In this document: in pieces, positions 1-64,000 of the stretch
Layout of the letters: each line of letters opens with the position of its first letter
How positions within the stretch are numbered: the first letter of the stretch is position 1
Assembly (NCBI GenBank): GCA_963971535.1
Contig: OZ020588.1
Coordinates: forward strand, 126,737,870-126,801,869
Length of the DNA: 64,000 nucleotides
Direction of reading: 5' to 3'
DNA from: Notolepis coatsorum
Lineage: Eukaryota > Chordata > Actinopteri > Aulopiformes > Paralepididae
Position numbers and translations under genes: made by a program
The notes under the pieces: model-generated
What the model saw: only the letters and a program-made list of their open reading frames with translations
The model's database searches: none
Told to the model about the DNA's origin: nothing

Positions 1-507
1 AGAATCCCATACTGATTGAAAATGCGGAACAATTTGTTGCAGGAGCCTCTTGAAACCACTACATGGGCAAATAAATAGGTTGCAAATGTTGGTAGCAAGT
101 AAATATAATATAGACAGAATGACACAAGGGAAACAAATGGCAGGAACAACACAAGATAAACCAAAGGTAAATACAATGAATGAAACAAATTAGGGCTGAA
201 ACACATTGGAGATGTCAAAACAAAAGTTAACTGGTATAGGGGTGTCGAGGGAACCCACGAGCAGAACACAGGCACAGGAGAATGAGGTAGTTTAGATTAG
301 AAGGTTTAATGAAACCAGGGAAGGACGAGGGGCAGGGGGCTGGTGATGAAGAGTAGGGAGTGGGGAAGAGACAGACGGGCAACGGGAGTAGGTGAGTTCC
401 AGGGAGGTGCAGGCTGGTGAGGTCTGTGGGTGAGTGCAGGCCGGAGGGGTGAGGTCCTGCACATGAGAGAACAGGATTAGGATGACGCAGGCTACAGAGC
501 TCACAAA

Positions 508-512
<5 letters not shown>
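1..512. other. No recognised feature
   Basis: I see no gene, no terminal repeats and no familiar repeat here. The short open frames have no recognisable domain. The stretch from about 285 to 480 is purine-rich on the plus strand. Confidence 0.5.

Positions 513-560
<48 letters not shown>
513..560. repeat. (TA)n microsatellite
   Basis: An uninterrupted alternation of T and A of about 24 units, followed by a short GA run. Confidence 0.97.
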
Positions 561-568
<8 letters not shown>

Positions 569-719
569 TGAGAGGCGAAACCAACAAGAGAAAGGCCCTG
601 GCTGTGGCTGTAACATTAAGACATGTTTGGTTACAGAGGGGACATGTCTCAAAGATAGAAACTGTAGAGAAAGAAGGGGGGCAGAGAGAAGAGAAAATGA
701 AAAGCGAGACAAGATAAAG

Positions 720-824
720 AGTGAGTGAGTGAGTGAGTGAGTGAGTGAGTGAGTGAGTGAGTGAGTGAGTGAGTGAGTGAGTGAGTGAGTGAGTGAGTGA
801 GTGAGTGAGTGAGTGAGTGAGTGA
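720..824. repeat. (GAGT)n microsatellite
   Basis: About 26 perfect copies of the tetramer GAGT. The open frames crossing it encode only a periodic Thr-His-Ser-Leu tract and are not genes. Confidence 0.97.
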
Positions 825-1184
825 TGTGAATGAGTGAGACACTGGGGGCATTGGGAGGAGTGGAGGGGGAGGATAGGACTCATGGTACTGATATTGACCA
901 AAAATTATAGAAATGCCATCGGTATTGTGTTTAAATTGGATCTTACCATGGTATTAATTAAGTACAAGAGTGTTACTATGGCAATAGCCTGCATGATCTT
1001 TATGGCAGTACCATAGAACATTATTTACACAATTGACACCATGATAAAACTGAATTACAATCAAATCCGCTATACTTTTCTTGTAAGAGAGAGAGAGACA
1101 TGCTGGGGAATAAATTCATATAGAAGCGAGTGGGTGGATTTATCGTGACGAAGATATCAGACAGAAAAGAGAGGTATACACAAG

Positions 1185-1290
<106 letters not shown>

Positions 1291-1300
1291 GCACAGAAAC

Positions 1301-1500
1301 NNNNNNNNNNNNNNNNNNNNNNNNNNNNNNNNNNNNNNNNNNNNNNNNNNNNNNNNNNNNNNNNNNNNNNNNNNNNNNNNNNNNNNNNNNNNNNNNNNNN
1401 NNNNNNNNNNNNNNNNNNNNNNNNNNNNNNNNNNNNNNNNNNNNNNNNNNNNNNNNNNNNNNNNNNNNNNNNNNNNNNNNNNNNNNNNNNNNNNNNNNNN
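1301..1500. other. Assembly gap (200 N)
   Basis: Exactly 200 N bases lie between two GA microsatellite blocks. The gap size is probably a placeholder and the missing sequence is most likely more GA repeat. Confidence 0.99.
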
Positions 1501-1529
1501 AGAGAGAGAGAGGAGAGAGAGAGAGAGAG

Positions 1530-1606
<77 letters not shown>
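1501..1606. repeat. (GA)n microsatellite, right of the gap
   Basis: A GA run with GAGG and GAAA interruptions, continuing the block on the other side of the gap. Confidence 0.95.
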
Positions 1607-1608
<2 letters not shown>

Positions 1609-1795
1609 ACAGAAAGTGGGTGATTCAGAATTAGAGGAAAGAGAGAAACATGGGCAGAGAAAGAGAGAAACATGGGCAGAGAAAGAGAGCATGTGACATT
1701 TTGTGTAAAAAATTTTAAGGTTAGATTTTAAAGCATTTTAAAAGAGTGTGTGCACAATTCAGACTGACTTGGATGTACAGTATATGGACAGGAAG

Positions 1796-2166
1796 AGGTG
1801 CAGGGCGGGAGGAAGGTAGGGAGAGAGAATGGGGTGCAGCGGGGGGAAGAGGTGCCATCACCCAGCTCTGCTCCTGATTAACTATTTACAGCCTCAGATT
1901 ATAGACAGTCTGAATTATTAACACTGCACTCACTGCAGACACACAGAGGGGGGGATGAGGGGTGAGAGAGGGGATGATGAGAGAGGGAAGGAGAGGGAGA
2001 AAGAGAGTGGGAGAAAATCGGGGAGGGTGGGAGAGAGAGGGAGAAAGAGAGGGGGAGGGAGGGATAGAAGGAGAAAGGGAGAGAGATAAAGATGGAGAGT
2101 GGGAGGGGTGAGAGAGGGAGAAAGAAAGAGGGAGGGGGAAGAGAGAAGGAGAAAGAGAGAGAGAGT
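1796..2166. repeat. Imperfect purine-rich (GA/GGGA) tract
   Basis: About 370 bases that are nearly all G and A on the plus strand, broken by a short mixed segment near 1860-1940. It could adopt triplex-type structure. The Ser/Leu/Pro-rich minus-strand frames are composition artefacts. Confidence 0.8.
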
Positions 2167-2735
2167 ACTAAGAAGGTTATGAGAGATTGAAAGAAGCAAG
2201 ACAGGCTCAGTGCTTGGAAGAGAGAGATAATTATGCAAGATGTATGAGGGAGCGAGAGGAGAATAGATGGATTGAATTGATTGACAGATTGATTGGTGTC
2301 CAACCCTCAATGGGGGACAGAACGTTAGCATCTGGAAGGCAGTTCTTTGACTTTACACATTGATGAAGGCCAGATGGCTGAAAAGGTTTAGTCACAGATT
2401 AAATCCAGTGAATGATATATTTCTGAGATGCATCTCTTCATAAAATGTTGACGTCTTCTGTGCTCCTCATGAGAGATCAGCTGCTAGTGAGCGTCTTGGT
2501 AGCTACTAGCTAACCAATGCTTCAAACGGGGCTTGAGTGTCATGGGGGCGCTCTCAATGGGGGAGATGAGAGAAAGAGAGCGCACAAGCCTGTGCACAAG
2601 AGAGGGATAAAAAGGGAAAGTGACACAGCAAGAGAGAGAGAGAAATTATATGTGAGAGAGATTCACATGGGGGTGAAAGAAGACAAGTCATATTTCATGA
2701 GGGACTGGAGTAGACTCAGAGAACCAACTTCACTG
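2167..2735. other. No recognised feature
   Basis: Apart from a short GA run near 2632-2642 I see no repeat terminus or protein domain here. Confidence 0.4.
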
Positions 2736-2824
2736 CCTGGCTGGCTGTCTGACTGGCTGGTTGGCTGTCTGACTGGATGGCTAGCTGTCTGTCTCGCTAG
2801 CTGTCTGTCTCGCTAGCTGTCTGG
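2736..2824. repeat. CTGGCTGTCTGA-type minisatellite
   Basis: Degenerate tandem units built from CTGGCTG and CTGTCTGTCTCG motifs, about 90 bases in all. Confidence 0.8.
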
Positions 2825-3355
2825 CTGCGTGTTGAGAGAGAGAACTGAATACAAACTGGGATATATGAAGGAGTGTGGAGGTTGGTTGCAGATTGGGACA
2901 GGTGGTGCTGGGGAACTGGAGTGCTGATTGCAACCAGGTGGTGCTGGGGACTGGAACCAGAGGATGCATCTGGGAAAAATAGACATGTAGACAGGGGAAG
3001 ACAAAAACAAGAGAGAACTAGGGTGACCAAATCTATGATCCAAATGCAGGACAGCGTGTCGATTTTGCGGGACATTTGTTGAAATTGTGCACAGTAATGA
3101 ATATGTATACAATAATCATGTTTACATAATGTATTCATTTTGATCAAAATATAAGAATGTAATGTATTAAAAACACAATAGTGTTGTGTATTAATTGCTT
3201 ATTATACTCATAATCACTGTATAGAAGAATACCACAATCCAACATGCTGTTAAATTACCTACCGACTCCTAGAGGTTATATGGCTATATAGAGTTAAGAT
3301 ACATGAACCCTGTGATCTCTCTTGTAATGTGATACTGAAGTGCATACATGTATTC

Positions 3356-3480
3356 AGGGCTTGACATTAACTTTTTGGCTCACTAGCCACTGTGGCTAGT
3401 GGTTTTCCCAAGTCACTAGTCACTCAGCATTTTCACCAGCCAAAAATCCCCGCACTCGCGCCCCCACCCAAAAAGTAATA
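3356..3480 (+). mobile_element. Possible end of a second hAT-like repeat
   Basis: The sequence CAGGGCTTGACATTAACTTT at 3356 has the form of a hAT terminus and is followed by an imperfect short hairpin around CTAGCCACTGTGGCTAGTGG. I could not find a matching opposite end, so this is either a fragment or part of the surrounding element. Confidence 0.35.
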
Positions 3481-3549
3481 AATATAGGTCATTGGACAAT
3501 GTAACTGCAAGCATTTGTTTGGACATATGATTTTATTTGAACAGAAACA

Positions 3550-3658
3550 TCTAAAATAACATCTAATCCAAAATGTCAGTAGTGTGGTGTGTGCTAAAAT
3601 AACATCTAATCCAAAGTGTCAGTAGTGTGGTGTGTGATAAAATAACATCTAATCCAAT
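3550..3658. repeat. Short tandem duplication, about 50-bp unit
   Basis: The segment starting AAAATAACATCTAATCCAAA and ending TGGTGTGTG occurs twice, then its first half a third time. The copies differ at only a few positions. Confidence 0.85.
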
Positions 3659-3780
3659 AACATCTGTCCCCACCTGAACATCCCACCCACCCAGACAAGT
3701 ACAAACTTAATTAATTAAATTGTAGAGAACTGTGATATAAAGTGTTACCAATATTTGCTTCGATGTCTAGTCCTCTATTC

Positions 3781-3925
<145 letters not shown>

Positions 3926-4066
3926 GGGCAGCTGTCCATGGTGCTGAGTATTTGCGACTGGGCTGTGTTAGTCTGGAGCCTGTATGCTTCTTAATGTTAA
4001 ATGAATGTGGCTAGCTAACAAACACCGTAATATTAGTTTAATAATACATGTTAGTTTGTCTAATAC

Positions 4067-4318
4067 TTACTCGCACATCCACAAATAGTCGGTGAAGGGT
4101 CTTCCTTTCTTCCCGATTGTGTGAACGTTGCGGAACAGCAGCTTCAACTTGTCCATCTGAGCTGATTTCATTGAGACCAGGGATCTGACCGCAACACTCT
4201 CCTCTAACAGACCAGTCTTCGCCCGCATGGTACCTAGAGTATGTATGTGGCTGTTTGATATTTCATGATCCTTTACCGTTTCTAATTTTAAATTGGTTGT
4301 GCCAATAACAAACGACAA
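4067..4318 (-). pseudogene. hAT transposase N-terminal fragment
   Basis: The 83-residue minus-strand frame resembles the region after the N-terminal zinc finger of ZNF862-like hAT transposases. It has a KDHEISNSHI stretch (zinc-finger tail), a short helix, and a GKKGRPFTDYLWMC block that is typical just before the transposase core. No catalytic DDE region follows. It lies within the 3019-4779 element, which supports its origin. The family call is from memory of the motif, not from a search. Confidence 0.6.
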
Positions 4319-4382
4319 GCTTTTGGACTTGTCAGTGCCAGACGCATGGTATGGGGTAGACCTTGCATACAGTCACGTCATC

Positions 4383-4424
4383 CCCCAATAACCAATAACC
4401 AATAACCAATAGCCAATAACAGCT
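4383..4424. repeat. Short CCAATAA tandem repeat
   Basis: About five near-identical 7-8 bp units of the form AACCAAT, inside the hAT element. Confidence 0.7.
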
Positions 4425-4908
4425 TGCATATATACCGTAGACAGTACCTGGCGCGATCTGTTTATTGCAGCGCAACTTGAGTGACCGGAAATAAACAGCT
4501 TGCGCCAGGTATATATAATGCGCTTGTGCTGGTTAGACTATAGGCTATGTTACATAACGTTACGTATGTAGTACTTGCGGTGCGTGCATTAGTGCATGTT
4601 TTGGGGATTAATGAGAGGACAAAAACAATAATAATTAATAATAATAATAATTAAAAAAAATTATAATAATTGCGGGACACTTATTAAAATGCGGGACAAT
4701 ATTCTTCTCTTGCGGCATGCGGGACAGAGAGCTGAAATGCGGGACTGTCCCGCACAAATCGGGACGTTTGGTCACCCTAGACAGAACCAACACAATACAT
4801 GCCTACATACATAACACCCCTAACATAAACCCCATACATAAATACCAGCATCCGTAACACAGTGTGTAATTAAAGTGTGTACGCCCTTCCCACACAAAGG
4901 TTGTGATT

Positions 4909-5630
4909 TGTAACGATCCCATACTCAGCCCTCTGTTGGGCTGTGATGGGAGAAGAAACATTGGAGTCCTACCTCCCTCCAGTCTCATGGCACCCTCTAG
5001 TGGGTACCATCAGATGGTCTATAAGATTGTGCAGGCGGCCAACTTGCCGGTACTGATAAATGTAAATAATGTTATTAATTGTTTGTTTAATATGATTTCA
5101 TTATGTGTGTTGTCGTTGTTGACGTTCCCTTCCCTGGTGTGATGTTTCCCCTGTCTGGTTGTATTCTTTGCTTATGTGTTTAGTCGGTTTATATTGTGTG
5201 TTAGACTGGCCTGGCCAGGTGTTGCCAACCTTAATTAGTGGGTGTATATATGTGCGTGTCTCCCTCTCCTCGTCGTGGCGTCATTTCCTCCAGTTACCTC
5301 CGTGTTCCCCTGCCCGTTGTGTCTCCTGTCATCTCCCTTGCCTTGCTGTTTTTGTATTGAGTAAGTAAGTAAGTTTAGTATTCCATTTTGTGCATCTTTG
5401 TTTTCTCGTGTTCTCAGTTCGTTTTGTATATAGTGCCAGCGCTGCTGTGCCTTATGTTTAGTTTGTTCCTGAACTATATTTCATGGCTCTAGTGATTCTC
5501 TAATAAATGGATCATAGTATCTAAGAAGAGCAAACTGTCGTCTCCGTTTCCTCCATTCACCAGTCATTCTGCAGTTTCGGTGCTCTCCGGTCTTTCCGCA
5601 TATTGGGTTCTATCCCCCAGCCTCGTAACA
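4909..5630 (+). mobile_element. Solo LTR (722 bp) with 6-bp target duplication
   Basis: The segment starts TGTAACGATCC and ends CTCGTAACA, the TG...CA form of LTRs. The flanks GTGATT at 4903-4908 and 5631-5636 are identical. An AATAAA signal occurs near 5502 in the right part. No gag or pol lies beside it, so it is most simply a solo LTR left by recombination between two LTRs. The superfamily is not clear; a 5-bp duplication with a one-base shift cannot be excluded. Confidence 0.72.
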
Positions 5631-5744
5631 GTGATTTAAATAAACATTTGCTTAACGGTTATGGTTCAGATATTTAGTGGATTATGACATTGATTCAGAT
5701 GTTTATTGCCACTATGGCTTCTTATCAATTGTATTAGTAGGGTG

Positions 5745-6484
5745 CAGTGCATGTGAGCGGATCGGAGCGTGAGCGGCGCGGGGCGCGGAGCGGCCGGTTT
5801 TGACGTGAGCGAGGAGTGGGTTTTAAAATGAGTCGGCGCGACGTCCGGAGCGAGAGTTCTCCTCCGCTCCAATCCACTCCAGGCCGCTCACAGTGGTTTA
5901 ACACTGATGTAATATATACATGCAGTACAATGCCAAAGCAACAGATGGCGATGTACAAACATGAAGGCCATTTTCAACCAATGAGAAGGGTGAACCTGTG
6001 ATAGGCTGTTCGTTCAGGCTTTGTCACTGTAGAGACGCCCACACTCACTCCAGTTAGAAAAAGTATATCGACGCCATTGTTGTTGACGTTAGCTTACATG
6101 CTAACGTTAATGGCAGCGACCATAGCATTGTGGCTCGGCTAGCCTATCATCGCTTAATAGAGATAGTGAATGGATAAACAACGTTATTTAACATTGCAGA
6201 ATGGCTACAATTACAATGCGGCTCAATACAAACAATTGTTAAGGGGCCCAGGGGGTGTAGACTGTTGTAGTTTGAGCTCATTTACACCATGCTCCAAAAA
6301 AAGAAGAAAAAAAACTGCCGAGCGATCTGGCGCGGGGAGCGGGGAGCGCTCGATTCAAGGTGAGCGGGGAGCGAGCGGAGAGCGACTTGGGGGCGGGGTC
6401 AACATGAGTGATTAGCGGAGCGGACCAACATTTAAAGAGCGAAGGGCGGATTTCTCGGCCGCGCCGATCCGCTCACGTGGTCTG
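5745..6484. mobile_element. Non-autonomous hAT-type element (740 bp)
   Basis: The inverted ends are CAGTGCATGTGAGCGGATCGG and, from the right, CAGACCACGTGAGCGGATCGG. A perfect 8-bp target duplication GTAGGGTG lies at 5737-5744 and 6485-6492. Just inside both ends are GC-rich arrays of GAGCG-like motifs. The core (about 5890-6275) is closely similar in content and order to that of the 3-bp-TSD elements at 54-60.7 kb, including the LINE-tail segment at 6184-6275. There is no transposase ORF. Confidence 0.82.
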
Positions 6485-6492
6485 GTAGGGTG

Positions 6493-6896
6493 ATGCCGGC
6501 AAGCCTTCAAAATTATATCCTATTTAATCAACTTCTCAGATAATAGACTACTAACATTACTGTTTTCATTTGTCATTGTTAACAGGGTGGGACTTTAGGT
6601 TTGTTGATGTGCCGCACAATTTCTAGTTGAATGGGATTCATAAAGAGTATTTGCATATATGTAGGTGTACGCATGGTTTTATAAATCTTAGTATTTCTTT
6701 TCAGAGAGAAGCAACAGCTGTGATTGGAGGATCAAGAAATGAGGGCAGAGCTTGAGGGACCACAGTATGCAGAAACAGGGAAACAAGACCAGTAGTCTTA
6801 CAACAGAATACGTGGCCAGTGTGGTGGCATCTGGGCCACATCCTAACTATCCCCAAGGGAGTTTAGCTCAAAACCCCACCCCATAGCATAACTGCT
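6493..6896. other. No recognised feature
   Basis: This is a short spacer between a hAT-type element and a LINE tail. I see no repeat ends or coding domain. Confidence 0.45.
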
Positions 6897-8512
6897 ATCA
6901 AGTTTCAAGTTTCAAGTTTCTTTAATAAATGTCATACAGAAGTACAGAATACTTTCATACAAAATGCTTCTTACTGTTACGCTCCAGAGACTGTGCTAGA
7001 CAAGATAGTATCAAATAACATAGTATAGCATGTAATTTAGAAGTAGAAAATGAGGTCACAGTGTTCAGTATAGACATATGTACAATGTTCGATGCAGAAT
7101 AGACGTAACTGAGTTACCATATAATATACAATACTATGCAGTGTACTAATGTACAGTACTATATAGTGCAAAGCAGAAATGGGATGAGGTACAATTTAGG
7201 TACAATTTACAGTAAGGTGTACGAGTTGTAGTGCAATCCTTCATCAATAAATATAAAGTGTGGGGAGTGGGTGCTACAGTGTGTTTGTTTAAAGTGGGTG
7301 TGTGCTATAAAGTGTGTGGAGTGGGTGCTACAGTGTGTTTATTTAAAGTGAGTGTGTGCGTGTGGATGTGTGTGCTATGTGCGTTTGGTGGTTGTTGTTG
7401 TGTAGTGTTCATTGTTCGTTTAGCAGCCTGATGGCCTGGGGATAGAAGCTTCTTCTGAGTCTTTCTGTGCTCGCCTTGAGACTCCGGTATCGCTTGCCTG
7501 ACCACAGCAGTTCAAAGAGGCAGTTGTTCGGGTGACTGGAGTCTTTAATGATTCTCTTAGCCTTGCCCTTGCAACACTTGTTGTAAATGTTCTGGAGGGT
7601 GGGGAGCCCCCCTCCAATTGTGCGTTCGGCTGAACGTGTCACTCTTTGTAGTCTGCTTCGGTCTTGTGCAGTGCTATTCCCAAACCAGGAGGTGATGTTG
7701 CCAGTCAAGATGCTCTCTATTGTACATGAGTAGAAGTTCTTAAGGATCTTCTGACTGACTTGGAACTTCCTTAGGCGCCTGAGGAAGTAGAGGCGTTGTC
7801 GTGCCTTCTTCACAACACTGTCAATGTGTGTGGTCCATGTCAAGTCCTCGGATATGTAGGCTCCGAGGTACTTAAAGCTGTTGACTCTCTCAACCGGTGC
7901 CCCGTCGATGCTGAGGGGGCTGTAGTCCTTGACCCCCGACCTCCTGAAGTCCACAATCATCTCCTTTGTTTTGCTGACGTTCAGGGAGAGGCTGTTTTCC
8001 TGGCACCATCCCGCCAGGACCTTGACCTCTTCCAGGTAGGCCCTCTCGTCGTTGGCAGAGATCAGGCCCACCACCACTGTGTCGTCAGCAAATTTGATGA
8101 TTGTATTGCTACTCCGCTGAGCCACACAGTCGTGTGTGTACAGGGAGTAGAGGAGGGGACTCAGAACACAGCCCTGGGGGGCCCCTATGTTGAGGGTGAT
8201 GGATGAGGAGGTGCAGTTGCCTGCTCTCACCACCTGGGGTCTGCCCGTCAGGAAGTCCAAGACCCACTGGCAGAGGTCATAGTTCAAGCCCAGGTCCCTG
8301 AGCTTGGCTATGAGTATGGAGGGGACTATGGTATTGAATGCCGAGCTGTAGTCGATGAATAGCATTCTCACATAGTTCCCCTGCCTCTTGTCCAGGTGTG
8401 ATGCTGCTGTGTGCAGCACATGGGCTATGGCGTCCTCCGTGGACCTGTTGGGGCGGTATGCAAATTGCAGGGGGTCCATGTTGATGGGGAGGGAGGAGCA
8501 GATGTAGCCCTT
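6897..8512 (-). mobile_element. 5'-truncated L2/CR1-type LINE
   Basis: The minus strand carries the RT domain and C-terminus of a LINE (7409-8512), then about 500 bases of 3' UTR. It ends in an (ACTTGAA)n-type tail, seen on the plus strand as repeated CAAGTTT at 6901-6921. The 5' break is near 8512, where similarity to the related copy at 56.4-58.9 kb stops. Both copies end in ACTTGA-type repeats, so they belong to one family. Confidence 0.85.
7409..8512 (-). pseudogene. LINE reverse transcriptase fragment
   Basis: The open frame from 8479 to 7409 (356 aa) begins inside the RT domain at a [13 protein letters not shown] motif. It holds [12 protein letters not shown] (RT motif with the first catalytic Asp), [15 protein letters not shown] and the FADD catalytic box. 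The C-terminal region has [14 protein letters not shown] and [10 protein letters not shown]. This pattern is typical of the L2/CR1 side of the LINE tree. The endonuclease domain and the RT N-terminus are missing, so it is a dead copy, though the frame that remains is uninterrupted. Confidence 0.88.
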
Positions 8513-9130
8513 TATCCAGTATCGTGCTGTGATTGGCTGAGATGCTCTCCACGCTGGCTTCCCTCTCTTTACTGTTCCTCAGTGTCAAGCTGTTAGGTAG
8601 AAGCTACGGTTGTGCTTAGCCAGCCTAATTGTCGCTAGTATTCTACATTTGGAAATCCGACAGAATGTTTGTTAGATAACTAGCTACTTCATAGACCTCT
8701 CACAGGTGAGGATTTCTGGCTGCTCCCAAGTCTCCAGTCTTTGCTGCAACTATTATCGCTCCTAGCTTCGTCTGTGGTTCATGCAGCTATGGTCCCGTGA
8801 AGAAAGCGGCCTAATATACAGTACATGTCTCTCTCTGATAAGGTAGGGGATTTTGAATTACTGGTAAATGGGAAAGGAAAAGACAGAAAAATGCATTTGC
8901 GCGAGGTGCGCTTGATTTCTTTCACAGGCCAGTTGAATTGCGCCTACTGTAGGCGAGGCAGTGGGCCAAAATGAATTGATAAGCAAATTCAGTCTGAGGG
9001 CCGGATGAAAATGCCAGGCAGGCTGGATTTGACACATGTGATCTAATCTAAATGAAAACAATTTAACCAAGTTCTTTGCTGTGTGGTGTCCCCTTTTCTG
9101 TTATGACTTAAAACAAGTGGTTTTAACAAA
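8513..9130. other. No recognised feature
   Basis: About 600 bases lie between the truncated LINE and the BEL element. I see no protein domain or repeat terminus. Confidence 0.45.
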
Positions 9131-9135
9131 CAGGG

Positions 9136-10531
9136 TGTAACTGAGGGGTACAATTCCCTGACTGTATTGATAAGTATGGTATCATTAAACCACTACCGCT
9201 TGATGTACTTTAACTTCTGGCCATCCAGTACACGATATCTAAGTATGATGAACACTTTCCCACATATGAAATCAGGTCCACACAAATATAACAGGCGAAG
9301 GTTTAATATAGCAAAAGGTATATACAACATTCACTTAATTACATTTATGATTTGAATGCACTTGTAAGGCAAATGAGTATTCGTAGGCAAATCAACACTG
9401 AATGTCCAATCTCTGGTTACGCAGGAAGCAAGTATACAACCTGGTTCTTTAGGGAAACTATAGCGATGGTACTTAAGGATTATAGCGGGATACTAAAGGG
9501 GTCCTGCTGGTTGTAAGTCAGTAAGGGGGGGGGGGGGGGGTTTGGAGAGCCGTCAGCTGCATCCCATCTGGCCAACGATTCCTGGGGAGAATTCAGGTAC
9601 AGAAAACAGTGCCCGCAGGATCTTGATCCACAGATGAATACACTTGGGCCCTCTTGTAGACGGTAGCTGTAGGTCCACAACGAAGGAGAAGCGAGGCGGC
9701 CTCGGTCTGGGTTGAGCGCCGTCTCACCTGGGCTCCTCTCGGGGGTAATTCCAACACTCACTGGCGTTGGCTGTTATCCGCTCCACAAATCAAAGCACCC
9801 AAAGCAAATAGATATTCCATGCCGTATAGGCTCAGCAGTCGTCCGGGTAGGTAATCCAATGTGCAGGTCCACTCGTCCTCGCCCAGAACTCCTCGGATGA
9901 AAGCACCACGCGTGGTCTGCCCAGCCTGGTTAAGACTCTAGATAACGCGAGGAAACGATGGGGGTGCTGCTCACTTTAGAACTTTAACCGAACGATGCAC
10001 CATACATAATAGACTATTATTACTTAATAGAAATACGTCCCACTCGACGGTACAGTGCCAAACTATGACAATTCAGCTATGAATTTACACGAGGTCTCAA
10101 TGCCTATTCTGGGGCCAAATAGGCCATACTGCACCACACGTAAGTCGTGGGTGAGGCTTCACGTCTGTTACTAGGTTGGAGGGTAAAGGACTAATGGACT
10201 AAAAAAAAATTCTACTTTACTTGCGCCCTATTTATATGCACGGTGAACAAATAGTACCATTCGTATTTCGGTAGCCGTATTCCTACGCGGAACCGGGGCT
10301 AGTTGGGACATGTTCGTCGGCACTATTGAACTTGACTCAAGGGGCCTGTCTGCTGGCGCCAGGTTCTTGTCCAATGAGAGAATGAACTATTATGGGCTGT
10401 AGTAGACTAAAGGGATATTCAGTGTATATGTACAAAGAATATACAAGGGATATCAAACGATATACAAATACTATTAAATATATATCCATAAATAAATATA
10501 TATATTCGGTTTAATCTGATCCTTCACAACA
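9136..10531 (-). repeat. BEL 3' LTR
   Basis: In element orientation it starts TGTTGTGAAGG and ends CAGTTACA. It is 1,396 bases, two longer than the other LTR because of a longer G run at 9527-9540. Relative to the 5' LTR I see one C/T change near 9970, two changes near 10142 and one A/G change near 10210. Confidence 0.95.
9527..9540. repeat. Poly-G run in the BEL LTR
   Basis: A run of about 14 G bases. The same run in the 5' LTR (16779-16792) is shorter, which accounts for the LTR length difference. Confidence 0.9.
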
Positions 10532-10541
10532 GCCGTCCCCT
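10532..10541 (-). promoter_or_regulatory. Candidate polypurine tract of the BEL element
   Basis: On the minus strand the 3' LTR is preceded directly by AGGGGACGGC. Position fits plus-strand priming, but the tract is short and has two C bases, so the call is tentative. Confidence 0.35.
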
Positions 10542-10624
10542 AATTAGTCCCATCTAATTAGCTAAGCAGAGACAGATTAACCGCACTGTCTACCACTCAA
10601 GGTCCGCTGTAAGGGTCAGTCAAC

Positions 10625-13600
10625 TCACAAAGTCGTGGGGTCATGGTCGTCATCGATAGTGTCTGGGAGTCTTGGCAGTTCTATTAGCCTCGCCACGGGT
10701 CGTGTGTAAGTTCGCCCTTGGACGAGCACTTCAGCTGCTCGGACCTTGCCATCGGCACCGGTGATCACTTTGCTTACGCGGCCAGCCGGCCACATAGCTC
10801 TGGGTAGTGACTGGTCGATAATCATGACGACTGTTCCTTCTGTCAAATTGTCTCTCTCTTTTACCCACTTCTGGCGGGTCTGTAGAGACGGTAGATAGTG
10901 GAGTAGGAAGCTATTCCAAAACTTGTCAGCCAGTACTTGACTGTACCTCCACATTCTTCGGCCGTTCGCTTCTTCAGGCCTGTACATTGTCTGGGGTAGC
11001 GCGGGGTCCAGCCGCACCATCAAGAGTGTGTTGGGGGTGACTGGGTCGACATCTGCTACATCACTTGAGACGTGACCGAGGGGCTTGGAGTTCAATACTC
11101 CCTCGATCTCCGTGAGGACTGTCATTAGGACTTCTTCCGCCACAGTCTGGGCCCCAAGCACGGCGTACAGGGCTGTCTTTATAGGACGTACTTCTTGTTC
11201 CCAGGTTCCACCGAAGTGGGGTGCGTTCGGGGGATTAAACTGGAAGTCAATCTGGGATGGAGCGAGGTGGGTCTTAAATTCTGGGCCCATAGCTTGGAAG
11301 CTCTCTCTCAGCTCTCTTTCTCCGCCTTTGAAGTTTGTCCCGTGATCAGACAACAATGTAGACGGTTTTCCTTTCCGCAATGTGAATCTTCGGAAGGCCA
11401 TAAGGAATGAGTCTGTGCTCATGGTTGGAAGGAGTTCGATATGTATCGCTCTGGTGGTCATGCATTTGAATACAATACCCCACCGCTTCTCGGTTCCTCT
11501 TCCTTTCTTTATATACAACGGGCCAAAACAGTCCATGCCTGTGGAGTGAAAGGGCTTGTCGCCGAGTCGGAGATGACAGCGAGGTAGGTCAGCCATCCGG
11601 GGTATGCTGGGCTGCGCGCGCCACTTTCGGCAGTCTAGACAGGTTCGCTGGAAGCGTCGCACTGCTTCTCTCCCTTGAAGTATCCAATAGCGACGTCTGA
11701 TCTCCGCGAAGACTCTCTCTGCTCCTGCGTGGTGCACATCCTCGTCGTATTTCTTTATGATCAGCTCTGTGACCTTGTGTCGGCTGTTCAAGACTATCGG
11801 GTACTTAACGTCATCCGGTAGGTCGGGGGCTCTCCGCAGACGACCACCCACTCTGATGAGATTATGGGCGTCACTCTCGGGTGCCAGGTGGAGCAGTCTG
11901 CTGTCTGATGGGACGGGCTTTCCTCCCTGTAGACAGTCTAGCTCATCGGGGAACGAGTCTCTCTGGGCTCGTTGTAGTAGAAGAAGTTCTGCTTCTTCGT
12001 AGTCAGCTGCTGAAATGTCAGTGGTGGGCTGAATCTCTGGGTGGTGCCACAGGAATGTCTCCAGCTGCGCACCCCGTAGGGTGAGGCAATCATCTATGTT
12101 GGGGTCTGTGGAGGCGACTGTGCTCAACCCACAGAACATAGGTTTCTTGTTTTCAGCCTCCTCTTTACTCGCTTCCCGTGGGGTGGGCGTAGGCCACTCT
12201 TCTTCCGGGAGCTTGAGGAACTCTGGTCCGTCACTGTAGATGTTGTGACGGGTGAGGTCATCTAGGGACATTCCCCGGGTGATGACGTCAGCTGGGTTGT
12301 GTTTGGTGTCCACATACCGCCAGCTCGCTGCTTCTGTTAACTCTTGAATCTCTGTGACTCTGACTCCCACGAAGACCTTGTATCTGCATGAATCAGACTT
12401 GATCCATGTGAGTACTGTCGTAGAGTCTGACCACAAGATTGTTCTTTGCACCGGGATGGTGAGTTCACGTTGGATTAACGTGGCTAGATGCGCTCCTGCT
12501 AGGGCTGCGCAGAGCTCTAGACGCGGGATAGATTGTTGCTTTCGTGGGGCTATTCTTGAGCGAGCCAGGATGAAAGCGGTGTGTATCTCTCCTCCCTTCT
12601 CTTGGGCACGCAAGTAGGCCACAGATCCATAGGCTACTTCGGAGGCGTCGCTGAAGACGTGTAGATCCATCTTGCATGTCTCTGGCCTCACTGTGGGTGG
12701 GAAGTAGCTGCGGCGTATGTTGACGCCTGGGAGTGAGCGGAGTTCCGTCTCCCACTCTCTCCCTGTGGAGGCAAGGTGTGCGGGTATTGGGTCGTCCCAG
12801 CCCTGGTCCTTGTCCCATAGTGCTCGTACAATCATCTTTGCCCTGGTGGTGTAAGGTAGAATACATCCCAACGGGTCATATTGTCTGGCGAGTGTTCTGT
12901 ACACACTCCGTCTGGTGGTCGGTATCGCCGTCGACCTTCCCTGCTCCGTGGTCAGGGGTTTGTGTCTATAGTGGAGCGGGTCTGTTTTGAAGGGCCAGAC
13001 TAGTCCTAGTGTCATTTCTTGGGCTTCTCCTGGGATGGTTGCCATCCAGGTCTCGCTACTGGCGGCCTTGTCCACGGGGGAGAGGCTGCGCAGTACTTGC
13101 GGGTCGCTGCTGGCCTGCTGCCGGAGATCAAAGCCGTCTTTGATCAGAGAGGCGCGGAGCAGCGCACGGCGTCGCCAGTCAATCTTCTTTACGTGTCCCG
13201 CTGTGATTAGCTTCTCAATCTCAGCGCGGTACACACTCTCTTGAGTGGGGTCTTTGGCTAGGCGCCGCTCTGTGTTCAATAGATACCGCTCCGTAGCTTC
13301 TTTCGTGGCGTGAAAGGTGGGCATTCCCTCTCGCCTCAGGAGTGGAGTTGCGTATCTCATCACTCCGCCGACTGTGACTCTCTTTGTCCCTTGCTCGAGG
13401 AGGTTTATGGCGTAAATGTCTTCTTTAGAACGAATGTCTTTCTTTTCGTTCTTAAAGGGCATTGTCTCTAGTGTCCATAGCCTCTCGACATGCTGCAGGA
13501 GAGTGGTGTCTTCTTCTGTCACTCTGGAGTGGAGGCAGCTAGTGGCTGCTGTTCGGTTGAGAGATTTAGCGAGGGGGCCTTGTAGTGTCCATCCTAGGCG

Positions 13601-16345
13601 GGTCTCGACTGCTGCAGGACAGCCTCTGGGTCCTGTATGGACCCGGTCTATCGGGACTATGAGGTCTGCATGGTCGGAGCCTATCAGCAGGGTCGGGGTG
13701 GCGCCGTCTATGAGCGGGATAGGTAGTTGACGCAGGTGCACATATTTATCCATCAGCTTGGCGATGGGGTAGGTGTACTGTGATAGTCCTATTTCTTGGC
13801 TGGTGAAAGCATTTGTAATCCTATACCGTCTCTCTGGCTGCCCGCTTGCTGCGATAGTGAAGGAGACATTCTCGCCTTTTATCGTCTTTAAATCTCTTCT
13901 TATTGTCCGAATCGTCATCTGGTTCTCGCTCCCCCGCAGTCCCAGCTGGGCCGCAGCGGATGCGAGGAGAAGGGTCTTCTCTGACCCGTCATCAAGGACG
14001 GCGTAAGTGTCCATGACTTTATCTTGGTGGCTCAATGTTACACAGACTACCTTTAAGAGCACCTGGGCGCCGCTGCTGCTGGCGGGGTCAATGTACATGA
14101 CACTTGCCTTTGTGCTGCTCGATGGTGCAGGTGCAGGCTTTCTTCTGTTACTGTCGTGTAGGACATCTAGGTGGGCTCCGTCACACCAACTGCACCTCTT
14201 CTTTAGGCGGCACTCGGCTGCCATGTGACTGCGCGCACATCGGTAACAGCGCCTGTTGGACTTTATCCATTGACTCACTTCTTCTGCATTCATCTTCTTG
14301 AACAGGTCACATTGTGACAGCCAGTGTTCCTTCTCGCAGTACGGGCACACCATCTTCCACTTCTCTTTTCTCGAGGGGGTACTGTGGTTCTTACTGCTCG
14401 GTACTGATTCTGATTGGTGCATGACAGTCACTGATCTTCTTCCATCGTTTACTCTCCTAGGTCCCTCTCTGGAGCTTGGTGTGCTCCGCACGAATGTATC
14501 CAAGCGTAGGCTGCTGACTTCTCTCGTCAGGAAGTCGGCTAAATCGAGGAGGGATGGTTCGGGACCGTTAGGATCACGGTGGTCTCTTTGCCGCCTAAAG
14601 CGCTCTTGTCTGGCGGGCGGCAGCTTCTCTAAAATCCTCTCGACGTTAGAGTTGGCGTATAGCTCGTGCATACCCTTTTCTCGTTGCGCTCCCAGCATCC
14701 CTACCAGGGACTGCACTTTTATAGACAGGTCGTCTAGTGAGCGATTGTCTGTTGCTGGGGGTAGGCGGTCAATATGCCTTATCTCTTGGATTACGTAATC
14801 CCATATACGTCCATATCTCTGGTCCAGCGCTGCTAGAGCCGCGGTGTATGGGGTCGTAGAGGTGGCATAGGCTAGCGCTATATTGTGCGCTCGGGGTACT
14901 TTCAGGTGCTTCAGTAATATTGCATACTTGTGGCGTTCGTCAACGGCATCCACCATCATTGTCTCTAAGCACATCCGGAGCTCCGTGTACTGTGCTCGAT
15001 TCTCATGGGTGAAGTCTGGAAACGTCGGTGTGCCAATGTATGACGCCGTGGATGGCTGGCACATCGGTGAGCGTTGGGAGAGAGGCCTCCTAGGCGAGTC
15101 TCCTCTTGCGCCTCTCTGTGGGCTGGTACCGGCAGGGTACCATGGCCCGCTGGTCCAGGTGCTGTTCCTCGGGGCTGGTCGTGCGTCATGCTCACCCGTG
15201 AATAGAGTCGGGGGTCTGTAGCGCAGCGCCGCGGGGGTATAGCCTGGGCTGTACTGGACCTCCTTGTCCGGTGGAGTACTGTGCTGTCGTCGGGCTTGGT
15301 TCTCCTCCTCTCCCTCTTCTTCTTCTGTCAGGTCCTCTAGATCCTGTAGTCGTTTATTTAGCCTCTCCGCAGTGTATGCTGCTCCTTCCTTGTAGCTGGG
15401 TCTCGCTTGGACCGGTCGGGGAAGGGGGTCTGCGGGGGGTATAGGCTCTCTCTGGTGGTCAAGTTCAGGGTCGCTTGGTCGGTTAGGGGATGCTGCCCTT
15501 GACTGTTGTCTCGACGAGGCCCTTGAACCCCTGGCGGAGGGAGAGGGTGTTGCCTTGGTGATCAGCTGCTCCATTAGCTGCGCTTGTAGTCTGTCGCGCT
15601 CGGCTTGTAGTCTGTCGCGCTCGGCTTCGCGCTGGATGAGAGCGATGTCGCGCTCTGCTTCCCTTTGGGCACCGTCAGCGGCGCGCTGGGTGTCGGACCG
15701 GTCTCTTGCCATATTCTCTTCCGTCTGAAGGCGTCTCATCTCCAGGCGTATGTGCTCTTCTTCGCTCCGTTGCTGTGTTTGGAGTCGATCGCGTTCACCC
15801 TGAAGTCGATCGCGTTCACCCTGGAGTCGATCGCGTTCGGTAGAGGCTGTCAGGCTGACGAGGAACGCCTGTGACAGCATCCTCTCCGCCTCGCTGGGGG
15901 AAGACGCTTGTAGAGGTGAGCCGCTCCTGGCTGTCCTCGCTGGGGAGTCCTGGAGCTCTATCTCCTCGGCGCTCTCCTCATCTTGTTCCGTGCAGGGTTC
16001 CACCTCTGGAGGGTTGTCTTCCTCCCGGAGCTGGTCGGGGACTACTTCTTCGGTATTGGCGGGGGGTAAAGGCATGTCTGTTCCCTCCTGGTCCCCACCG
16101 TGAGCTTGGTCAGTTACATTAGAACCCACTAGGGCCTCTGTGGTCGGGGTAACCTGGTCGTTAAGGTCAGACATAATTTTACTTTCTACTTTTACCGCAT
16201 TTACCGTCTGTAGAAGGCTAGGTAGTTGACTGACAGCGTAATCCTCTAAGTACTGAGGTGTCTGTCGTCTGCGCCGCGGGCGTTCTACGTTAGGAGGACC
16301 GTTTCGTGGAGTGTTCATCATAGGCCATTTCAATATTAATAACAC
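10625..16345 (-). CDS. BEL/Pao gag-pro-RNaseH-integrase polyprotein
   Basis: One uninterrupted 1,906-residue frame. The N-terminal third is gag-like, with a charged coiled-coil built from repeats of the RDRLQxE type around residues 150-260. Two Cys/His zinc knuckles lie near 665-730 (CPYC...C and CYRC...C). An aspartic protease with a DDGS motif is near 780. The frame then reaches the start of the RT region (near 1055) but jumps straight to the downstream connection region; no xxDD catalytic box exists anywhere. RNase H (FSDAS near 1230), an HHCC zinc domain near 1540 and a DDE integrase (MDCFGP, SDHGTNF, GGTWE) follow. A start at the internal Met pair (about 16318-16321) is equally possible. 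The missing RT core amounts to roughly 200-300 residues compared with usual Pao proteins. Confidence 0.93.
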   Translation of the reverse strand: MLLILKWPMMNTPRNGPPNVERPRRRRQTPQYLEDYAVSQLPSLLQTVNAVKVESKIMSDLNDQVTPTTEALVGSNVTDQAHGGDQEGTDMPLPPANTEEVVPDQLREEDNPPEVEPCTEQDEESAEEIELQDSPARTARSGSPLQASSPSEAERMLSQAFLVSLTASTERDRLQGERDRLQGERDRLQTQQRSEEEHIRLEMRRLQTEENMARDRSDTQRAADGAQREAERDIALIQREAERDRLQAERDRLQAQLMEQLITKATPSPSARGSRASSRQQSRAASPNRPSDPELDHQREPIPPADPLPRPVQARPSYKEGAAYTAERLNKRLQDLEDLTEEEEGEEENQARRQHSTPPDKEVQYSPGYTPAALRYRPPTLFTGEHDARPAPRNSTWTSGPWYPAGTSPQRGARGDSPRRPLSQRSPMCQPSTASYIGTPTFPDFTHENRAQYTELRMCLETMMVDAVDERHKYAILLKHLKVPRAHNIALAYATSTTPYTAALAALDQRYGRIWDYVIQEIRHIDRLPPATDNRSLDDLSIKVQSLVGMLGAQREKGMHELYANSNVERILEKLPPARQERFRRQRDHRDPNGPEPSLLDLADFLTREVSSLRLDTFVRSTPSSREGPRRVNDGRRSVTVMHQSESVPSSKNHSTPSRKEKWKMVCPYCEKEHWLSQCDLFKKMNAEEVSQWIKSNRRCYRCARSHMAAECRLKKRCSWCDGAHLDVLHDSNRRKPAPAPSSSTKASVMYIDPASSSGAQVLLKVVCVTLSHQDKVMDTYAVLDDGSEKTLLLASAAAQLGLRGSENQMTIRTIRRDLKTIKGENVSFTIAASGQPERRYRITNAFTSQEIGLSQYTYPIAKLMDKYVHLRQLPIPLIDGATPTLLIGSDHADLIVPIDRVHTGPRGCPAAVETRLGWTLQGPLAKSLNRTAATSCLHSRVTEEDTTLLQHVERLWTLETMPFKNEKKDIRSKEDIYAINLLEQGTKRVTVGGVMRYATPLLRREGMPTFHATKEATERYLLNTERRLAKDPTQESVYRAEIEKLITAGHVKKIDWRRRALLRASLIKDGFDLRQQASSDPQVLRSLSPVDKAASSETWMATIPGEAQEMTLGLVWPFKTDPLHYRHKPLTTEQGRSTAIPTTRRSVYRTLARQYDPLGCILPYTTRAKMIVRALWDKDQGWDDPIPAHLASTGREWETELRSLPGVNIRRSYFPPTVRPETCKMDLHVFSDASEVAYGSVAYLRAQEKGGEIHTAFILARSRIAPRKQQSIPRLELCAALAGAHLATLIQRELTIPVQRTILWSDSTTVLTWIKSDSCRYKVFVGVRVTEIQELTEAASWRYVDTKHNPADVITRGMSLDDLTRHNIYSDGPEFLKLPEEEWPTPTPREASKEEAENKKPMFCGLSTVASTDPNIDDCLTLRGAQLETFLWHHPEIQPTTDISAADYEEAELLLLQRAQRDSFPDELDCLQGGKPVPSDSRLLHLAPESDAHNLIRVGGRLRRAPDLPDDVKYPIVLNSRHKVTELIIKKYDEDVHHAGAERVFAEIRRRYWILQGREAVRRFQRTCLDCRKWRAQPSIPRMADLPRCHLRLGDKPFHSTGMDCFGPLYIKKGRGTEKRWGIVFKCMTTRAIHIELLPTMSTDSFLMAFRRFTLRKGKPSTLLSDHGTNFKGGERELRESFQAMGPEFKTHLAPSQIDFQFNPPNAPHFGGTWEQEVRPIKTALYAVLGAQTVAEEVLMTVLTEIEGVLNSKPLGHVSSDVADVDPVTPNTLLMVRLDPALPQTMYRPEEANGRRMWRYSQVLADKFWNSFLLHYLPSLQTRQKWVKERDNLTEGTVVMIIDQSLPRAMWPAGRVSKVITGADGKVRAAEVLVQGRTYTRPVARLIELPRLPDTIDDDHDPTTL

Positions 16346-16370
16346 TATATTAATATTACACTAGTTACCC

Positions 16371-16387
16371 TCCGGCTCGAAGGACCA
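16371..16387 (-). promoter_or_regulatory. BEL primer binding site, tRNA-Tyr type
   Basis: Two bases inside the 5' LTR, the minus strand reads TGGTCCTTCGAGCCGGA. This is complementary over 17 bases to the 3' end of vertebrate cytoplasmic tRNA-Tyr including CCA. The match stops at the next base. It is the expected place for minus-strand priming. The tRNA match is from memory. Confidence 0.85.
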
Positions 16388-16389
16388 AT

Positions 16390-17783
16390 TGTAACTGAGG
16401 GGTACAATTCCCTGACTGTATTGATAAGTATGGTATCATTAAACCACTACCGCTTGATGTACTTTAACTTCTGGCCATCCAGTACACGATATCTAAGTAT
16501 GATGAACACTTTCCCACATATGAAATCAGGTCCACACAAATATAACAGGCGAAGGTTTAATATAGCAAAAGGTATATACAACATTCACTTAATTACATTT
16601 ATGATTTGAATGCACTTGTAAGGCAAATGAGTATTCGTAGGCAAATCAACACTGAATGTCCAATCTCTGGTTACGCAGGAAGCAAGTATACAACCTGGTT
16701 CTTTAGGGAAACTATAGCGATGGTACTTAAGGATTATAGCGGGATACTAAAGGGGTCCTGCTGGTTGTAAGTCAGTAAGGGGGGGGGGGGGGTTTGGAGA
16801 GCCGTCAGCTGCATCCCATCTGGCCAACGATTCCTGGGGAGAATTCAGGTACAGAAAACAGTGCCCGCAGGATCTTGATCCACAGATGAATACACTTGGG
16901 CCCTCTTGTAGACGGTAGCTGTAGGTCCACAACGAAGGAGAAGCGAGGCGGCCTCGGTCTGGGTTGAGCGCCGTCTCACCTGGGCTCCTCTCGGGGGTAA
17001 TTCCAACACTCACTGGCGTTGGCTGTTATCCGCTCCACAAATCAAAGCACCCAAAGCAAATAGATATTCCATGCCGTATAGGCTCAGCAGTCGTCCGGGT
17101 AGGTAATCCAATGTGCAGGTCCACTCGTCCTCGCCCAGAACTCCTCGGATGAAAGCACCACGCGTGGTCTGCCCAGCCTGGTTAAGACTCTAGATAACGC
17201 GAGGAAACGATGGGGGTGCTGTTCACTTTAGAACTTTAACCGAACGATGCACCATACATAATAGACTATTATTACTTAATAGAAATACGTCCCACTCGAC
17301 GGTACAGTGCCAAACTATGACAATTCAGCTATGAATTTACACGAGGTCTCAATGCCTATTCTGGGGCCAAATAGGCCATACTGCACCACACGTGGGTCGT
17401 GGGTGAGGCTTCACGTCTGTTACTAGGTTGGAGGGTAAAGGACTAATGGACTAAAAAAAAGTTCTACTTTACTTGCGCCCTATTTATATGCACGGTGAAC
17501 AAATAGTACCATTCGTATTTCGGTAGCCGTATTCCTACGCGGAACCGGGGCTAGTTGGGACATGTTCGTCGGCACTATTGAACTTGACTCAAGGGGCCTG
17601 TCTGCTGGCGCCAGGTTCTTGTCCAATGAGAGAATGAACTATTATGGGCTGTAGTAGACTAAAGGGATATTCAGTGTATATGTACAAAGAATATACAAGG
17701 GATATCAAACGATATACAAATACTATTAAATATATATCCATAAATAAATATATATATTCGGTTTAATCTGATCCTTCACAACA
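16390..17783 (-). repeat. BEL 5' LTR
   Basis: 1,394 bases, nearly identical to the LTR at 9136-10531. It should hold the promoter of the element and reads leftward into the polyprotein. The right edge is followed by the target duplication CAGGG. Confidence 0.95.
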
Positions 17784-17875
17784 CAGGGGCTTGTCCAATT
17801 GTCAAATTGTGAACAACACAGAAGTGAGAAGCTAGTATCCAACCTATATCAAGCAGGTTAACCAGTTAACTTTAA

Positions 17876-18817
17876 AGGAAAACTCCAACATTTTGGAAAA
17901 TTAGCTTATTTGCCATCTACCCAGGAGTTAGACAAGAAGATACATACATGTTTCTTCTCTGTGCATGCAGTAGGAGTAGGAAGACGTTGGGAACTAGGCT
18001 AATGGAGGAACCTACTTCCAGTGACTGACGCTAAGCTAGGCTAACGGTGCGCGTCTTCCTACTCTTACTGTGCTGCTTTACTCCCGCAGCTGGGGTGAAG
18101 GGATGGACAGGATGCCACTCAGTTGTCAAAAGCTTTTAATTCTTTCTCCAACAGGTTACAAACCTTGAAACAAAACACACATTCAATCAATAACCACCAC
18201 AACACTACTATCATTCTTAAAACAAATCGCTTACACACATCCACTCACCAGTTCCCACTCGTCTCCCTTCTCTGCTGTCAAATTCCCCGCAACTTCCTGT
18301 TTACTACTTTCACTGACACCACGTGACGTATCTCGACCAATTACAGCCCACTCCCCGCTACGTCCCTGGATCACATGTGAATTATAAATACATCTCCATT
18401 CACAACTTTATCCAAGCATACAGTGCCTCCATACATCCGAAATGAAAACATAATTATAATTATAGCTCAACTACCACTAATCAACATTCACATAAAGCCC
18501 ACTCCACCACCACAATAGAAAGCTGCACACTTACTGCATGCACAGAGAAGAAAAATGTATGTATCTTAACACTCCAACATTTTGGGAACCCTGGAGTCAG
18601 ACAAGAAGATACATACCTTTTTCTTCTCTGTGCATGCAGTAGGAGTACGAAGAAAAAATGGAGGAACCTACTTCCAGTGACTGATGCTAAGCTAGGCTAA
18701 CGGTGTGTCTTCCTACTCCTACTGCATGCACAGAGAAGAAAATAGGTATGTATCTTCTTGTCTACCTCCAGGGTAGATGGCAAATAAGCTAATTTCCCAA
18801 AATGTTGGAGTTTTCCT
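17876..18817. mobile_element. TTAA-flanked foldback element (Kolobok-like)
   Basis: The ends are inverted repeats beginning AGGAAAACTCCAACATTTTGG, flanked on both sides by TTAA (17872-17875 and 18818-18821). TTAA duplication with AGG-type ends fits Kolobok or piggyBac-type MITEs. The inverted similarity extends about 200 bases into each side (GCATGCAGTAGGAGTAGGAAGA and its complement). A second partial copy of the arm lies at about 18570-18720. The centre (18110-18520) shows no domain. Confidence 0.75.
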
Positions 18818-18821
18818 TTAA

Positions 18822-19386
18822 ACAATATGAACCTCCAGAGCAAAGTTACCAGACTGCACACAGATATTTTAGTACACCGGAGTGAGAGAAAGTTATTCAG
18901 CCTCATGCTTATGCTTTCAACAAATACATTGAGCAATGCCCTCCATTGATGATGCATTCTTGATTACAGTGGTTTGGCTCAAAACTGGTCAAAACACTGG
19001 CAGATTTGCTAGACAACACCAAGGTTCAAATAATCCCGGTTCCAGACCAGAAGTAATTTAGTAGAAAAGGGGTATACTGTATGTGTAGAACTGTAAACCA
19101 AGCTAGTGCCCAAATATTCTTTAACCTCAAACAAACATGCTCGGTGAAGAGTTGTTGTTTTTAAGGAGTTGATGTTATGGACAGGTATACAAACAGATTA
19201 CATCTCTGAATATGTGGGATTACAGTAAATCAAACTCAAGCACAGAACATACATTAGTAGTCATTGTGCTGCCTGCAACAGTGATGTACGAATGCACTGG
19301 TTGCTGCTCCAATGATGGCTTATTCAAATCCTTTCTTATTTTCTGCTGTGGAATAAATTGTCTGAAATGAACACATTGGCCATTTC
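18822..19386. other. No recognised feature
   Basis: No repeat ends, tandem array or coding domain is visible in this stretch. Confidence 0.45.
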
Positions 19387-19561
19387 GCCCCTCCCCCCTG
19401 TACCCTCCTTCCCTCACCCCTCCCCCTGTACCCTCCTTCCTTCACCCCTCCCCCTGTACCCTTCTTCCTTCACCCCTCTCCCTGTACCCTCCTTCCTTCA
19501 CCCCTCCCCCTCTACCCCCTTCCTTCACCCCTCCCCCTCTACCCCCCTTCCTTCACCCCTC
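19387..19561. repeat. C-rich 30-bp minisatellite
   Basis: About six imperfect tandem copies of a unit of the form CACCCCTCCCCCTGTACCCT plus CCTTCCTT. The plus-strand open frame across it is composition-driven. Confidence 0.9.
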
Positions 19562-19567
19562 ACCTGG

Positions 19568-19890
19568 TCAGAATCACAATCAGAAAGGTCTTTATTGCCA
19601 AGTAGTTTGCACATACAAGGAATTTGATGTGGTAATTGGTGCAACATTAACAGACAGACAATTAAGGTAGAATAAAATAAAAGGTAGAATAAAATAAATG
19701 GAATATAAACTAAATAAAAATAAAAGTACAATAGAATAGAATAGAATTATAAAATAAAATAGGCCAGGGCTGTACAATGTTCATCCCTTCCCTGCCCCAT
19801 TTCATCCCAGATAGTGTAAAGTGACCCCACAGAGAGAGGGGATGCTTGACCCAATTCTCCTGGCCAGATAATGTCAAGTCCTCTATCGAA
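19568..19890 (-). mobile_element. LINE 3' UTR fragment
   Basis: The plus strand reads CAGAATCACAATCAGAAAGG, then TCTTTATTGCCAAGT and TTTGCACATACAAGGAATTT. This is the familiar reverse-oriented tail of an abundant fish L2/CR1-type LINE. The AT-rich stretch 19660-19760 and the segment to about 19890 look like its upstream UTR. No coding part is left. Confidence 0.6.
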
Positions 19891-20071
19891 CTCCTCACCT
19901 AAATTGTATTAGATTTACCATGTTTTAACAATACATTTGTATCAACCAAGATTATTTGATTATGCGCACAATTAACATCTCCAGTTCCACAACACTGGGT
20001 TACAAAAATGTTCCTTCTGGAAGAATGCAGTCTGAACAGAAGACACAAGACAAGCATTACTGCCTCTCATG

Positions 20072-20330
<259 letters not shown>

Positions 20331-20466
20331 TATGCTCAGCTTTATCATGCCCTTATGATACACCGTGACACACACCAGATATCTCAGCTCACCAAACACA
20401 CACAGCTATACTGTAAGCAAATAGGTCGGTGGAAACATAAGGACACAGAGACATACACAATGGTAT

Positions 20467-20610
<144 letters not shown>

Positions 20611-20721
20611 TCCTACAAACAAATAACAACTCTTTCTCATCACACACACAAGGACACAGGCAGACAAATACACATTGGTATGCAATTGCACTCACAGGCA
20701 CATGTACACACATGCATAAGC

Positions 20722-20933
<212 letters not shown>

Positions 20934-21034
20934 TTGACTCTAGGGTCAAGGACATAAATAATTGGCAATCAAATTCAGCATGTTTTTAATATACCATATT
21001 ACATATAGACTACATCACAACATCCCATGTGTAA

Positions 21035-21126
21035 ATGTATTTAACTGTGTGAATGTGGGCATTGCTGAAAAAGAGTGTATGTGCTCAGTGAACCTACCCT
21101 TGGTAAATAAAGGTAAAAAAAAAACA
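21035..21126 (+). mobile_element. LINE/SINE 3' tail
   Basis: The end AACCTACCCTTGGTAAATAA followed by AGGTAAAAAAAAAA is the kind of terminus carried by common fish retroposons. The body upstream is too short to place in a family. Confidence 0.4.
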
Positions 21127-21438
21127 TAATGAAATTCAGCCAGGGAGGAATTTTTTTTTAATGACATAAACAGTATATAAATATACGTGATGTACCATCA
21201 TATCACCATGTGAATATTGCATTAGTAAGTAAACACAATGAAACTCGCAACTGAATATAATGTACTGTTTTAATGACTACATGTAGAGGTTCAGTTCATG
21301 TTAGCTGCAGTCAAGCCAAGCAAGACTGCAGGCTTGCTGTCCTATTGTTATGCTCAGTAGTAGTAGTAGTAGTATCACTAAAGTTACAGTGTGGGTTCGT
21401 GTCCCTGTGATCTAATATCACTAAAGTTACAGCAATAT

Positions 21439-21562
21439 ACAGACAACTAACTAAAAGGTGATCTCATTGGATGTGCCCTGACAATTAATGCTTGTATATC
21501 TTATCGTGTGTTGTCATGTTTGTTTATATGTTTGTTTAAAAAATAATAAAAAAATAAAATAC
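21439..21562 (+). mobile_element. Extremely 5'-truncated L1 (124 bp) with TSD
   Basis: The fragment matches the 3' UTR of L1-C (minus strand, about 50775-50890), including TTAATGCTTGTATATCTTAT and the A-rich tail. It is flanked by a perfect 16-bp target duplication, AAAGTTACAGCAATAT, at 21423-21438 and 21563-21578. Confidence 0.88.
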
Positions 21563-21621
21563 AAAGTTACAGCAATATGTACTGTGAAGTATGTTGGGAA
21601 TTACAGGAGTAGTACTGAATA

Positions 21622-21965
21622 GAGAGCCTATTAGGATGCTAGATCCTAATGTGAAACACTGTGATTTGCCATATCTTGCTATGCTCGCTCATGCCTGTAT
21701 TTTTTATGTCCGTTCTATTTTATAATTTTTTTTTACTATTTTTAAACTGAATCATTTTAATCTATTTTTACTATTTGTGTTACTGAAAACTGTAAGCGGA
21801 GAGCCTATTGGGATGCTAGATCCTAATGTGAAACACTGTGATTCTACCTGTCTATCTTTTTATGCTCGCTTATGGCTGTATTTTTTACTGTTGTGAAGCA
21901 CTTTGAACTGCAACCTCTGTATGAAAAGTGCTATACAAATAAAGTTATTATTATTTATTATTATT
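21622..21965 (+). mobile_element. LINE/SINE tail with internal duplication
   Basis: The unit CCTATTAGGATGCTAGATCC... GTGAAACACTGTGATT occurs at 21627 and again about 179 bases later. The end, GTGAAGCACTTTGAACTGCA... TATACAAATAAAGTTATTAT, is a well-known fish retroposon 3' end with an (ATT)n tail. No coding part is present. Confidence 0.55.
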
Positions 21966-21978
21966 GTTACCTACTGAT

Positions 21979-22001
21979 CCCCCCCCCCCCCCCCCCCCCC
22001 C
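21979..22001. repeat. Poly-C run
   Basis: An uninterrupted run of about 22 C bases; its length may be unreliable in the assembly. Confidence 0.9.
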
Positions 22002-22155
22002 ACCAGGGGAAAAGCTTGAACATGTTTGGAACATTTAGTAACACCTACAACTTACATTATCAATGTATACACTTTTACATTAACCATTTATACACCTTTA
22101 CATAACCATTTATACACCTTTACATGACCATTTATACATTTATATTACCATTTAT

Positions 22156-22533
22156 TAGGGCTGACCCCTATTAGTCGATTAGTCGACTAATCGGTCGAAC
22201 GGAGCCGTAGTCAACTGCCAACCTCTTAACATATTTTTTTTGTATTTTTGTATTTTTTTTTTTATTCTTTCCAAAAGAAAAGAGGCCTAGAAGCGTGGCT
22301 AACGCTAATGGCACGCATACCAGGGGCTAACTGCCTACGAAAACAGGCACAGAGGCACTGAAAGAGGATTTCACCCATCTAATGAACACACTAGACTAGA
22401 CAAATATCAAGATGTATCCATCAGTGGACCAATTGCATGCTTTTGCAGAGGACAAGAAGCCTTCAGTCGACTCCTTCAGACATTAAGCACCCCCACAGCC
22501 CAAATGGAATGATAAAAAAATATTTAAAAAAAG

Positions 22534-22564
<31 letters not shown>

Positions 22565-22638
22565 ACTAATAGTCGACTAACGGCAAATTTTGGCCAATCA
22601 TAGTCGACTATCCAAATCCTTAGTCGGGGACAGCCCTA
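22156..22638. mobile_element. hAT-type MITE (483 bp)
   Basis: The ends are TAGGGCTGACCCC and, from the right, TAGGGCTGTCCCC. The 8-bp flanks CCATTTAT (22148-22155 and 22639-22646) are a target duplication, although the same word is also part of the minisatellite unit. Subterminal TAGTCGACTA palindromes occur on both sides. There is no transposase. Confidence 0.85.
22535..22560. repeat. (AT)n microsatellite
   Basis: About 13 AT units inside the MITE. Confidence 0.9.
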
Positions 22639-23402
22639 CCATTTATACACCTTTATATTACCATTTATACACCTTTATATGACCATTTATACACCTTTAT
22701 AATTATTACCATTTATACACCTTAACATTACCATTTATACACATTTACATTATAATTTATACACCTTTACATTACCATTTATACACCTTTACATTATCAT
22801 GTATACACCTTTATATTACCATTTATACACCTTTATATTACCATTTATACACCTTTATATTACCATTTATACACCTTTACATTACCATGTATACACATTT
22901 ATATGACCATTTATACACCTTTACATAACCATTTATACACCTTTACATAACCATTTATACACCTTTACATTATCATTTATACACCTTTACATAACCATTT
23001 ATACACCTTTACATTATCATTTATACACCTTTATATTACCATTTATACACCTTTACACAACCATTTATACACCTTTATATTACCATTTATACACCTTTAT
23101 ATTACCATTTATACACCTTTACATAACTATTTATACACATTTACATTTACATTTATACACATTTACATGACCATGTATACACCTTTATATTACCATGTAT
23201 ACACCTTTACATTACCTATACACCTTTACATTACCATACACCTTTACATAACTATTTATACACCTTTACATAACCATTTATACACCTTTATATTACCATG
23301 TATACACCTTTACATTACCATTTATACACCTTTACATTACCATTTATACACCTTTACATAACTATTTATACACCTTTACATTACCATTTATACACCTTTA
23401 CA

Positions 23403-23809
23403 TCAGAGGTTACCGCACCCAGTGTCAAGTCTAGTGAGGTGAGTGCGTTCTACTACTTTTTTCACTTGTTACACCTTTACATAACCATTTAATCACATTT
23501 CTTATTCATAGTCTTAGTCAAGTAGCTGGTGATTAACCTTAAATGACAACTGTGGACAATGAGCTGTATTGAGCTGTATTGTATGAGAACACTATGAGTA
23601 GAACTAGAAATGTTAAAGTGACCAGATCAGTCAACCAAAGCTCTTCTCACACAGAGAAGCCAGAAAGAAAAGGGGTATTTAGAAATTATGCCATGATTCA
23701 CATTGTATCCAGAGAACTAATAGCTGAATCCTTTCATATACAAAAAAACAGACTATAAGCAGTGTACGGTATGTAATATTCTTAGAAAAAATTGCCTTTT
23801 GCCTTCACC
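23403..23809. other. No recognised feature
   Basis: Apart from one isolated minisatellite unit (23470-23490) I see nothing I can name between the array and the LINE. Confidence 0.4.
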
Positions 23810-24660
23810 TTCGCTCTAAGGCCAGGGACACTTATGGCCTGGACACAGATTTTATAAAAACACACTCCGACGCTCTAGTAAAACCTATCACCATATTAGT
23901 GAATCAATCGATCAGTTCAAAGGAGGTACCATCTTCCTGGAAGGTGGCCACGGTAACACCAATTTTTTTATCTGGTAGCAGGATGTCGGTAGCCAACTAC
24001 AGGCCAATCAGCATCCTATCCACCATATCTAAGGTTGCTGAAAAGTGGGTGTCGAAACTTATGATTAAACATCTGGACAAAGGTCACACCCCACTCGACC
24101 CACTTCAATTTGGCTTCTGCGCTCAGCACTCCACTGAGTCGGCAAACTGTGTTTTTATTGAAAAGGTTAAATATATGTTGGACAAAAACCCATGTAGGTG
24201 CTGTGTTCCTGGATCTTAGAAAGGCGTTTGACACTGTCAACCATCAAGTACTTTTGGCAAAGTTGTCTCATTTCAATTTCTCTGCAGATACAATTCAATG
24301 GTTTAAGTCTTACCTAACAAACAGAAAACAATGTGTCATGGTTGATGGTGTCAAATCTCCTTATCTTGACAATCCAGTCGGTGTGCCGCAGGGATCGATC
24401 CTTGGGCCATTGCTGTTTTCCCTGTACATCAATGACCTGCCGGACATATGCCCTGACTTCAATGTACAGATGTATGCTGACGACGCAGTCATTTTTGTAC
24501 ATGGTAAAAAAACTTACCTGATCTCATGTAACCTCTCAAATGCAATGAACAAGGTCCAACACTGGTTGCAAAACTCATGCCTACTGCTAAATACAAAAAA
24601 AACGGTATGCATGATGTTCAGCAAACGACCAGTCAGAATCACAAGATCTAATGTGTTTCT

Positions 24661-24676
24661 GGGGGGGGGGGGGGGG
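24661..24676. repeat. Poly-G run causing a frameshift
   Basis: A run of about 16 G bases replaces part of the RT coding sequence and shifts the frame. Confidence 0.85.
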
Positions 24677-25215
24677 AATTGGAATTGGTTTCCCATTTCA
24701 AGTACCTCGGCATCATCTTGGACTCGAACCTATCCTTTAAGAAACATGTCAAAAAAGTGAAACACACAATTCATTTTAATTTAGTTAATTTTAGACAAAT
24801 CCGGCCTTTTTTAACAGTTGATGCTGCAAAAACTTATCTTCATTGCATGATATTCTCACATATTGAATACTGCTTCACAATCACAAACTGGTCATTTGCG
24901 GGTGTCACTGTCATGAAACACATCGAACAGCTTTATCATAGAGCCATCAAGGTATTTGCAAGGAAACCATTGGCATACCACCATTGCAATATTTTGAAAC
25001 AATATAGCTTTTTGAGCTTTGAAAATTTCAAAGTCTTAAAAGCTCTTGTTTCATCTACAAATGTCTACATGGATTAGTTCCCCCTCCTGTACAGGAATTC
25101 ATCTACAAAAAAAGAAACACTGGACTCTGCACCAGGTCAGACACCAGAGGTGACTGCATGGTCCAAAGTAGACTGACCACGTTTGGCCAAAACGTCCTGT
25201 CCATAAAAGGCAGTC

Positions 25216-25231
25216 AAACATGGAACAGTCT
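25216..25231. repeat. L1-A target duplication, left copy
   Basis: AAACATGGAACAGTCT; the identical right copy is at 49634-49649, 24.4 kb away. Confidence 0.9.
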
Positions 25232-25402
25232 GGAGGCGCTAGTGAGCGGTGAATGGAGTAGTCACATTTTTCTGAGCTCCCTCCTCAACTTCTAATTTGG
25301 TATAAAAAACACACGTTTATCTAACAGTTTGCTTTCAAAAGTATCAACAGACTAAATATAACACTACCGCCGTGGAAAGTTGAGATTATATGGAATTTAC
25401 CG

Positions 25403-26299
25403 ATGGGAAAAGGCCAAACAAACAAAAAAAAGGCAACCGCAGCTGGCAAACGACAAACAGGCATAGCCACTACGAGACAAGCAGCAGCAGCCCAAACATC
25501 TGACGACACTGCCAGCGCTGCTATTCTGGCTGCAATTGAAAGCCAGGGTAAGAGTCTGAAGAAAGCGATGGACGAGACCCGAGTCTCTATCACATCCCGT
25601 TTGGACAAGTTTGAAGCCACTTTGGCATCCCTGCAGTCCGAGCAGAACAGCGTGAAGCAGCTAGTGACGGGGATAGAAGTGACGGTGAACGACCACGACG
25701 CGTGTCTGAAACTCCTGGAAGAATCCCCAAAATCCTTACGGAAGGAAAACACAGAACTCAGGGCTAAGCTCAACGACTTAGAGGGCCGGTCCCACCGGCT
25801 GAAACTCAAATTCGTGGGAATCAAAGAGGGCGAGGAGAAGGGAAGGCCTACTGACTTTGTGAGCGAGTTGGTCCCGCAACTACTTGGCAGTGAAAACTTC
25901 ACCAAGCCAATTAAAGTGGACAGAGCCCATCGTATCCTGCTAGCCAAGCCCGCTGAGGGGGAGAAACCACGCACCATTATCGCCAAGATGCACCACGACA
26001 ATGACAAGGACCGGGTCCTGCATCTCAGCCGCGAGCACGGCTCTCTTTACTACAAAGGATCCAGAGTGTATATTTTTCCGGATTATACAGCAGACATGAT
26101 GACCCAGCGCAGAGCCTTCAGTGATGTGATGAAGACCCTCCGAGAGGCAAATGTGAAATACAGCCTGCGCTTCCCAGCCAAGTTGCGCGTCGAGCACAAC
26201 TCTACTGTCACAATGTTTGGCACCCCGGAGGAGGCTGTGCGCTTTTCCAAGACTCTCTCAACTGATGGACCTGGTCCCAAGCTGGCGGTCTCAAGCTGA
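25403..26299 (+). CDS. L1-A ORF1p-like RNA-binding protein
   Basis: An uninterrupted 298-residue frame that starts 171 bases after the element 5' end. Residues 1-40 are basic. About residues 45-135 form a coiled coil (heptads around KFEATLASLQSEQNSVKQL). The rest matches the L1 ORF1p RRM plus C-terminal domain: LKFVGIKEG, VDRAHRI, PRTIIAKMHH, YYKGSRVYIFPDY and the SLRFPAKLRV block near the end. ORF1p trimers bind L1 RNA and act as nucleic acid chaperones. Stop is TGA. Confidence 0.88.
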   Translation: MGKGQTNKKKATAAGKRQTGIATTRQAAAAQTSDDTASAAILAAIESQGKSLKKAMDETRVSITSRLDKFEATLASLQSEQNSVKQLVTGIEVTVNDHDACLKLLEESPKSLRKENTELRAKLNDLEGRSHRLKLKFVGIKEGEEKGRPTDFVSELVPQLLGSENFTKPIKVDRAHRILLAKPAEGEKPRTIIAKMHHDNDKDRVLHLSREHGSLYYKGSRVYIFPDYTADMMTQRRAFSDVMKTLREANVKYSLRFPAKLRVEHNSTVTMFGTPEEAVRFSKTLSTDGPGPKLAVSS

Positions 26300-26641
26300 C
26301 TGTATATAAGCTGATTTGTTGACTATTCAACATAAGACACGTGTGAACACTTTATTATTTTTCATCCACTGAGTTGTGGAGGGACAGCTGTCTAGATATT
26401 GGTAACTATAACGTTAACCGGTGCAATGCGATGCCTATTCTTTTGCCCAGCTGTCTTCGTGAGTATATGGGGGTTTTGCCGTTCAGTTTTGGTAAGCGGC
26501 GGTGTGGGGGTGGGGGGTTCATCGTGTTGCCAGTCCTTATTGTTATATTTTTGTATCTGAAGTCTCTTTCAAGAAGGTGGATGATCAATGGATTAAAATG
26601 TACTTCATATACCATGCTGTTTGTATTAAGATTGTTATCAC
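26300..26641 (+). other. L1-A inter-ORF spacer
   Basis: 342 bases between ORF1 and ORF2 with no open frame of interest. ORF2 may in fact begin a little upstream of its first Met. Confidence 0.6.
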
Positions 26642-28999
26642 TTGGCCGTGATGACGCAAGGGGTTAATATATCGGGGGGTGAGAAGCCTATTACGATGGT
26701 GTCATGGAACACTAAAGGATTGGGTAGTGCAGTTAAAAGGGGAAAAGTATTTGCTCATTTGAAAACATTGTCTGCAGATATTATATTTCTACAAGAGACC
26801 CATATAGCTCCAACGGAACAGAGGCGCCTGAGGAAGCACTGGGTGTCACAAGTGTACCAATCTGCTTTTTCTTCCAAAGCAAGAGGGGTTGCTATTTTAT
26901 TTAGTAAATCTGTCCCATTTCAAATGACCACGGTAGTCTCCGACCCCGGAGGCAGATATGTCATGGTGTCTGGTAGCATTAATTCACTACCAATAACATG
27001 CCTGAATATTTATGGTCCTAACATTGACGACCCAAGCCTTTTTCGTAAAATATTTGACATAATCCCTGATCTGAATACCACCAACTTGATTTTAGGTGGA
27101 GATTTTAATTGCTATCTAGATCCCTATCTTGATCGTACGTCCACTCGTCCGCCTCCGACCATTAATTCCGTTGGAGTACTAAACAATTTAATGCGTTCTA
27201 TGAACATAGTTGACATATGGAGATTGCAGCACCCTACAGACAGGGATTATTCTTTCTTTTCCCAGGTCCACAAATCGTATACAAGAATAGACTATTTTCT
27301 TGTCGATGCTAAATTTATCTCTAGTGTGCTGCAAACTAAATATCATAGCATCCTTATTTCAGATCATGCTCCAATCACTATGTTGGTAAAGCTGGCACTG
27401 CCACAGACACGATACAGTTGGCGCTTCAACCCCTCTTTGCTCTCGGAGAAAGCATTTCGGGATCAAATGAGATCTCGACTCATTGAGTTTATGGAGACTA
27501 ATGATACCGGTGATGTCTCCGACACTACACTGTGGGAGTCTCTTAAGGTGGTATTGAGAGGGCACATTATATCTTATGAAGCCTTTGGAAAGAGAGAAAG
27601 ACGTAAGCGTTTGGCTGAGATTGAGGCACGGCTCCCCTCGCTGGAGCAGGTTTACAGACTATCACAATCCCAAATGGACCTAAATAACATTTTAAAATTG
27701 AAGTATGAATACAATTCTATTCTGGGCAAGCAGGTTAGTACCCTCCTCCTTAAACTCAGACAGAAGCACTTTGAACTAAGTGATAAACCAGACAGACTGT
27801 TGGCTAGGCAGCTGAGGGGTGTACAGGCCAGCCAGGCAATTCATAATATCAAATCTATATCGGGCAGCTTGCTGACTAACCCTAAAGACATAAATGACCG
27901 TTTTAAAGAATTTTATACTGGCCTTTATACCTCTAGATGCCATGCCCCAGACTCTGAGGTTGAGAGCTTCCTGGACAATATTGATATGCCAGTGCTTAGT
28001 GATAAGGCAAGGGATGAGCTAGATGCTGATTTCAGCCTGCAGGAAATAACAAGTGCAATAAAGTCTTTCCCTAGTGGGAAGGCCGCTGGCCCGGATGGGT
28101 ATGGGGCGGAGTTTTATAAAGCTTACAGTGACATTTTGGCCCCTCTACTTCTTAGAATGATTCAACATTCTATCACTAATAATGTCTTCCCTGACTCCCT
28201 TTACGAAGCGAATGTGTGCCTTTTACTCAAGAAAGGTAGGGATGGGACGGATCCAGCAGTGTTCCGGGCTATACGTTTGTTAAATTTTTACCAAAAGACA
28301 GTTGCCAAGGTGTTGGCCACTAGGTTGGCTCAGCATGTCGGATTTCTCATCCACTCCGACCAAACGGGATTCATTCCTGGCAGGCTTGCTTTTTCTAATA
28401 TTCGGAAATTACTAAACATATTGTACTCTAACCAAAGAAAGGACACTATGCCGGCGATCATATCACTTGACGCTGAAAAGGCATTCGACCAGAACGAATG
28501 GAAATATATGTTCAGTGTCCTCCAGCACTTTGGTTTCGGTGACAGGTTTCGTTCTCTTATTGGAATGTTGTATGCTCATCCGAGAGTTTCCATTCTTACC
28601 AATTCTGATAGATCTGACTCCTTCCCACTCCATCGAGGCACCCGACAAGGATGGTGTATTAGTCCCTTACCTTTCAATTTAGCCCTCGAACCCCTGGCTA
28701 TCAGTATCAGGAGTCATCCCAACATCACAGGAATAAAGTTGGGAAAGTATGAGAGCCGTATCTCGCTATATGCGGATGATGTGGTCCTGTATCTTGCTGA
28801 TCCTGCCTCCTCCGTCCCATGCCTCCTAGATTTAATCAGGCAGTTTGGTACTTTCTCTGGTTACTCCATTAACTGGGAGAAAAGTGTGTTCATGCCCATC
28901 TCAGGGAGCCTAGACTCTTCCTTTACTGTAAAATAGAACATGACCACTTCACCTATCTGGGAGTTGTTATACCAAAGGATCCCACACTCCTATTTAAAC
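26642..28999 (+). pseudogene. L1-A ORF2, endonuclease and reverse transcriptase part
   Basis: A 764-residue frame. The apurinic-type endonuclease has WNTKG near residue 22, QETH near 51, GGDFN near 152 and SDHAP near 241. The RT has SGKAAGPDGYG, SDQTGFIPGR, ISLDAEKAFDQNEW (first catalytic Asp), RQGWCISPLPFNLALEPL and the YADD box near residue 716. A stop at 28934 results from a frameshift just upstream: in the next frame HDHFTYLGVVIPKDP continues up to the hAT insertion at 29000. In GCISPLPF the usual Leu-Phe is altered, a further sign of decay. Confidence 0.9.
28992..28999. repeat. 8-bp target duplication of the palindromic element
   Basis: ATTTAAAC here and at 31409-31416. The coding frame of L1-A ORF2 reads through if one copy and the element are ignored. 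Confidence 0.9.
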
Positions 29000-29707
29000 G
29001 AGTAGGGTCGAGCTGCAGCCTCGGAGCCTCGGTCCAGATTGGTACTTCCGCCCTGCCACAGGACTATTAGTCCTGTGACAGGGCTATGCGCTGATTGGCG
29101 GAAAGTACGGAAGTATCTCGAAGTACGTCTGACGTATCTCGAATTACGTCTGACGTTTCTCTACGTTTAGCGAACATTAAACGTTGTATTCATAAAATAA
29201 TATAAAATCAGCAGCATGGGGAGGGCCGGGGGGAGGGGAGGTACAGGTAGTAGAAGACATAGAGGTACAGGTCACATAATTATAGTACAGTGGAGAAGTA
29301 AAAATAGAATAAAAAGGCAGTGTAAACAATATACAATATTATTAACTCTAATAATAACACGCCTCGCGGGCTCATTATAATAGAGCCGTGGGTCTGCATT
29401 GTATAGAGCGGATCCCCCGGCCGTATTCAAGCGCTGGAGCGCTTTGCGATGGATCAAACTGTATTAATATAGTAGTTGGCTAGTTGCGCGCTTCTGGCCA
29501 CCTCCCGCAGTGCGCGCATACACACATACTGTCTGTAGCTATATAGTACGTGCAAAATTTATTGTCAAGAGCCAATCGCACAGGTTGCCTCATCTCATCT
29601 GGCTCTGCAAATAGATCTAGAGTCTGAATATCATATATAGCCTGCTGATGATCTCTCTCGAGTCAAATCCATTCTGAGAACGGAATGCAGTGCCCGCGAC
29701 GAGGGTC

Positions 29708-29780
<73 letters not shown>
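29708..29780. repeat. (TGAT)n microsatellite
   Basis: About 18 units of TGAT. On the minus strand this is the (ATCA)n tail of the LINE-tail segment that follows. The right arm has only about six units (30669-30698). Confidence 0.93.
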
Positions 29781-30130
29781 AATTGTATTAACAGATCATG
29801 CTGGACCTACAAAAGGCCTTTGACACTGTCAATCACTCCATTCTTGATTGAACATTTTATTAACAGATTGCAGAATGGGTACAGTACAGCTCAATACACA
29901 CAATTGTTAAGGGGATGCAGACCAGAGAAATACTTTTGTCTTGTTTACATCAGGGTCCCCCATTTTCAATTCATCATAACATATGACATACACGACATAC
30001 AGATAGACAGTACTGCTACATCTATACATTTATGACATACCAGATTTGCAAATACAGTATTGTTTGTGATACAAAAAGAGTCCAGAAAAGAGAGTATATA
30101 CATTTGACGTAGAAACTGTACATTGGAGGA
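29781..30130 (-). mobile_element. LINE-tail module with embedded RT scrap
   Basis: Read on the minus strand, this is a LINE 3' UTR ending GCAATCTGTTAATAAAAT and ATCA repeats. Between two copies of the ATTAACAGAT junction lies a 48-base scrap (29800-29848) that on the plus strand encodes LDLQKAFDTVNHSIL, a clear reverse transcriptase motif. The same module occurs at 39730-40107 without the scrap. Confidence 0.7.
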
Positions 30131-30346
30131 GGTTGGGTAGGTGGGGGGGGGGGACTGTACATTGGAGGTGGTTGGGGGGGGGTCGGGTAGGAGGGGTGGG
30201 TGGGGGGGGGACACTGTACAACTGTACAAGCAAAACTGTACATTGGAATATTGACAACCATACTTGGTCATTTACTGTACATTGGAGGGGGTTGGGTTAC
30301 AACACAGGAGCATATATAAACAACAGTACAGTACTGTTTCTCATTC

Positions 30347-30667
30347 CTGTACTGTTGTTTATACTCTGCTCCTGTGTTGTAACCCAACCCCCTCCAATGT
30401 ACAGTAAATGACCAAGTATGGTTTTGTCAATATTCCAATGTACAGTTTTGCTTGTACAGTTGTACAGTGTCCCCCACCCCTCCTACCCGACCCCCCCCCC
30501 AAGGCGAAAGTCTTTCTCTGGTCTGCATCCCCTTAACAATTGTGTGTATTGAGCTGTACTGTACTGTACCCATTCTGCAATCTGTTAATAAAATGTTCAA
30601 TCAAGAATGGAGTGATTGACAGTGTCAAAGGCCTTTTGTAGGTCCAGCATGATCTGTTAATACAATT

Positions 30668-30700
<33 letters not shown>

Positions 30701-31408
30701 GACCCTCGTCGCGGGCACTGCATTCCGTTCTCAGAATGGATTTGACTCGAGAGAGATCATCAGCAGGCTATATATGATATTCAGACTCTAGATCTATTTG
30801 CAGAGCCAGATGAGATGAGGCAACCTGTGCGATTGGCTCTTGACAAATAATTAAGCACGTACTGTATAGCTACAGACAGTATGTGTGTATGCGCGCACTG
30901 CGGGAGGTGGCCAGAAGCGCGCAACTAGCCAACTACTATATTAATACAGTTTGATCCATCGCAAAGCGCTCCAGTGCTTGAATACGGCCGGGGGATCCGC
31001 TCTATACAATGCAGACCCACGGCTCTATTATAATGAGCCCGCGAGGCGTGTTATTATTAGAGTTAATAATATTGTATATTGTTTACACTGCCTTTTTATT
31101 CTATTTTTACTTCTCCACTGTACTATAATTATGTGACCTGTACCTCTATGTCTTCTACTACCTGTACCTCCCCTCCCCCCGGCCCTCCCCATGCTGCTGA
31201 TTTTATATTATTTTATGAATACAACGTTTAATGTTCGCTAAACGTAGAGAAACGTCAGACGTAATTCGAGATACGTCAGACGTACTTCGAGATACTTCCG
31301 TACTTTCCGCCAATCAGCGCATAGCCCTGTCACAGGACTAATAGTCCTGTGGCAGGGCGGAAGTATCAATCTGGACCGAGGCTCCGAGTCTGCAGCTGGA
31401 CCCTATTG
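30347..31408 (-). repeat. Right arm of the 2.4-kb palindrome
   Basis: The inverted copy of 29000-30331, including the LINE tail (about 30500-30605), the RT scrap in reverse (about 30606-30655) and a shorter CAAT run. Confidence 0.9.
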
Positions 31409-31416
31409 ATTTAAAC

Positions 31417-32058
31417 TGAACTTTGGTGAAATGGTCTCAAAATTGAAGAAAAATATGGAGAGTTGGAGAATTTTGCCAGTGTCTTTGGTGGGGCGCGTGA
31501 ATGTCATAAAAATGGTGGTTCTCCTCAGGTTCCTTTACCTTTTTCAGAGCGTGCCTATTTTTTTGACTGCCTCTTTCTTTAAACAGATAGACACTATACT
31601 TCTGCCATTTGTCTGGGGCTATAAAGCACACCGTATTTCAAAAGCACACTTGCAGAAGCCAAAGCATATGGGGGGGCTGGCCCTGCCGGTATTCCAGCAC
31701 TACTACTGGGCTGCTAATGCAAGGGCCATGACCTTCTGGCAAGATTACTTCATAGGTGATGCTACAGTAGCCATGGACGCCCCCAGGTGGCTAGACATGG
31801 AGGCGCATGTGAACTTAAAAAGCTCTCTTCCTGCAATGTTATTTTCTAAGTGTGATACGATTAATAAGATGGCTCTCAACAATTGTATCCTTCGGAACTC
31901 ACTGAGAATACTGAGTCAAATCAAAAGGGTTTTCAAAGTACCTTCAACCTCGGCATATGCTCCAATATGTGATAATCATAATTTTCCCCCTGGTCAATCT
32001 GATATTGTTTTTTCACTATGGAAGGGAAAGGGACTGGCCACTATCAAAGATCTATATG
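31417..32058 (+). pseudogene. L1-A ORF2, middle part
   Basis: The frame continues directly from LLFK before the palindromic element with LNFGEMVSKLKK, then KAHLQKPKHMGGLALPVFQHYYWAA (conserved in L1-group ORF2 after the RT). It is uninterrupted up to the Gypsy insertion after codons IKDLY. Confidence 0.88.
32054..32058. repeat. 5-bp target duplication of the Gypsy element
   Basis: ATATG here and at 37065-37069. L1-A codons continue across it (DLY / VDRHFASF). Confidence 0.88.
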
Positions 32059-32393
32059 TGGCAATTCCAGGTGTAGGGGTGGCAGAATAAACAACACACA
32101 GACAGGTTGCAGTTCCCAAAATCATACTCTTTATTTTCTATTTAAATAATGATCGCTTGCTGGCGTTAATCTGTCGGCCGGGCGGCGTCTCCGCTCTGTG
32201 GCCTCTCGCCTTGCGCTGCTACGGGGGACTGAGAGGAGACTCCTCGGCTCCGTTAAGTCCCCCCTCCCCAACAGGCGCACCGCGCCGTGATTCGATAATC
32301 ACTCCTGATGGTTCTCTAGTGACAGGTGCGCCATTGGGTCGCCACGTAACGCCCATCAATCACCAAGCCCAGGGGTGGCTTGGGGTTGCCACA
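32059..32393 (-). repeat. Gypsy 3' LTR (335 bp)
   Basis: It runs TGGCAATTCC to GGTTGCCACA on the plus strand. Compared with the other LTR I count about six substitutions and the absence of a 36-base block near 32331. Confidence 0.9.
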
Positions 32394-32432
32394 GTACCCC
32401 CGCTCCAGCTCCGACCGTCGGGGAAGAGCGTC

Positions 32433-33044
32433 CTACGCCCAACAGGCATCCTCCCTGGAGAGGGCGTCTGCGTTGCCATGCGCCACCCCGGACCTGTGGA
32501 TGACAGAAAAGTTAAACGATTGTAACTCCAGAAACCATCGAGTCACCCTGGCATTGGTCCCCTTTGTCTTGGCCATCCAGACGAGGGGGGCGTGATCCGT
32601 CACCAGCGTGAAGCACCTCCCCAGCAGATAATAACGGAGCGTCTCCAGTGCCCACTTAATTGCCAGACCTTCGCGCTCCACCGCAGAATAATTGCGCTCG
32701 TGTGGCAGTAGCTTCCTGCTCACATACAAGATTGGATGTTCCTCACCCTCCAGCTGCTGGGAGAGGACCGCTCCCAGTCCCACCTCTGATGCATCTGTCT
32801 GTACTGTCATCTCCTTGTCGAAGTTCGGGGAGACCAGCACCGGTCCCGAACAGAGGGCCGTCTTGAGGTCCTCGAACGCCGCCTCCTCCTCCGGTGTCCA
32901 CTTCACCGTGAACGGGCGCCGCGCCTGGGTCAGATCTGTGAGGGGAGCAGCGCGAGCAGCGAAGTTAGGGATAAACCTCCTATAATAGCTTGCTAGCCCA
33001 TTAAATGTCCTGACCTGCTTCTTGGTTAAAGGGCGAGGCCACAC
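32433..33044 (-). pseudogene. Gypsy RNase H domain
   Basis: A frame of about 200 residues that starts with the RT connection region (TKKQVRTFNGLASYYRRFIP). It continues through TDASEVGLGAVLSQ, YSAVEREGLAIKWALE and VTDHAPLVW, and ends in the usual GNADALSR motif. RNase H degrades the RNA strand during reverse transcription. It is one frameshift away from the RT frame (near 33045). The stop after ACWA looks like the normal end of pol, about 40 bases before the 3' LTR. Confidence 0.9.
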
Positions 33045-33864
33045 CCTTTTTTATTGTGAACCCCAGGTACTGTGCCTCTTCTAGTCCCAGCCTGCATTTC
33101 TTTGGGTTGGCGGTGAGACCCGCCTCCCGGAGGGCACCCAACACCGCTCTCACCTTTTGGAGGTGGGAGTCCCAATCTGACGAATGAATGATAATGTCAT
33201 CGAGATATGCGGCTGCATAATCCCGATGGGGCCGTAGTACTCTGTCCATCAGCCTCTGAAAGGTAGATGGCGCCCCATGCAGGCCAAACGGGAGAACTTT
33301 ATAGTGCAACAGCCCGTCTGGGGTGGAGAAAGCCGTCGTCTCCCTCGAGGCGGGGGCCAGAGGGACTTGCCAATAACCCTTCGTTAGATCTAGTGTTGTG
33401 ATGAACCTGGCCTGGCCCAGTCTATCAATGAGCTCATCCACTCTAGGCATGGGATAGGCGTCAAACTTTGAAATGTCATTAAGCTTCCTGAAATCGTTGC
33501 AGAACCTGGTTGTTGAGTCGGGTTTCGGCACTAAAACAATTGGACTAGACCACCTGCTATGAGACTCCTCAATTACTCCCATCTCCAGCATGACCCGCAC
33601 TTCTCTTCTTACGGCCTCTCTTTTTGCCTCTGGGATACGATAGGGCTTCAGCTTTACCTTGTCTCCCGGGCTGGTAATAATGTGGTGCTGGGCCAATGTG
33701 GTGCGGCCCGGCGTGGCCGAAAACACGTCCCGGTTCTGTTGGACCAGCTCCCGAAGCTCCTGCCGTTGGGTCGGGGACAACTGTTCCCCGATGGGAACAT
33801 CGGCCGCCTCTGCCACCTGCTGCGCAAAAGGGGGGAGAGGGGGGGGGGGGGGCGAGAGCAACAC
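33001..33864 (-). pseudogene. Gypsy reverse transcriptase domain
   Basis: The frame carries EMGVIEESHSRWSSPIVLVPKPD, FCNDFRKLN, FITTLDLTKGYWQ, LPFGLHGAPSTFQRLMD and the catalytic YLDDIIIHS, all in the order of Ty3/Gypsy RT. It loses frame after YLGFTIKKG near 33045. Its 5' side begins at a G/C run (33836-33852) where the frame from the integrase ORF has been lost. Confidence 0.92.
33839..33852. repeat. Poly-G run inside pol
   Basis: A G-rich run of about 19 bases with one A (33834-33852). It lies at the border between the integrase and RT regions and probably contributes to the frame change. Confidence 0.8.
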
Positions 33865-33919
33865 ATCCCGGGCATGCCAATTCTTTAACAGGTTAACATG
33901 GTATAACTGTCAATGCTTC

Positions 33920-35803
33920 CTACGGTCGGGCTGGTGGACCTTTGCACTCTGCTGTCGGAACCAATACGAGGACCCGGTCCCCCACATTAAACTCCCGTGG
34001 CTGTGCGCCCCGGTCATAAATGCGCTTCTGTGCGTCTTGGGCCTGTTGCATATGTTCTCTCACCACTGGCCAGAGCGCCTTCATCCTGTCTCTCATCACC
34101 TGCACATGCTCTATGAGAGGCCGGTGGGGCGACGGCTGTTCCTCCCAAAACTCCTTTGCGATGTCCAGGAGACCCTGTGGCTTGCGGGCGTAGAGCAGCT
34201 CAAACGGTGAGAAGCCAGTGGAAGCCTGTGGGACCTCACGCACAGAGAACATCAGAAAGGGCAACAACTGATCCCAATTCTTCCCATCCTTCTCCATCAC
34301 CTTTCTTAGCATGCTTTTCAGTGTTTTGTTAAAGCGTTCGCACAGCCCATCCGTCTGTGGATGGTATATGGAGGTTCGCAGCTGTTCCACTTTCATTAGT
34401 TTGCACATTTCTTTCATGACCCGCGACATAAAGCACGAGCCCTGATCAGTGAGAATGGAATCGGCAATTCCCACCCGACTAAACAAATGAACAAGCTCCC
34501 GTGCCACAATTTTGGCCGCCACCGTGCGTAACGGGATGGCTTCGGGGTAACGTGTTGCATAATCTATGATTACCAGTATATACTGGTGGCCTCGGGACGA
34601 TTTGACTAGTGGGCCCACCATGTCGAGGGCAATTCTTGAGAATGGGGTCTCAATGATGGGCAGTGGGATCAGAGGATTTTTATAGTGTACCTTTGGTGCT
34701 GCGCGTTGACACTCTGGGCAGCTCCTGCAGTAGTCCTCTACCGCTCTCTTCATGCCCGGCCAATGGAAACACGCCTTTATGCGCTCCATGGTTTTGTCCA
34801 CGCCCAGATGCGCTCCGAGGATATGTGAATGCGCTAGCTGTAGTACAGTGGGAATAAAGAATTTCGGCACCAGCAATAGTTCTTTAACCTCATCAATCTT
34901 TTTTACGACTTGGTACAGCAGTTGTCTTTTTATTGCAAAGTGAGGATATGACAGGTTACTCACCCCCTCCACTGGATTTCCATCTACGGTTTTGATATTC
35001 GCACGGGCCTGCGTTAGGTTTGGGTCTTCCAGCTGGGCCGTTCCGAACTGACTCGCCAGGTCCCTCCCCACCTCGTCCGCCTGGGGGAACTCTGCAAATG
35101 GGTCCTCGTCACTGCTATCCGTCTCGGGGCCCGCTTGGGGCTCCGGCGCGTCGTCACCCACACCTGATGCCGTCTCAGTCTCACTCCCCGTTACATTCAG
35201 GGGCTCCGGCGCGTCGTCACCCACATCTGATGCCGTCTCAGTCTCACTCCCCGTTACATTCAGAGCACACACCTTCGGCTGACGTAATCCTTTCCTCTTC
35301 CTCGGTTTACCCGTGGAGGGTGGGGTGCGCGGGGAGATGACGGCTGAGCACAGCTGGCGATACAGGGGGCAGTCTCGACCAATCAGCAGCGCTACCGGCA
35401 GGTTGGGTATCACGCCGGCTGTCATCGAGCAGACCCCCTTGGTGGTTGTCAGGGTGATCTGCGCTGTGGGATACAACTTTGTGTCCCCGTGCACACAGGA
35501 CACTGACACTGACACTTTCGGAGCCTCTGCGTCGCAGTGTGCCAAATGGGGCTGAACCAGCGTTATGACACTACCCAAGTCCAGGAGCGCCACTGCATCT
35601 TCATCGTTGACGCGCACAGGTAAAAGTGTCGCTGATGTTTCCTTATGGGCCCAACAGGCTGCGCCATAATTGCACGTCTTTCCGCGGGGGTCTGAAGCTG
35701 CCGCCGATGGCATGGACACATCCCGGCCTGGGCAGTTCCACGAGAGATGCCCTGGCTCGCCGCAGTCATAGCAGCGTCTTTGGTCCTGGTCAAACAGGAC
35801 CAA
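33920..35803 (-). CDS. Gypsy zinc knuckle, protease and integrase
   Basis: A 627-residue frame. Near residue 11 is a CCHC zinc knuckle (CYDCGEPGHLSWNC), the end of gag. The protease active site is near 73 (ALLDLGS, where DSG would be usual). A duplicated acidic block of about 24 residues (NVTGSETETAS) follows near 190-235. The integrase has an HHCC domain (HSHILGAHL... CPEC, near 333-375), DDE core residues in ALDMVGP, ILTDQGSCF and HPQTDGLCERFN, and a C-terminal VGDRVLVLVP stretch. Sitting upstream of RT is the feature that identifies the Gmr1 type. DLGS instead of DSG or DTG may disable the protease. Confidence 0.9.
   Translation of the reverse strand: MVLFDQDQRRCYDCGEPGHLSWNCPGRDVSMPSAAASDPRGKTCNYGAACWAHKETSATLLPVRVNDEDAVALLDLGSVITLVQPHLAHCDAEAPKVSVSVSCVHGDTKLYPTAQITLTTTKGVCSMTAGVIPNLPVALLIGRDCPLYRQLCSAVISPRTPPSTGKPRKRKGLRQPKVCALNVTGSETETASDVGDDAPEPLNVTGSETETASGVGDDAPEPQAGPETDSSDEDPFAEFPQADEVGRDLASQFGTAQLEDPNLTQARANIKTVDGNPVEGVSNLSYPHFAIKRQLLYQVVKKIDEVKELLLVPKFFIPTVLQLAHSHILGAHLGVDKTMERIKACFHWPGMKRAVEDYCRSCPECQRAAPKVHYKNPLIPLPIIETPFSRIALDMVGPLVKSSRGHQYILVIIDYATRYPEAIPLRTVAAKIVARELVHLFSRVGIADSILTDQGSCFMSRVMKEMCKLMKVEQLRTSIYHPQTDGLCERFNKTLKSMLRKVMEKDGKNWDQLLPFLMFSVREVPQASTGFSPFELLYARKPQGLLDIAKEFWEEQPSPHRPLIEHVQVMRDRMKALWPVVREHMQQAQDAQKRIYDRGAQPREFNVGDRVLVLVPTAECKGPPARP
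35160..35264 (-). repeat. Internal duplication in the Gypsy protease-integrase linker
   Basis: A block of about 72 bases containing GGCTCCGGCGCGTCGTCACC and GTCTCAGTCTCACTCCCC occurs twice in tandem with one or two differences, duplicating a 24-residue acidic linker. Confidence 0.85.
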
Positions 35804-35819
35804 AGACTTCGGGGTAGTT

Positions 35820-36576
35820 CGGGATCACCTGCGTTCCCTACCCGGCCCCTTGGGCTGGGCTCGTCGGGACCCCTCCTCGTTCTTAGCCGCTCTGGCTTTT
35901 CCCCTCGCCCCCCTTTGAGTAAGTCCCGCGTTACCTGGTGGGCCTCCACAATATTCACTAGCTGCTCCACGGAGCGGGGGTCCGCCTGACTCGCCTGCTT
36001 CTTCGTGTCATAAGGGAGGGCTCTAACAAAGCGGTCCATAACAATCCGTTCTAAGACAGTGGGCCCTGCGGGGTCGGTCATTAGCCAGGCTCGGCTTATG
36101 CGGACTAGGTCGTGCATCTGGTAGCGCGGGGAGGCCTGTGCGTCATACACCCAGTCATGGAACCGCTGCGCACGGGACTGCAGACTATGGCCGTAGCGGG
36201 CCAAAATCTCCTGCTTTAGCCGGGTGTAGTTTTCGGCTTGCTCCGGTGGCAGGTCCTGGTAGGCCTTTTGCGCATTACCCGACAGGAAGGGGGCCAGCAG
36301 TCCCCCCCAGTCGTCCTCTGGCCAGCCTTCCCGGCCGGCGGTGCGCTCAAACGCTAGGAGATAGGCTTCTATATCCTCCAGCTCCGTCAGCTTGGGGATG
36401 AAGCGCCCGGGGTTAGGCCGCGTCCCTGCGGGCCCTTCGTCCCGCCGGTGAGAGGCCATCCGCTGGAGCTCCGCATGGATCATCCCAGTCTGTTTCCTCT
36501 GTTCTTGCAGGGCCTCTTCATGCCGGGCCTGTTGTTCCAGGTTCGCCTGTACGAGCTGCTGCACCAGCGCGTCCAT
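35820..36576 (-). pseudogene. Gypsy gag (capsid part)
   Basis: Starting at the Met at 36576 (MDALVQQLVQANLEQQ), the frame begins with a Gln/Glu-rich helix. A capsid-like region with a retrotransposon gag/SCAN-like fold follows: DIEAYLLAFERTAGREGW, FLSGNAQKAYQDL, RLKQEILARYGHS, RFVRALPYDTKKQ. It passes the zinc-knuckle frame only by a frameshift near 35815, which could be a mutation or a programmed shift. Gag packages the element RNA into particles. Confidence 0.85.
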
Positions 36577-36693
36577 GCTTCTTTTCGTTATTATATATTT
36601 TTTAATTTCTTTTATTCTACTTCGATAAAGTCTATCGTTGTTTATCCTGCACCCCTTATTGCCAGTAGACTTTGCCCGCACTCTCCACCACTG

Positions 36694-37064
36694 TGGCAAT
36701 TCCAGGTGTCGGTGTGGCAGAATAAACAACACACAGACAGGTTGCAGTTCCCAAAATCATACTCTTTATTTTCTATTTAAATAATGATCGCTTGCTGGCG
36801 TTAATCTGTCGGCCGGGCGGCGTCTCCGCTCTGTGGCCTCTCGCATTGCGCTGCTACGGGGGACTGAGAGGAGGCTCCTCGGCTCTGTTAAGTCCCCCCT
36901 CCCCAATAGGCGCACCGCGCCGTGATTCGATAATCACTCCTGATGGTTCTCTAGTGACAGGTGCGTCCGGAAGCGGACGCCCAAACATGGGCAGCGCCCA
37001 GCCATTGGGTCGCCACGTAACGCCCATCAATCACCAAGCCCAGGGGTGGCTTGGGGTTGCCACA
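36694..37064 (-). repeat. Gypsy 5' LTR (371 bp)
   Basis: Same ends as the 3' LTR. It contains an extra block near 36962-36999 with the palindrome GCGTCCGGAAGCGGACGC. Confidence 0.9.
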
Positions 37065-37069
37065 ATATG

Positions 37070-37884
37070 TTGATCGTCACTTTGCCTCATTTAACGAACT
37101 TAAGTCTAAGTTTAATCTTACAAGCTCACACTTCTTTCATTACCTGCAGGTTAGAAAGTATGTCTGCAGTAATATCCCAGACTTTGAGACATGTCCCGCT
37201 GATTACCAGTTTTATAATCTCATGAGCCGATCACCAGTTTCAAAACACCTGATCTCTGATTTTGTTTCATATTTCTCGGTCCAATCTATGGCTTCCTCCG
37301 ACCACATTAAAGATGTATGGTCCACAGAGCTTAGTATGGAAATCTCTGATGAGATGTGGGAGGAGGGACATAGCAGGATACATAAATGTTCTATTAATGC
37401 CAGAGTCCAACTTATACAGTTTAAGGTCATTCACAGACTACATTACTCTAAAACCAAACTGCATAGAATCTATCCCTCTGTATCGCCTCTCTGTGATCGT
37501 TGCATGTCCGCAGAGGGTAATCTTTCACATATGTTTTGGTTTTGTCCCAAGCTATTTAAGTACTGGGTAGGCATTTTTGACTGGTACACCAAGGCGTATA
37601 AAAGATAGATTGCCCCAGACTGTCTTCTAGCTCTACTCGGCTGTTCAGCTAACACTGCGGAATTACCTTACAATGAGCAGGAGGCCCTGATGTTTGGTAT
37701 GGCTGTGGCCAAAAGAATTATCCTTAAGGAATGGAAAGACACGTCGTCTCCAAGTTATAAAAGATGGCTCACTGAGATGGTCTCCTCTCTGCAGCTGGAA
37801 AGCATCCGTCACAGTAGGTCTGAGACCTCGAACAAATTTGAAATTATATGGGGTCCCTTTTTGGAATGCTTAGCTAGAACATAA
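37070..37884 (+). pseudogene. L1-A ORF2, C-terminal part
   Basis: It continues from DLYV across the Gypsy insertion with DRHFASFNELKSKFNL. A CDRCMSAEGNLSHMFWFCP motif near 37492-37548 is the Cys-His knuckle at the end of L1-group ORF2 proteins. A frameshift near 37605 puts the last 90 codons (APDCLLALLGCSANT to ECLART) in another frame, ending at a TAA at 37882-37884. Confidence 0.88.
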
Positions 37885-37925
37885 GTGCTTCTCAATGTCC
37901 TCCTGTGTATTTTCTGTACTATGTA
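37885..37925 (+). other. L1-A 3' UTR, before the MITE
   Basis: A short UTR piece. It resumes at 38495 after the hAT-type MITE and reaches L1-B at 38729. Confidence 0.7.
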
Positions 37926-38494
37926 TTGGTGTTGTCACGATACTGGAATTTCGAGCTTCGATGCGATACCTTGGGGAGTATCGATGTTCGATACCATTTT
38001 CGATACCACGGGGAAAAAGGTTCAATCTTAAATAATTATTTTTTTTGATAGGTTTTGCTTCTGTTGCTGGTTGGTTCTCCTCAGCTTCTCTCTGGTACTG
38101 TAGGAGAGGATAGATATGGCACTTTTGAAACCCTTTGTTTATCTTTAGATCACACATTTGGAAATAACTGTTCATCTCACTTCAATCGTTTTTGTTGCAG
38201 AACATGGTGTTTTCTCAGGCAGACAGATGTAAACACTGTGGTCTGTGTTGCATGTGCCTGACGGGCTGAACTGTTTGTATTGCAGTCATGTTCCGACTTA
38301 ACTGAATGCACATGTGTGTGTGTGTGGACTTCTGTACTATTGCGGGTATTGAAGTGAACAATGCAACTTCCTTTTATTTTATTTTTTTTATGAATGATTA
38401 GGTTCGATATTTCGGAAAATGAGTATTGAAACAGTTTTGGGTATTCAGAATCAGAATCGATATGTGTCGATTTTCCGATATTTTTGACAACATT
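37926..38494. mobile_element. hAT-type MITE (569 bp)
   Basis: The flanks ACTATGTA (37918-37925 and 38495-38502) are a perfect 8-bp target duplication. The ends, TTGGTGTTGTCACGATAC and, reversed, AATGTTGTCAAAAATATC, share TGTTGTCA plus a GAAATTTCGATA-like follow-up. Interior hairpins contain TCGATACC motifs. No ORF of note. Confidence 0.82.
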
Positions 38495-38714
38495 ACTATG
38501 TATATGTGTATATATATGTGTGTATATATTATACTACCATATATGTGTATATATGTCAGAGAATCAGCCCCTTGAGTCCTTAGTGTATAGCATATGACAT
38601 GGTGTTTGTTCATTGATGTGACAGTGTCTGGCAACATACTGTTTGTGTTCTTTTTATTTATTTTTTATTTTTTTTGTGTTTGTGATTTGTCTTGATGTGT
38701 GTTTGTGAAACTAT
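38495..38714 (+). other. L1-A 3' UTR, after the MITE
   Basis: It starts with a (TATATG)-type microsatellite (to about 38555) and ends in AT-rich sequence just before the L1-B target site. Confidence 0.7.
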
Positions 38715-38729
38715 AAAAGCTGAAAATAA
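38715..38729. repeat. L1-B target duplication, left copy
   Basis: AAAAGCTGAAAATAA; the right copy is at 49610-49624, directly after the poly-A of L1-B. Confidence 0.85.
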
Positions 38730-38895
38730 GAGAGACTTCCGGTTTAGCTGCATTATGTAGCGCACGCATTTGGTAATAGCTCCGCTCCCATTAACGTTAA
38801 TTTAGTTTAAAAACCTTATTTGGACAATACCAAAAGAGATTAGACCACATCGTATGTATTGATAAGACCTTCTACTAACTATATCAAAAGACAAC

Positions 38896-39729
38896 ATGGA
38901 TAAGGAAAAGAAGAAGATTGGAAAGAAACAAGAAACAGCAATTCTAACGGCGCAGATTGAAACACGTTTAAAAAAAATAACAGGCGGCGTTGCTGCAGAT
39001 CCGTCGGTGACAAGCCCCGACGAGGGGAATATAGAGGAGAATACACCGGGACCATCGACTATTGGCCCCGAGAGGGAGACAATAGATGTCAACATAACAG
39101 GAACGACAGGAAAAAGTACCGTGAGAGATAAAGCAGGTGATTTTGAGAAGATAATTGTAAACAAATCCATCGGATCCCTCACTGCACCCATATCACCAAC
39201 TGACACAAGCAGTGCAATTACACCACCCGACTTCAACTCACTGACTATCCTGATGAAAGAACAGATGGTCGCTTTCAAATTACACATCGATTCTAAATTT
39301 GAACACATCGATGCTAAATTAGAAGAAGTTAAGAAAGCGGTCGCTGTACAGTCCGAGCGAATCACGACAGTGGAGAATACGGTGACAGATATTACACGGG
39401 CAGTCAAAGTGAACGAGAACACCATCAACGTTGGCATGACAGAGGTAACAAAGGAGATAAAAAGGGTGGAAGAGGCATGCCGGAGGAAAATACAAGATGT
39501 TAAAGATGAAGCGATGGAGAGGCTACTCGAAACCCAACGCTACTACAGGCGAAATAACATCCGCATTGTAGGACTTGATGAAGCAGTCAATTGCGCAGAC
39601 GACAACTTTCCAACAGTGCTATCAGAGATTTTGGGTAACAACTTTCTAAACACAGTGCCGACAGTGGACCAAGCTTACAGAATCGGTACTCGGGATCAAA
39701 GAAGCAACGGGCCAAGAGTCATCATTGTT
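38896..39729 (+). pseudogene. L1-B ORF1, N-terminal part
   Basis: 278 codons. A basic start (KEKKKIGKKQ) and a Thr/Pro-rich low-complexity region are followed by a long coiled coil (about residues 115-220, KFEHIDAKLEEVKKAVAVQSE). The RRM-like domain then starts with RRNNIRIVGLDE and AYRIGTR. The frame stops making sense at 39730, where the LINE-tail insert begins. Confidence 0.88.
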
Positions 39730-40107
39730 TTGATTGATTGATTGAAAAGTTTATTAACAGATTGCAGAATGGGTACAGTACAGTACAGCTCAATACATAC
39801 AATTGTTAAGGGGATGCAGACCAGAGAAAGACTTTCGTCTTGTTTACATCAGGGTCCCCCATTTTCAATTCATCATAACATATATGACATACATGACATA
39901 CAGATAGACAGTACTGCTACATCTATACATTTATGACATATCAGATTTGCAAATACAGTACTGTTTGTGATACAAAAGTGTCCAGAAAAGGAGTGTATAT
40001 ACATTTGGCATAGAAACTGTACATTGGAGGAGGTTGGTTGGGTGGGGTGGGGTTGGGTGGGTTGGGTGAGGGCTGTACATTGGAGGTGGGGGGGGGGGGG
40101 GGGGACT
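39730..40107 (-). mobile_element. LINE-tail fragment inserted in L1-B ORF1
   Basis: Minus-strand fragment of about 378 bases. Its 3' end is the CAATCAATCA tail (39731-39744 on the plus strand), preceded by TTAATAAACTTTT. Its 5' side is a C-rich stretch with CCTCCAATGTACAG repeats. ORF1 codons resume at LRKTAIRDD. I see no target duplication, unlike the other insertions. Confidence 0.75.
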
Positions 40108-40303
40108 CTGCGGAAGACGGCAATAAGAGATGACATCATCAAAATTGCTCGCATCCAAAGGGGGAAGCTGAAACATGGTGAACACTCAATATTTATCTAC
40201 AAGGATCTTTGCAAAGAGGCCATCGCTCGGCGTCTCCCCTACAAGGAGGTGATGCAGAAATTGTTCATGTCTGGCCTCAGACCAAGGCTAGCATACCCGG
40301 CAC
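40108..40303 (+). pseudogene. L1-B ORF1, middle part
   Basis: It encodes LRKTAIRDDIIKIARIQRG through IYKDLCKEAIARR to GLRPRLAYPA, the C-terminal domain of L1 ORF1p. The frame is the same as before the LINE-tail insert once that insert is ignored. Confidence 0.85.
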
Positions 40304-40342
40304 CAGTGGCGGACTGGGACACAAATTCAGCCCGGGACATTC

Positions 40343-40411
40343 AGACGCACCAGCCCACACACCGGCCCACGCACCGGCCCACGCACCGGCTCCGAAACCG
40401 GCCCACACAAC
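40343..40411. repeat. Short block of the 12-bp GGCCCACGCACC repeat
   Basis: About five imperfect units near the left end of the hAT element. The same unit makes the large array near its right end. Confidence 0.8.
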
Positions 40412-40521
40412 GGCCGTTATGAAACACTTGTCCAGTATTAAACAACCCAAGGCTGTGGCTAAGGAGTCAACATCAGGGAGACCAAATCTACACACCGCCC
40501 CTAGATGTGCACTCATGCACA

Positions 40522-40523
40522 GT

Positions 40524-40557
<34 letters not shown>

Positions 40558-40564
40558 ACACACA
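40522..40564. repeat. (CA)n microsatellite
   Basis: About 15 CA units followed by a short GACACACACA stretch. Confidence 0.93.
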
Positions 40565-40837
40565 CATATATATACCGTTACTTCCTGTCATTGGCATATG
40601 TTTTTTTTTTACTAACATCTTAGTGCCTCATTAGCCTAGGGATTAAGGATACATGAAGTATTAACTACACCATAATAATATTGAGGTTTTGATCCATAGA
40701 AAAGGTCTGTGCTAGACAATTTCAGTTAGATTGGATTTATTGTCCTTTAATTTGGCACTCATGACATTAGTTGCTTGCCGTTTAATCAACATCGAAAGAC
40801 CCCCCACTTCCTCCCAGACACCCATTCCAAGAGCTTG

Positions 40838-41096
<259 letters not shown>

Positions 41097-41104
41097 TCTG
41101 TCTG

Positions 41105-41219
41105 TCTGGACTGGGCTCTCTCTCTCCCCTCAGGGTCAGCTGTGCTGGACTGGGCACTCTCTCTCCCCTCAGGGTCAGCTGTGCTGGACTGGGCGCTCTC
41201 TCTTTCCTCAGAGTCAACT
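41105..41219. repeat. 37-bp tandem repeat, three copies
   Basis: The unit CTGGACTGGGCTCTCTCTCT... CAGGGTCAGCTGTG occurs three times with single-base changes. Confidence 0.9.
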
Positions 41220-41234
41220 GCATAAGAAGAACAT

Positions 41235-41295
41235 CACCAATCAATAATAATGGCTTGAATTCATACAGCGTTTTTCAGCCTTTTGAAAACACCCA

Positions 41296-41380
<85 letters not shown>

Positions 41381-41830
41381 TTATTCAGTCATCATCTCAC
41401 ACAATACAATATACACCATCATTTAACAATATTTGATTTTACAGTGACTGAGAAGGTACAGACTGAAGCAATGCTTATATAGCCTATGCCTGTCCTATAT
41501 TCTTAACAAAAATTTAAAAAATTAAGACTCCAAAACAGTATTCTAAAAGAAAATAGCAAAAAAAAAACAGTATTATTCACCCTTGTAGTTTTCAAAAATA
41601 GCTTTACAAACCATTTTCTTAAAAACCAAAAGCGAATTACTCATTCTTAACTGTATATCAGCATTGTTCCACAAAGCGCTTCACAGAAACCATCAAGCAT
41701 TCACACTCACACAGTCATACGCTACTGGTGGTCGTGAGCAGCATCAGCAAACACAGCTTTCCTGTGGCAGACTGACGGAATCATGTCTGCTATTCAGCGC
41801 CAACCACCATCAACAACCTTCATAAATACA
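41235..41830 (+). mobile_element. Fish retroposon fragment split by (TAG)n
   Basis: TGAATTCATACAGCGTTTTTCAGC and, further on, CAAAGCGCTTCACAGAAACC with CATTCACACTCACACAGTC resemble an abundant fish repeat. A (TAG)n tract of about 27 units (41298-41379) interrupts it. Confidence 0.45.
41298..41380. repeat. (TAG)n microsatellite
   Basis: About 27 uninterrupted TAG units. Confidence 0.96.
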
Positions 41831-42373
41831 TTCAACATTAATGGAATAGGCTAACTACCAACTTAGCTGTAGCAGTTAGCTGTTATATGCAATCACATTT
41901 GTTTAACTACGGGGTAGTAGTTGACCTAGTTGTTAGCTTAAGCTAGTTAGCTGTGGTTATCTACAAACATGTAGATGAGACTAATCGAGAACATGGCTAA
42001 CTGTTGGGAATTCTAAGGTACATCTTATTTAAGCATGTAAAATGGCAACTAATCAATTCAATCAATTAGATTACCAATATTATATCAACATGAAAATTTG
42101 AAAGGGAACATAATAGTATTTTATTTGAGTATTTACTATTATAATATTAGTAGCCAATTAATTTGCAGCCCGTCCTAGGTTCTGATTGGCTCTCTAGGTT
42201 AGCACTTTAGCTTCTGATGCTGTGGTGGGCACTAGTCCTAACATTGCTAACTAAACTTTTAGTCAGAGAAAAAACGTCACGAGTCACGACTATTTACGTC
42301 CACGTGCTGTAAGGAATCAGGAATACGGAAAGCACATTGTCTTGTAATAGAATGACTGAAATCACTGCAAGAA

Positions 42374-42625
42374 CTAGTATAGGCTAGCTAGCCCCCATGA
42401 ACCGGCACACACCAACAGTAGAATATGCACTAGGCTACTGCACGCACCTGTCATGTTACTGTTGGTTCCTTCCACTTGAACTTCATCATCATTAGCAGCA
42501 GCAGCTACTCTAACGCCAGCCCTTCCTCTACTAAACATGTCTGTAATTTTAGAACATTGTTCTGCGTCTTTTACTAGCAATTCTAGCTTTTTCAGCTCCA
42601 CCCTTTCTTTTTTTGCATTCTCCAT
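42374..42625 (-). pseudogene. hAT transposase N-terminal fragment
   Basis: The minus-strand frame has an N-terminal Lys/Glu-rich helix followed by LLVKDAEQCSKITDMFSR, matching the start of a class of hAT transposases in which a KCxKLTDMF-like motif precedes a linker and then the zinc finger. After about 60 residues the similarity ends. It is the only trace of the enzyme that would recognise the CAGTGGCGGACTGG ends. Confidence 0.55.
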
Positions 42626-42689
42626 TTCTGCGCTTCTAGGCCTACTCGCGGTTGGGAGGAAACGTGAATCTCATTCACTGATGTCTCAT

Positions 42690-43494
42690 GTCTCATTCAA
42701 GACTGGCTAACAAAAGCATGTCTTTCACTTAACACCAAGAAAACAGTGTGTATGATGTTCACAAAGTCACCAGTAGAGGTCACTCACTCTAATGTGTTTC
42801 TGGGAGAGGCGGAGCTGGACATTGTACATTAATTCAAGTATCTTGGGGTCACATTGGACTCTACATTGACCTTCAAAAAGTAATGTGAAGAAAGTGACAA
42901 ACACAGTCAAGTTTAACATCGAAAACTTCAGGCAGATCAGGCCCTGCCTGCCAGTTAATGCTGCAAGGATGTTTCTGCATTCAATGATTTTATCACACAT
43001 CGAGTACTGTTTTATCAACTGGTCTCTTTCATATGTCACTACTCTTACACCAATAGAATTACTCTACAAAAAAGCCATAAAAGTATTTGATAGGAAACCA
43101 ATTTCATTTCATCACTGTAATGTTTTAAAAAAACATAACATGCTAAGTTTCGAGAATTTCCAAGTTTTCAAATATACTTGCTTCATGTACAAGGTTCTGC
43201 GTGGACTTGCCCCTCCCCCATTGAATGAGTTCATCCAACAGAAAGCAGACACTGGCATTACCACCAGGGCCATCAGTAGAGGGGACTGTAAGGTGCCTTT
43301 TCGGTATACTACCATTGCAAAAACTGTGTTCTCTGTTAAAAGTGGTAACTACTGGAATAGCCTACCAGTTGTGATTAGAGAGTGCCCTACATACTCCATG
43401 TTCAAGACCCATCTTAAACTGCATCTTAAGGCAAACCAGAACTGTGATCATTTTTAATCTGATTTAGTTTATGCAACTTGTTTATTGTTTTATT
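42690..43494 (+). pseudogene. 5'-truncated LINE (RT C-terminus) inside the hAT element
   Basis: The fragment starts at the end of the RT palm (ACLSLNTKKTVCMMF) and runs through YLGVTLDSTLTF, NFRQIRPCLPVNAARMFLHSMILSHIEYCF and SFHHCNVLKKHNMLSFENFQVF to the last ORF codons near 43457. It is the same family as the host LINE at 23.8-25.2 kb. One frameshift lies near 42880. I could not see a target duplication. Confidence 0.85.
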
Positions 43495-43497
43495 GCC

Positions 43498-44068
43498 GGC
43501 CCACACACTGGCCCACACACCGGCCCACATAATGGCCCACACACCGGCCCACATACGGCCCACACACTGGCCCACACACTACACCGGCCCACACACTACA
43601 CCGGCCCACACACTGGCCCACACACCGGCCCACACACTGGCCCACACACCGGCGCACACACCGGCCCACACACTGGCCCACACACTGGCCCACACACTGG
43701 CCCACACACTGGCCCACACACCGGCGCACACACCGGCCCACACACTGGCCCACACACTGGCCCACACACCGGCACACACACTGGCCCACATTAGTGGCCC
43801 ACACACCGACTCACACACCGGCCCACACACCGGCCCACAGACTGGCCCACATACTGGCCCACACACCGGCCCACACACCGGCCCACATACTGGCCCACAT
43901 TAGTGGCCCACACACCGACTCACACACTGGCCCACACACCGGCCCACACACTGGCCCACATTAGTGGCCCACACACCGACTCACACACTGGCCCACACAC
44001 TGGCCCACACACTGGCCCACACACCGGCCCACATTAGTGGCCCACACACTGGCCCACACACTGGCCCA
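43498..44068. repeat. 12-bp minisatellite GGCCCACACACY
   Basis: About 46 tandem units of GGCCCACACACC or GGCCCACACACT, with higher-order variants containing CATTAGTGGCCCACACACCGACTC repeated at least three times. It lies next to the right end of the hAT element. The long repetitive frames on both strands are by-products. Confidence 0.95.
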
Positions 44069-44113
44069 AAAAAAAAGTTTAAAAAAAAAAAAGTTAAAAA
44101 AAAAGTATAAAAA

Positions 44114-44144
<31 letters not shown>

Positions 44145-44148
44145 TTGG
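44069..44148. repeat. Poly-A / poly-T inverted pair
   Basis: A-rich tracts (44069-44117) directly followed by a run of about 27 T bases, able to form an A-T hairpin between the minisatellite and the hAT terminus. Confidence 0.85.
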
Positions 44149-44215
44149 ACCAGCCCACTTTGGTTCCGGCCCATCGGGATTCGTCCCGAACGTCCCGATG
44201 GCCAGTCCGCCACTG

Positions 44216-44351
44216 CCCGGCACTGTTATCGATCGTGGGCAGGGACAGCCGTAGGGTAGGATTACACACGCCTAAAGAAGCCAAGGAATACTGGAATCGA
44301 CATGGAGCAGAACCCCCAAGGCAGAACGAAACACTGTCTGAAAACAGATAA
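44216..44351 (+). pseudogene. L1-B ORF1, C-terminal part
   Basis: After the hAT element and its 8-bp duplication, the frame continues as LLSIVGRDSRRVGLHTPKEA and ends RQNETLSENR with a TAA. Adding the three ORF1 parts gives 386 codons including the stop, all in one frame. Confidence 0.85.
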
Positions 44352-45517
44352 GCCTTCTCATCTCTCTCTTTCTCTGTGTATATCAGTATTAGAATGACTT
44401 TATCTGGGCTCAACAAAAGTAGCAGATGATATGCATGCCGGCTACACCAAGGCATATTGTGTATAATATGATTCGTAATGCATTATATTTTCAGACCTCT
44501 GGTCTCCGTGGAGACAAGAACATATCATTGACAATAAGAACAATCTGGAATATTCTGGGCTTATCGCTCGACTGCTCTGGGTCACTTAGAAATCTCCCGA
44601 AAATACTAGTAGTCATGAACCCTGGGTAGGAAGATCATTCTGGAACATAACAACAGTCTGTTAGTATAGTGTATTCTACAACCTTCTAGAATATAATGCA
44701 CCATAACAACGAAGGCTTGCAACTCTAACATTAACATCCGGTGTGTAAAAGCATAAGCATATGATCAATTGACTGAAGTTTAATCAGGCCTTAATAAAAC
44801 TTAAAAAAAAAAAAATCAACCACAGCTAAACGTATGAGCACAACAAGGTTATTCTAACAATTTAAGTAATCACTCCACTGATGTAGAGATTGGCACATTG
44901 TAGCTCTAAAAGGCTCTGTTTTTCTCTTTTATTTAATTACTCAATTATGTTCTAGTGGCTTCTCCACGTTGAGTTTTATTCTATCTCCCACTCCTTATTT
45001 TTATCTTTTTTTTCTCTCTCTTTTATCTTACATTGTTCTTTCCCATTGTTCTTCAAGGTGTTAATGTTTCTCTACAATCTTTTCCTTTTTTCTGATGTTT
45101 CCTACATAAGTTAGTAGAGGGTTCAAATGAATATATCGATGAAAGTTTATTCTTTTTTTTTTCATTTTTCATAATATTTCATTACAGTAAGGGAAGGCGC
45201 AAGACCAAAAGCGACATTCTATTGTATTAGAATGAAAATGTTAGATCCTATGGCAATTAGCATAGGAAGATTAGGATTACAAAGCTCAGTTTGGGCAATC
45301 CGGTGGCCTAAGGGAGGGAGTCATACGCAGAGGATGTGTTTTTGGAACACAGGCCTGTACGACTCTCTGGGTGAGGGGAAAATAGGGGATTTTTATTTGT
45401 ATATATATATGTTTTTAAGCTCGGCTCTCAACGGGACCTCAATAATTGGATGTACATCTATTGTAGCTTCGCACTCCAGAAGCATTACCAAAAACTACAC
45501 AAAAACATGCATAGATT
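44352..45517 (+). other. L1-B inter-ORF region
   Basis: 1,166 bases with no strong coding signal. It is unusually long for an L1 inter-ORF spacer. The minus strand has no recognised repeat. A short upstream frame at 45232-45525 has no domain I know. Confidence 0.5.
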
Positions 45518-48500
45518 ATGGCTAGTTTGAATATAATGATATGGAACACTGGTGGGATAAACAAACAACACAAACGCAAAAGCGTGCTCACACTGATGAA
45601 AAAAGAACATGTGGACGTGGCTCTACTAAGCGAAACGCACATTTTAGAGGAAGACATAGATATGTTAGCGGATAACACATACCATAATATTAGTCACTCT
45701 TCTTTTGGTACGAGAACTCGAGGTGTAGCCATAGTCGTCAGACGTAAGTTAAATATCGAATTAAAGGGGGTATGGTCGGATGCGGAGGGGCGTATAACTA
45801 TAGCTAGGATTGTACACAATAACAGGAAAATAGCGTTGGCAGCGGTATATGCCCCAAATTTGTACGAAGAGGGTTTCTTCACTACACTAACCGATGAAAT
45901 GTTAAACCATCCCGATTACTCATTTATAATAGGTGCGGATTTTAATGCCATTTGGAATCCAAGGATGGACAAATCTTACCTCGCCTTTTCCAGCGAACAA
46001 AAAAATTCATCTAAAGCATTAAAGGATTGGTCAAAGATTACAGGTGTAAATGATTTATGGCGTTCACTTAATCCCACGACCCGAAAGTACTCTTGTCGAT
46101 CGGCGAGACATAACACATTATCCAGAATTGATTATGTCTTTGCATCCCCGAGACTATTTGATAAATATGAAGTGGAAATGATACCCAATGCACTATCAGA
46201 TCACTGTTATTTACTCCTAAAAGCAACATTTGGTATACTATCTTCCCGGGCCCCAAGATGGCGTTTTAATTCGATGCTGCTTAATAACAAGGAATTCATT
46301 ACACAACTCAAAGAAGCTCTCACAGTATTCCTACGGGAGAATGCAAACTCTGTGCAAGACCCCAGAATAATATGGATGTCGGTAAAGGGTATGATCAAGG
46401 ATTTCACTGATAGATTTTCCTCCATAATGCGCAAGAATCAATGCACAAAACTGTCTGAACTGGAAACGCTTTACTCAACGTTATTTAATTCTTTAAAATA
46501 CAACAACTCAACTAGACTAGAAAATCAAGTTAACGTACTAAAAACAGAGATCAATGCCATATACAGACAACAATCGGAAATGCAAATACGCAGCACAAGA
46601 CAACAGCAGTACTCCCAAGGTTCTAAACCTAGTCACCTATTAGCCATGCGATTAAGAATTAATGCAAAATTTGCAGATATAACTGCCATTAGAAAACAAC
46701 AAGTACTTGAAACAGACCCCAAAATAATAAACGATACATTCAAAGAATTCTACTCCGACTTATATAAATCAGAAACGACCTTTGATCAAAACAAAATGGA
46801 CACATATCTTAATCAAATTATTCTCCCTAAACTTTCGGAGGATGACGCTAAACAGTTAGAAGCACCGATCACACTAGAGGAACTCAAGAAGGCCATATCC
46901 GAAATGAAAAATGGTAAGGCTCCTGGAAGAGACGGTATCCTATCAGAAATGTACCTTTCTTGTTGGGACATAATTGGACCCTTATTACTAAATATGATCT
47001 TATACTCAGTCAAGGAGGGGAGCTTCCATAAACACGACAATATTGCACTCATTTCAGTACTTCTCAAAAAAGACAAAGACCCCACCGAGTGCGGTAGTTA
47101 CAGACCCTTAAGCCTCCTCGGAACCGATGTCAAACTGTACTCTAAGGTATTAGCCATCAGATTACAAAAGCATATGACGTCTTTAGTTCATCCGGACCAA
47201 ACTGGCTTCATAAGAGGTCGCCTGATCACTGATAACATAAGACGAATACTGCACGTACTAGATGCAGACAAAGAAGACACCATACCTAAGGCGATGCTGT
47301 CCCTGGATGCTATGAAAGCCTTTGACAGGCTGGAATGGTCGTATCTATGGGCAGTATTAGAAAGGATGGGGTTAGGAAAAGGATTCATTGATATGATTAA
47401 AGTATTATACAAAGACCCATCGGCCATGATTACAACAGGTACATTCATCTCCAAAATCTTTCCGGTATCACGCTCAGCCAGACAGGGTTGCCCTCTTAGT
47501 CCCGGACTATTCGATCTATCATTAGAGCCTTTAGCACAATATATAAGACAATCCCAATCCATAGAACCAATCGTAATCAAGGGCACACAACATAAAATTA
47601 GTTTATATGCGGACGACGTAATATTGTTCATGCAAAGCCCCAACACCACATTGCCTCATCTACTCAAGTTGATAGAGAACTTTGGTGATTTATCGGGATT
47701 TAAAATAAATTGGCCGAAGTCGGCTTTCCTTCCACTTAACACCCAGGCAAAAAAAGATACAACCCTCCCAGGTGAGATACCCATGGTAAAACATTTTAGA
47801 TGCTTGGGAGTGGAAATATTTCCCACCATAAGACAAACGGTGAAGCACAATTACACAAAAATACAGAACAAAATCAAAGACGACCTGGACAGGTGGGCAA
47901 AACTTAAAAACTCAGTACAGGCAAGGGTATCAATAGTTAAGATGGATGTACTACCTAGAATCAACTTCATCAGTTCAATGATACCGTTACCCCCTCCAGA
48001 GGGTTACTGGAAAAGATTACACTCCTCCACATACAAATTTATTTGGAATAACAAACCACCTCGCATAAAAAGATCCACCGCACAGAGAAATAAAGCAAAC
48101 GGTGGCATGGCAGTTCCAGATTTTTTCCAATATTTTAAGGCATACACATTAAGACCATTGACAATATGGTTTGATCCCCAGGCATTGGTATCCTGGAGAA
48201 AATTGGAAGAAAACATAGTAGCCCCACATAGACTGAAGGACATAGCACACACTAAACTACCAATCAAGCACTGTGAGCGGAAATTTGGCCCCATAATTAC
48301 CCATGCAATCCGGATATGGCGTGAAACACAAAAAAAATATCCTAACCCACAAGAATGGCATAATCATACTCCCTTATTCAATAACAATGCACTCTTAATT
48401 GAAAAACGTCCTATAAGATTCCCTATATGGGAAGAGCAAGGCATACACTCATTAGGGGATATTTTTAATAACCAGGGTTTTTGTAGTTATGGAGAAATAT

Positions 48501-49282
48501 GCACAAAGTTTAACCTCACCGAGTCCACATGGCTTTTTTACATACAGTTACGCCTATGTTTGAGGTCTCACGGTGTTCCATTAGACATACCAGTTGAACA
48601 CCACAGATACCACAAATTCTTCTATGAAAGAGAAACATCGAGAGGTTTTGTATCAGGTTTTTATTATCAATTACTAACGTCCTCGTATGAAACCCTCCAA
48701 CTAGACTCTGTCTGGAGGAGGGATATACCAGACCTGGAAAGTGACTTTGATTGGCAAGAAGCATGGGCAAATGTCCGTCTTACATCAAGGAACCCGGACC
48801 ATCAACAAATCAATCTTAACTATATTCACAGGACATACTTGACTCCTATAAGACTGAACAGAATGGGCCTTAAACAAGACTCAAAATGCTCCCAATGTAC
48901 AAATGGAGACGAAGGGACATTTATGCACATGTATTGGGACTGCCCACCAGTTAAGGCATTCTGGAAAGATGTGACCCATCAATTATCAAAACTCGTATCT
49001 TGGAATATACCAGTACACCCCTCTGTATTACTATTGAATGATGTTTTTGAGTTTGCAGTAAATCCACAGCTAAAGAGATTGGTTTTATCGGGTATCACAG
49101 TAGCTAAAAAACTGATCGCATCACGCTGGTTTCAACCGGAAAAAATTTGCCGGAAGGTTTGGTTTCTTACATATCTCGATGTGATTTATCAAGAAATATC
49201 TACAGCAAGAATTCTGGGTCTCAACGAATCCAAAATGTCAATGTGGTTAGAAGTGGTGGAGAGAATAAAAGCTAGCTTATAA
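45518..49282 (+). CDS. L1-B ORF2 protein: endonuclease and reverse transcriptase
   Basis: A complete 1,254-residue frame. The endonuclease domain (residues 1-240) keeps N10 (WNTGG), E39 (SETH), D141 (GADFN), D205 and the SDH at 227-229. The RT has [29 protein letters not shown] (D597), RQGCPLSPGLFDLSLEPL and the YADD box at 697-700. A C-terminal CSQCTNGDEGTFMHMYWDC knuckle lies at 1124-1142. No stop, frameshift or lost catalytic residue is visible. The protein would nick DNA and copy RNA at the nick. It belongs to the L1/Tx1 side of L1. It is the only complete replicase in the window. Confidence 0.95.
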   Translation: MASLNIMIWNTGGINKQHKRKSVLTLMKKEHVDVALLSETHILEEDIDMLADNTYHNISHSSFGTRTRGVAIVVRRKLNIELKGVWSDAEGRITIARIVHNNRKIALAAVYAPNLYEEGFFTTLTDEMLNHPDYSFIIGADFNAIWNPRMDKSYLAFSSEQKNSSKALKDWSKITGVNDLWRSLNPTTRKYSCRSARHNTLSRIDYVFASPRLFDKYEVEMIPNALSDHCYLLLKATFGILSSRAPRWRFNSMLLNNKEFITQLKEALTVFLRENANSVQDPRIIWMSVKGMIKDFTDRFSSIMRKNQCTKLSELETLYSTLFNSLKYNNSTRLENQVNVLKTEINAIYRQQSEMQIRSTRQQQYSQGSKPSHLLAMRLRINAKFADITAIRKQQVLETDPKIINDTFKEFYSDLYKSETTFDQNKMDTYLNQIILPKLSEDDAKQLEAPITLEELKKAISEMKNGKAPGRDGILSEMYLSCWDIIGPLLLNMILYSVKEGSFHKHDNIALISVLLKKDKDPTECGSYRPLSLLGTDVKLYSKVLAIRLQKHMTSLVHPDQTGFIRGRLITDNIRRILHVLDADKEDTIPKAMLSLDAMKAFDRLEWSYLWAVLERMGLGKGFIDMIKVLYKDPSAMITTGTFISKIFPVSRSARQGCPLSPGLFDLSLEPLAQYIRQSQSIEPIVIKGTQHKISLYADDVILFMQSPNTTLPHLLKLIENFGDLSGFKINWPKSAFLPLNTQAKKDTTLPGEIPMVKHFRCLGVEIFPTIRQTVKHNYTKIQNKIKDDLDRWAKLKNSVQARVSIVKMDVLPRINFISSMIPLPPPEGYWKRLHSSTYKFIWNNKPPRIKRSTAQRNKANGGMAVPDFFQYFKAYTLRPLTIWFDPQALVSWRKLEENIVAPHRLKDIAHTKLPIKHCERKFGPIITHAIRIWRETQKKYPNPQEWHNHTPLFNNNALLIEKRPIRFPIWEEQGIHSLGDIFNNQGFCSYGEICTKFNLTESTWLFYIQLRLCLRSHGVPLDIPVEHHRYHKFFYERETSRGFVSGFYYQLLTSSYETLQLDSVWRRDIPDLESDFDWQEAWANVRLTSRNPDHQQINLNYIHRTYLTPIRLNRMGLKQDSKCSQCTNGDEGTFMHMYWDCPPVKAFWKDVTHQLSKLVSWNIPVHPSVLLLNDVFEFAVNPQLKRLVLSGITVAKKLIASRWFQPEKICRKVWFLTYLDVIYQEISTARILGLNESKMSMWLEVVERIKASL

Positions 49283-49609
49283 TGGTAGTGTCTGGTTAGG
49301 AGTGAGGGATAATGGAGGTACTATCCAAGGAGGGGTCCGGGAGGGGGGGGTTCGAGCTGGAGCATATGTGTGTAGGGTTTTAGAAAATAGGTATTAGGGG
49401 TATATCCTGTATAAGGCATTTGTATAATTGGTAATTTCGTTGGATATACACTGTATACGGTAAAATATTATTATAGACTTTTTTTTGTTTTCTGTTTCTG
49501 TACTTGCATGTCATTTTAGCTACCTTGATTGTTGGTTTCATTATGCATTGTGTGTTGAGTACTGACTTTTAATAATTTTTGTTTTGCAATAATAATAAAA
49601 AAAAAAAAA
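49283..49609 (+). other. L1-B 3' UTR and poly-A
   Basis: About 310 bases containing a G-rich tract (GGGAGGGGGGGTTCGAGC) and ending AATAATAATAAAAAAAAAAA. The G-rich run just after the stop also occurs in the L1-C copy. Confidence 0.8.
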
Positions 49610-49633
49610 AAAAGCTGAAAATAAAATATTATA

Positions 49634-49649
49634 AAACATGGAACAGTCT
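49634..49649. repeat. L1-A target duplication, right copy
   Basis: AAACATGGAACAGTCT, identical to 25216-25231. Confidence 0.9.
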
Positions 49650-49960
49650 CCCCATTGCCATAAGGGAAAGCCCCACCCTTGCTTCTTTTATAGGGCAACA
49701 AAAAATGGCTGAAGTCCAACCAGTCATGTGAACACATGTGACATGCTGTAATGTATTTGTACATTTTCTTTACTGTTTTTTTGTGACCAGTTTTTATGTA
49801 TTTGTACATTTCTTACTGTTTCTATGAGTCCTGTTTTTATGTTTGGGGACAACGGATGGAAATTAGCCTCGTGCTAAATCCGGCAATTTTTACACTCCAC
49901 AGTGTTCATTAATTTTGCATTGTCCCGTCCAAATAAACGAATTAAAATAAAAAAAAAACT
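49650..49960 (+). pseudogene. Host LINE, C-terminus and 3' UTR
   Basis: The first 80 bases encode PIAIRESPTLASFIG and continue the WNSL frame interrupted at 25231. The UTR contains GGGGACAACGGATGGAAATT and AGCCTCGTGCTAAATCC and ends CCAAATAAACGAATTAAAAT with an A run. The ending is typical of a common fish LINE. Confidence 0.85.
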
Positions 49961-50233
49961 GTCACACAGCAAACCTACATACCTTTAATCGATGTACTGA
50001 ACCAACATTATTTTAATTCCATTCCATATGAAGAATATAAAAAGAGCAGGTGCTCAGGGAGCTACACGGTGCCAGACCCCCCTGATCTGTTTGATGGAAC
50101 TACATGGTGACAAAACAAGATCCTGGTGGAATGTAAATAAATACATAAACTGTAAACCTACAGTATATTGGGATATAGGAAACATGAAACATCTAAAAGA
50201 GAATGAAAGAGGGATGACAGACCTCAGTAGAGA
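49961..50233. other. No recognised feature
   Basis: Between the LINE tail and the next hAT-like end I see no repeat or coding domain. Confidence 0.4.
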
Positions 50234-50445
50234 GCAGTGTTAATTTAGTCAATGAAAAATGATGACTACATTTGTTCGTCAACAAAGCTTTTTCCCCTGA
50301 CGACAACGAGACGAGACGTCACGCTAATGGAGATCATGTGACACTAACGTGACAAAATGATTCATGCAATGTCGACAAAACAAAATGTAGTTTGCAAAAT
50401 AAAATCTTGCTAAACATTTATTCAACTTCAACGTCAACACTGTTT
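50234..50445 (+). mobile_element. hAT-like terminal fragment
   Basis: CAGTGTTAATTTAGTCAATG at 50234 has the form of a hAT end and continues with GACGACAACGAGACGAGACG. No complementary right end was found, so this is a one-ended fragment or a misread. Confidence 0.4.
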
Positions 50446-50453
50446 ACTTGGGA

Positions 50454-50665
50454 TCATCCCTATGTTCCCCGGGTCCTATGTTCCCCGGGTTCTATGTTCC
50501 CCGCTTTGATTGATTAATAGATTGAAAATGTTATTAATTTTTATTATTTTATTAATTATTAATGTCCGCGTTGTTTCGAACGGTTAAGCTTAGGCCCTCT
50601 TTCGAACTGGTTAAGGTTAGAGTTTGGAATCAGGGCTGGTGGACCCGGGGAACATAGACATGCTC
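50454..50665. repeat. Small inverted-repeat element (TATGTTCCCCGGGTCC ends)
   Basis: The left end CATCCCTATGTTCCCCGGGT and the right end, reversed, CATGTCTATGTTCCCCGGGT are inverted copies about 170 bases apart. The left end is tripled as TATGTTCCCCGG units. No ORF. The type is unknown. Confidence 0.6.
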
Positions 50666-50774
50666 CCATTTACTTGCTACTTGTTAGCTAATAGGAACTC
50701 GTTTGCAGACAGGAGAGTAACAAACATAATTGTCATTGCGGAACCATTATCCCCAACACATCGCTCCGTGGGTG

Positions 50775-53700
50775 TTTTATTTTTTTATAATTTTTTAAAC
50801 AAACATATAGACAAACATGACAACACACGATAAGATATACAAGCATTATTAACAGTGCACATCCAATGAAATCACCTTATAGTTAAATGTCTTATACAGG
50901 ATATACCCCCAATACCTGCTATCTAATACCCTACACACATATGCTCTAGCTCATACCCCCCCCTCCCGGACCCCCCATTGGATAATCCATCCATTATACC
51001 TCGCTCCTAACCAGACACTACCATTATATGCTAGCTTTTATTATCTCCACCACTTCTAACCACATTGTCATTTTGGATTCATTGAGACCCAAAATTCTAG
51101 CTGTAGATATTTCTTGATAAATCACATCGAGATATGTAATAATCCAGACCTTTCGGCACATCATCGTGATGCTATCAGCTTTTTAGCCACTGTGATACCC
51201 GATAAAACCAATCTCTTTAGCTGTGGATTTACTGCATACTCAAAAACATCATTCAGCAGTAGTACAGAGGGGTGTACAGGTATATTCAGAGTTAAGAGAT
51301 TTGATAATTGCTGGGTCACCTCTTTCCAGAATATTTTAACTGGTGGGCAGTCCCAGTACATGTGCATAAATGTCCCCTCGTCCCCATTTGTACATAAGGA
51401 GCATTTGGAGTCTTGTTTAACACCCATTTTTTTCAGTCTTATAGGAGTCAAGTATGTCCTGTGAATATAGTTAAGATTTATTTGTTGATGGTCCGGGTTC
51501 CTTGATGTAAATTGAATATTTGCCCAGGCTTCTTGCCAATCAAAGGTCTGATATATCCCTCCTCCAGACGGAGTCTAGGTGGAGGGTTTCATATGAGGAC
51601 GTTAGTAATTGATGATAAAAATCTGAAACAAAACCTCTCTATGTCTCTCTTTCATAGAAGAATTTGTTGTATCTGTGGTGTTCAATTGGTATCTTTAATG
51701 GAACACTGTGAGACTTCAAACTTAACAATAACTGTGTGTAAAAAAAATTGTGGACTTGGTGAGATTAAATTGTTTGCGTATTTCTTCATAGCTACAGAAA
51801 CCCTGTTTGTTAAAAACATCACCTAATGAGTGTATGCCTTGCTTTTCCCATATAGGGAATCTTATACGTCGTTTTCCAATCAAGAGTGCATTGTTATTGA
51901 ATAAGGGAGTATGATTATGCCATTTATGTGGATTAGAATGTTTTTTTTGTGTTTCACGCCATATCCGGATCACATGAGTAATTATGGGGCCAAATTTCCG
52001 TTCGCATTGCTTAATTGATCATTTAGTGTATGCTATGTCCTTCAGTCTATGTGGGGCTACTATATTTTCTTCTAATTTTCTCCAGGATACTAATGCTTGG
52101 GGATCAAACCATGTTGTCAATGGTCTTAAAGTGTATGCCTTAAAATAGTGGAAAAAATCTGGAAATGCCATACCACCGTCTGCTTTGTTTCTCTGTGCGG
52201 TGGATCTTTTTATACGTGGTGGTTTGTTATTCCAAATAAATTTGTATGTGGAGGAGTGTAATTTTTTCCAGTAACCCTCTGGAGGGGGTAACGGTAGCAT
52301 TGAGCTGAAGAAGTTGATTCTAGGTAGTACGTCCATCTTAACTATTGATATCCGTGCCTGTACTGAGTTTTTAAGTTTTGACCACCTATCAAGGTCGTCT
52401 TTGATTTTGTTTTGGATTTTTATGTAATTGTGCTTCACCGTTTGTCTTATGGTGTGGAATATTTCCACTCCCAAGCATCTAAAGTGTTTTACCATAGGTA
52501 TCTCTACTGGGAGGGTTATATATTTTTTTGCAGGGGCGTTAAGTGGAAGGAAACCCGACTTCGTCCAATTTATCTTAAATCCCGATAAATCTCCAAAGTC
52601 CTCAATTAACTCGAGCAGATGAGGCAATGTGGTGTTGGGGTTTTGCATGAACAGTATTACGTCGTCCGCATATAAACTAATTTTATGTTGTGTGCCCTTG
52701 ATTACGATTGGTTCTATGGATTGGGATTGTCTTATATATTGTGCTAAAGGCTCTAATGATAGATCGAATAGTCCGGGACTAAGATGGCAACCCTGTCTAG
52801 CTGAGCGTGATACCGGAAAGATTCCGGAGGTGATTATACGTTGTAATCATGGCCGATGGGTCTTTGTATACTACTTTAATCATATCAATGAAACCTTTAC
52901 CTAACCCCATCCTTTTTAATACTGCCCATAGATACGACCATTCCAGCCTGTCAAAAGCTTTCATTGCATCCAGGGACAACATCGCCTTAGGTATGGTGTC
53001 GTCCTTGTCAGCATCTAGTACGTGCAGTATTCGTCTTATGTTATCAGTGATCAATCGGCCTCTTATGAAGCCAGTTTGGTCCGGATGAACTAAAGACGTC
53101 ATATGCTTTTGTAATCTGATGGCTAATACTTTAGAGTACAATTTGATATCGGTTCCGAGGAGGCTTAAGGGTCTATAACTACCGCACTCGGTGGGGTCTT
53201 TGTCTTTTTTAAGGAGGACTGTTATGAGTGCAATATTGTCGTTCTTATGGAAGTTCCCCTCCTTGACTGAGTATAAAATCATATTTAATAATAAGGGTCC
53301 AATTATGTCCCAACAAGAGAGGTACATTTCTGGTGGGATACCGTCTCTTCCAGGAGCCTTACCACTTTGCATTTCGGATATGGCCTTCTTGAGTTCCTCT
53401 AGTGTGATCGGAGTTTCGTCATCCTCTGGAAGTTTAGGGAGATTAATTTGATTAAGATATGTGTCCATTTTGTTTTGATCGAAGGTCGTTTCTGATTTAT
53501 ACAAGTTGGTGTAGAATTCTTTGAATGTCGCGTTTATTTCTTCTGGGTCTGTAACAAGTACTTGTTGTGCTCTAATGGTAGTTATATCTGCAAATTTTGC
53601 ATTAACTCTTAATCGCATAGCTAATAGGTGACTTGGTTTAGAACCTTGAGAGTACTGTTGTTGTCTTGTGCTGCGTATTTGTATTTCCGATTGTTGTCTG

Positions 53701-53796
53701 TATATGGCATTGATCTCTTTTTTTAGTACATTGACTTGATTTTCCAGTCGAATCGTAGTTGTTGTATTTTAAAGAATTAAATAACGTTGAGTAAAG
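50775..53796 (-). mobile_element. L1-C: 5'-truncated L1 of the L1-B family
   Basis: The minus strand carries the last two thirds of ORF2 and the 3' UTR. The 3' end is the T-rich stretch at 50775-50800 on the plus strand. Similarity to L1-B stops at 53796, inside ORF2. The flanks TCCGTGGGTG (50765-50774) and TCTGTGGGTG (53797-53806) are a likely target duplication with one mismatch. It lies about 1.2 kb from the end of L1-B and in the opposite sense. Confidence 0.88.
51046..53796 (-). pseudogene. L1-C ORF2 remnant
   Basis: The protein matches L1-B ORF2 from about residue 310 to the end but lies in several frames: 53618-52797 ([16 protein letters not shown] to the RT finger, with [14 protein letters not shown]), 52648-52019 (just after the YADD region, to AYTLRPLTTWFDP), 51973-51722 and 51451-51161 (CSLCTNGDEGTFMHMYWDCP). 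Frameshifts fall near 52800, 52015 and between 51720 and 51450. The endonuclease is missing. Its protein similarity to L1-B is high. Confidence 0.88.
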
Positions 53797-53812
53797 TCTG
53801 TGGGTGAATTAT

Positions 53813-54094
53813 TGTAATGTTCTGGGGTTTTGTGTGTCGCTCTAGTTGTATGGTCTTAGGGGCACCACGGTTATGCTGGGGGTGTTGTTTCCCCCCGGGA
53901 GCTTATGGGAGGACGGACCGGATGTTACGTTGTTGTTGTGAAGCTAGCGTATTAGCAGGTAGCTGTGTTGTGTAAGAGAAGGGAAGTATCAACTTGTAAA
54001 ACTCCATATTGAGCTGGAAATAAAGCACCATACAGAAAAGGAAACTCTCTTCTTTCTTCCCTACATTAGGCCTACTGCATGACGGATCGCTACA
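53813..54094 (+). mobile_element. Solo LTR-like element (282 bp)
   Basis: It starts TGTAATGTTCTGGGG and ends GGATCGCTACA, with TTAT on both sides (53809-53812 and 54095-54098). A GGAAATAAAGC signal near 54018 would be the poly-A site. No internal sequence remains. The 4-bp duplication is short, so chance is not excluded. Confidence 0.55.
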
Positions 54095-54098
54095 TTAT

Positions 54099-54332
54099 GT
54101 TGATCCACCACAATAGAACACATTAAATAGCTTACATAAGTCTAACCAGCTAGCACTAACGTTAGCTTTTTTTGTTTAGAAAAAGCTCACGCCAATTTAT
54201 GAGGCTGTAACTGAGTGGCGAGATGTAGTATATTTTTGATGGTTATTAGACATTATTATAGCATAATCATAATGGCCAGTTGAGAGCAGACAATAATGTG
54301 GATTGAGCCATCTGTCCCCACGGCTGGAAGAG
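54099..54332. other. No recognised feature
   Basis: Nothing identifiable is seen between the solo LTR and the next DNA element. Confidence 0.4.
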
Positions 54333-54335
54333 TAA

Positions 54336-55665
54336 GGCCATGGTTACACTGGGCTAAAACAGCAACTTTTTGTTGCTGAATGATTACGTTTGCATGTCCA
54401 AGTTAAAAAGAAACGCAGTTTTGGCAGGAAAACGCATTTCCCTAGCGGGAACGCTGAAAGGGTGTTTCAGTTTTGGAAACTCGCAGACAATGGTGCCATG
54501 TAATTTGCGCGAGCCGGATACGGAGCCGGTCTGCCCAATGCCCATGCGCAGTAGAGACAGACGCCAAATTCTCCCCCTCCCAGACCCATGTCATGTCAAC
54601 AAACCCTTACCACGCAAGAGTCGACTGCATGAGCAGCTCAGAGCTCCTCTTTCAACATAACAAGCATTAAACAAAATGGCCCAGTCATCTATTCACTTTT
54701 GTTTAATACATGAGGCGTTGTCTAATGTTATCTAGCTACTGATAACTCCTGATATCAACGTCTGATATCATCAGTTTGGCATTTGTTTTCGCAGGTGCTG
54801 GCTGGCTAGCGTCGCTCGTTAGCTAACATTAGCTACCTAGCTAACGTTACTGTTTAAACAAAATGGCCCAGTCATCTATTCACTTTTGTTTAATACATGA
54901 GGCGTTGTCTAATGTTATCTAGCTACTGATAGCTCCTGATATCAACGTCTGATATCATCAGCTTGGCATTCGTTTTTGCAGGTGCGGGCTGGCTAGCGTC
55001 GCTCTTGAGCTAACGTTAGCTACCTAGCTAACGTTACTTTCAGACCCTGTTAGTCAAGTTGAACTATCGCTCTGGGGACAGTCTGCATTCCCTTAACAAT
55101 TGTTTGTATTGAGCCGTATTGTATTGTACCCATTCTGCAATCTGTTAAATAACGTTTACCACCATTCATTCTGCTAGCATTAACGTTACTTCGCTGATAG
55201 CCACAATGCTATACTGTTATACTGGCATATCCCAATAACGTTAGCACGTAAGCTAACAAAATCTGCGATATTTTTGTGAGACTAAACTCCGTTCTTGGTG
55301 GTCAATTGTGTTGATGTTAGTTTTGTTTCATCAACAAATCGTCAACAAATGAGGCAGAACACACAGTGAATGTATCCGTTTATTGCACTTTATTTCTTGC
55401 TGAAAAATGTGGCTAAATGGCTCATGCGAGGTATAAAGATGGTGGCTTTTGAGATTTCGAGCAGGATGTGGAGTGTCTCGTTCAACCTTTCTGATTGGTT
55501 GAAAATGGCCTTCATGTTTGAACTACATCGCCACCTACTGCTTTGGCATTGTACTACATGTATATAGTAGACGAGACAAAACGACGTCTAACTTAACTCT
55601 TACTTGCCTGCCAATACGCAGCGTTGAATGAAACTAAATGAAATGGCCCTAGTGTAACCGCAGCC
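54336..55665. mobile_element. DNA element A with 3-bp TSD (PIF/Harbinger-like)
   Basis: The left end is GGCCATGGTTACACT and the right end, reversed, is GGCTGCGGTTACACT (12 of 15 matching). TAA lies on both flanks (54333-54335 and 55666-55668). The interior includes a 187-bp tandem duplication and a LINE-tail segment at about 55077-55150. No transposase is seen. Copies B and C have the same ends and order of parts. Confidence 0.8.
54669..55037. repeat. 187-bp tandem duplication inside element A
   Basis: The unit starting AAACAAAATGGCCCAGTC occurs at 54669 and again at 54856, with about ten differences. Element B has a single related unit (about 56315-56410). Confidence 0.9.
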
Positions 55666-56122
55666 TAATTCTATCAGGAGACTAGCATTACATAAAAGCT
55701 CACTCAAAATACAGGTTCCCCAGAGAGAAAGCCCTCACTGGGAGGTCAAAACTAGTTGATTAGGGTGTGACAAGATGACCTTTGTTACTAGACTGAGGCC
55801 ATGGTTAGACTAGTGTTTTTGTGGCGTTTTTTTATACGTTTTTGAATACGTTTCATGTCCCTATTACACAGAAATGCGTTTTTAGGCTTTTTTTTTTGGA
55901 TACGGCTGAAACGCTAAATTATGTTTGCGTTTTGGAGAACCGCTAAAAAACGCGCCGACAACAGCGTGTAGTCTGCACGGAGCCGTTGTTGCGAAAACGC
56001 CCATGCGCAGTAGATACCATCTGCGTGCCCTTCCGGTGACAGCAGAGCTGTCCCAAACCAAATAGCTGCAGCTACTATGTGTTGTCAAGTTATTGTTATA
56101 AGGACCCCAGTCCAAGCTACAA

Positions 56123-56195
56123 CAGTCTGCATTCCCTTAACAATTGTTTGTATTGAGCCGTATTGTATTGTACCCATATGCAATATGTTAAATAA
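56123..56195 (+). repeat. LINE-tail segment in element B
   Basis: CAGTCTGCATTCCCTTAACA followed by ATTGTTTGTATTGAGCCG and TGTTAAATAAAGTTTAC, the same segment that occurs in elements A and C and in the hAT-type element at 5745-6484. Confidence 0.75.
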
Positions 56196-56529
56196 AGTTT
56201 ACATCCATTCATTCTGCTAGCATTACCGATTGGCACTGCCACTGGATAACATGAGCTAGTGTTAGCCATCAAACCCTGTTAGCTCAAAGCTCCTCTTTCA
56301 ACTTAACAAGCATTAAACAAAATGGCCGAGTCATCTATTCACCTTTGTTTAATACACACAGCGTTGTCTCTAATGTTATCTAACCACTGATAGCTCCCGA
56401 TATCATCAGTTTGGTGCTGGCTCGGTTCGGTGTAGACAGTGTCGCCGCTAGCCCTCTGGCTAGTGACGTCACTGGCGCACCGGCTGTTGTGGAGGGGGGG
56501 GGGCAACCGCGGGGGGGCGGGGGCGCTCT

Positions 56530-56958
56530 CTCGTTGTCGGAACACAGTGTGAGAAGAGCATTTATGCAGGTGAACACCAGGAAGGCTGCGGGTCCAGATG
56601 GTATAACAGGACGCATACTTAAGTCCTGTGCAAACCAGCTTGCCCCGGTGTTCACCGCCATATATAATCAATCCCTGGCGGAGTCAGTAGTCCCTGCCTG
56701 CTTCAAGATGTCTACCATCATCCCTGTACCGAAGAAACCCTCCCCAACATGCCCAAATGACTACAGACCGGTGGCACTCACCTCTGTGGTCATGAAATGT
56801 TTCGAGAGGCTGGTCAAGGACCACATTTGTGCCTCTCTCCCCAGTGATATGGACCCTATGCAATTTGCATACAGGACAAACAGGTCCACTGACGACGCGG
56901 TCTCCCAGGTACTGCACAGCACTCTCTCCCACCTTGACCGTCAGAAGGGGGGCTATGT
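56530..56958 (+). pseudogene. LINE RT, 5' part
   Basis: It encodes VNTRKAAGPDGITGRILKSC, STIIPVPKKP, NDYRPVALTSVVMKCFERLV and MDPMQFAYRTNRSTDDAV, the first RT blocks of the L2/CR1 type. The frame is open up to the SINE. Confidence 0.88.
56943..56958. repeat. SINE target duplication, left copy
   Basis: AGAAGGGGGGCTATGT; the right copy is at 57461-57476. Confidence 0.92.
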
Positions 56959-57460
56959 AGGGCGGTTAGGTGGTCGAGCGGAGATTGTGTTCGTCACCAG
57001 CCCCGGAGCTGTGAGCTTGGTTCGCCTGTTCGAATCCAGCTCACAACTCCGGGGTTGTCACCAGCTTGGCTGGCCGTCTGCACTGATACAATTGGCTGTA
57101 TCAGAGGGTGGGAGAAGCTGGCGGGGTGGGTCCGGGTCGTTGTAAACAGCGACTCCTACAGTTCGGTCGGGGCGCCTGCTAAGCGCGGATTGGACGTGAG
57201 GGGGATAGTGTGGTCCTCCCACACGCTACGCCCTCTCAATGAGAATCCGCGCTGCCAGGTGAAAAGAAGCGGTGATTGGCTGGACGTGTGTCGGAGGAAG
57301 CACGTGGTAGCCTCCACTCTCCCAAAAATGATCTGACTGTGGGGGGTAAAGCGCAGCGACCAGGAAGGGACTGGGAATTGGCATACGACTAACATTGGGA
57401 TGGGAGAAAATCGGAGGAAAATGGAGGGGGAAAAAGACAAATAAAAAAAAAAGAAAAAAA
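56959..57460 (+). mobile_element. tRNA-type SINE (502 bp) inserted in the LINE RT
   Basis: The head has RNA polymerase III promoter-like boxes: TGGTCGAGCGG (56971-56981, A-box position) and GTTCGAATCC (57028-57037, B box). The body includes CACACGCTACGCCCTCTCAA, CGTGTGTCGGAGGAAGCACG and GGGAATTGGCATACGACTAA, and the tail is an A-rich run ending at 57460. A perfect 16-bp target duplication flanks it. The parent tRNA is uncertain. Confidence 0.88.
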
Positions 57461-57476
57461 AGAAGGGGGGCTATGT

Positions 57477-58440
57477 GAGACTGTTGTTCATTGACTACAG
57501 CTCAGCGTTCAACACCATAGTCCCCACCAGACTGGTGGACAAGCTGATCGAGCTAGGTCTGAGCTCCGCCCTGAGCGCCTGGGTACTGGACTTTCTGAGT
57601 GAAAGACCCCAGGCGGTCAGGGTGGGGGGTCAGACCTCCAACACCATCACCCTGAGCATCGGGTCCCCCCAGGGCTGTGTTCTAAGCCCCCTGCTGTACT
57701 CACTCTACACACACGATTGTGTGGCCAAGTTCAGCTCCAACTCCATAGTGAAGTTCGCCGACGACACGGTGGTGGTGGGGCTGATCTCGGACAACGACGA
57801 GAAGGCCTACCGAGAGGAGGTTGAGGTACTGGAACGTTGGTGCCAGGACAACAGCCTGCTCCTGAACATTGGTAAAACCAAGGAGCTGATTGTGGATTAT
57901 AGGGGAGGACAGCAGGAGACACACACACCACTGATGATTAACGGGGCTACCGTGGACAGGGTGAGCAGCTTCAAGTACCTGGGGGTCCACATCTCAGAGG
58001 ATCTGACATGGTCAACACACATAGACACAGTAGTAAAGAAAGCGAAGCAGCGCCTCTACCACCTGAGACAGTTAAGGAAGTTCAGAGTATCGGGGAAGAT
58101 ACTCCAGTCCTTCTACTCAGGAGCTGTAGAGAGCATCTTGACCGGAAACATCACTGCCTGGTATGGGAACAGCACGGCACAGGACAAGAAGGCCCTACAG
58201 AGAGTGGTGCGCTCAGCCGAGCGTACCACGGGTATTGCGCTACCTCCCCTGCAGGCTCTATACAACAAGAGGTGCAAATCCAGAGCCTGCAGGATAATGA
58301 AAGACCCCCACCACCCCAATAACAGCCTGTTCCAGCTGCTGAGGTCAGGCAGACGCCTGCGAACCCCAGCTACTAGGACGGAGAGGCTTAGGCTAAGCTT
58401 CTTCCCCCAGGCCATCAGAGCCTTGAACAATGAACATTGA
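57477..58440 (+). pseudogene. LINE RT, 3' part
   Basis: From [20 protein letters not shown] the frame is open for about 320 residues. It has [20 protein letters not shown], the FADD catalytic box, [24 protein letters not shown] and ends [12 protein letters not shown]. Without the SINE this RT would be nearly intact, but the endonuclease is missing because of the 5' truncation. Confidence 0.9.
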
Positions 58441-58870
58441 GAGACACAGTAACTGAACTATCCACACACAAGCACACACAAGCACATACACGACACGCAC
58501 GCTGAGCACGCTCACACACTAGCAGCCACTTTAACACTCATGCCGCACATACGCACACTTATGGCCAGAGGAAAGGCCACTTTAAATTAGTATAACATCA
58601 GGAACAGTGTATTGCACTACTAAAGCTACCTAGCATGTCCTATATGCTCTGTAAATACTATGTACAGATACCGAGATGGCACACCATGTACCTGTTTATT
58701 GCACTGTTGTTTTTTACTGGATTCTATTAATATGTTGTACCACTGTATTTTTATTGGATTCTATTATATGTTGTACCACTGTATTGCACATCGTCGCGGG
58801 CAAGACCAGCCGCATTTCATTGTATACCTGTATGCTGTGACAATTAAAACTCTTGACTTGACTTGACTTG
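58441..58870 (+). other. LINE 3' UTR
   Basis: It contains CA-rich sequence, TATGTTGTACCACTGTATT twice (about 58731 and 58769), ATCGTCGCGGGCAAGACC and the ACTTG tail. Confidence 0.75.
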
Positions 58871-59409
58871 GCTAAGTAGCGTGAGCTAACGTTAGCTTCT
58901 AGCCACAATGCTATACTGTTATAATGGCAAATTCCATTGACGTTAGCATGCAGCTAACAATGCTACCGATCTTTTTTTAGACTAAACTATCCGCTCTTGG
59001 TGGTCACTTGTGTTGATGTTAGTTTTGTTTCATCAACAAATGACAGGCAGAACACACAGTGAATGTATCCGTTTTGTTTATTGCACTTTTATTAGGCTTT
59101 GCTGAAAAAGAATTGCTGCATTGAGTAAATAGGCAAGATGGTGGCGCCCATAGGCGCCTGCCTTGTTGACATTTTCTTTGCTGGAGCTTCCAGGAAGTGT
59201 ATTGGCACATTCAAGTTCTGATTGGTTGAAATTGCCTTCATGTTTGCCACCTACTGCCACCTACTGCTTTGGCAGTGTACTACATCAGTGTGCTCAGGTG
59301 ACAAAGACGGAAAAAAAAACGAAAGTGTGACTCGAGGCGCACGACGTCCCGGGCGAAACGCATATGACAATGATACGAAAATGAAACGAAAGGTGTAACC
59401 GCAGCCTGA

Positions 59410-59619
59410 GGAGCACTTGTTACTAGACACACACATCGCCCCAGACTGATTTAATTACACACACACACAGAAATAGAGACAGACAGACATCAGATGACAC
59501 CCACACAGAGACACACCAAACCAGTTTACCAACTATTTGAGGCCAATGGCAGAGGAGGGCCAGACTCACTTGTATATTGGAGATTGTATTTAAACCACTT
59601 ATTTAGAACAGTAAGAGAC
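59410..59619. other. Spacer between elements B and C
   Basis: About 210 bases with short CA and GACA runs; nothing else seen. Confidence 0.45.
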
Positions 59620-59622
59620 ACA

Positions 59623-60653
59623 GGCTGCGGTTACACTATGGCCAGTTTTCGTTTTGTTTTCAGGGTCAGTTTCGCTTTTCAGAACGCAACGTAATGGCAG
59701 GCAAGTTAGACATCGTTTTTTACTCCTGAGCACAGTGATGTATATACATGTAGTACAATGCCAAAGCAGTAGGTGGCAGTAGGTGGTGATGCAGTTCAAA
59801 CATGAAGGCCATTTTTCAACCAATCACAAAAGTTGAATGTGCCAATACACTTCCTGCTAAAAATCAACAATCCACCATCTTTAAATGCCTCGCGTGAGCC
59901 ATTTAGCCAACGTAGCATTTATTTTTCAGCAAAGAAAGTGCAATAAACTAAACGGATACATTCACTGTGTTCTGCCTCTCATTTGTTGATGAAACAAAAC
60001 TAACATCAAGACAATTGACCACCAAGAGCGGAGTTTAGTCTCACAAAAAGATTGTCACCGATTTTGTTAGCTTACGTGCTAACGTGATTGGGGATTGGAA
60101 TATGCCAGTATAACAGTATAGCATTGTGGTTAGCAGCGAAGTTTGTTAGCTTACGTGCTAACGTGATTGGTATATGCCATTATAACAGCATTGTGGCTAG
60201 CAGCTTGGTAACGTTAATGCTAGCAGAATGAATGGATGTAAACTTTATTTAACAGATTGCAGAATGGGTACAATACAATACGGCTCAATACAAACAATTG
60301 TTAAGGGAATGCAGACTGTTGTAGCTTGGACTGGGCTCCTTATAACAATAACTTGACAACACATGGTAGCCGCAGCTACTTGGGACAGATCTGCTGTAAA
60401 CACGGGAAATAACCGTGCGGGTCTCTACTGCGCATGGGCATTGAGCAACAACGGCTCCGTATCCGGCTCACGCAGATTACATGGCACCATTGTCTGCGAG
60501 TTTTGGCGAGTATCCAAAACGGAAACACCTTTTCAGCGTTGCCAGTAGGACAATGCGTTTTCCTGCCAAAGCGGCGTTTCTTTTTAACTTGGATAGCAAA
60601 TGTAATCATTCAGCAACAAAAACGTTGCTGTATCCCCCAGTGTAACCATGGTC
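59623..60653. mobile_element. DNA element C with 3-bp TSD, reversed orientation
   Basis: The left end is GGCTGCGGTTACACT and the right end, reversed, is GACCATGGTTACACT. ACA lies on both flanks (59620-59622 and 60654-60656). The order of parts is reversed relative to A and B: the CTCCGTATCCGGCTC block is at the right and the LINE-tail segment (60242-60312) reads on the minus strand. No ORF of a transposase. Confidence 0.8.
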
Positions 60654-60656
60654 ACA

Positions 60657-60890
60657 GTCTAGCCGAGGCTGTTGTCAGTATGGACCTATTTTCTGCTGTG
60701 ATATGAACCTGCTGTTTGCTTCTATGCTGAAATAAATCAACAACCAACCCAGGAGACATTTACTCTGACCTTGTTGTCCAAGCCTACCTTTCTTCCCATG
60801 GACCAGAACCAGCTATTTCTACTTATGAAATCTACAACAGAGACTAAACAAAAAAAACGAAATCGAAACCAAACAAAAAAGACTAAAACA
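60657..60890. other. No recognised feature
   Basis: Nothing nameable between element C and the following LINE tail; an A-rich run lies at 60847-60885. Confidence 0.4.
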
Positions 60891-60896
60891 TTAGTC

Positions 60897-61116
60897 TTGC
60901 ATTTTTTTTGTATCACAAACAGTACTGTATTTGCAAATCTGGTATGTCATAAATGTATGAATGTAGCAGTACTGTCTATCTGTATGTCGTGTATGTCATA
61001 TATGTTGGGGGACCCTGATGTAAACAAGACGAAAGTCTTTCTCTGTTCTGCATCCCCTTAACAATTGTATGTATTGAGCTGTACTGTACTGTACCCATTC
61101 TGCAATCTGTTAAAAT
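60897..61116 (+). mobile_element. LINE-tail fragment, plus strand
   Basis: It matches the module at 39730-40107 in reverse: TTGTATCACAAACAGTACTG, the TGTCTATCTGTATGTCGTGT block, GGGGGACCCTGATGTAAACA and the CCATTCTGCAATCTGTTAA end. It lacks the CAAT tail. Confidence 0.72.
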
Positions 61117-61119
61117 TTG

Positions 61120-61200
61120 ATTTTACATTTAGATTTAGTCATTAAGCTGACGCTTTTATCCAAAGCGACTTACAAGTTCTATACGACAGGTCATCAGGAA
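61120..61200 (+). repeat. Common fish repeat (GACGCTTTTATCCAAAGCGA)
   Basis: ATTTAGTCATTAAGCTGACG followed by CTTTTATCCAAAGCGACTTA is a very frequent teleost repeat segment. I do not assign it to a class. Confidence 0.55.
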
Positions 61201-61594
61201 GGGCACAACTCTTATCAGCTGAGTAACAATGTTCATCAAAGTGTTGCGTGTTACAGTGTAGGTTAATTTATTATGACAAGTGCATGACAGTAAGGTTAGT
61301 TAGGTGTGATTTAAAACATTCCATAGATTTTTACCATCATTTCTCACATCATATAACCATTGTTTAAAATATTCCCTTTTTTTCACGCCTCTGACTGCAG
61401 AGTGGAATGATAATGATGATGAGGATGGCGCATGCTTTTATCCTCAACCCTTTCTACTACATTATAACTGCTGTTCTGATTCTGGTTACTGTATGTGTAC
61501 TGTACTTCAATATGTTTGAAAAATAAAATGATAAAAAAAAGAACCAGCTTTTTTGGAGTCTGTGTTTTAGAGACAATGATACAGTATGTCTACA

Positions 61595-61703
61595 GTATGT
61601 AGACATATGATGAATTGAACATGGGGGACCCTGATGTAAACAAAACGAAAGTCTTTCTCTGGTCTGCATCCCCTTAACAATTGTATGTATTGAGCTGTAC
61701 TGT

Positions 61704-61706
<3 letters not shown>
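61595..61706 (+). mobile_element. LINE-tail fragment, plus strand, cut by (CA)n
   Basis: It runs from GATGAATTGAACATGGGGGA through TCTGGTCTGCATCCCCTTAA to GAGCTGTACTGTAC and is then replaced by CA repeat, where the other copies continue CCATTCTGCAAT. Confidence 0.72.

Positions 61707-61775
<69 letters not shown>
61707..61775. repeat. (CA)n microsatellite
   Basis: About 33 CA units that begin inside the LINE tail. Confidence 0.96.
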
Positions 61776-61778
<3 letters not shown>

Positions 61779-62174
61779 CCTCTGTCATTCATGGGAGCAT
61801 GTTCTAGTGTGAGGAAGTGTGATCTTCTGTCCAGCACCTAGTATTTATCGTTTGGATGCGCATGCTTCTGTAAACCTTGTGCGAGACATGGTTTTGGATC
61901 CATCAACTTTCACGAGAATTGTTAACCAATGTTAATAATTCTGTCCCCACTATATAAAAATTATGCCTTTTGGATCGACTGATGTCGCTGCCATTTGAGA
62001 GAGTTCACACTCTAAACCTGTTCAGATGAGGACCGTGCTACTCACACTTGGACCATAGCAGTCATCAAAAAGGATTATGGATCATCTTTAGACACATAAA
62101 TTGATACTAATAATTGATTACTTTGAACCTTGCACCTTATTAAACCTTGTCTAAAGATGATCCATGTGCTGCAG
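61776..62174. other. No recognised feature
   Basis: No repeat ends or domains seen. An imperfect hairpin may form between GATTATGGATCATCTTTAGA (62073) and TCTAAAGATGATCCATG (62149). Confidence 0.4.
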
Positions 62175-62870
62175 CACCTTCCTCTATATTAGATCAGATT
62201 AGATTAAAATGTATTGTCATTATACAGCACAAGTACAGTACAATGAAAAGAGGTTTGGCATCCAACCAGAGTGCAAATGTAGCAGTAAAGTGCAACAGTA
62301 ATATACAATGTACAGGTGATTCAACTGTAAATATACAAATTAGTACTACTGAGTGTAGTGCTAATCAGATGGCACAGTCTCTTACATTTCAAATGCATGG
62401 GGAGGAAGAGTTTATACCCGACATTTCATTAATAAAACCTTCTACATTAAAGCTCTTATATAACCGTGAGACAATACTTTTTGCTTTGGCTTTTAGGACC
62501 TTCGTCATTCTGGAGACTGCTATGATGTTGTGGTCACTGAAACCTACAGGAACAGAGACTGCCTTTGAGCATTGGCCTGGCACGTTTGTATAAATATGAT
62601 CAATACATGTAGATGAAATGCCAAATGCAAAACCTGTTTCTATCTTTTCTAAAAAATATTAAAACCTTCTATAGTTACAGCAGAATCAGAGAAGGAATCA
62701 TCAAGGTGCGTTTCAGAAATGGCAAGGATATTAATCCAGTTAGCTTTGACCATACATTCAATTTCATAGCACTTATTTCTCAGACTACACACATTGATAT
62801 GAGCTATAACCAAACCCTTATGCAAGCCTAGCTTAATACAGGAAGTGTCAGTAGGCCTACCGACCATAAA
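62175..62870 (-). mobile_element. LINE relic: endonuclease scraps plus 3' tail
   Basis: The minus strand has, first, an endonuclease N-terminus (62867-62649: HINVCSLRNK, LAISETHLDD). A C-terminal endonuclease piece follows (about 62583-62389: VPVGFSDHNIIAVSR). Then directly comes a 3' UTR ending in ATTTTAATCTAATCTGATCT at about 62175-62220. The whole RT is deleted. SETH and SDHN are the catalytic endonuclease motifs. Confidence 0.75.

Positions 62871-64000
<1,130 letters not shown>

Follow-up and report, generated by a model that had tools for sequence, protein, structure and literature searches.

The region from position 23810 to 49960 of the window, the 64,000-nucleotide stretch of Notolepis coatsorum DNA that was analysed, consists of transposable-element insertions nested in other transposable-element insertions at one locus (Table 1). 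The nested insertions, the family assignments (L1, hAT-type and Gmr1-type Gypsy) and the host and guest relations proposed in the initial annotation all hold, as judged from target-site duplications (TSDs), domain matches and ORF homologies. We regard a succession of independent insertions, with the main steps backed by TSDs, as very probably the right reading of the stack. No host function is indicated for it, and searches for RNA families at the gathering threshold and for tRNAs found none.

Table 1. Elements, coding features and TSDs of the nested stack (window positions; TSD rows give left and right copies).
Feature	Position	Strand	Remarks
Old LINE, left part	23810..25231	+	RVT_1, frameshifted; start as in the initial annotation
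L1-A TSD, AAACATGGAACAGTCT	25216..25231 (left), 49634..49649 (right)	+	16 bp
L1-A including guests	25232..49633	+	24402 bp; 5502 bp after removal of guests and second TSD copies
Palindrome TSD, ATTTAAAC	28992-28999, 31409-31416		8 bp
Palindromic hAT-type element	29000..31408	.	~2.4 kb; 8-bp TSD; arms ~1.2 kb
L2-type LINE tail, left palindrome arm	29708..30142	-	(TCAA)n
Reverse-transcriptase scrap DLQKAFDTVNH	29795..29845	+	left arm; mirror copy 30603-30653
Gypsy TSD, ATATG	32054-32058, 37065-37069		5 bp
Gmr1-like Gypsy	32059..37064	-	TSD ATATG; LTRs
MITE TSD, CTATGTAT	37919-37926, 38496-38503		8 bp
hAT-type MITE	37927..38495	.	569 bp; 8-bp TSD
L1-B TSD, AAAAGCTGAAAATAA	38715-38729, 49610-49624		15 bp
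L1-B including guests	38730..49609	+	~6582 bp net; 15-bp TSD
L2-type LINE tail in L1-B ORF1	39730..40107	-	(TCAA)n 3' end; ends approximate, G run
Second hAT TSD, CCCGGCAC	40296-40303, 44216-44223		8 bp
Second hAT-type element	40304..44215	.	3912 bp; TIR CAGTGGCGGACTGG; 8-bp TSD
LINE scrap in second hAT	42695..43495	+	old-LINE family; right end by eye, at minisatellite start
L1-B ORF2	45518..49282	+	open, 1254 aa; endonuclease and RT
Old LINE, right part	49650..49958	+	A-rich 3' end set by eye

Each of the six proposed TSDs was recovered as an exact direct repeat bordering its element, with a length typical of the class: 16 bp for L1-A, 15 bp for L1-B, 8 bp for the three hAT-type elements and 5 bp for the Gypsy element. 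Five stand as initially annotated; the MITE duplication is also real, but its boundary had been placed one base off and moves from ACTATGTA to CTATGTAT, both of which lie in a shared 10-mer. For a repeat at a prescribed boundary, with a tolerance of ±20 bases on each side, the chance per boundary was about 5e-7 at 16 bp, about 2e-6 at 15 bp and 0.03 at 8 bp, while the 5-bp repeat is weak unless bound to the exact LTR ends (0.001). Since exact repeats of at least 15 bp anywhere in 27.5 kb are common (9 of 20 Markov-1 sequences contained one), the evidential weight comes from the position of the TSDs at the element ends. In the L1 clade, the nick is T-rich and the TSD measures about 7-20 bp; both L1 sites are T-rich if the start of the TSD is taken as the nick (TTT/GA and TTTT/AT). 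For the old LINE itself, only two 8-mers were found as possible TSDs, AAAAAAAC and TCACACAG, neither of them convincing.

A blind search of positions 20000-54000 for 8-bp TSDs with at least 9 of 12 TIR bases matching, at a spacing of 80-12000, returned 27 hits, against a mean of 2.4 and a maximum of 4 in 30 Markov-1 controls, and retrieved all three hAT-type elements. The other 24 hits comprised 13 minisatellite pairs, 8 hits lying within or between inverted repeats, one MITE outside the stack and two unconvincing cases, so that this single scan gave no convincing additional TIR/TSD insertion inside the stack.

Turning to the coding content, RVT_1 was recognised in the left part of the old LINE at 24110-24760 (1e-24), and matches to its family continue downstream in frames 1 and 3, with at least two frame changes. 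ORF1 of L1-A (25403-26299) matches four LINE-1 ORF1p chains with E values from 1.4e-7 to 5.9e-6, and the first part of its ORF2 (26642-28936) matches LINE-1 ORF2p at 9.4e-144. L1-B ORF2 matches LINE-1 ORF2p over residues 4-1208 of 1254 (3.7e-136). For the ORF2 of both elements R2 chains scored far lower than ORF2p, in a comparison made against solved structures only, where other LINE clades are hardly represented. Judged by these homologies and by the 15-16-bp TSDs, which resemble those of known L1-clade LINEs, L1-A and L1-B are assigned to the L1 clade. They represent distinct families, with 34% amino-acid identity in the aligned endonuclease-RT part and weak similarity between their ORF1s. 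When L1-B ORF2 was aligned to L1-A by tblastn, three collinear blocks were obtained (aa 4-741, 776-983 and 988-1215); the palindrome, together with a frame change, falls in the first gap, and the Gypsy element in the second. One scan of viral contigs for sequences related to L1-B ORF2 yielded 13 pattern matches, none of which was confirmed.

Pfam matches bear out the Gmr1-type Gypsy element annotated in L1-A, with a SCAN-type gag (PF02023, 3.9e-8) and, in minus-strand order, H2C2 and rve (35803-33920), RVT_1 (33864-33001) and RNase H (33044-32433). By gag type and domain order the element appears Gmr1-like: the integrase upstream of the reverse transcriptase, the SCAN-type gag and the 5-bp TSD are shared with this clade of Ty3/Gypsy elements, and no difference was noted from the clade features as excerpted from PMC8220671 and PMC4131045.

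The hAT label of the other three elements is a putative one, drawn only from TSDs and terminal repeats. Their CAGTG and TGGTG-type ends and 8-bp TSDs are like those of transposase-less hAT elements and MITEs. In the hAT consensus the second base of the TSD is T and the seventh is A; two of the three duplications carry both, and the third only the A. Among ORFs of at least 120 aa, no transposase was recognised by eye, with Pfam run on some of the ORFs. The second hAT-type element has the strongest TIR (14 of 14 bases match), while the palindrome has the weakest, with tips GAGTA and CAATA. The palindromic element lies within L1-A as annotated.

The initial annotation had further claimed that protein frames resume exactly at the four coding junctions. 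At all four, one joined frame stays open across the junction and stops interrupt the other two; in the L1-A joined frame the first stop comes late, close to the distal end of the right flank. We then joined the flanks and scored them against a homologue, which lies within the window, using 21 offsets and four flank sizes. With 90-base flanks the joined sequence scored 121 at L1-A (sides alone 77 and 42), bringing the old LINE halves into one frame (WNSLPIAIRESPT), 100 at the Gypsy element (37 and 66), 61 at the palindrome (34 and 46) and 46 at the second hAT (35 and 29). A narrower control (ten offsets, one flank size) placed the exact join best at all four junctions. In the wider one the exact join ranked first for L1-A in every flank size, and for the Gypsy element in three sizes and second in the remaining one. 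At the palindrome, on the other hand, it never came first (ranks 3, 5, 2 and 2), an out-of-frame +8 offset reaching 64 with 90-base flanks; at the second hAT it was second in all four sizes, behind an in-frame +3 offset in three and an out-of-frame +1 in the fourth.

The claim of exact resumption is thus strongly upheld at two of the four junctions, L1-A and Gypsy, and weakly at the other two. Because similarity does not fix the palindrome and second-hAT junctions, these are placed by their TSDs, a line of evidence that the weaker frame result leaves untouched. Even at L1-A, an out-of-frame +1 join scored 119 with 90-base flanks, although with 60/48-base flanks the exact join led by 90 to 74. 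The alignment of this +1 join continues into LKSNQSCEH, and therefore the old LINE is seemingly frameshifted further right.

Beyond the observed boundaries, TSDs and domain homologies, we infer the enzyme behind each insertion as follows. A near-full-length L1-A would have split the RVT_1-bearing LINE by target-primed reverse transcription, leaving the 16-bp TSD. Four later arrivals in L1-A would then be the palindromic hAT-type element (2.4 kb), inserted by cut and paste (8 bp), the Gmr1-like Gypsy retrotransposon, through its integrase (5 bp), the hAT-type MITE (8 bp) and a near-full-length L1-B (15 bp). Subsequently, L1-B ORF1 would have received a truncated L2-type LINE and the 3.9-kb hAT-type element holding a LINE scrap.

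The old LINE is older than L1-A; L1-A is older than the palindrome, the Gypsy element, the MITE and L1-B; and L1-B is older than the L2-type tail and the second hAT. Nesting gives no order among the guests of one host, so the relative order is partial only: the "relative clock" proposed earlier stands for host and guest relations over four levels, but not as a full order, the four L1-A guests being unordered among themselves. Ordering these guests by divergence was rejected, as the measures are small and unlike in kind (6 of 335 aligned sites between the Gypsy LTRs, plus a 36-nt indel; 9 of 955 clustered sites in the palindrome core; L1-B ORF2 without a lesion). Lesions do follow the nested order, with the frame changes of the old LINE, two lesions in L1-A ORF2 (a frame change near 28930 and an in-frame stop at 37606-37608) and none in L1-B ORF2; these counts are too small to serve as a test of it.

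Could the stack have been created by the assembly, through misjoining of repeats from different loci or, in the case of the palindrome, a folded-back read? The region is rich in repeats, L1-B has an inverted relative nearby, the arms being 1.4 kb apart, and palindromes are a known long-read artefact. Against this, the sole N run (1301-1500) falls outside the stack, class-specific TSDs at both edges of six elements are not expected from misjoins, and the palindrome ends at TIRs, has different flanks and has arms that differ by indels and substitutions. We consider an artefact extremely improbable. It is unlikely, if less so, that the elements cluster because they land here preferentially or because the locus acts as a piRNA-cluster-like trap, and not by neutral accumulation: elements are plentiful in the rest of the window too (two LINE RT ORFs at 7409-8479 and 57475-58440, and a BEL/Pao ORF at 10625-16345), but by eye the six TSDs share no common word.

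A different question is whether all interior pieces were independent insertions. The LINE tail said to split L1-B ORF1 is real, as further copies of its family occur in the window (29844-30142, 60906-61113 and 61606-61705) and ORF1 similarity resumes across it; no repeated word of at least 6 bp flanks it. Equally, the second hAT does carry the annotated LINE scrap, which tblastn aligned in two segments (42695-42805 and 42885-43454) as the same family as the old LINE. This scrap, perhaps with other interior pieces, is rather probably cargo of the second hAT or the palindrome, a reading compatible with the stack: it has no TSD of at least 7 bp (only a 6-mer) and adjoins a 12-bp minisatellite. 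Its hAT carrier may thus have brought it in. An L2-type tail and an RT scrap likewise occur in both palindrome arms, and because they are present in both they predate arm homogenisation. Cargo does not apply to the six TSD-bearing elements, and for the interior pieces no counter-evidence was found.

For the independent insertions of the main stack, nested transposons and their use as relative clocks are already established, and apart from the mirror-image element this is an ordinary example. Excerpted accounts of nested clusters and interruption (TinT) analysis describe older elements split by younger ones, with order read from the interrupter (PMC3014933, PMC2517846); the logic here is the same, applied to a single locus with mixed classes instead of many pairs pooled genome-wide. 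The stack provides a clean worked example: the TSDs allow a check on the main host and guest steps, and the protein frames a further check on two of them. The few differences between the LTRs and the still open L1-B ORF2 point to fairly recent activity of L1, hAT-type and Gmr1-like elements alike in this genome.

The mirror-image element is the most unusual part of the stack and the only one that opens a new question. It differs from known hAT elements and MITEs by its ~1.2-kb arms with LINE pieces. The interior is more alike between the arms than the tips are, with differences at 9 of 955 core sites vs 5 of 50 terminal sites (Fisher p 0.0004, the 50-base cut having been chosen post hoc); the arms also differ by indels of 40, 230, 8, 5 and 2 nt. 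The right-arm counterpart of the L2-type tail, at about 30500-30700, lacks the 230 nt, and in each arm tblastn with the old LINE RT detects the RT scrap (70.6% identity over 17 aa, E 0.001). Tentatively, positions 29000-31408 might record the formation of a palindromic transposon. A hAT-type element would have acquired an L2-type LINE, along with a scrap resembling a twin-primed L2 piece, and the interior, we infer, would then have been copied inverted around a short self-complementary axis, leaving both original tips unaltered. The element is thereby a possible test case for the origin of inverted duplications within DNA transposons. Near 30336 the axis contains CAGTACTG, identical to its reverse complement and plausibly the snap-back point.

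Nesting sets the order of insertion in the 26-kb stack: an old LINE received L1-A, L1-A received the palindromic element, the Gypsy element, the MITE and L1-B, and L1-B received in its ORF1 a LINE tail, which we take to be L2-type from its look, and a second hAT-type element. No order is set by nesting among the four guests of L1-A or between the two guests of L1-B, and the scrap of the old-LINE family inside the second hAT-type element, which showed no target-site duplication (TSD) at its ends, may have travelled in as cargo. The relative clock proposed in the initial annotation is therefore a partial order, with seven insertions, six of them with TSDs, on four levels and a possible fifth. 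Reading relative age from nested insertions is described in passages of two earlier studies (TinT, PMC3014933; interruption analysis, PMC2517846).

All six TSDs listed by the initial annotation are present at the element ends, and the sole run of N in the window (1301–1500) lies far from the stack. The flanks of the MITE share the 10-mer TACTATGTAT; the 8-bp duplication exists, but as CTATGTAT, one base to the right of its first placement, a reading adopted because it leaves hAT-like ends (TGGTG.../TAATG...). A blind scan of 20000–54000 for 8-bp direct repeats adjoining terminal inverted repeats (TIRs) gave 27 matches, whereas 30 Markov-1 controls averaged 2.4 and never exceeded 4. Three were the hAT-type elements of the stack and one a MITE upstream of it; 13 were pairs inside a minisatellite, 8 were located inside inverted repeats or in the space between them, and 2 were unconvincing long-distance pairs, so the excess comes mostly from other repeats. 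The worth of the scan is that it found the three hAT-type elements and their boundaries again, including the CTATGTAT reading. The upstream MITE (483 bp, hAT-like, TIR TAGGGCTGACCC/TAGGGCTGTCCC) cuts a 22-bp minisatellite in two, and its duplication CCATTTAT is weak evidence because the flank belongs to the repeat unit.

Features of the window, with TSDs and translation scores across four junctions
Feature	Positions	Strand	TSD	Joined score	Sides alone
Nested stack (host: old LINE, RVT_1)	23810–49960
L1-A	25232–49633		16 bp	121	77, 42
Palindromic hAT-type element	29000–31408		8 bp	61	34, 46
Gypsy element	32059–37064	minus	5 bp	100	37, 66
MITE	37927–38495		8 bp
L1-B	38730–49609		15 bp
L2-type LINE tail	39730–40107
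Second hAT-type element	40304–44215		8 bp	46	35, 29
LINE scrap	42695–43495
12-bp minisatellite	40345–40415 (~6 copies); 43498–44068 (~46)
Upstream MITE	22148–22646
22-bp minisatellite	22052–22155; 22637–23403
Inverted L1-B relative	50852–53796
BEL/Pao element	9136–17689	minus
BEL/Pao direct repeats	9136–10437; 16390–17689
LINE reverse-transcriptase ORFs	7406–8479; 56411–58440
187-bp tandem pair	54667–55038
Related pieces	56281–56405

To score the junctions, 90 bases from each side were joined and the translation compared with a homologue elsewhere in the window; at each of the four, one of the three joined frames is open through the junction. The proposal that frames resume exactly is well supported for L1-A and Gypsy, where the exact join ranked first in 4 of 4 and 3 of 4 flank sizes of a wider control (21 offsets, four flank sizes per junction), and weakly supported for the palindrome (ranks 3, 5, 2 and 2) or the second hAT-type element (rank 2 in all four), whose homologues are remote and whose junctions are fixed by TSDs, not by similarity. 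Where L1-A meets the old LINE, the exact join with 90-base flanks led the best wrong frame (+1) narrowly, by 121 to 119; the alignment of that wrong frame takes in LKSNQSCEH against LKANQNCDH of the LINE scrap, a match that suggests a frameshift further on in the old LINE. Shortening the flanks to 60 and 48 bases widened the lead of the exact join over the best wrong frame to 90 against 74. L1-B ORF1 resembles L1-A ORF1 on both sides of the L2-type tail, whose exact ends cannot be fixed.

The palindromic element is a near mirror image flanked by the TSDs ATTTAAAC. Comparison of its arms shows 9 differences among 955 aligned core sites versus 5 among the 50 terminal ones (Fisher p 0.0004), the 50-site cut having been picked after the alignment was seen; 61 aligned sites beside the axis, with 8 differences, are left out of these counts as the arm strings overlap there. 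Indels between the arms measure 40, 230, 8, 5 and 2 nt. In each arm there is the last part of an L2-type LINE tail, (TCAA)n included, along with a 51-base stretch that matches the old LINE reverse transcriptase (E 0.001 in each arm). Read in the direction of the tail, this stretch is inverted, and a second short tail comes after it. This arrangement looks like a twin-primed insertion. In the likeliest history, LINE pieces would have inserted into a hAT-type element, whose interior would then have been duplicated in inverted orientation about a self-complementary axis near 30336, leaving the tips unaltered.

As for the families, the open L1-B ORF2 (1254 aa) aligned over its residues 4–1208 with human LINE-1 ORF2p (E 3.7e-136), which the first part of L1-A ORF2 also matched (E 9.4e-144), and L1-A ORF1 matched four LINE-1 ORF1 chains (E 1.4e-7 to 5.9e-6). 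No transposase was recognised in the three hAT-type elements of the stack, and their putative label rests on 8-bp TSDs and terminal repeats. A 12-bp minisatellite (GGCCCACACACT type) lies near both ends of the second one. The Gypsy element runs from gag with a SCAN match (3.9e-8) through H2C2 and rve integrase to reverse transcriptase and RNase H. A passage of PMC8220671 describes the integrase of Gmr1 elements as usually upstream of the reverse transcriptase. Parts of PMC4131045 report SCAN in only over half of Gmr elements, and a part of PMC3424704 traces the SCAN domain back to a Gmr1-like gag.

The guests of the stack look recent, since the two Gypsy LTRs show 6 differences over 335 aligned sites and L1-B ORF2 carries no lesion. 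A frameshifted, inverted relative of L1-B ORF2 forms with it a 3-kb inverted repeat, the arms 1.4 kb apart; the two are 90% identical, and codon positions 1, 2 and 3 differ by 7.8, 4.5 and 12.0%, as would be expected for copies of a family once under coding constraint.

Elsewhere in the window, the BEL/Pao element holds an open 1906-aa ORF (Peptidase_A17, 1.6e-45) and, to judge by its flanking 1.3-kb direct repeats (99.5% identical), is apparently young. Two related LINE reverse-transcriptase ORFs share 71.5% DNA identity over ~970 bases, and both match Pfam ALKBH8_N downstream of RVT_1, a model that probably takes in LINE sequence. A 187-bp unit occurs as a tandem pair, 95% alike, with related pieces further on.
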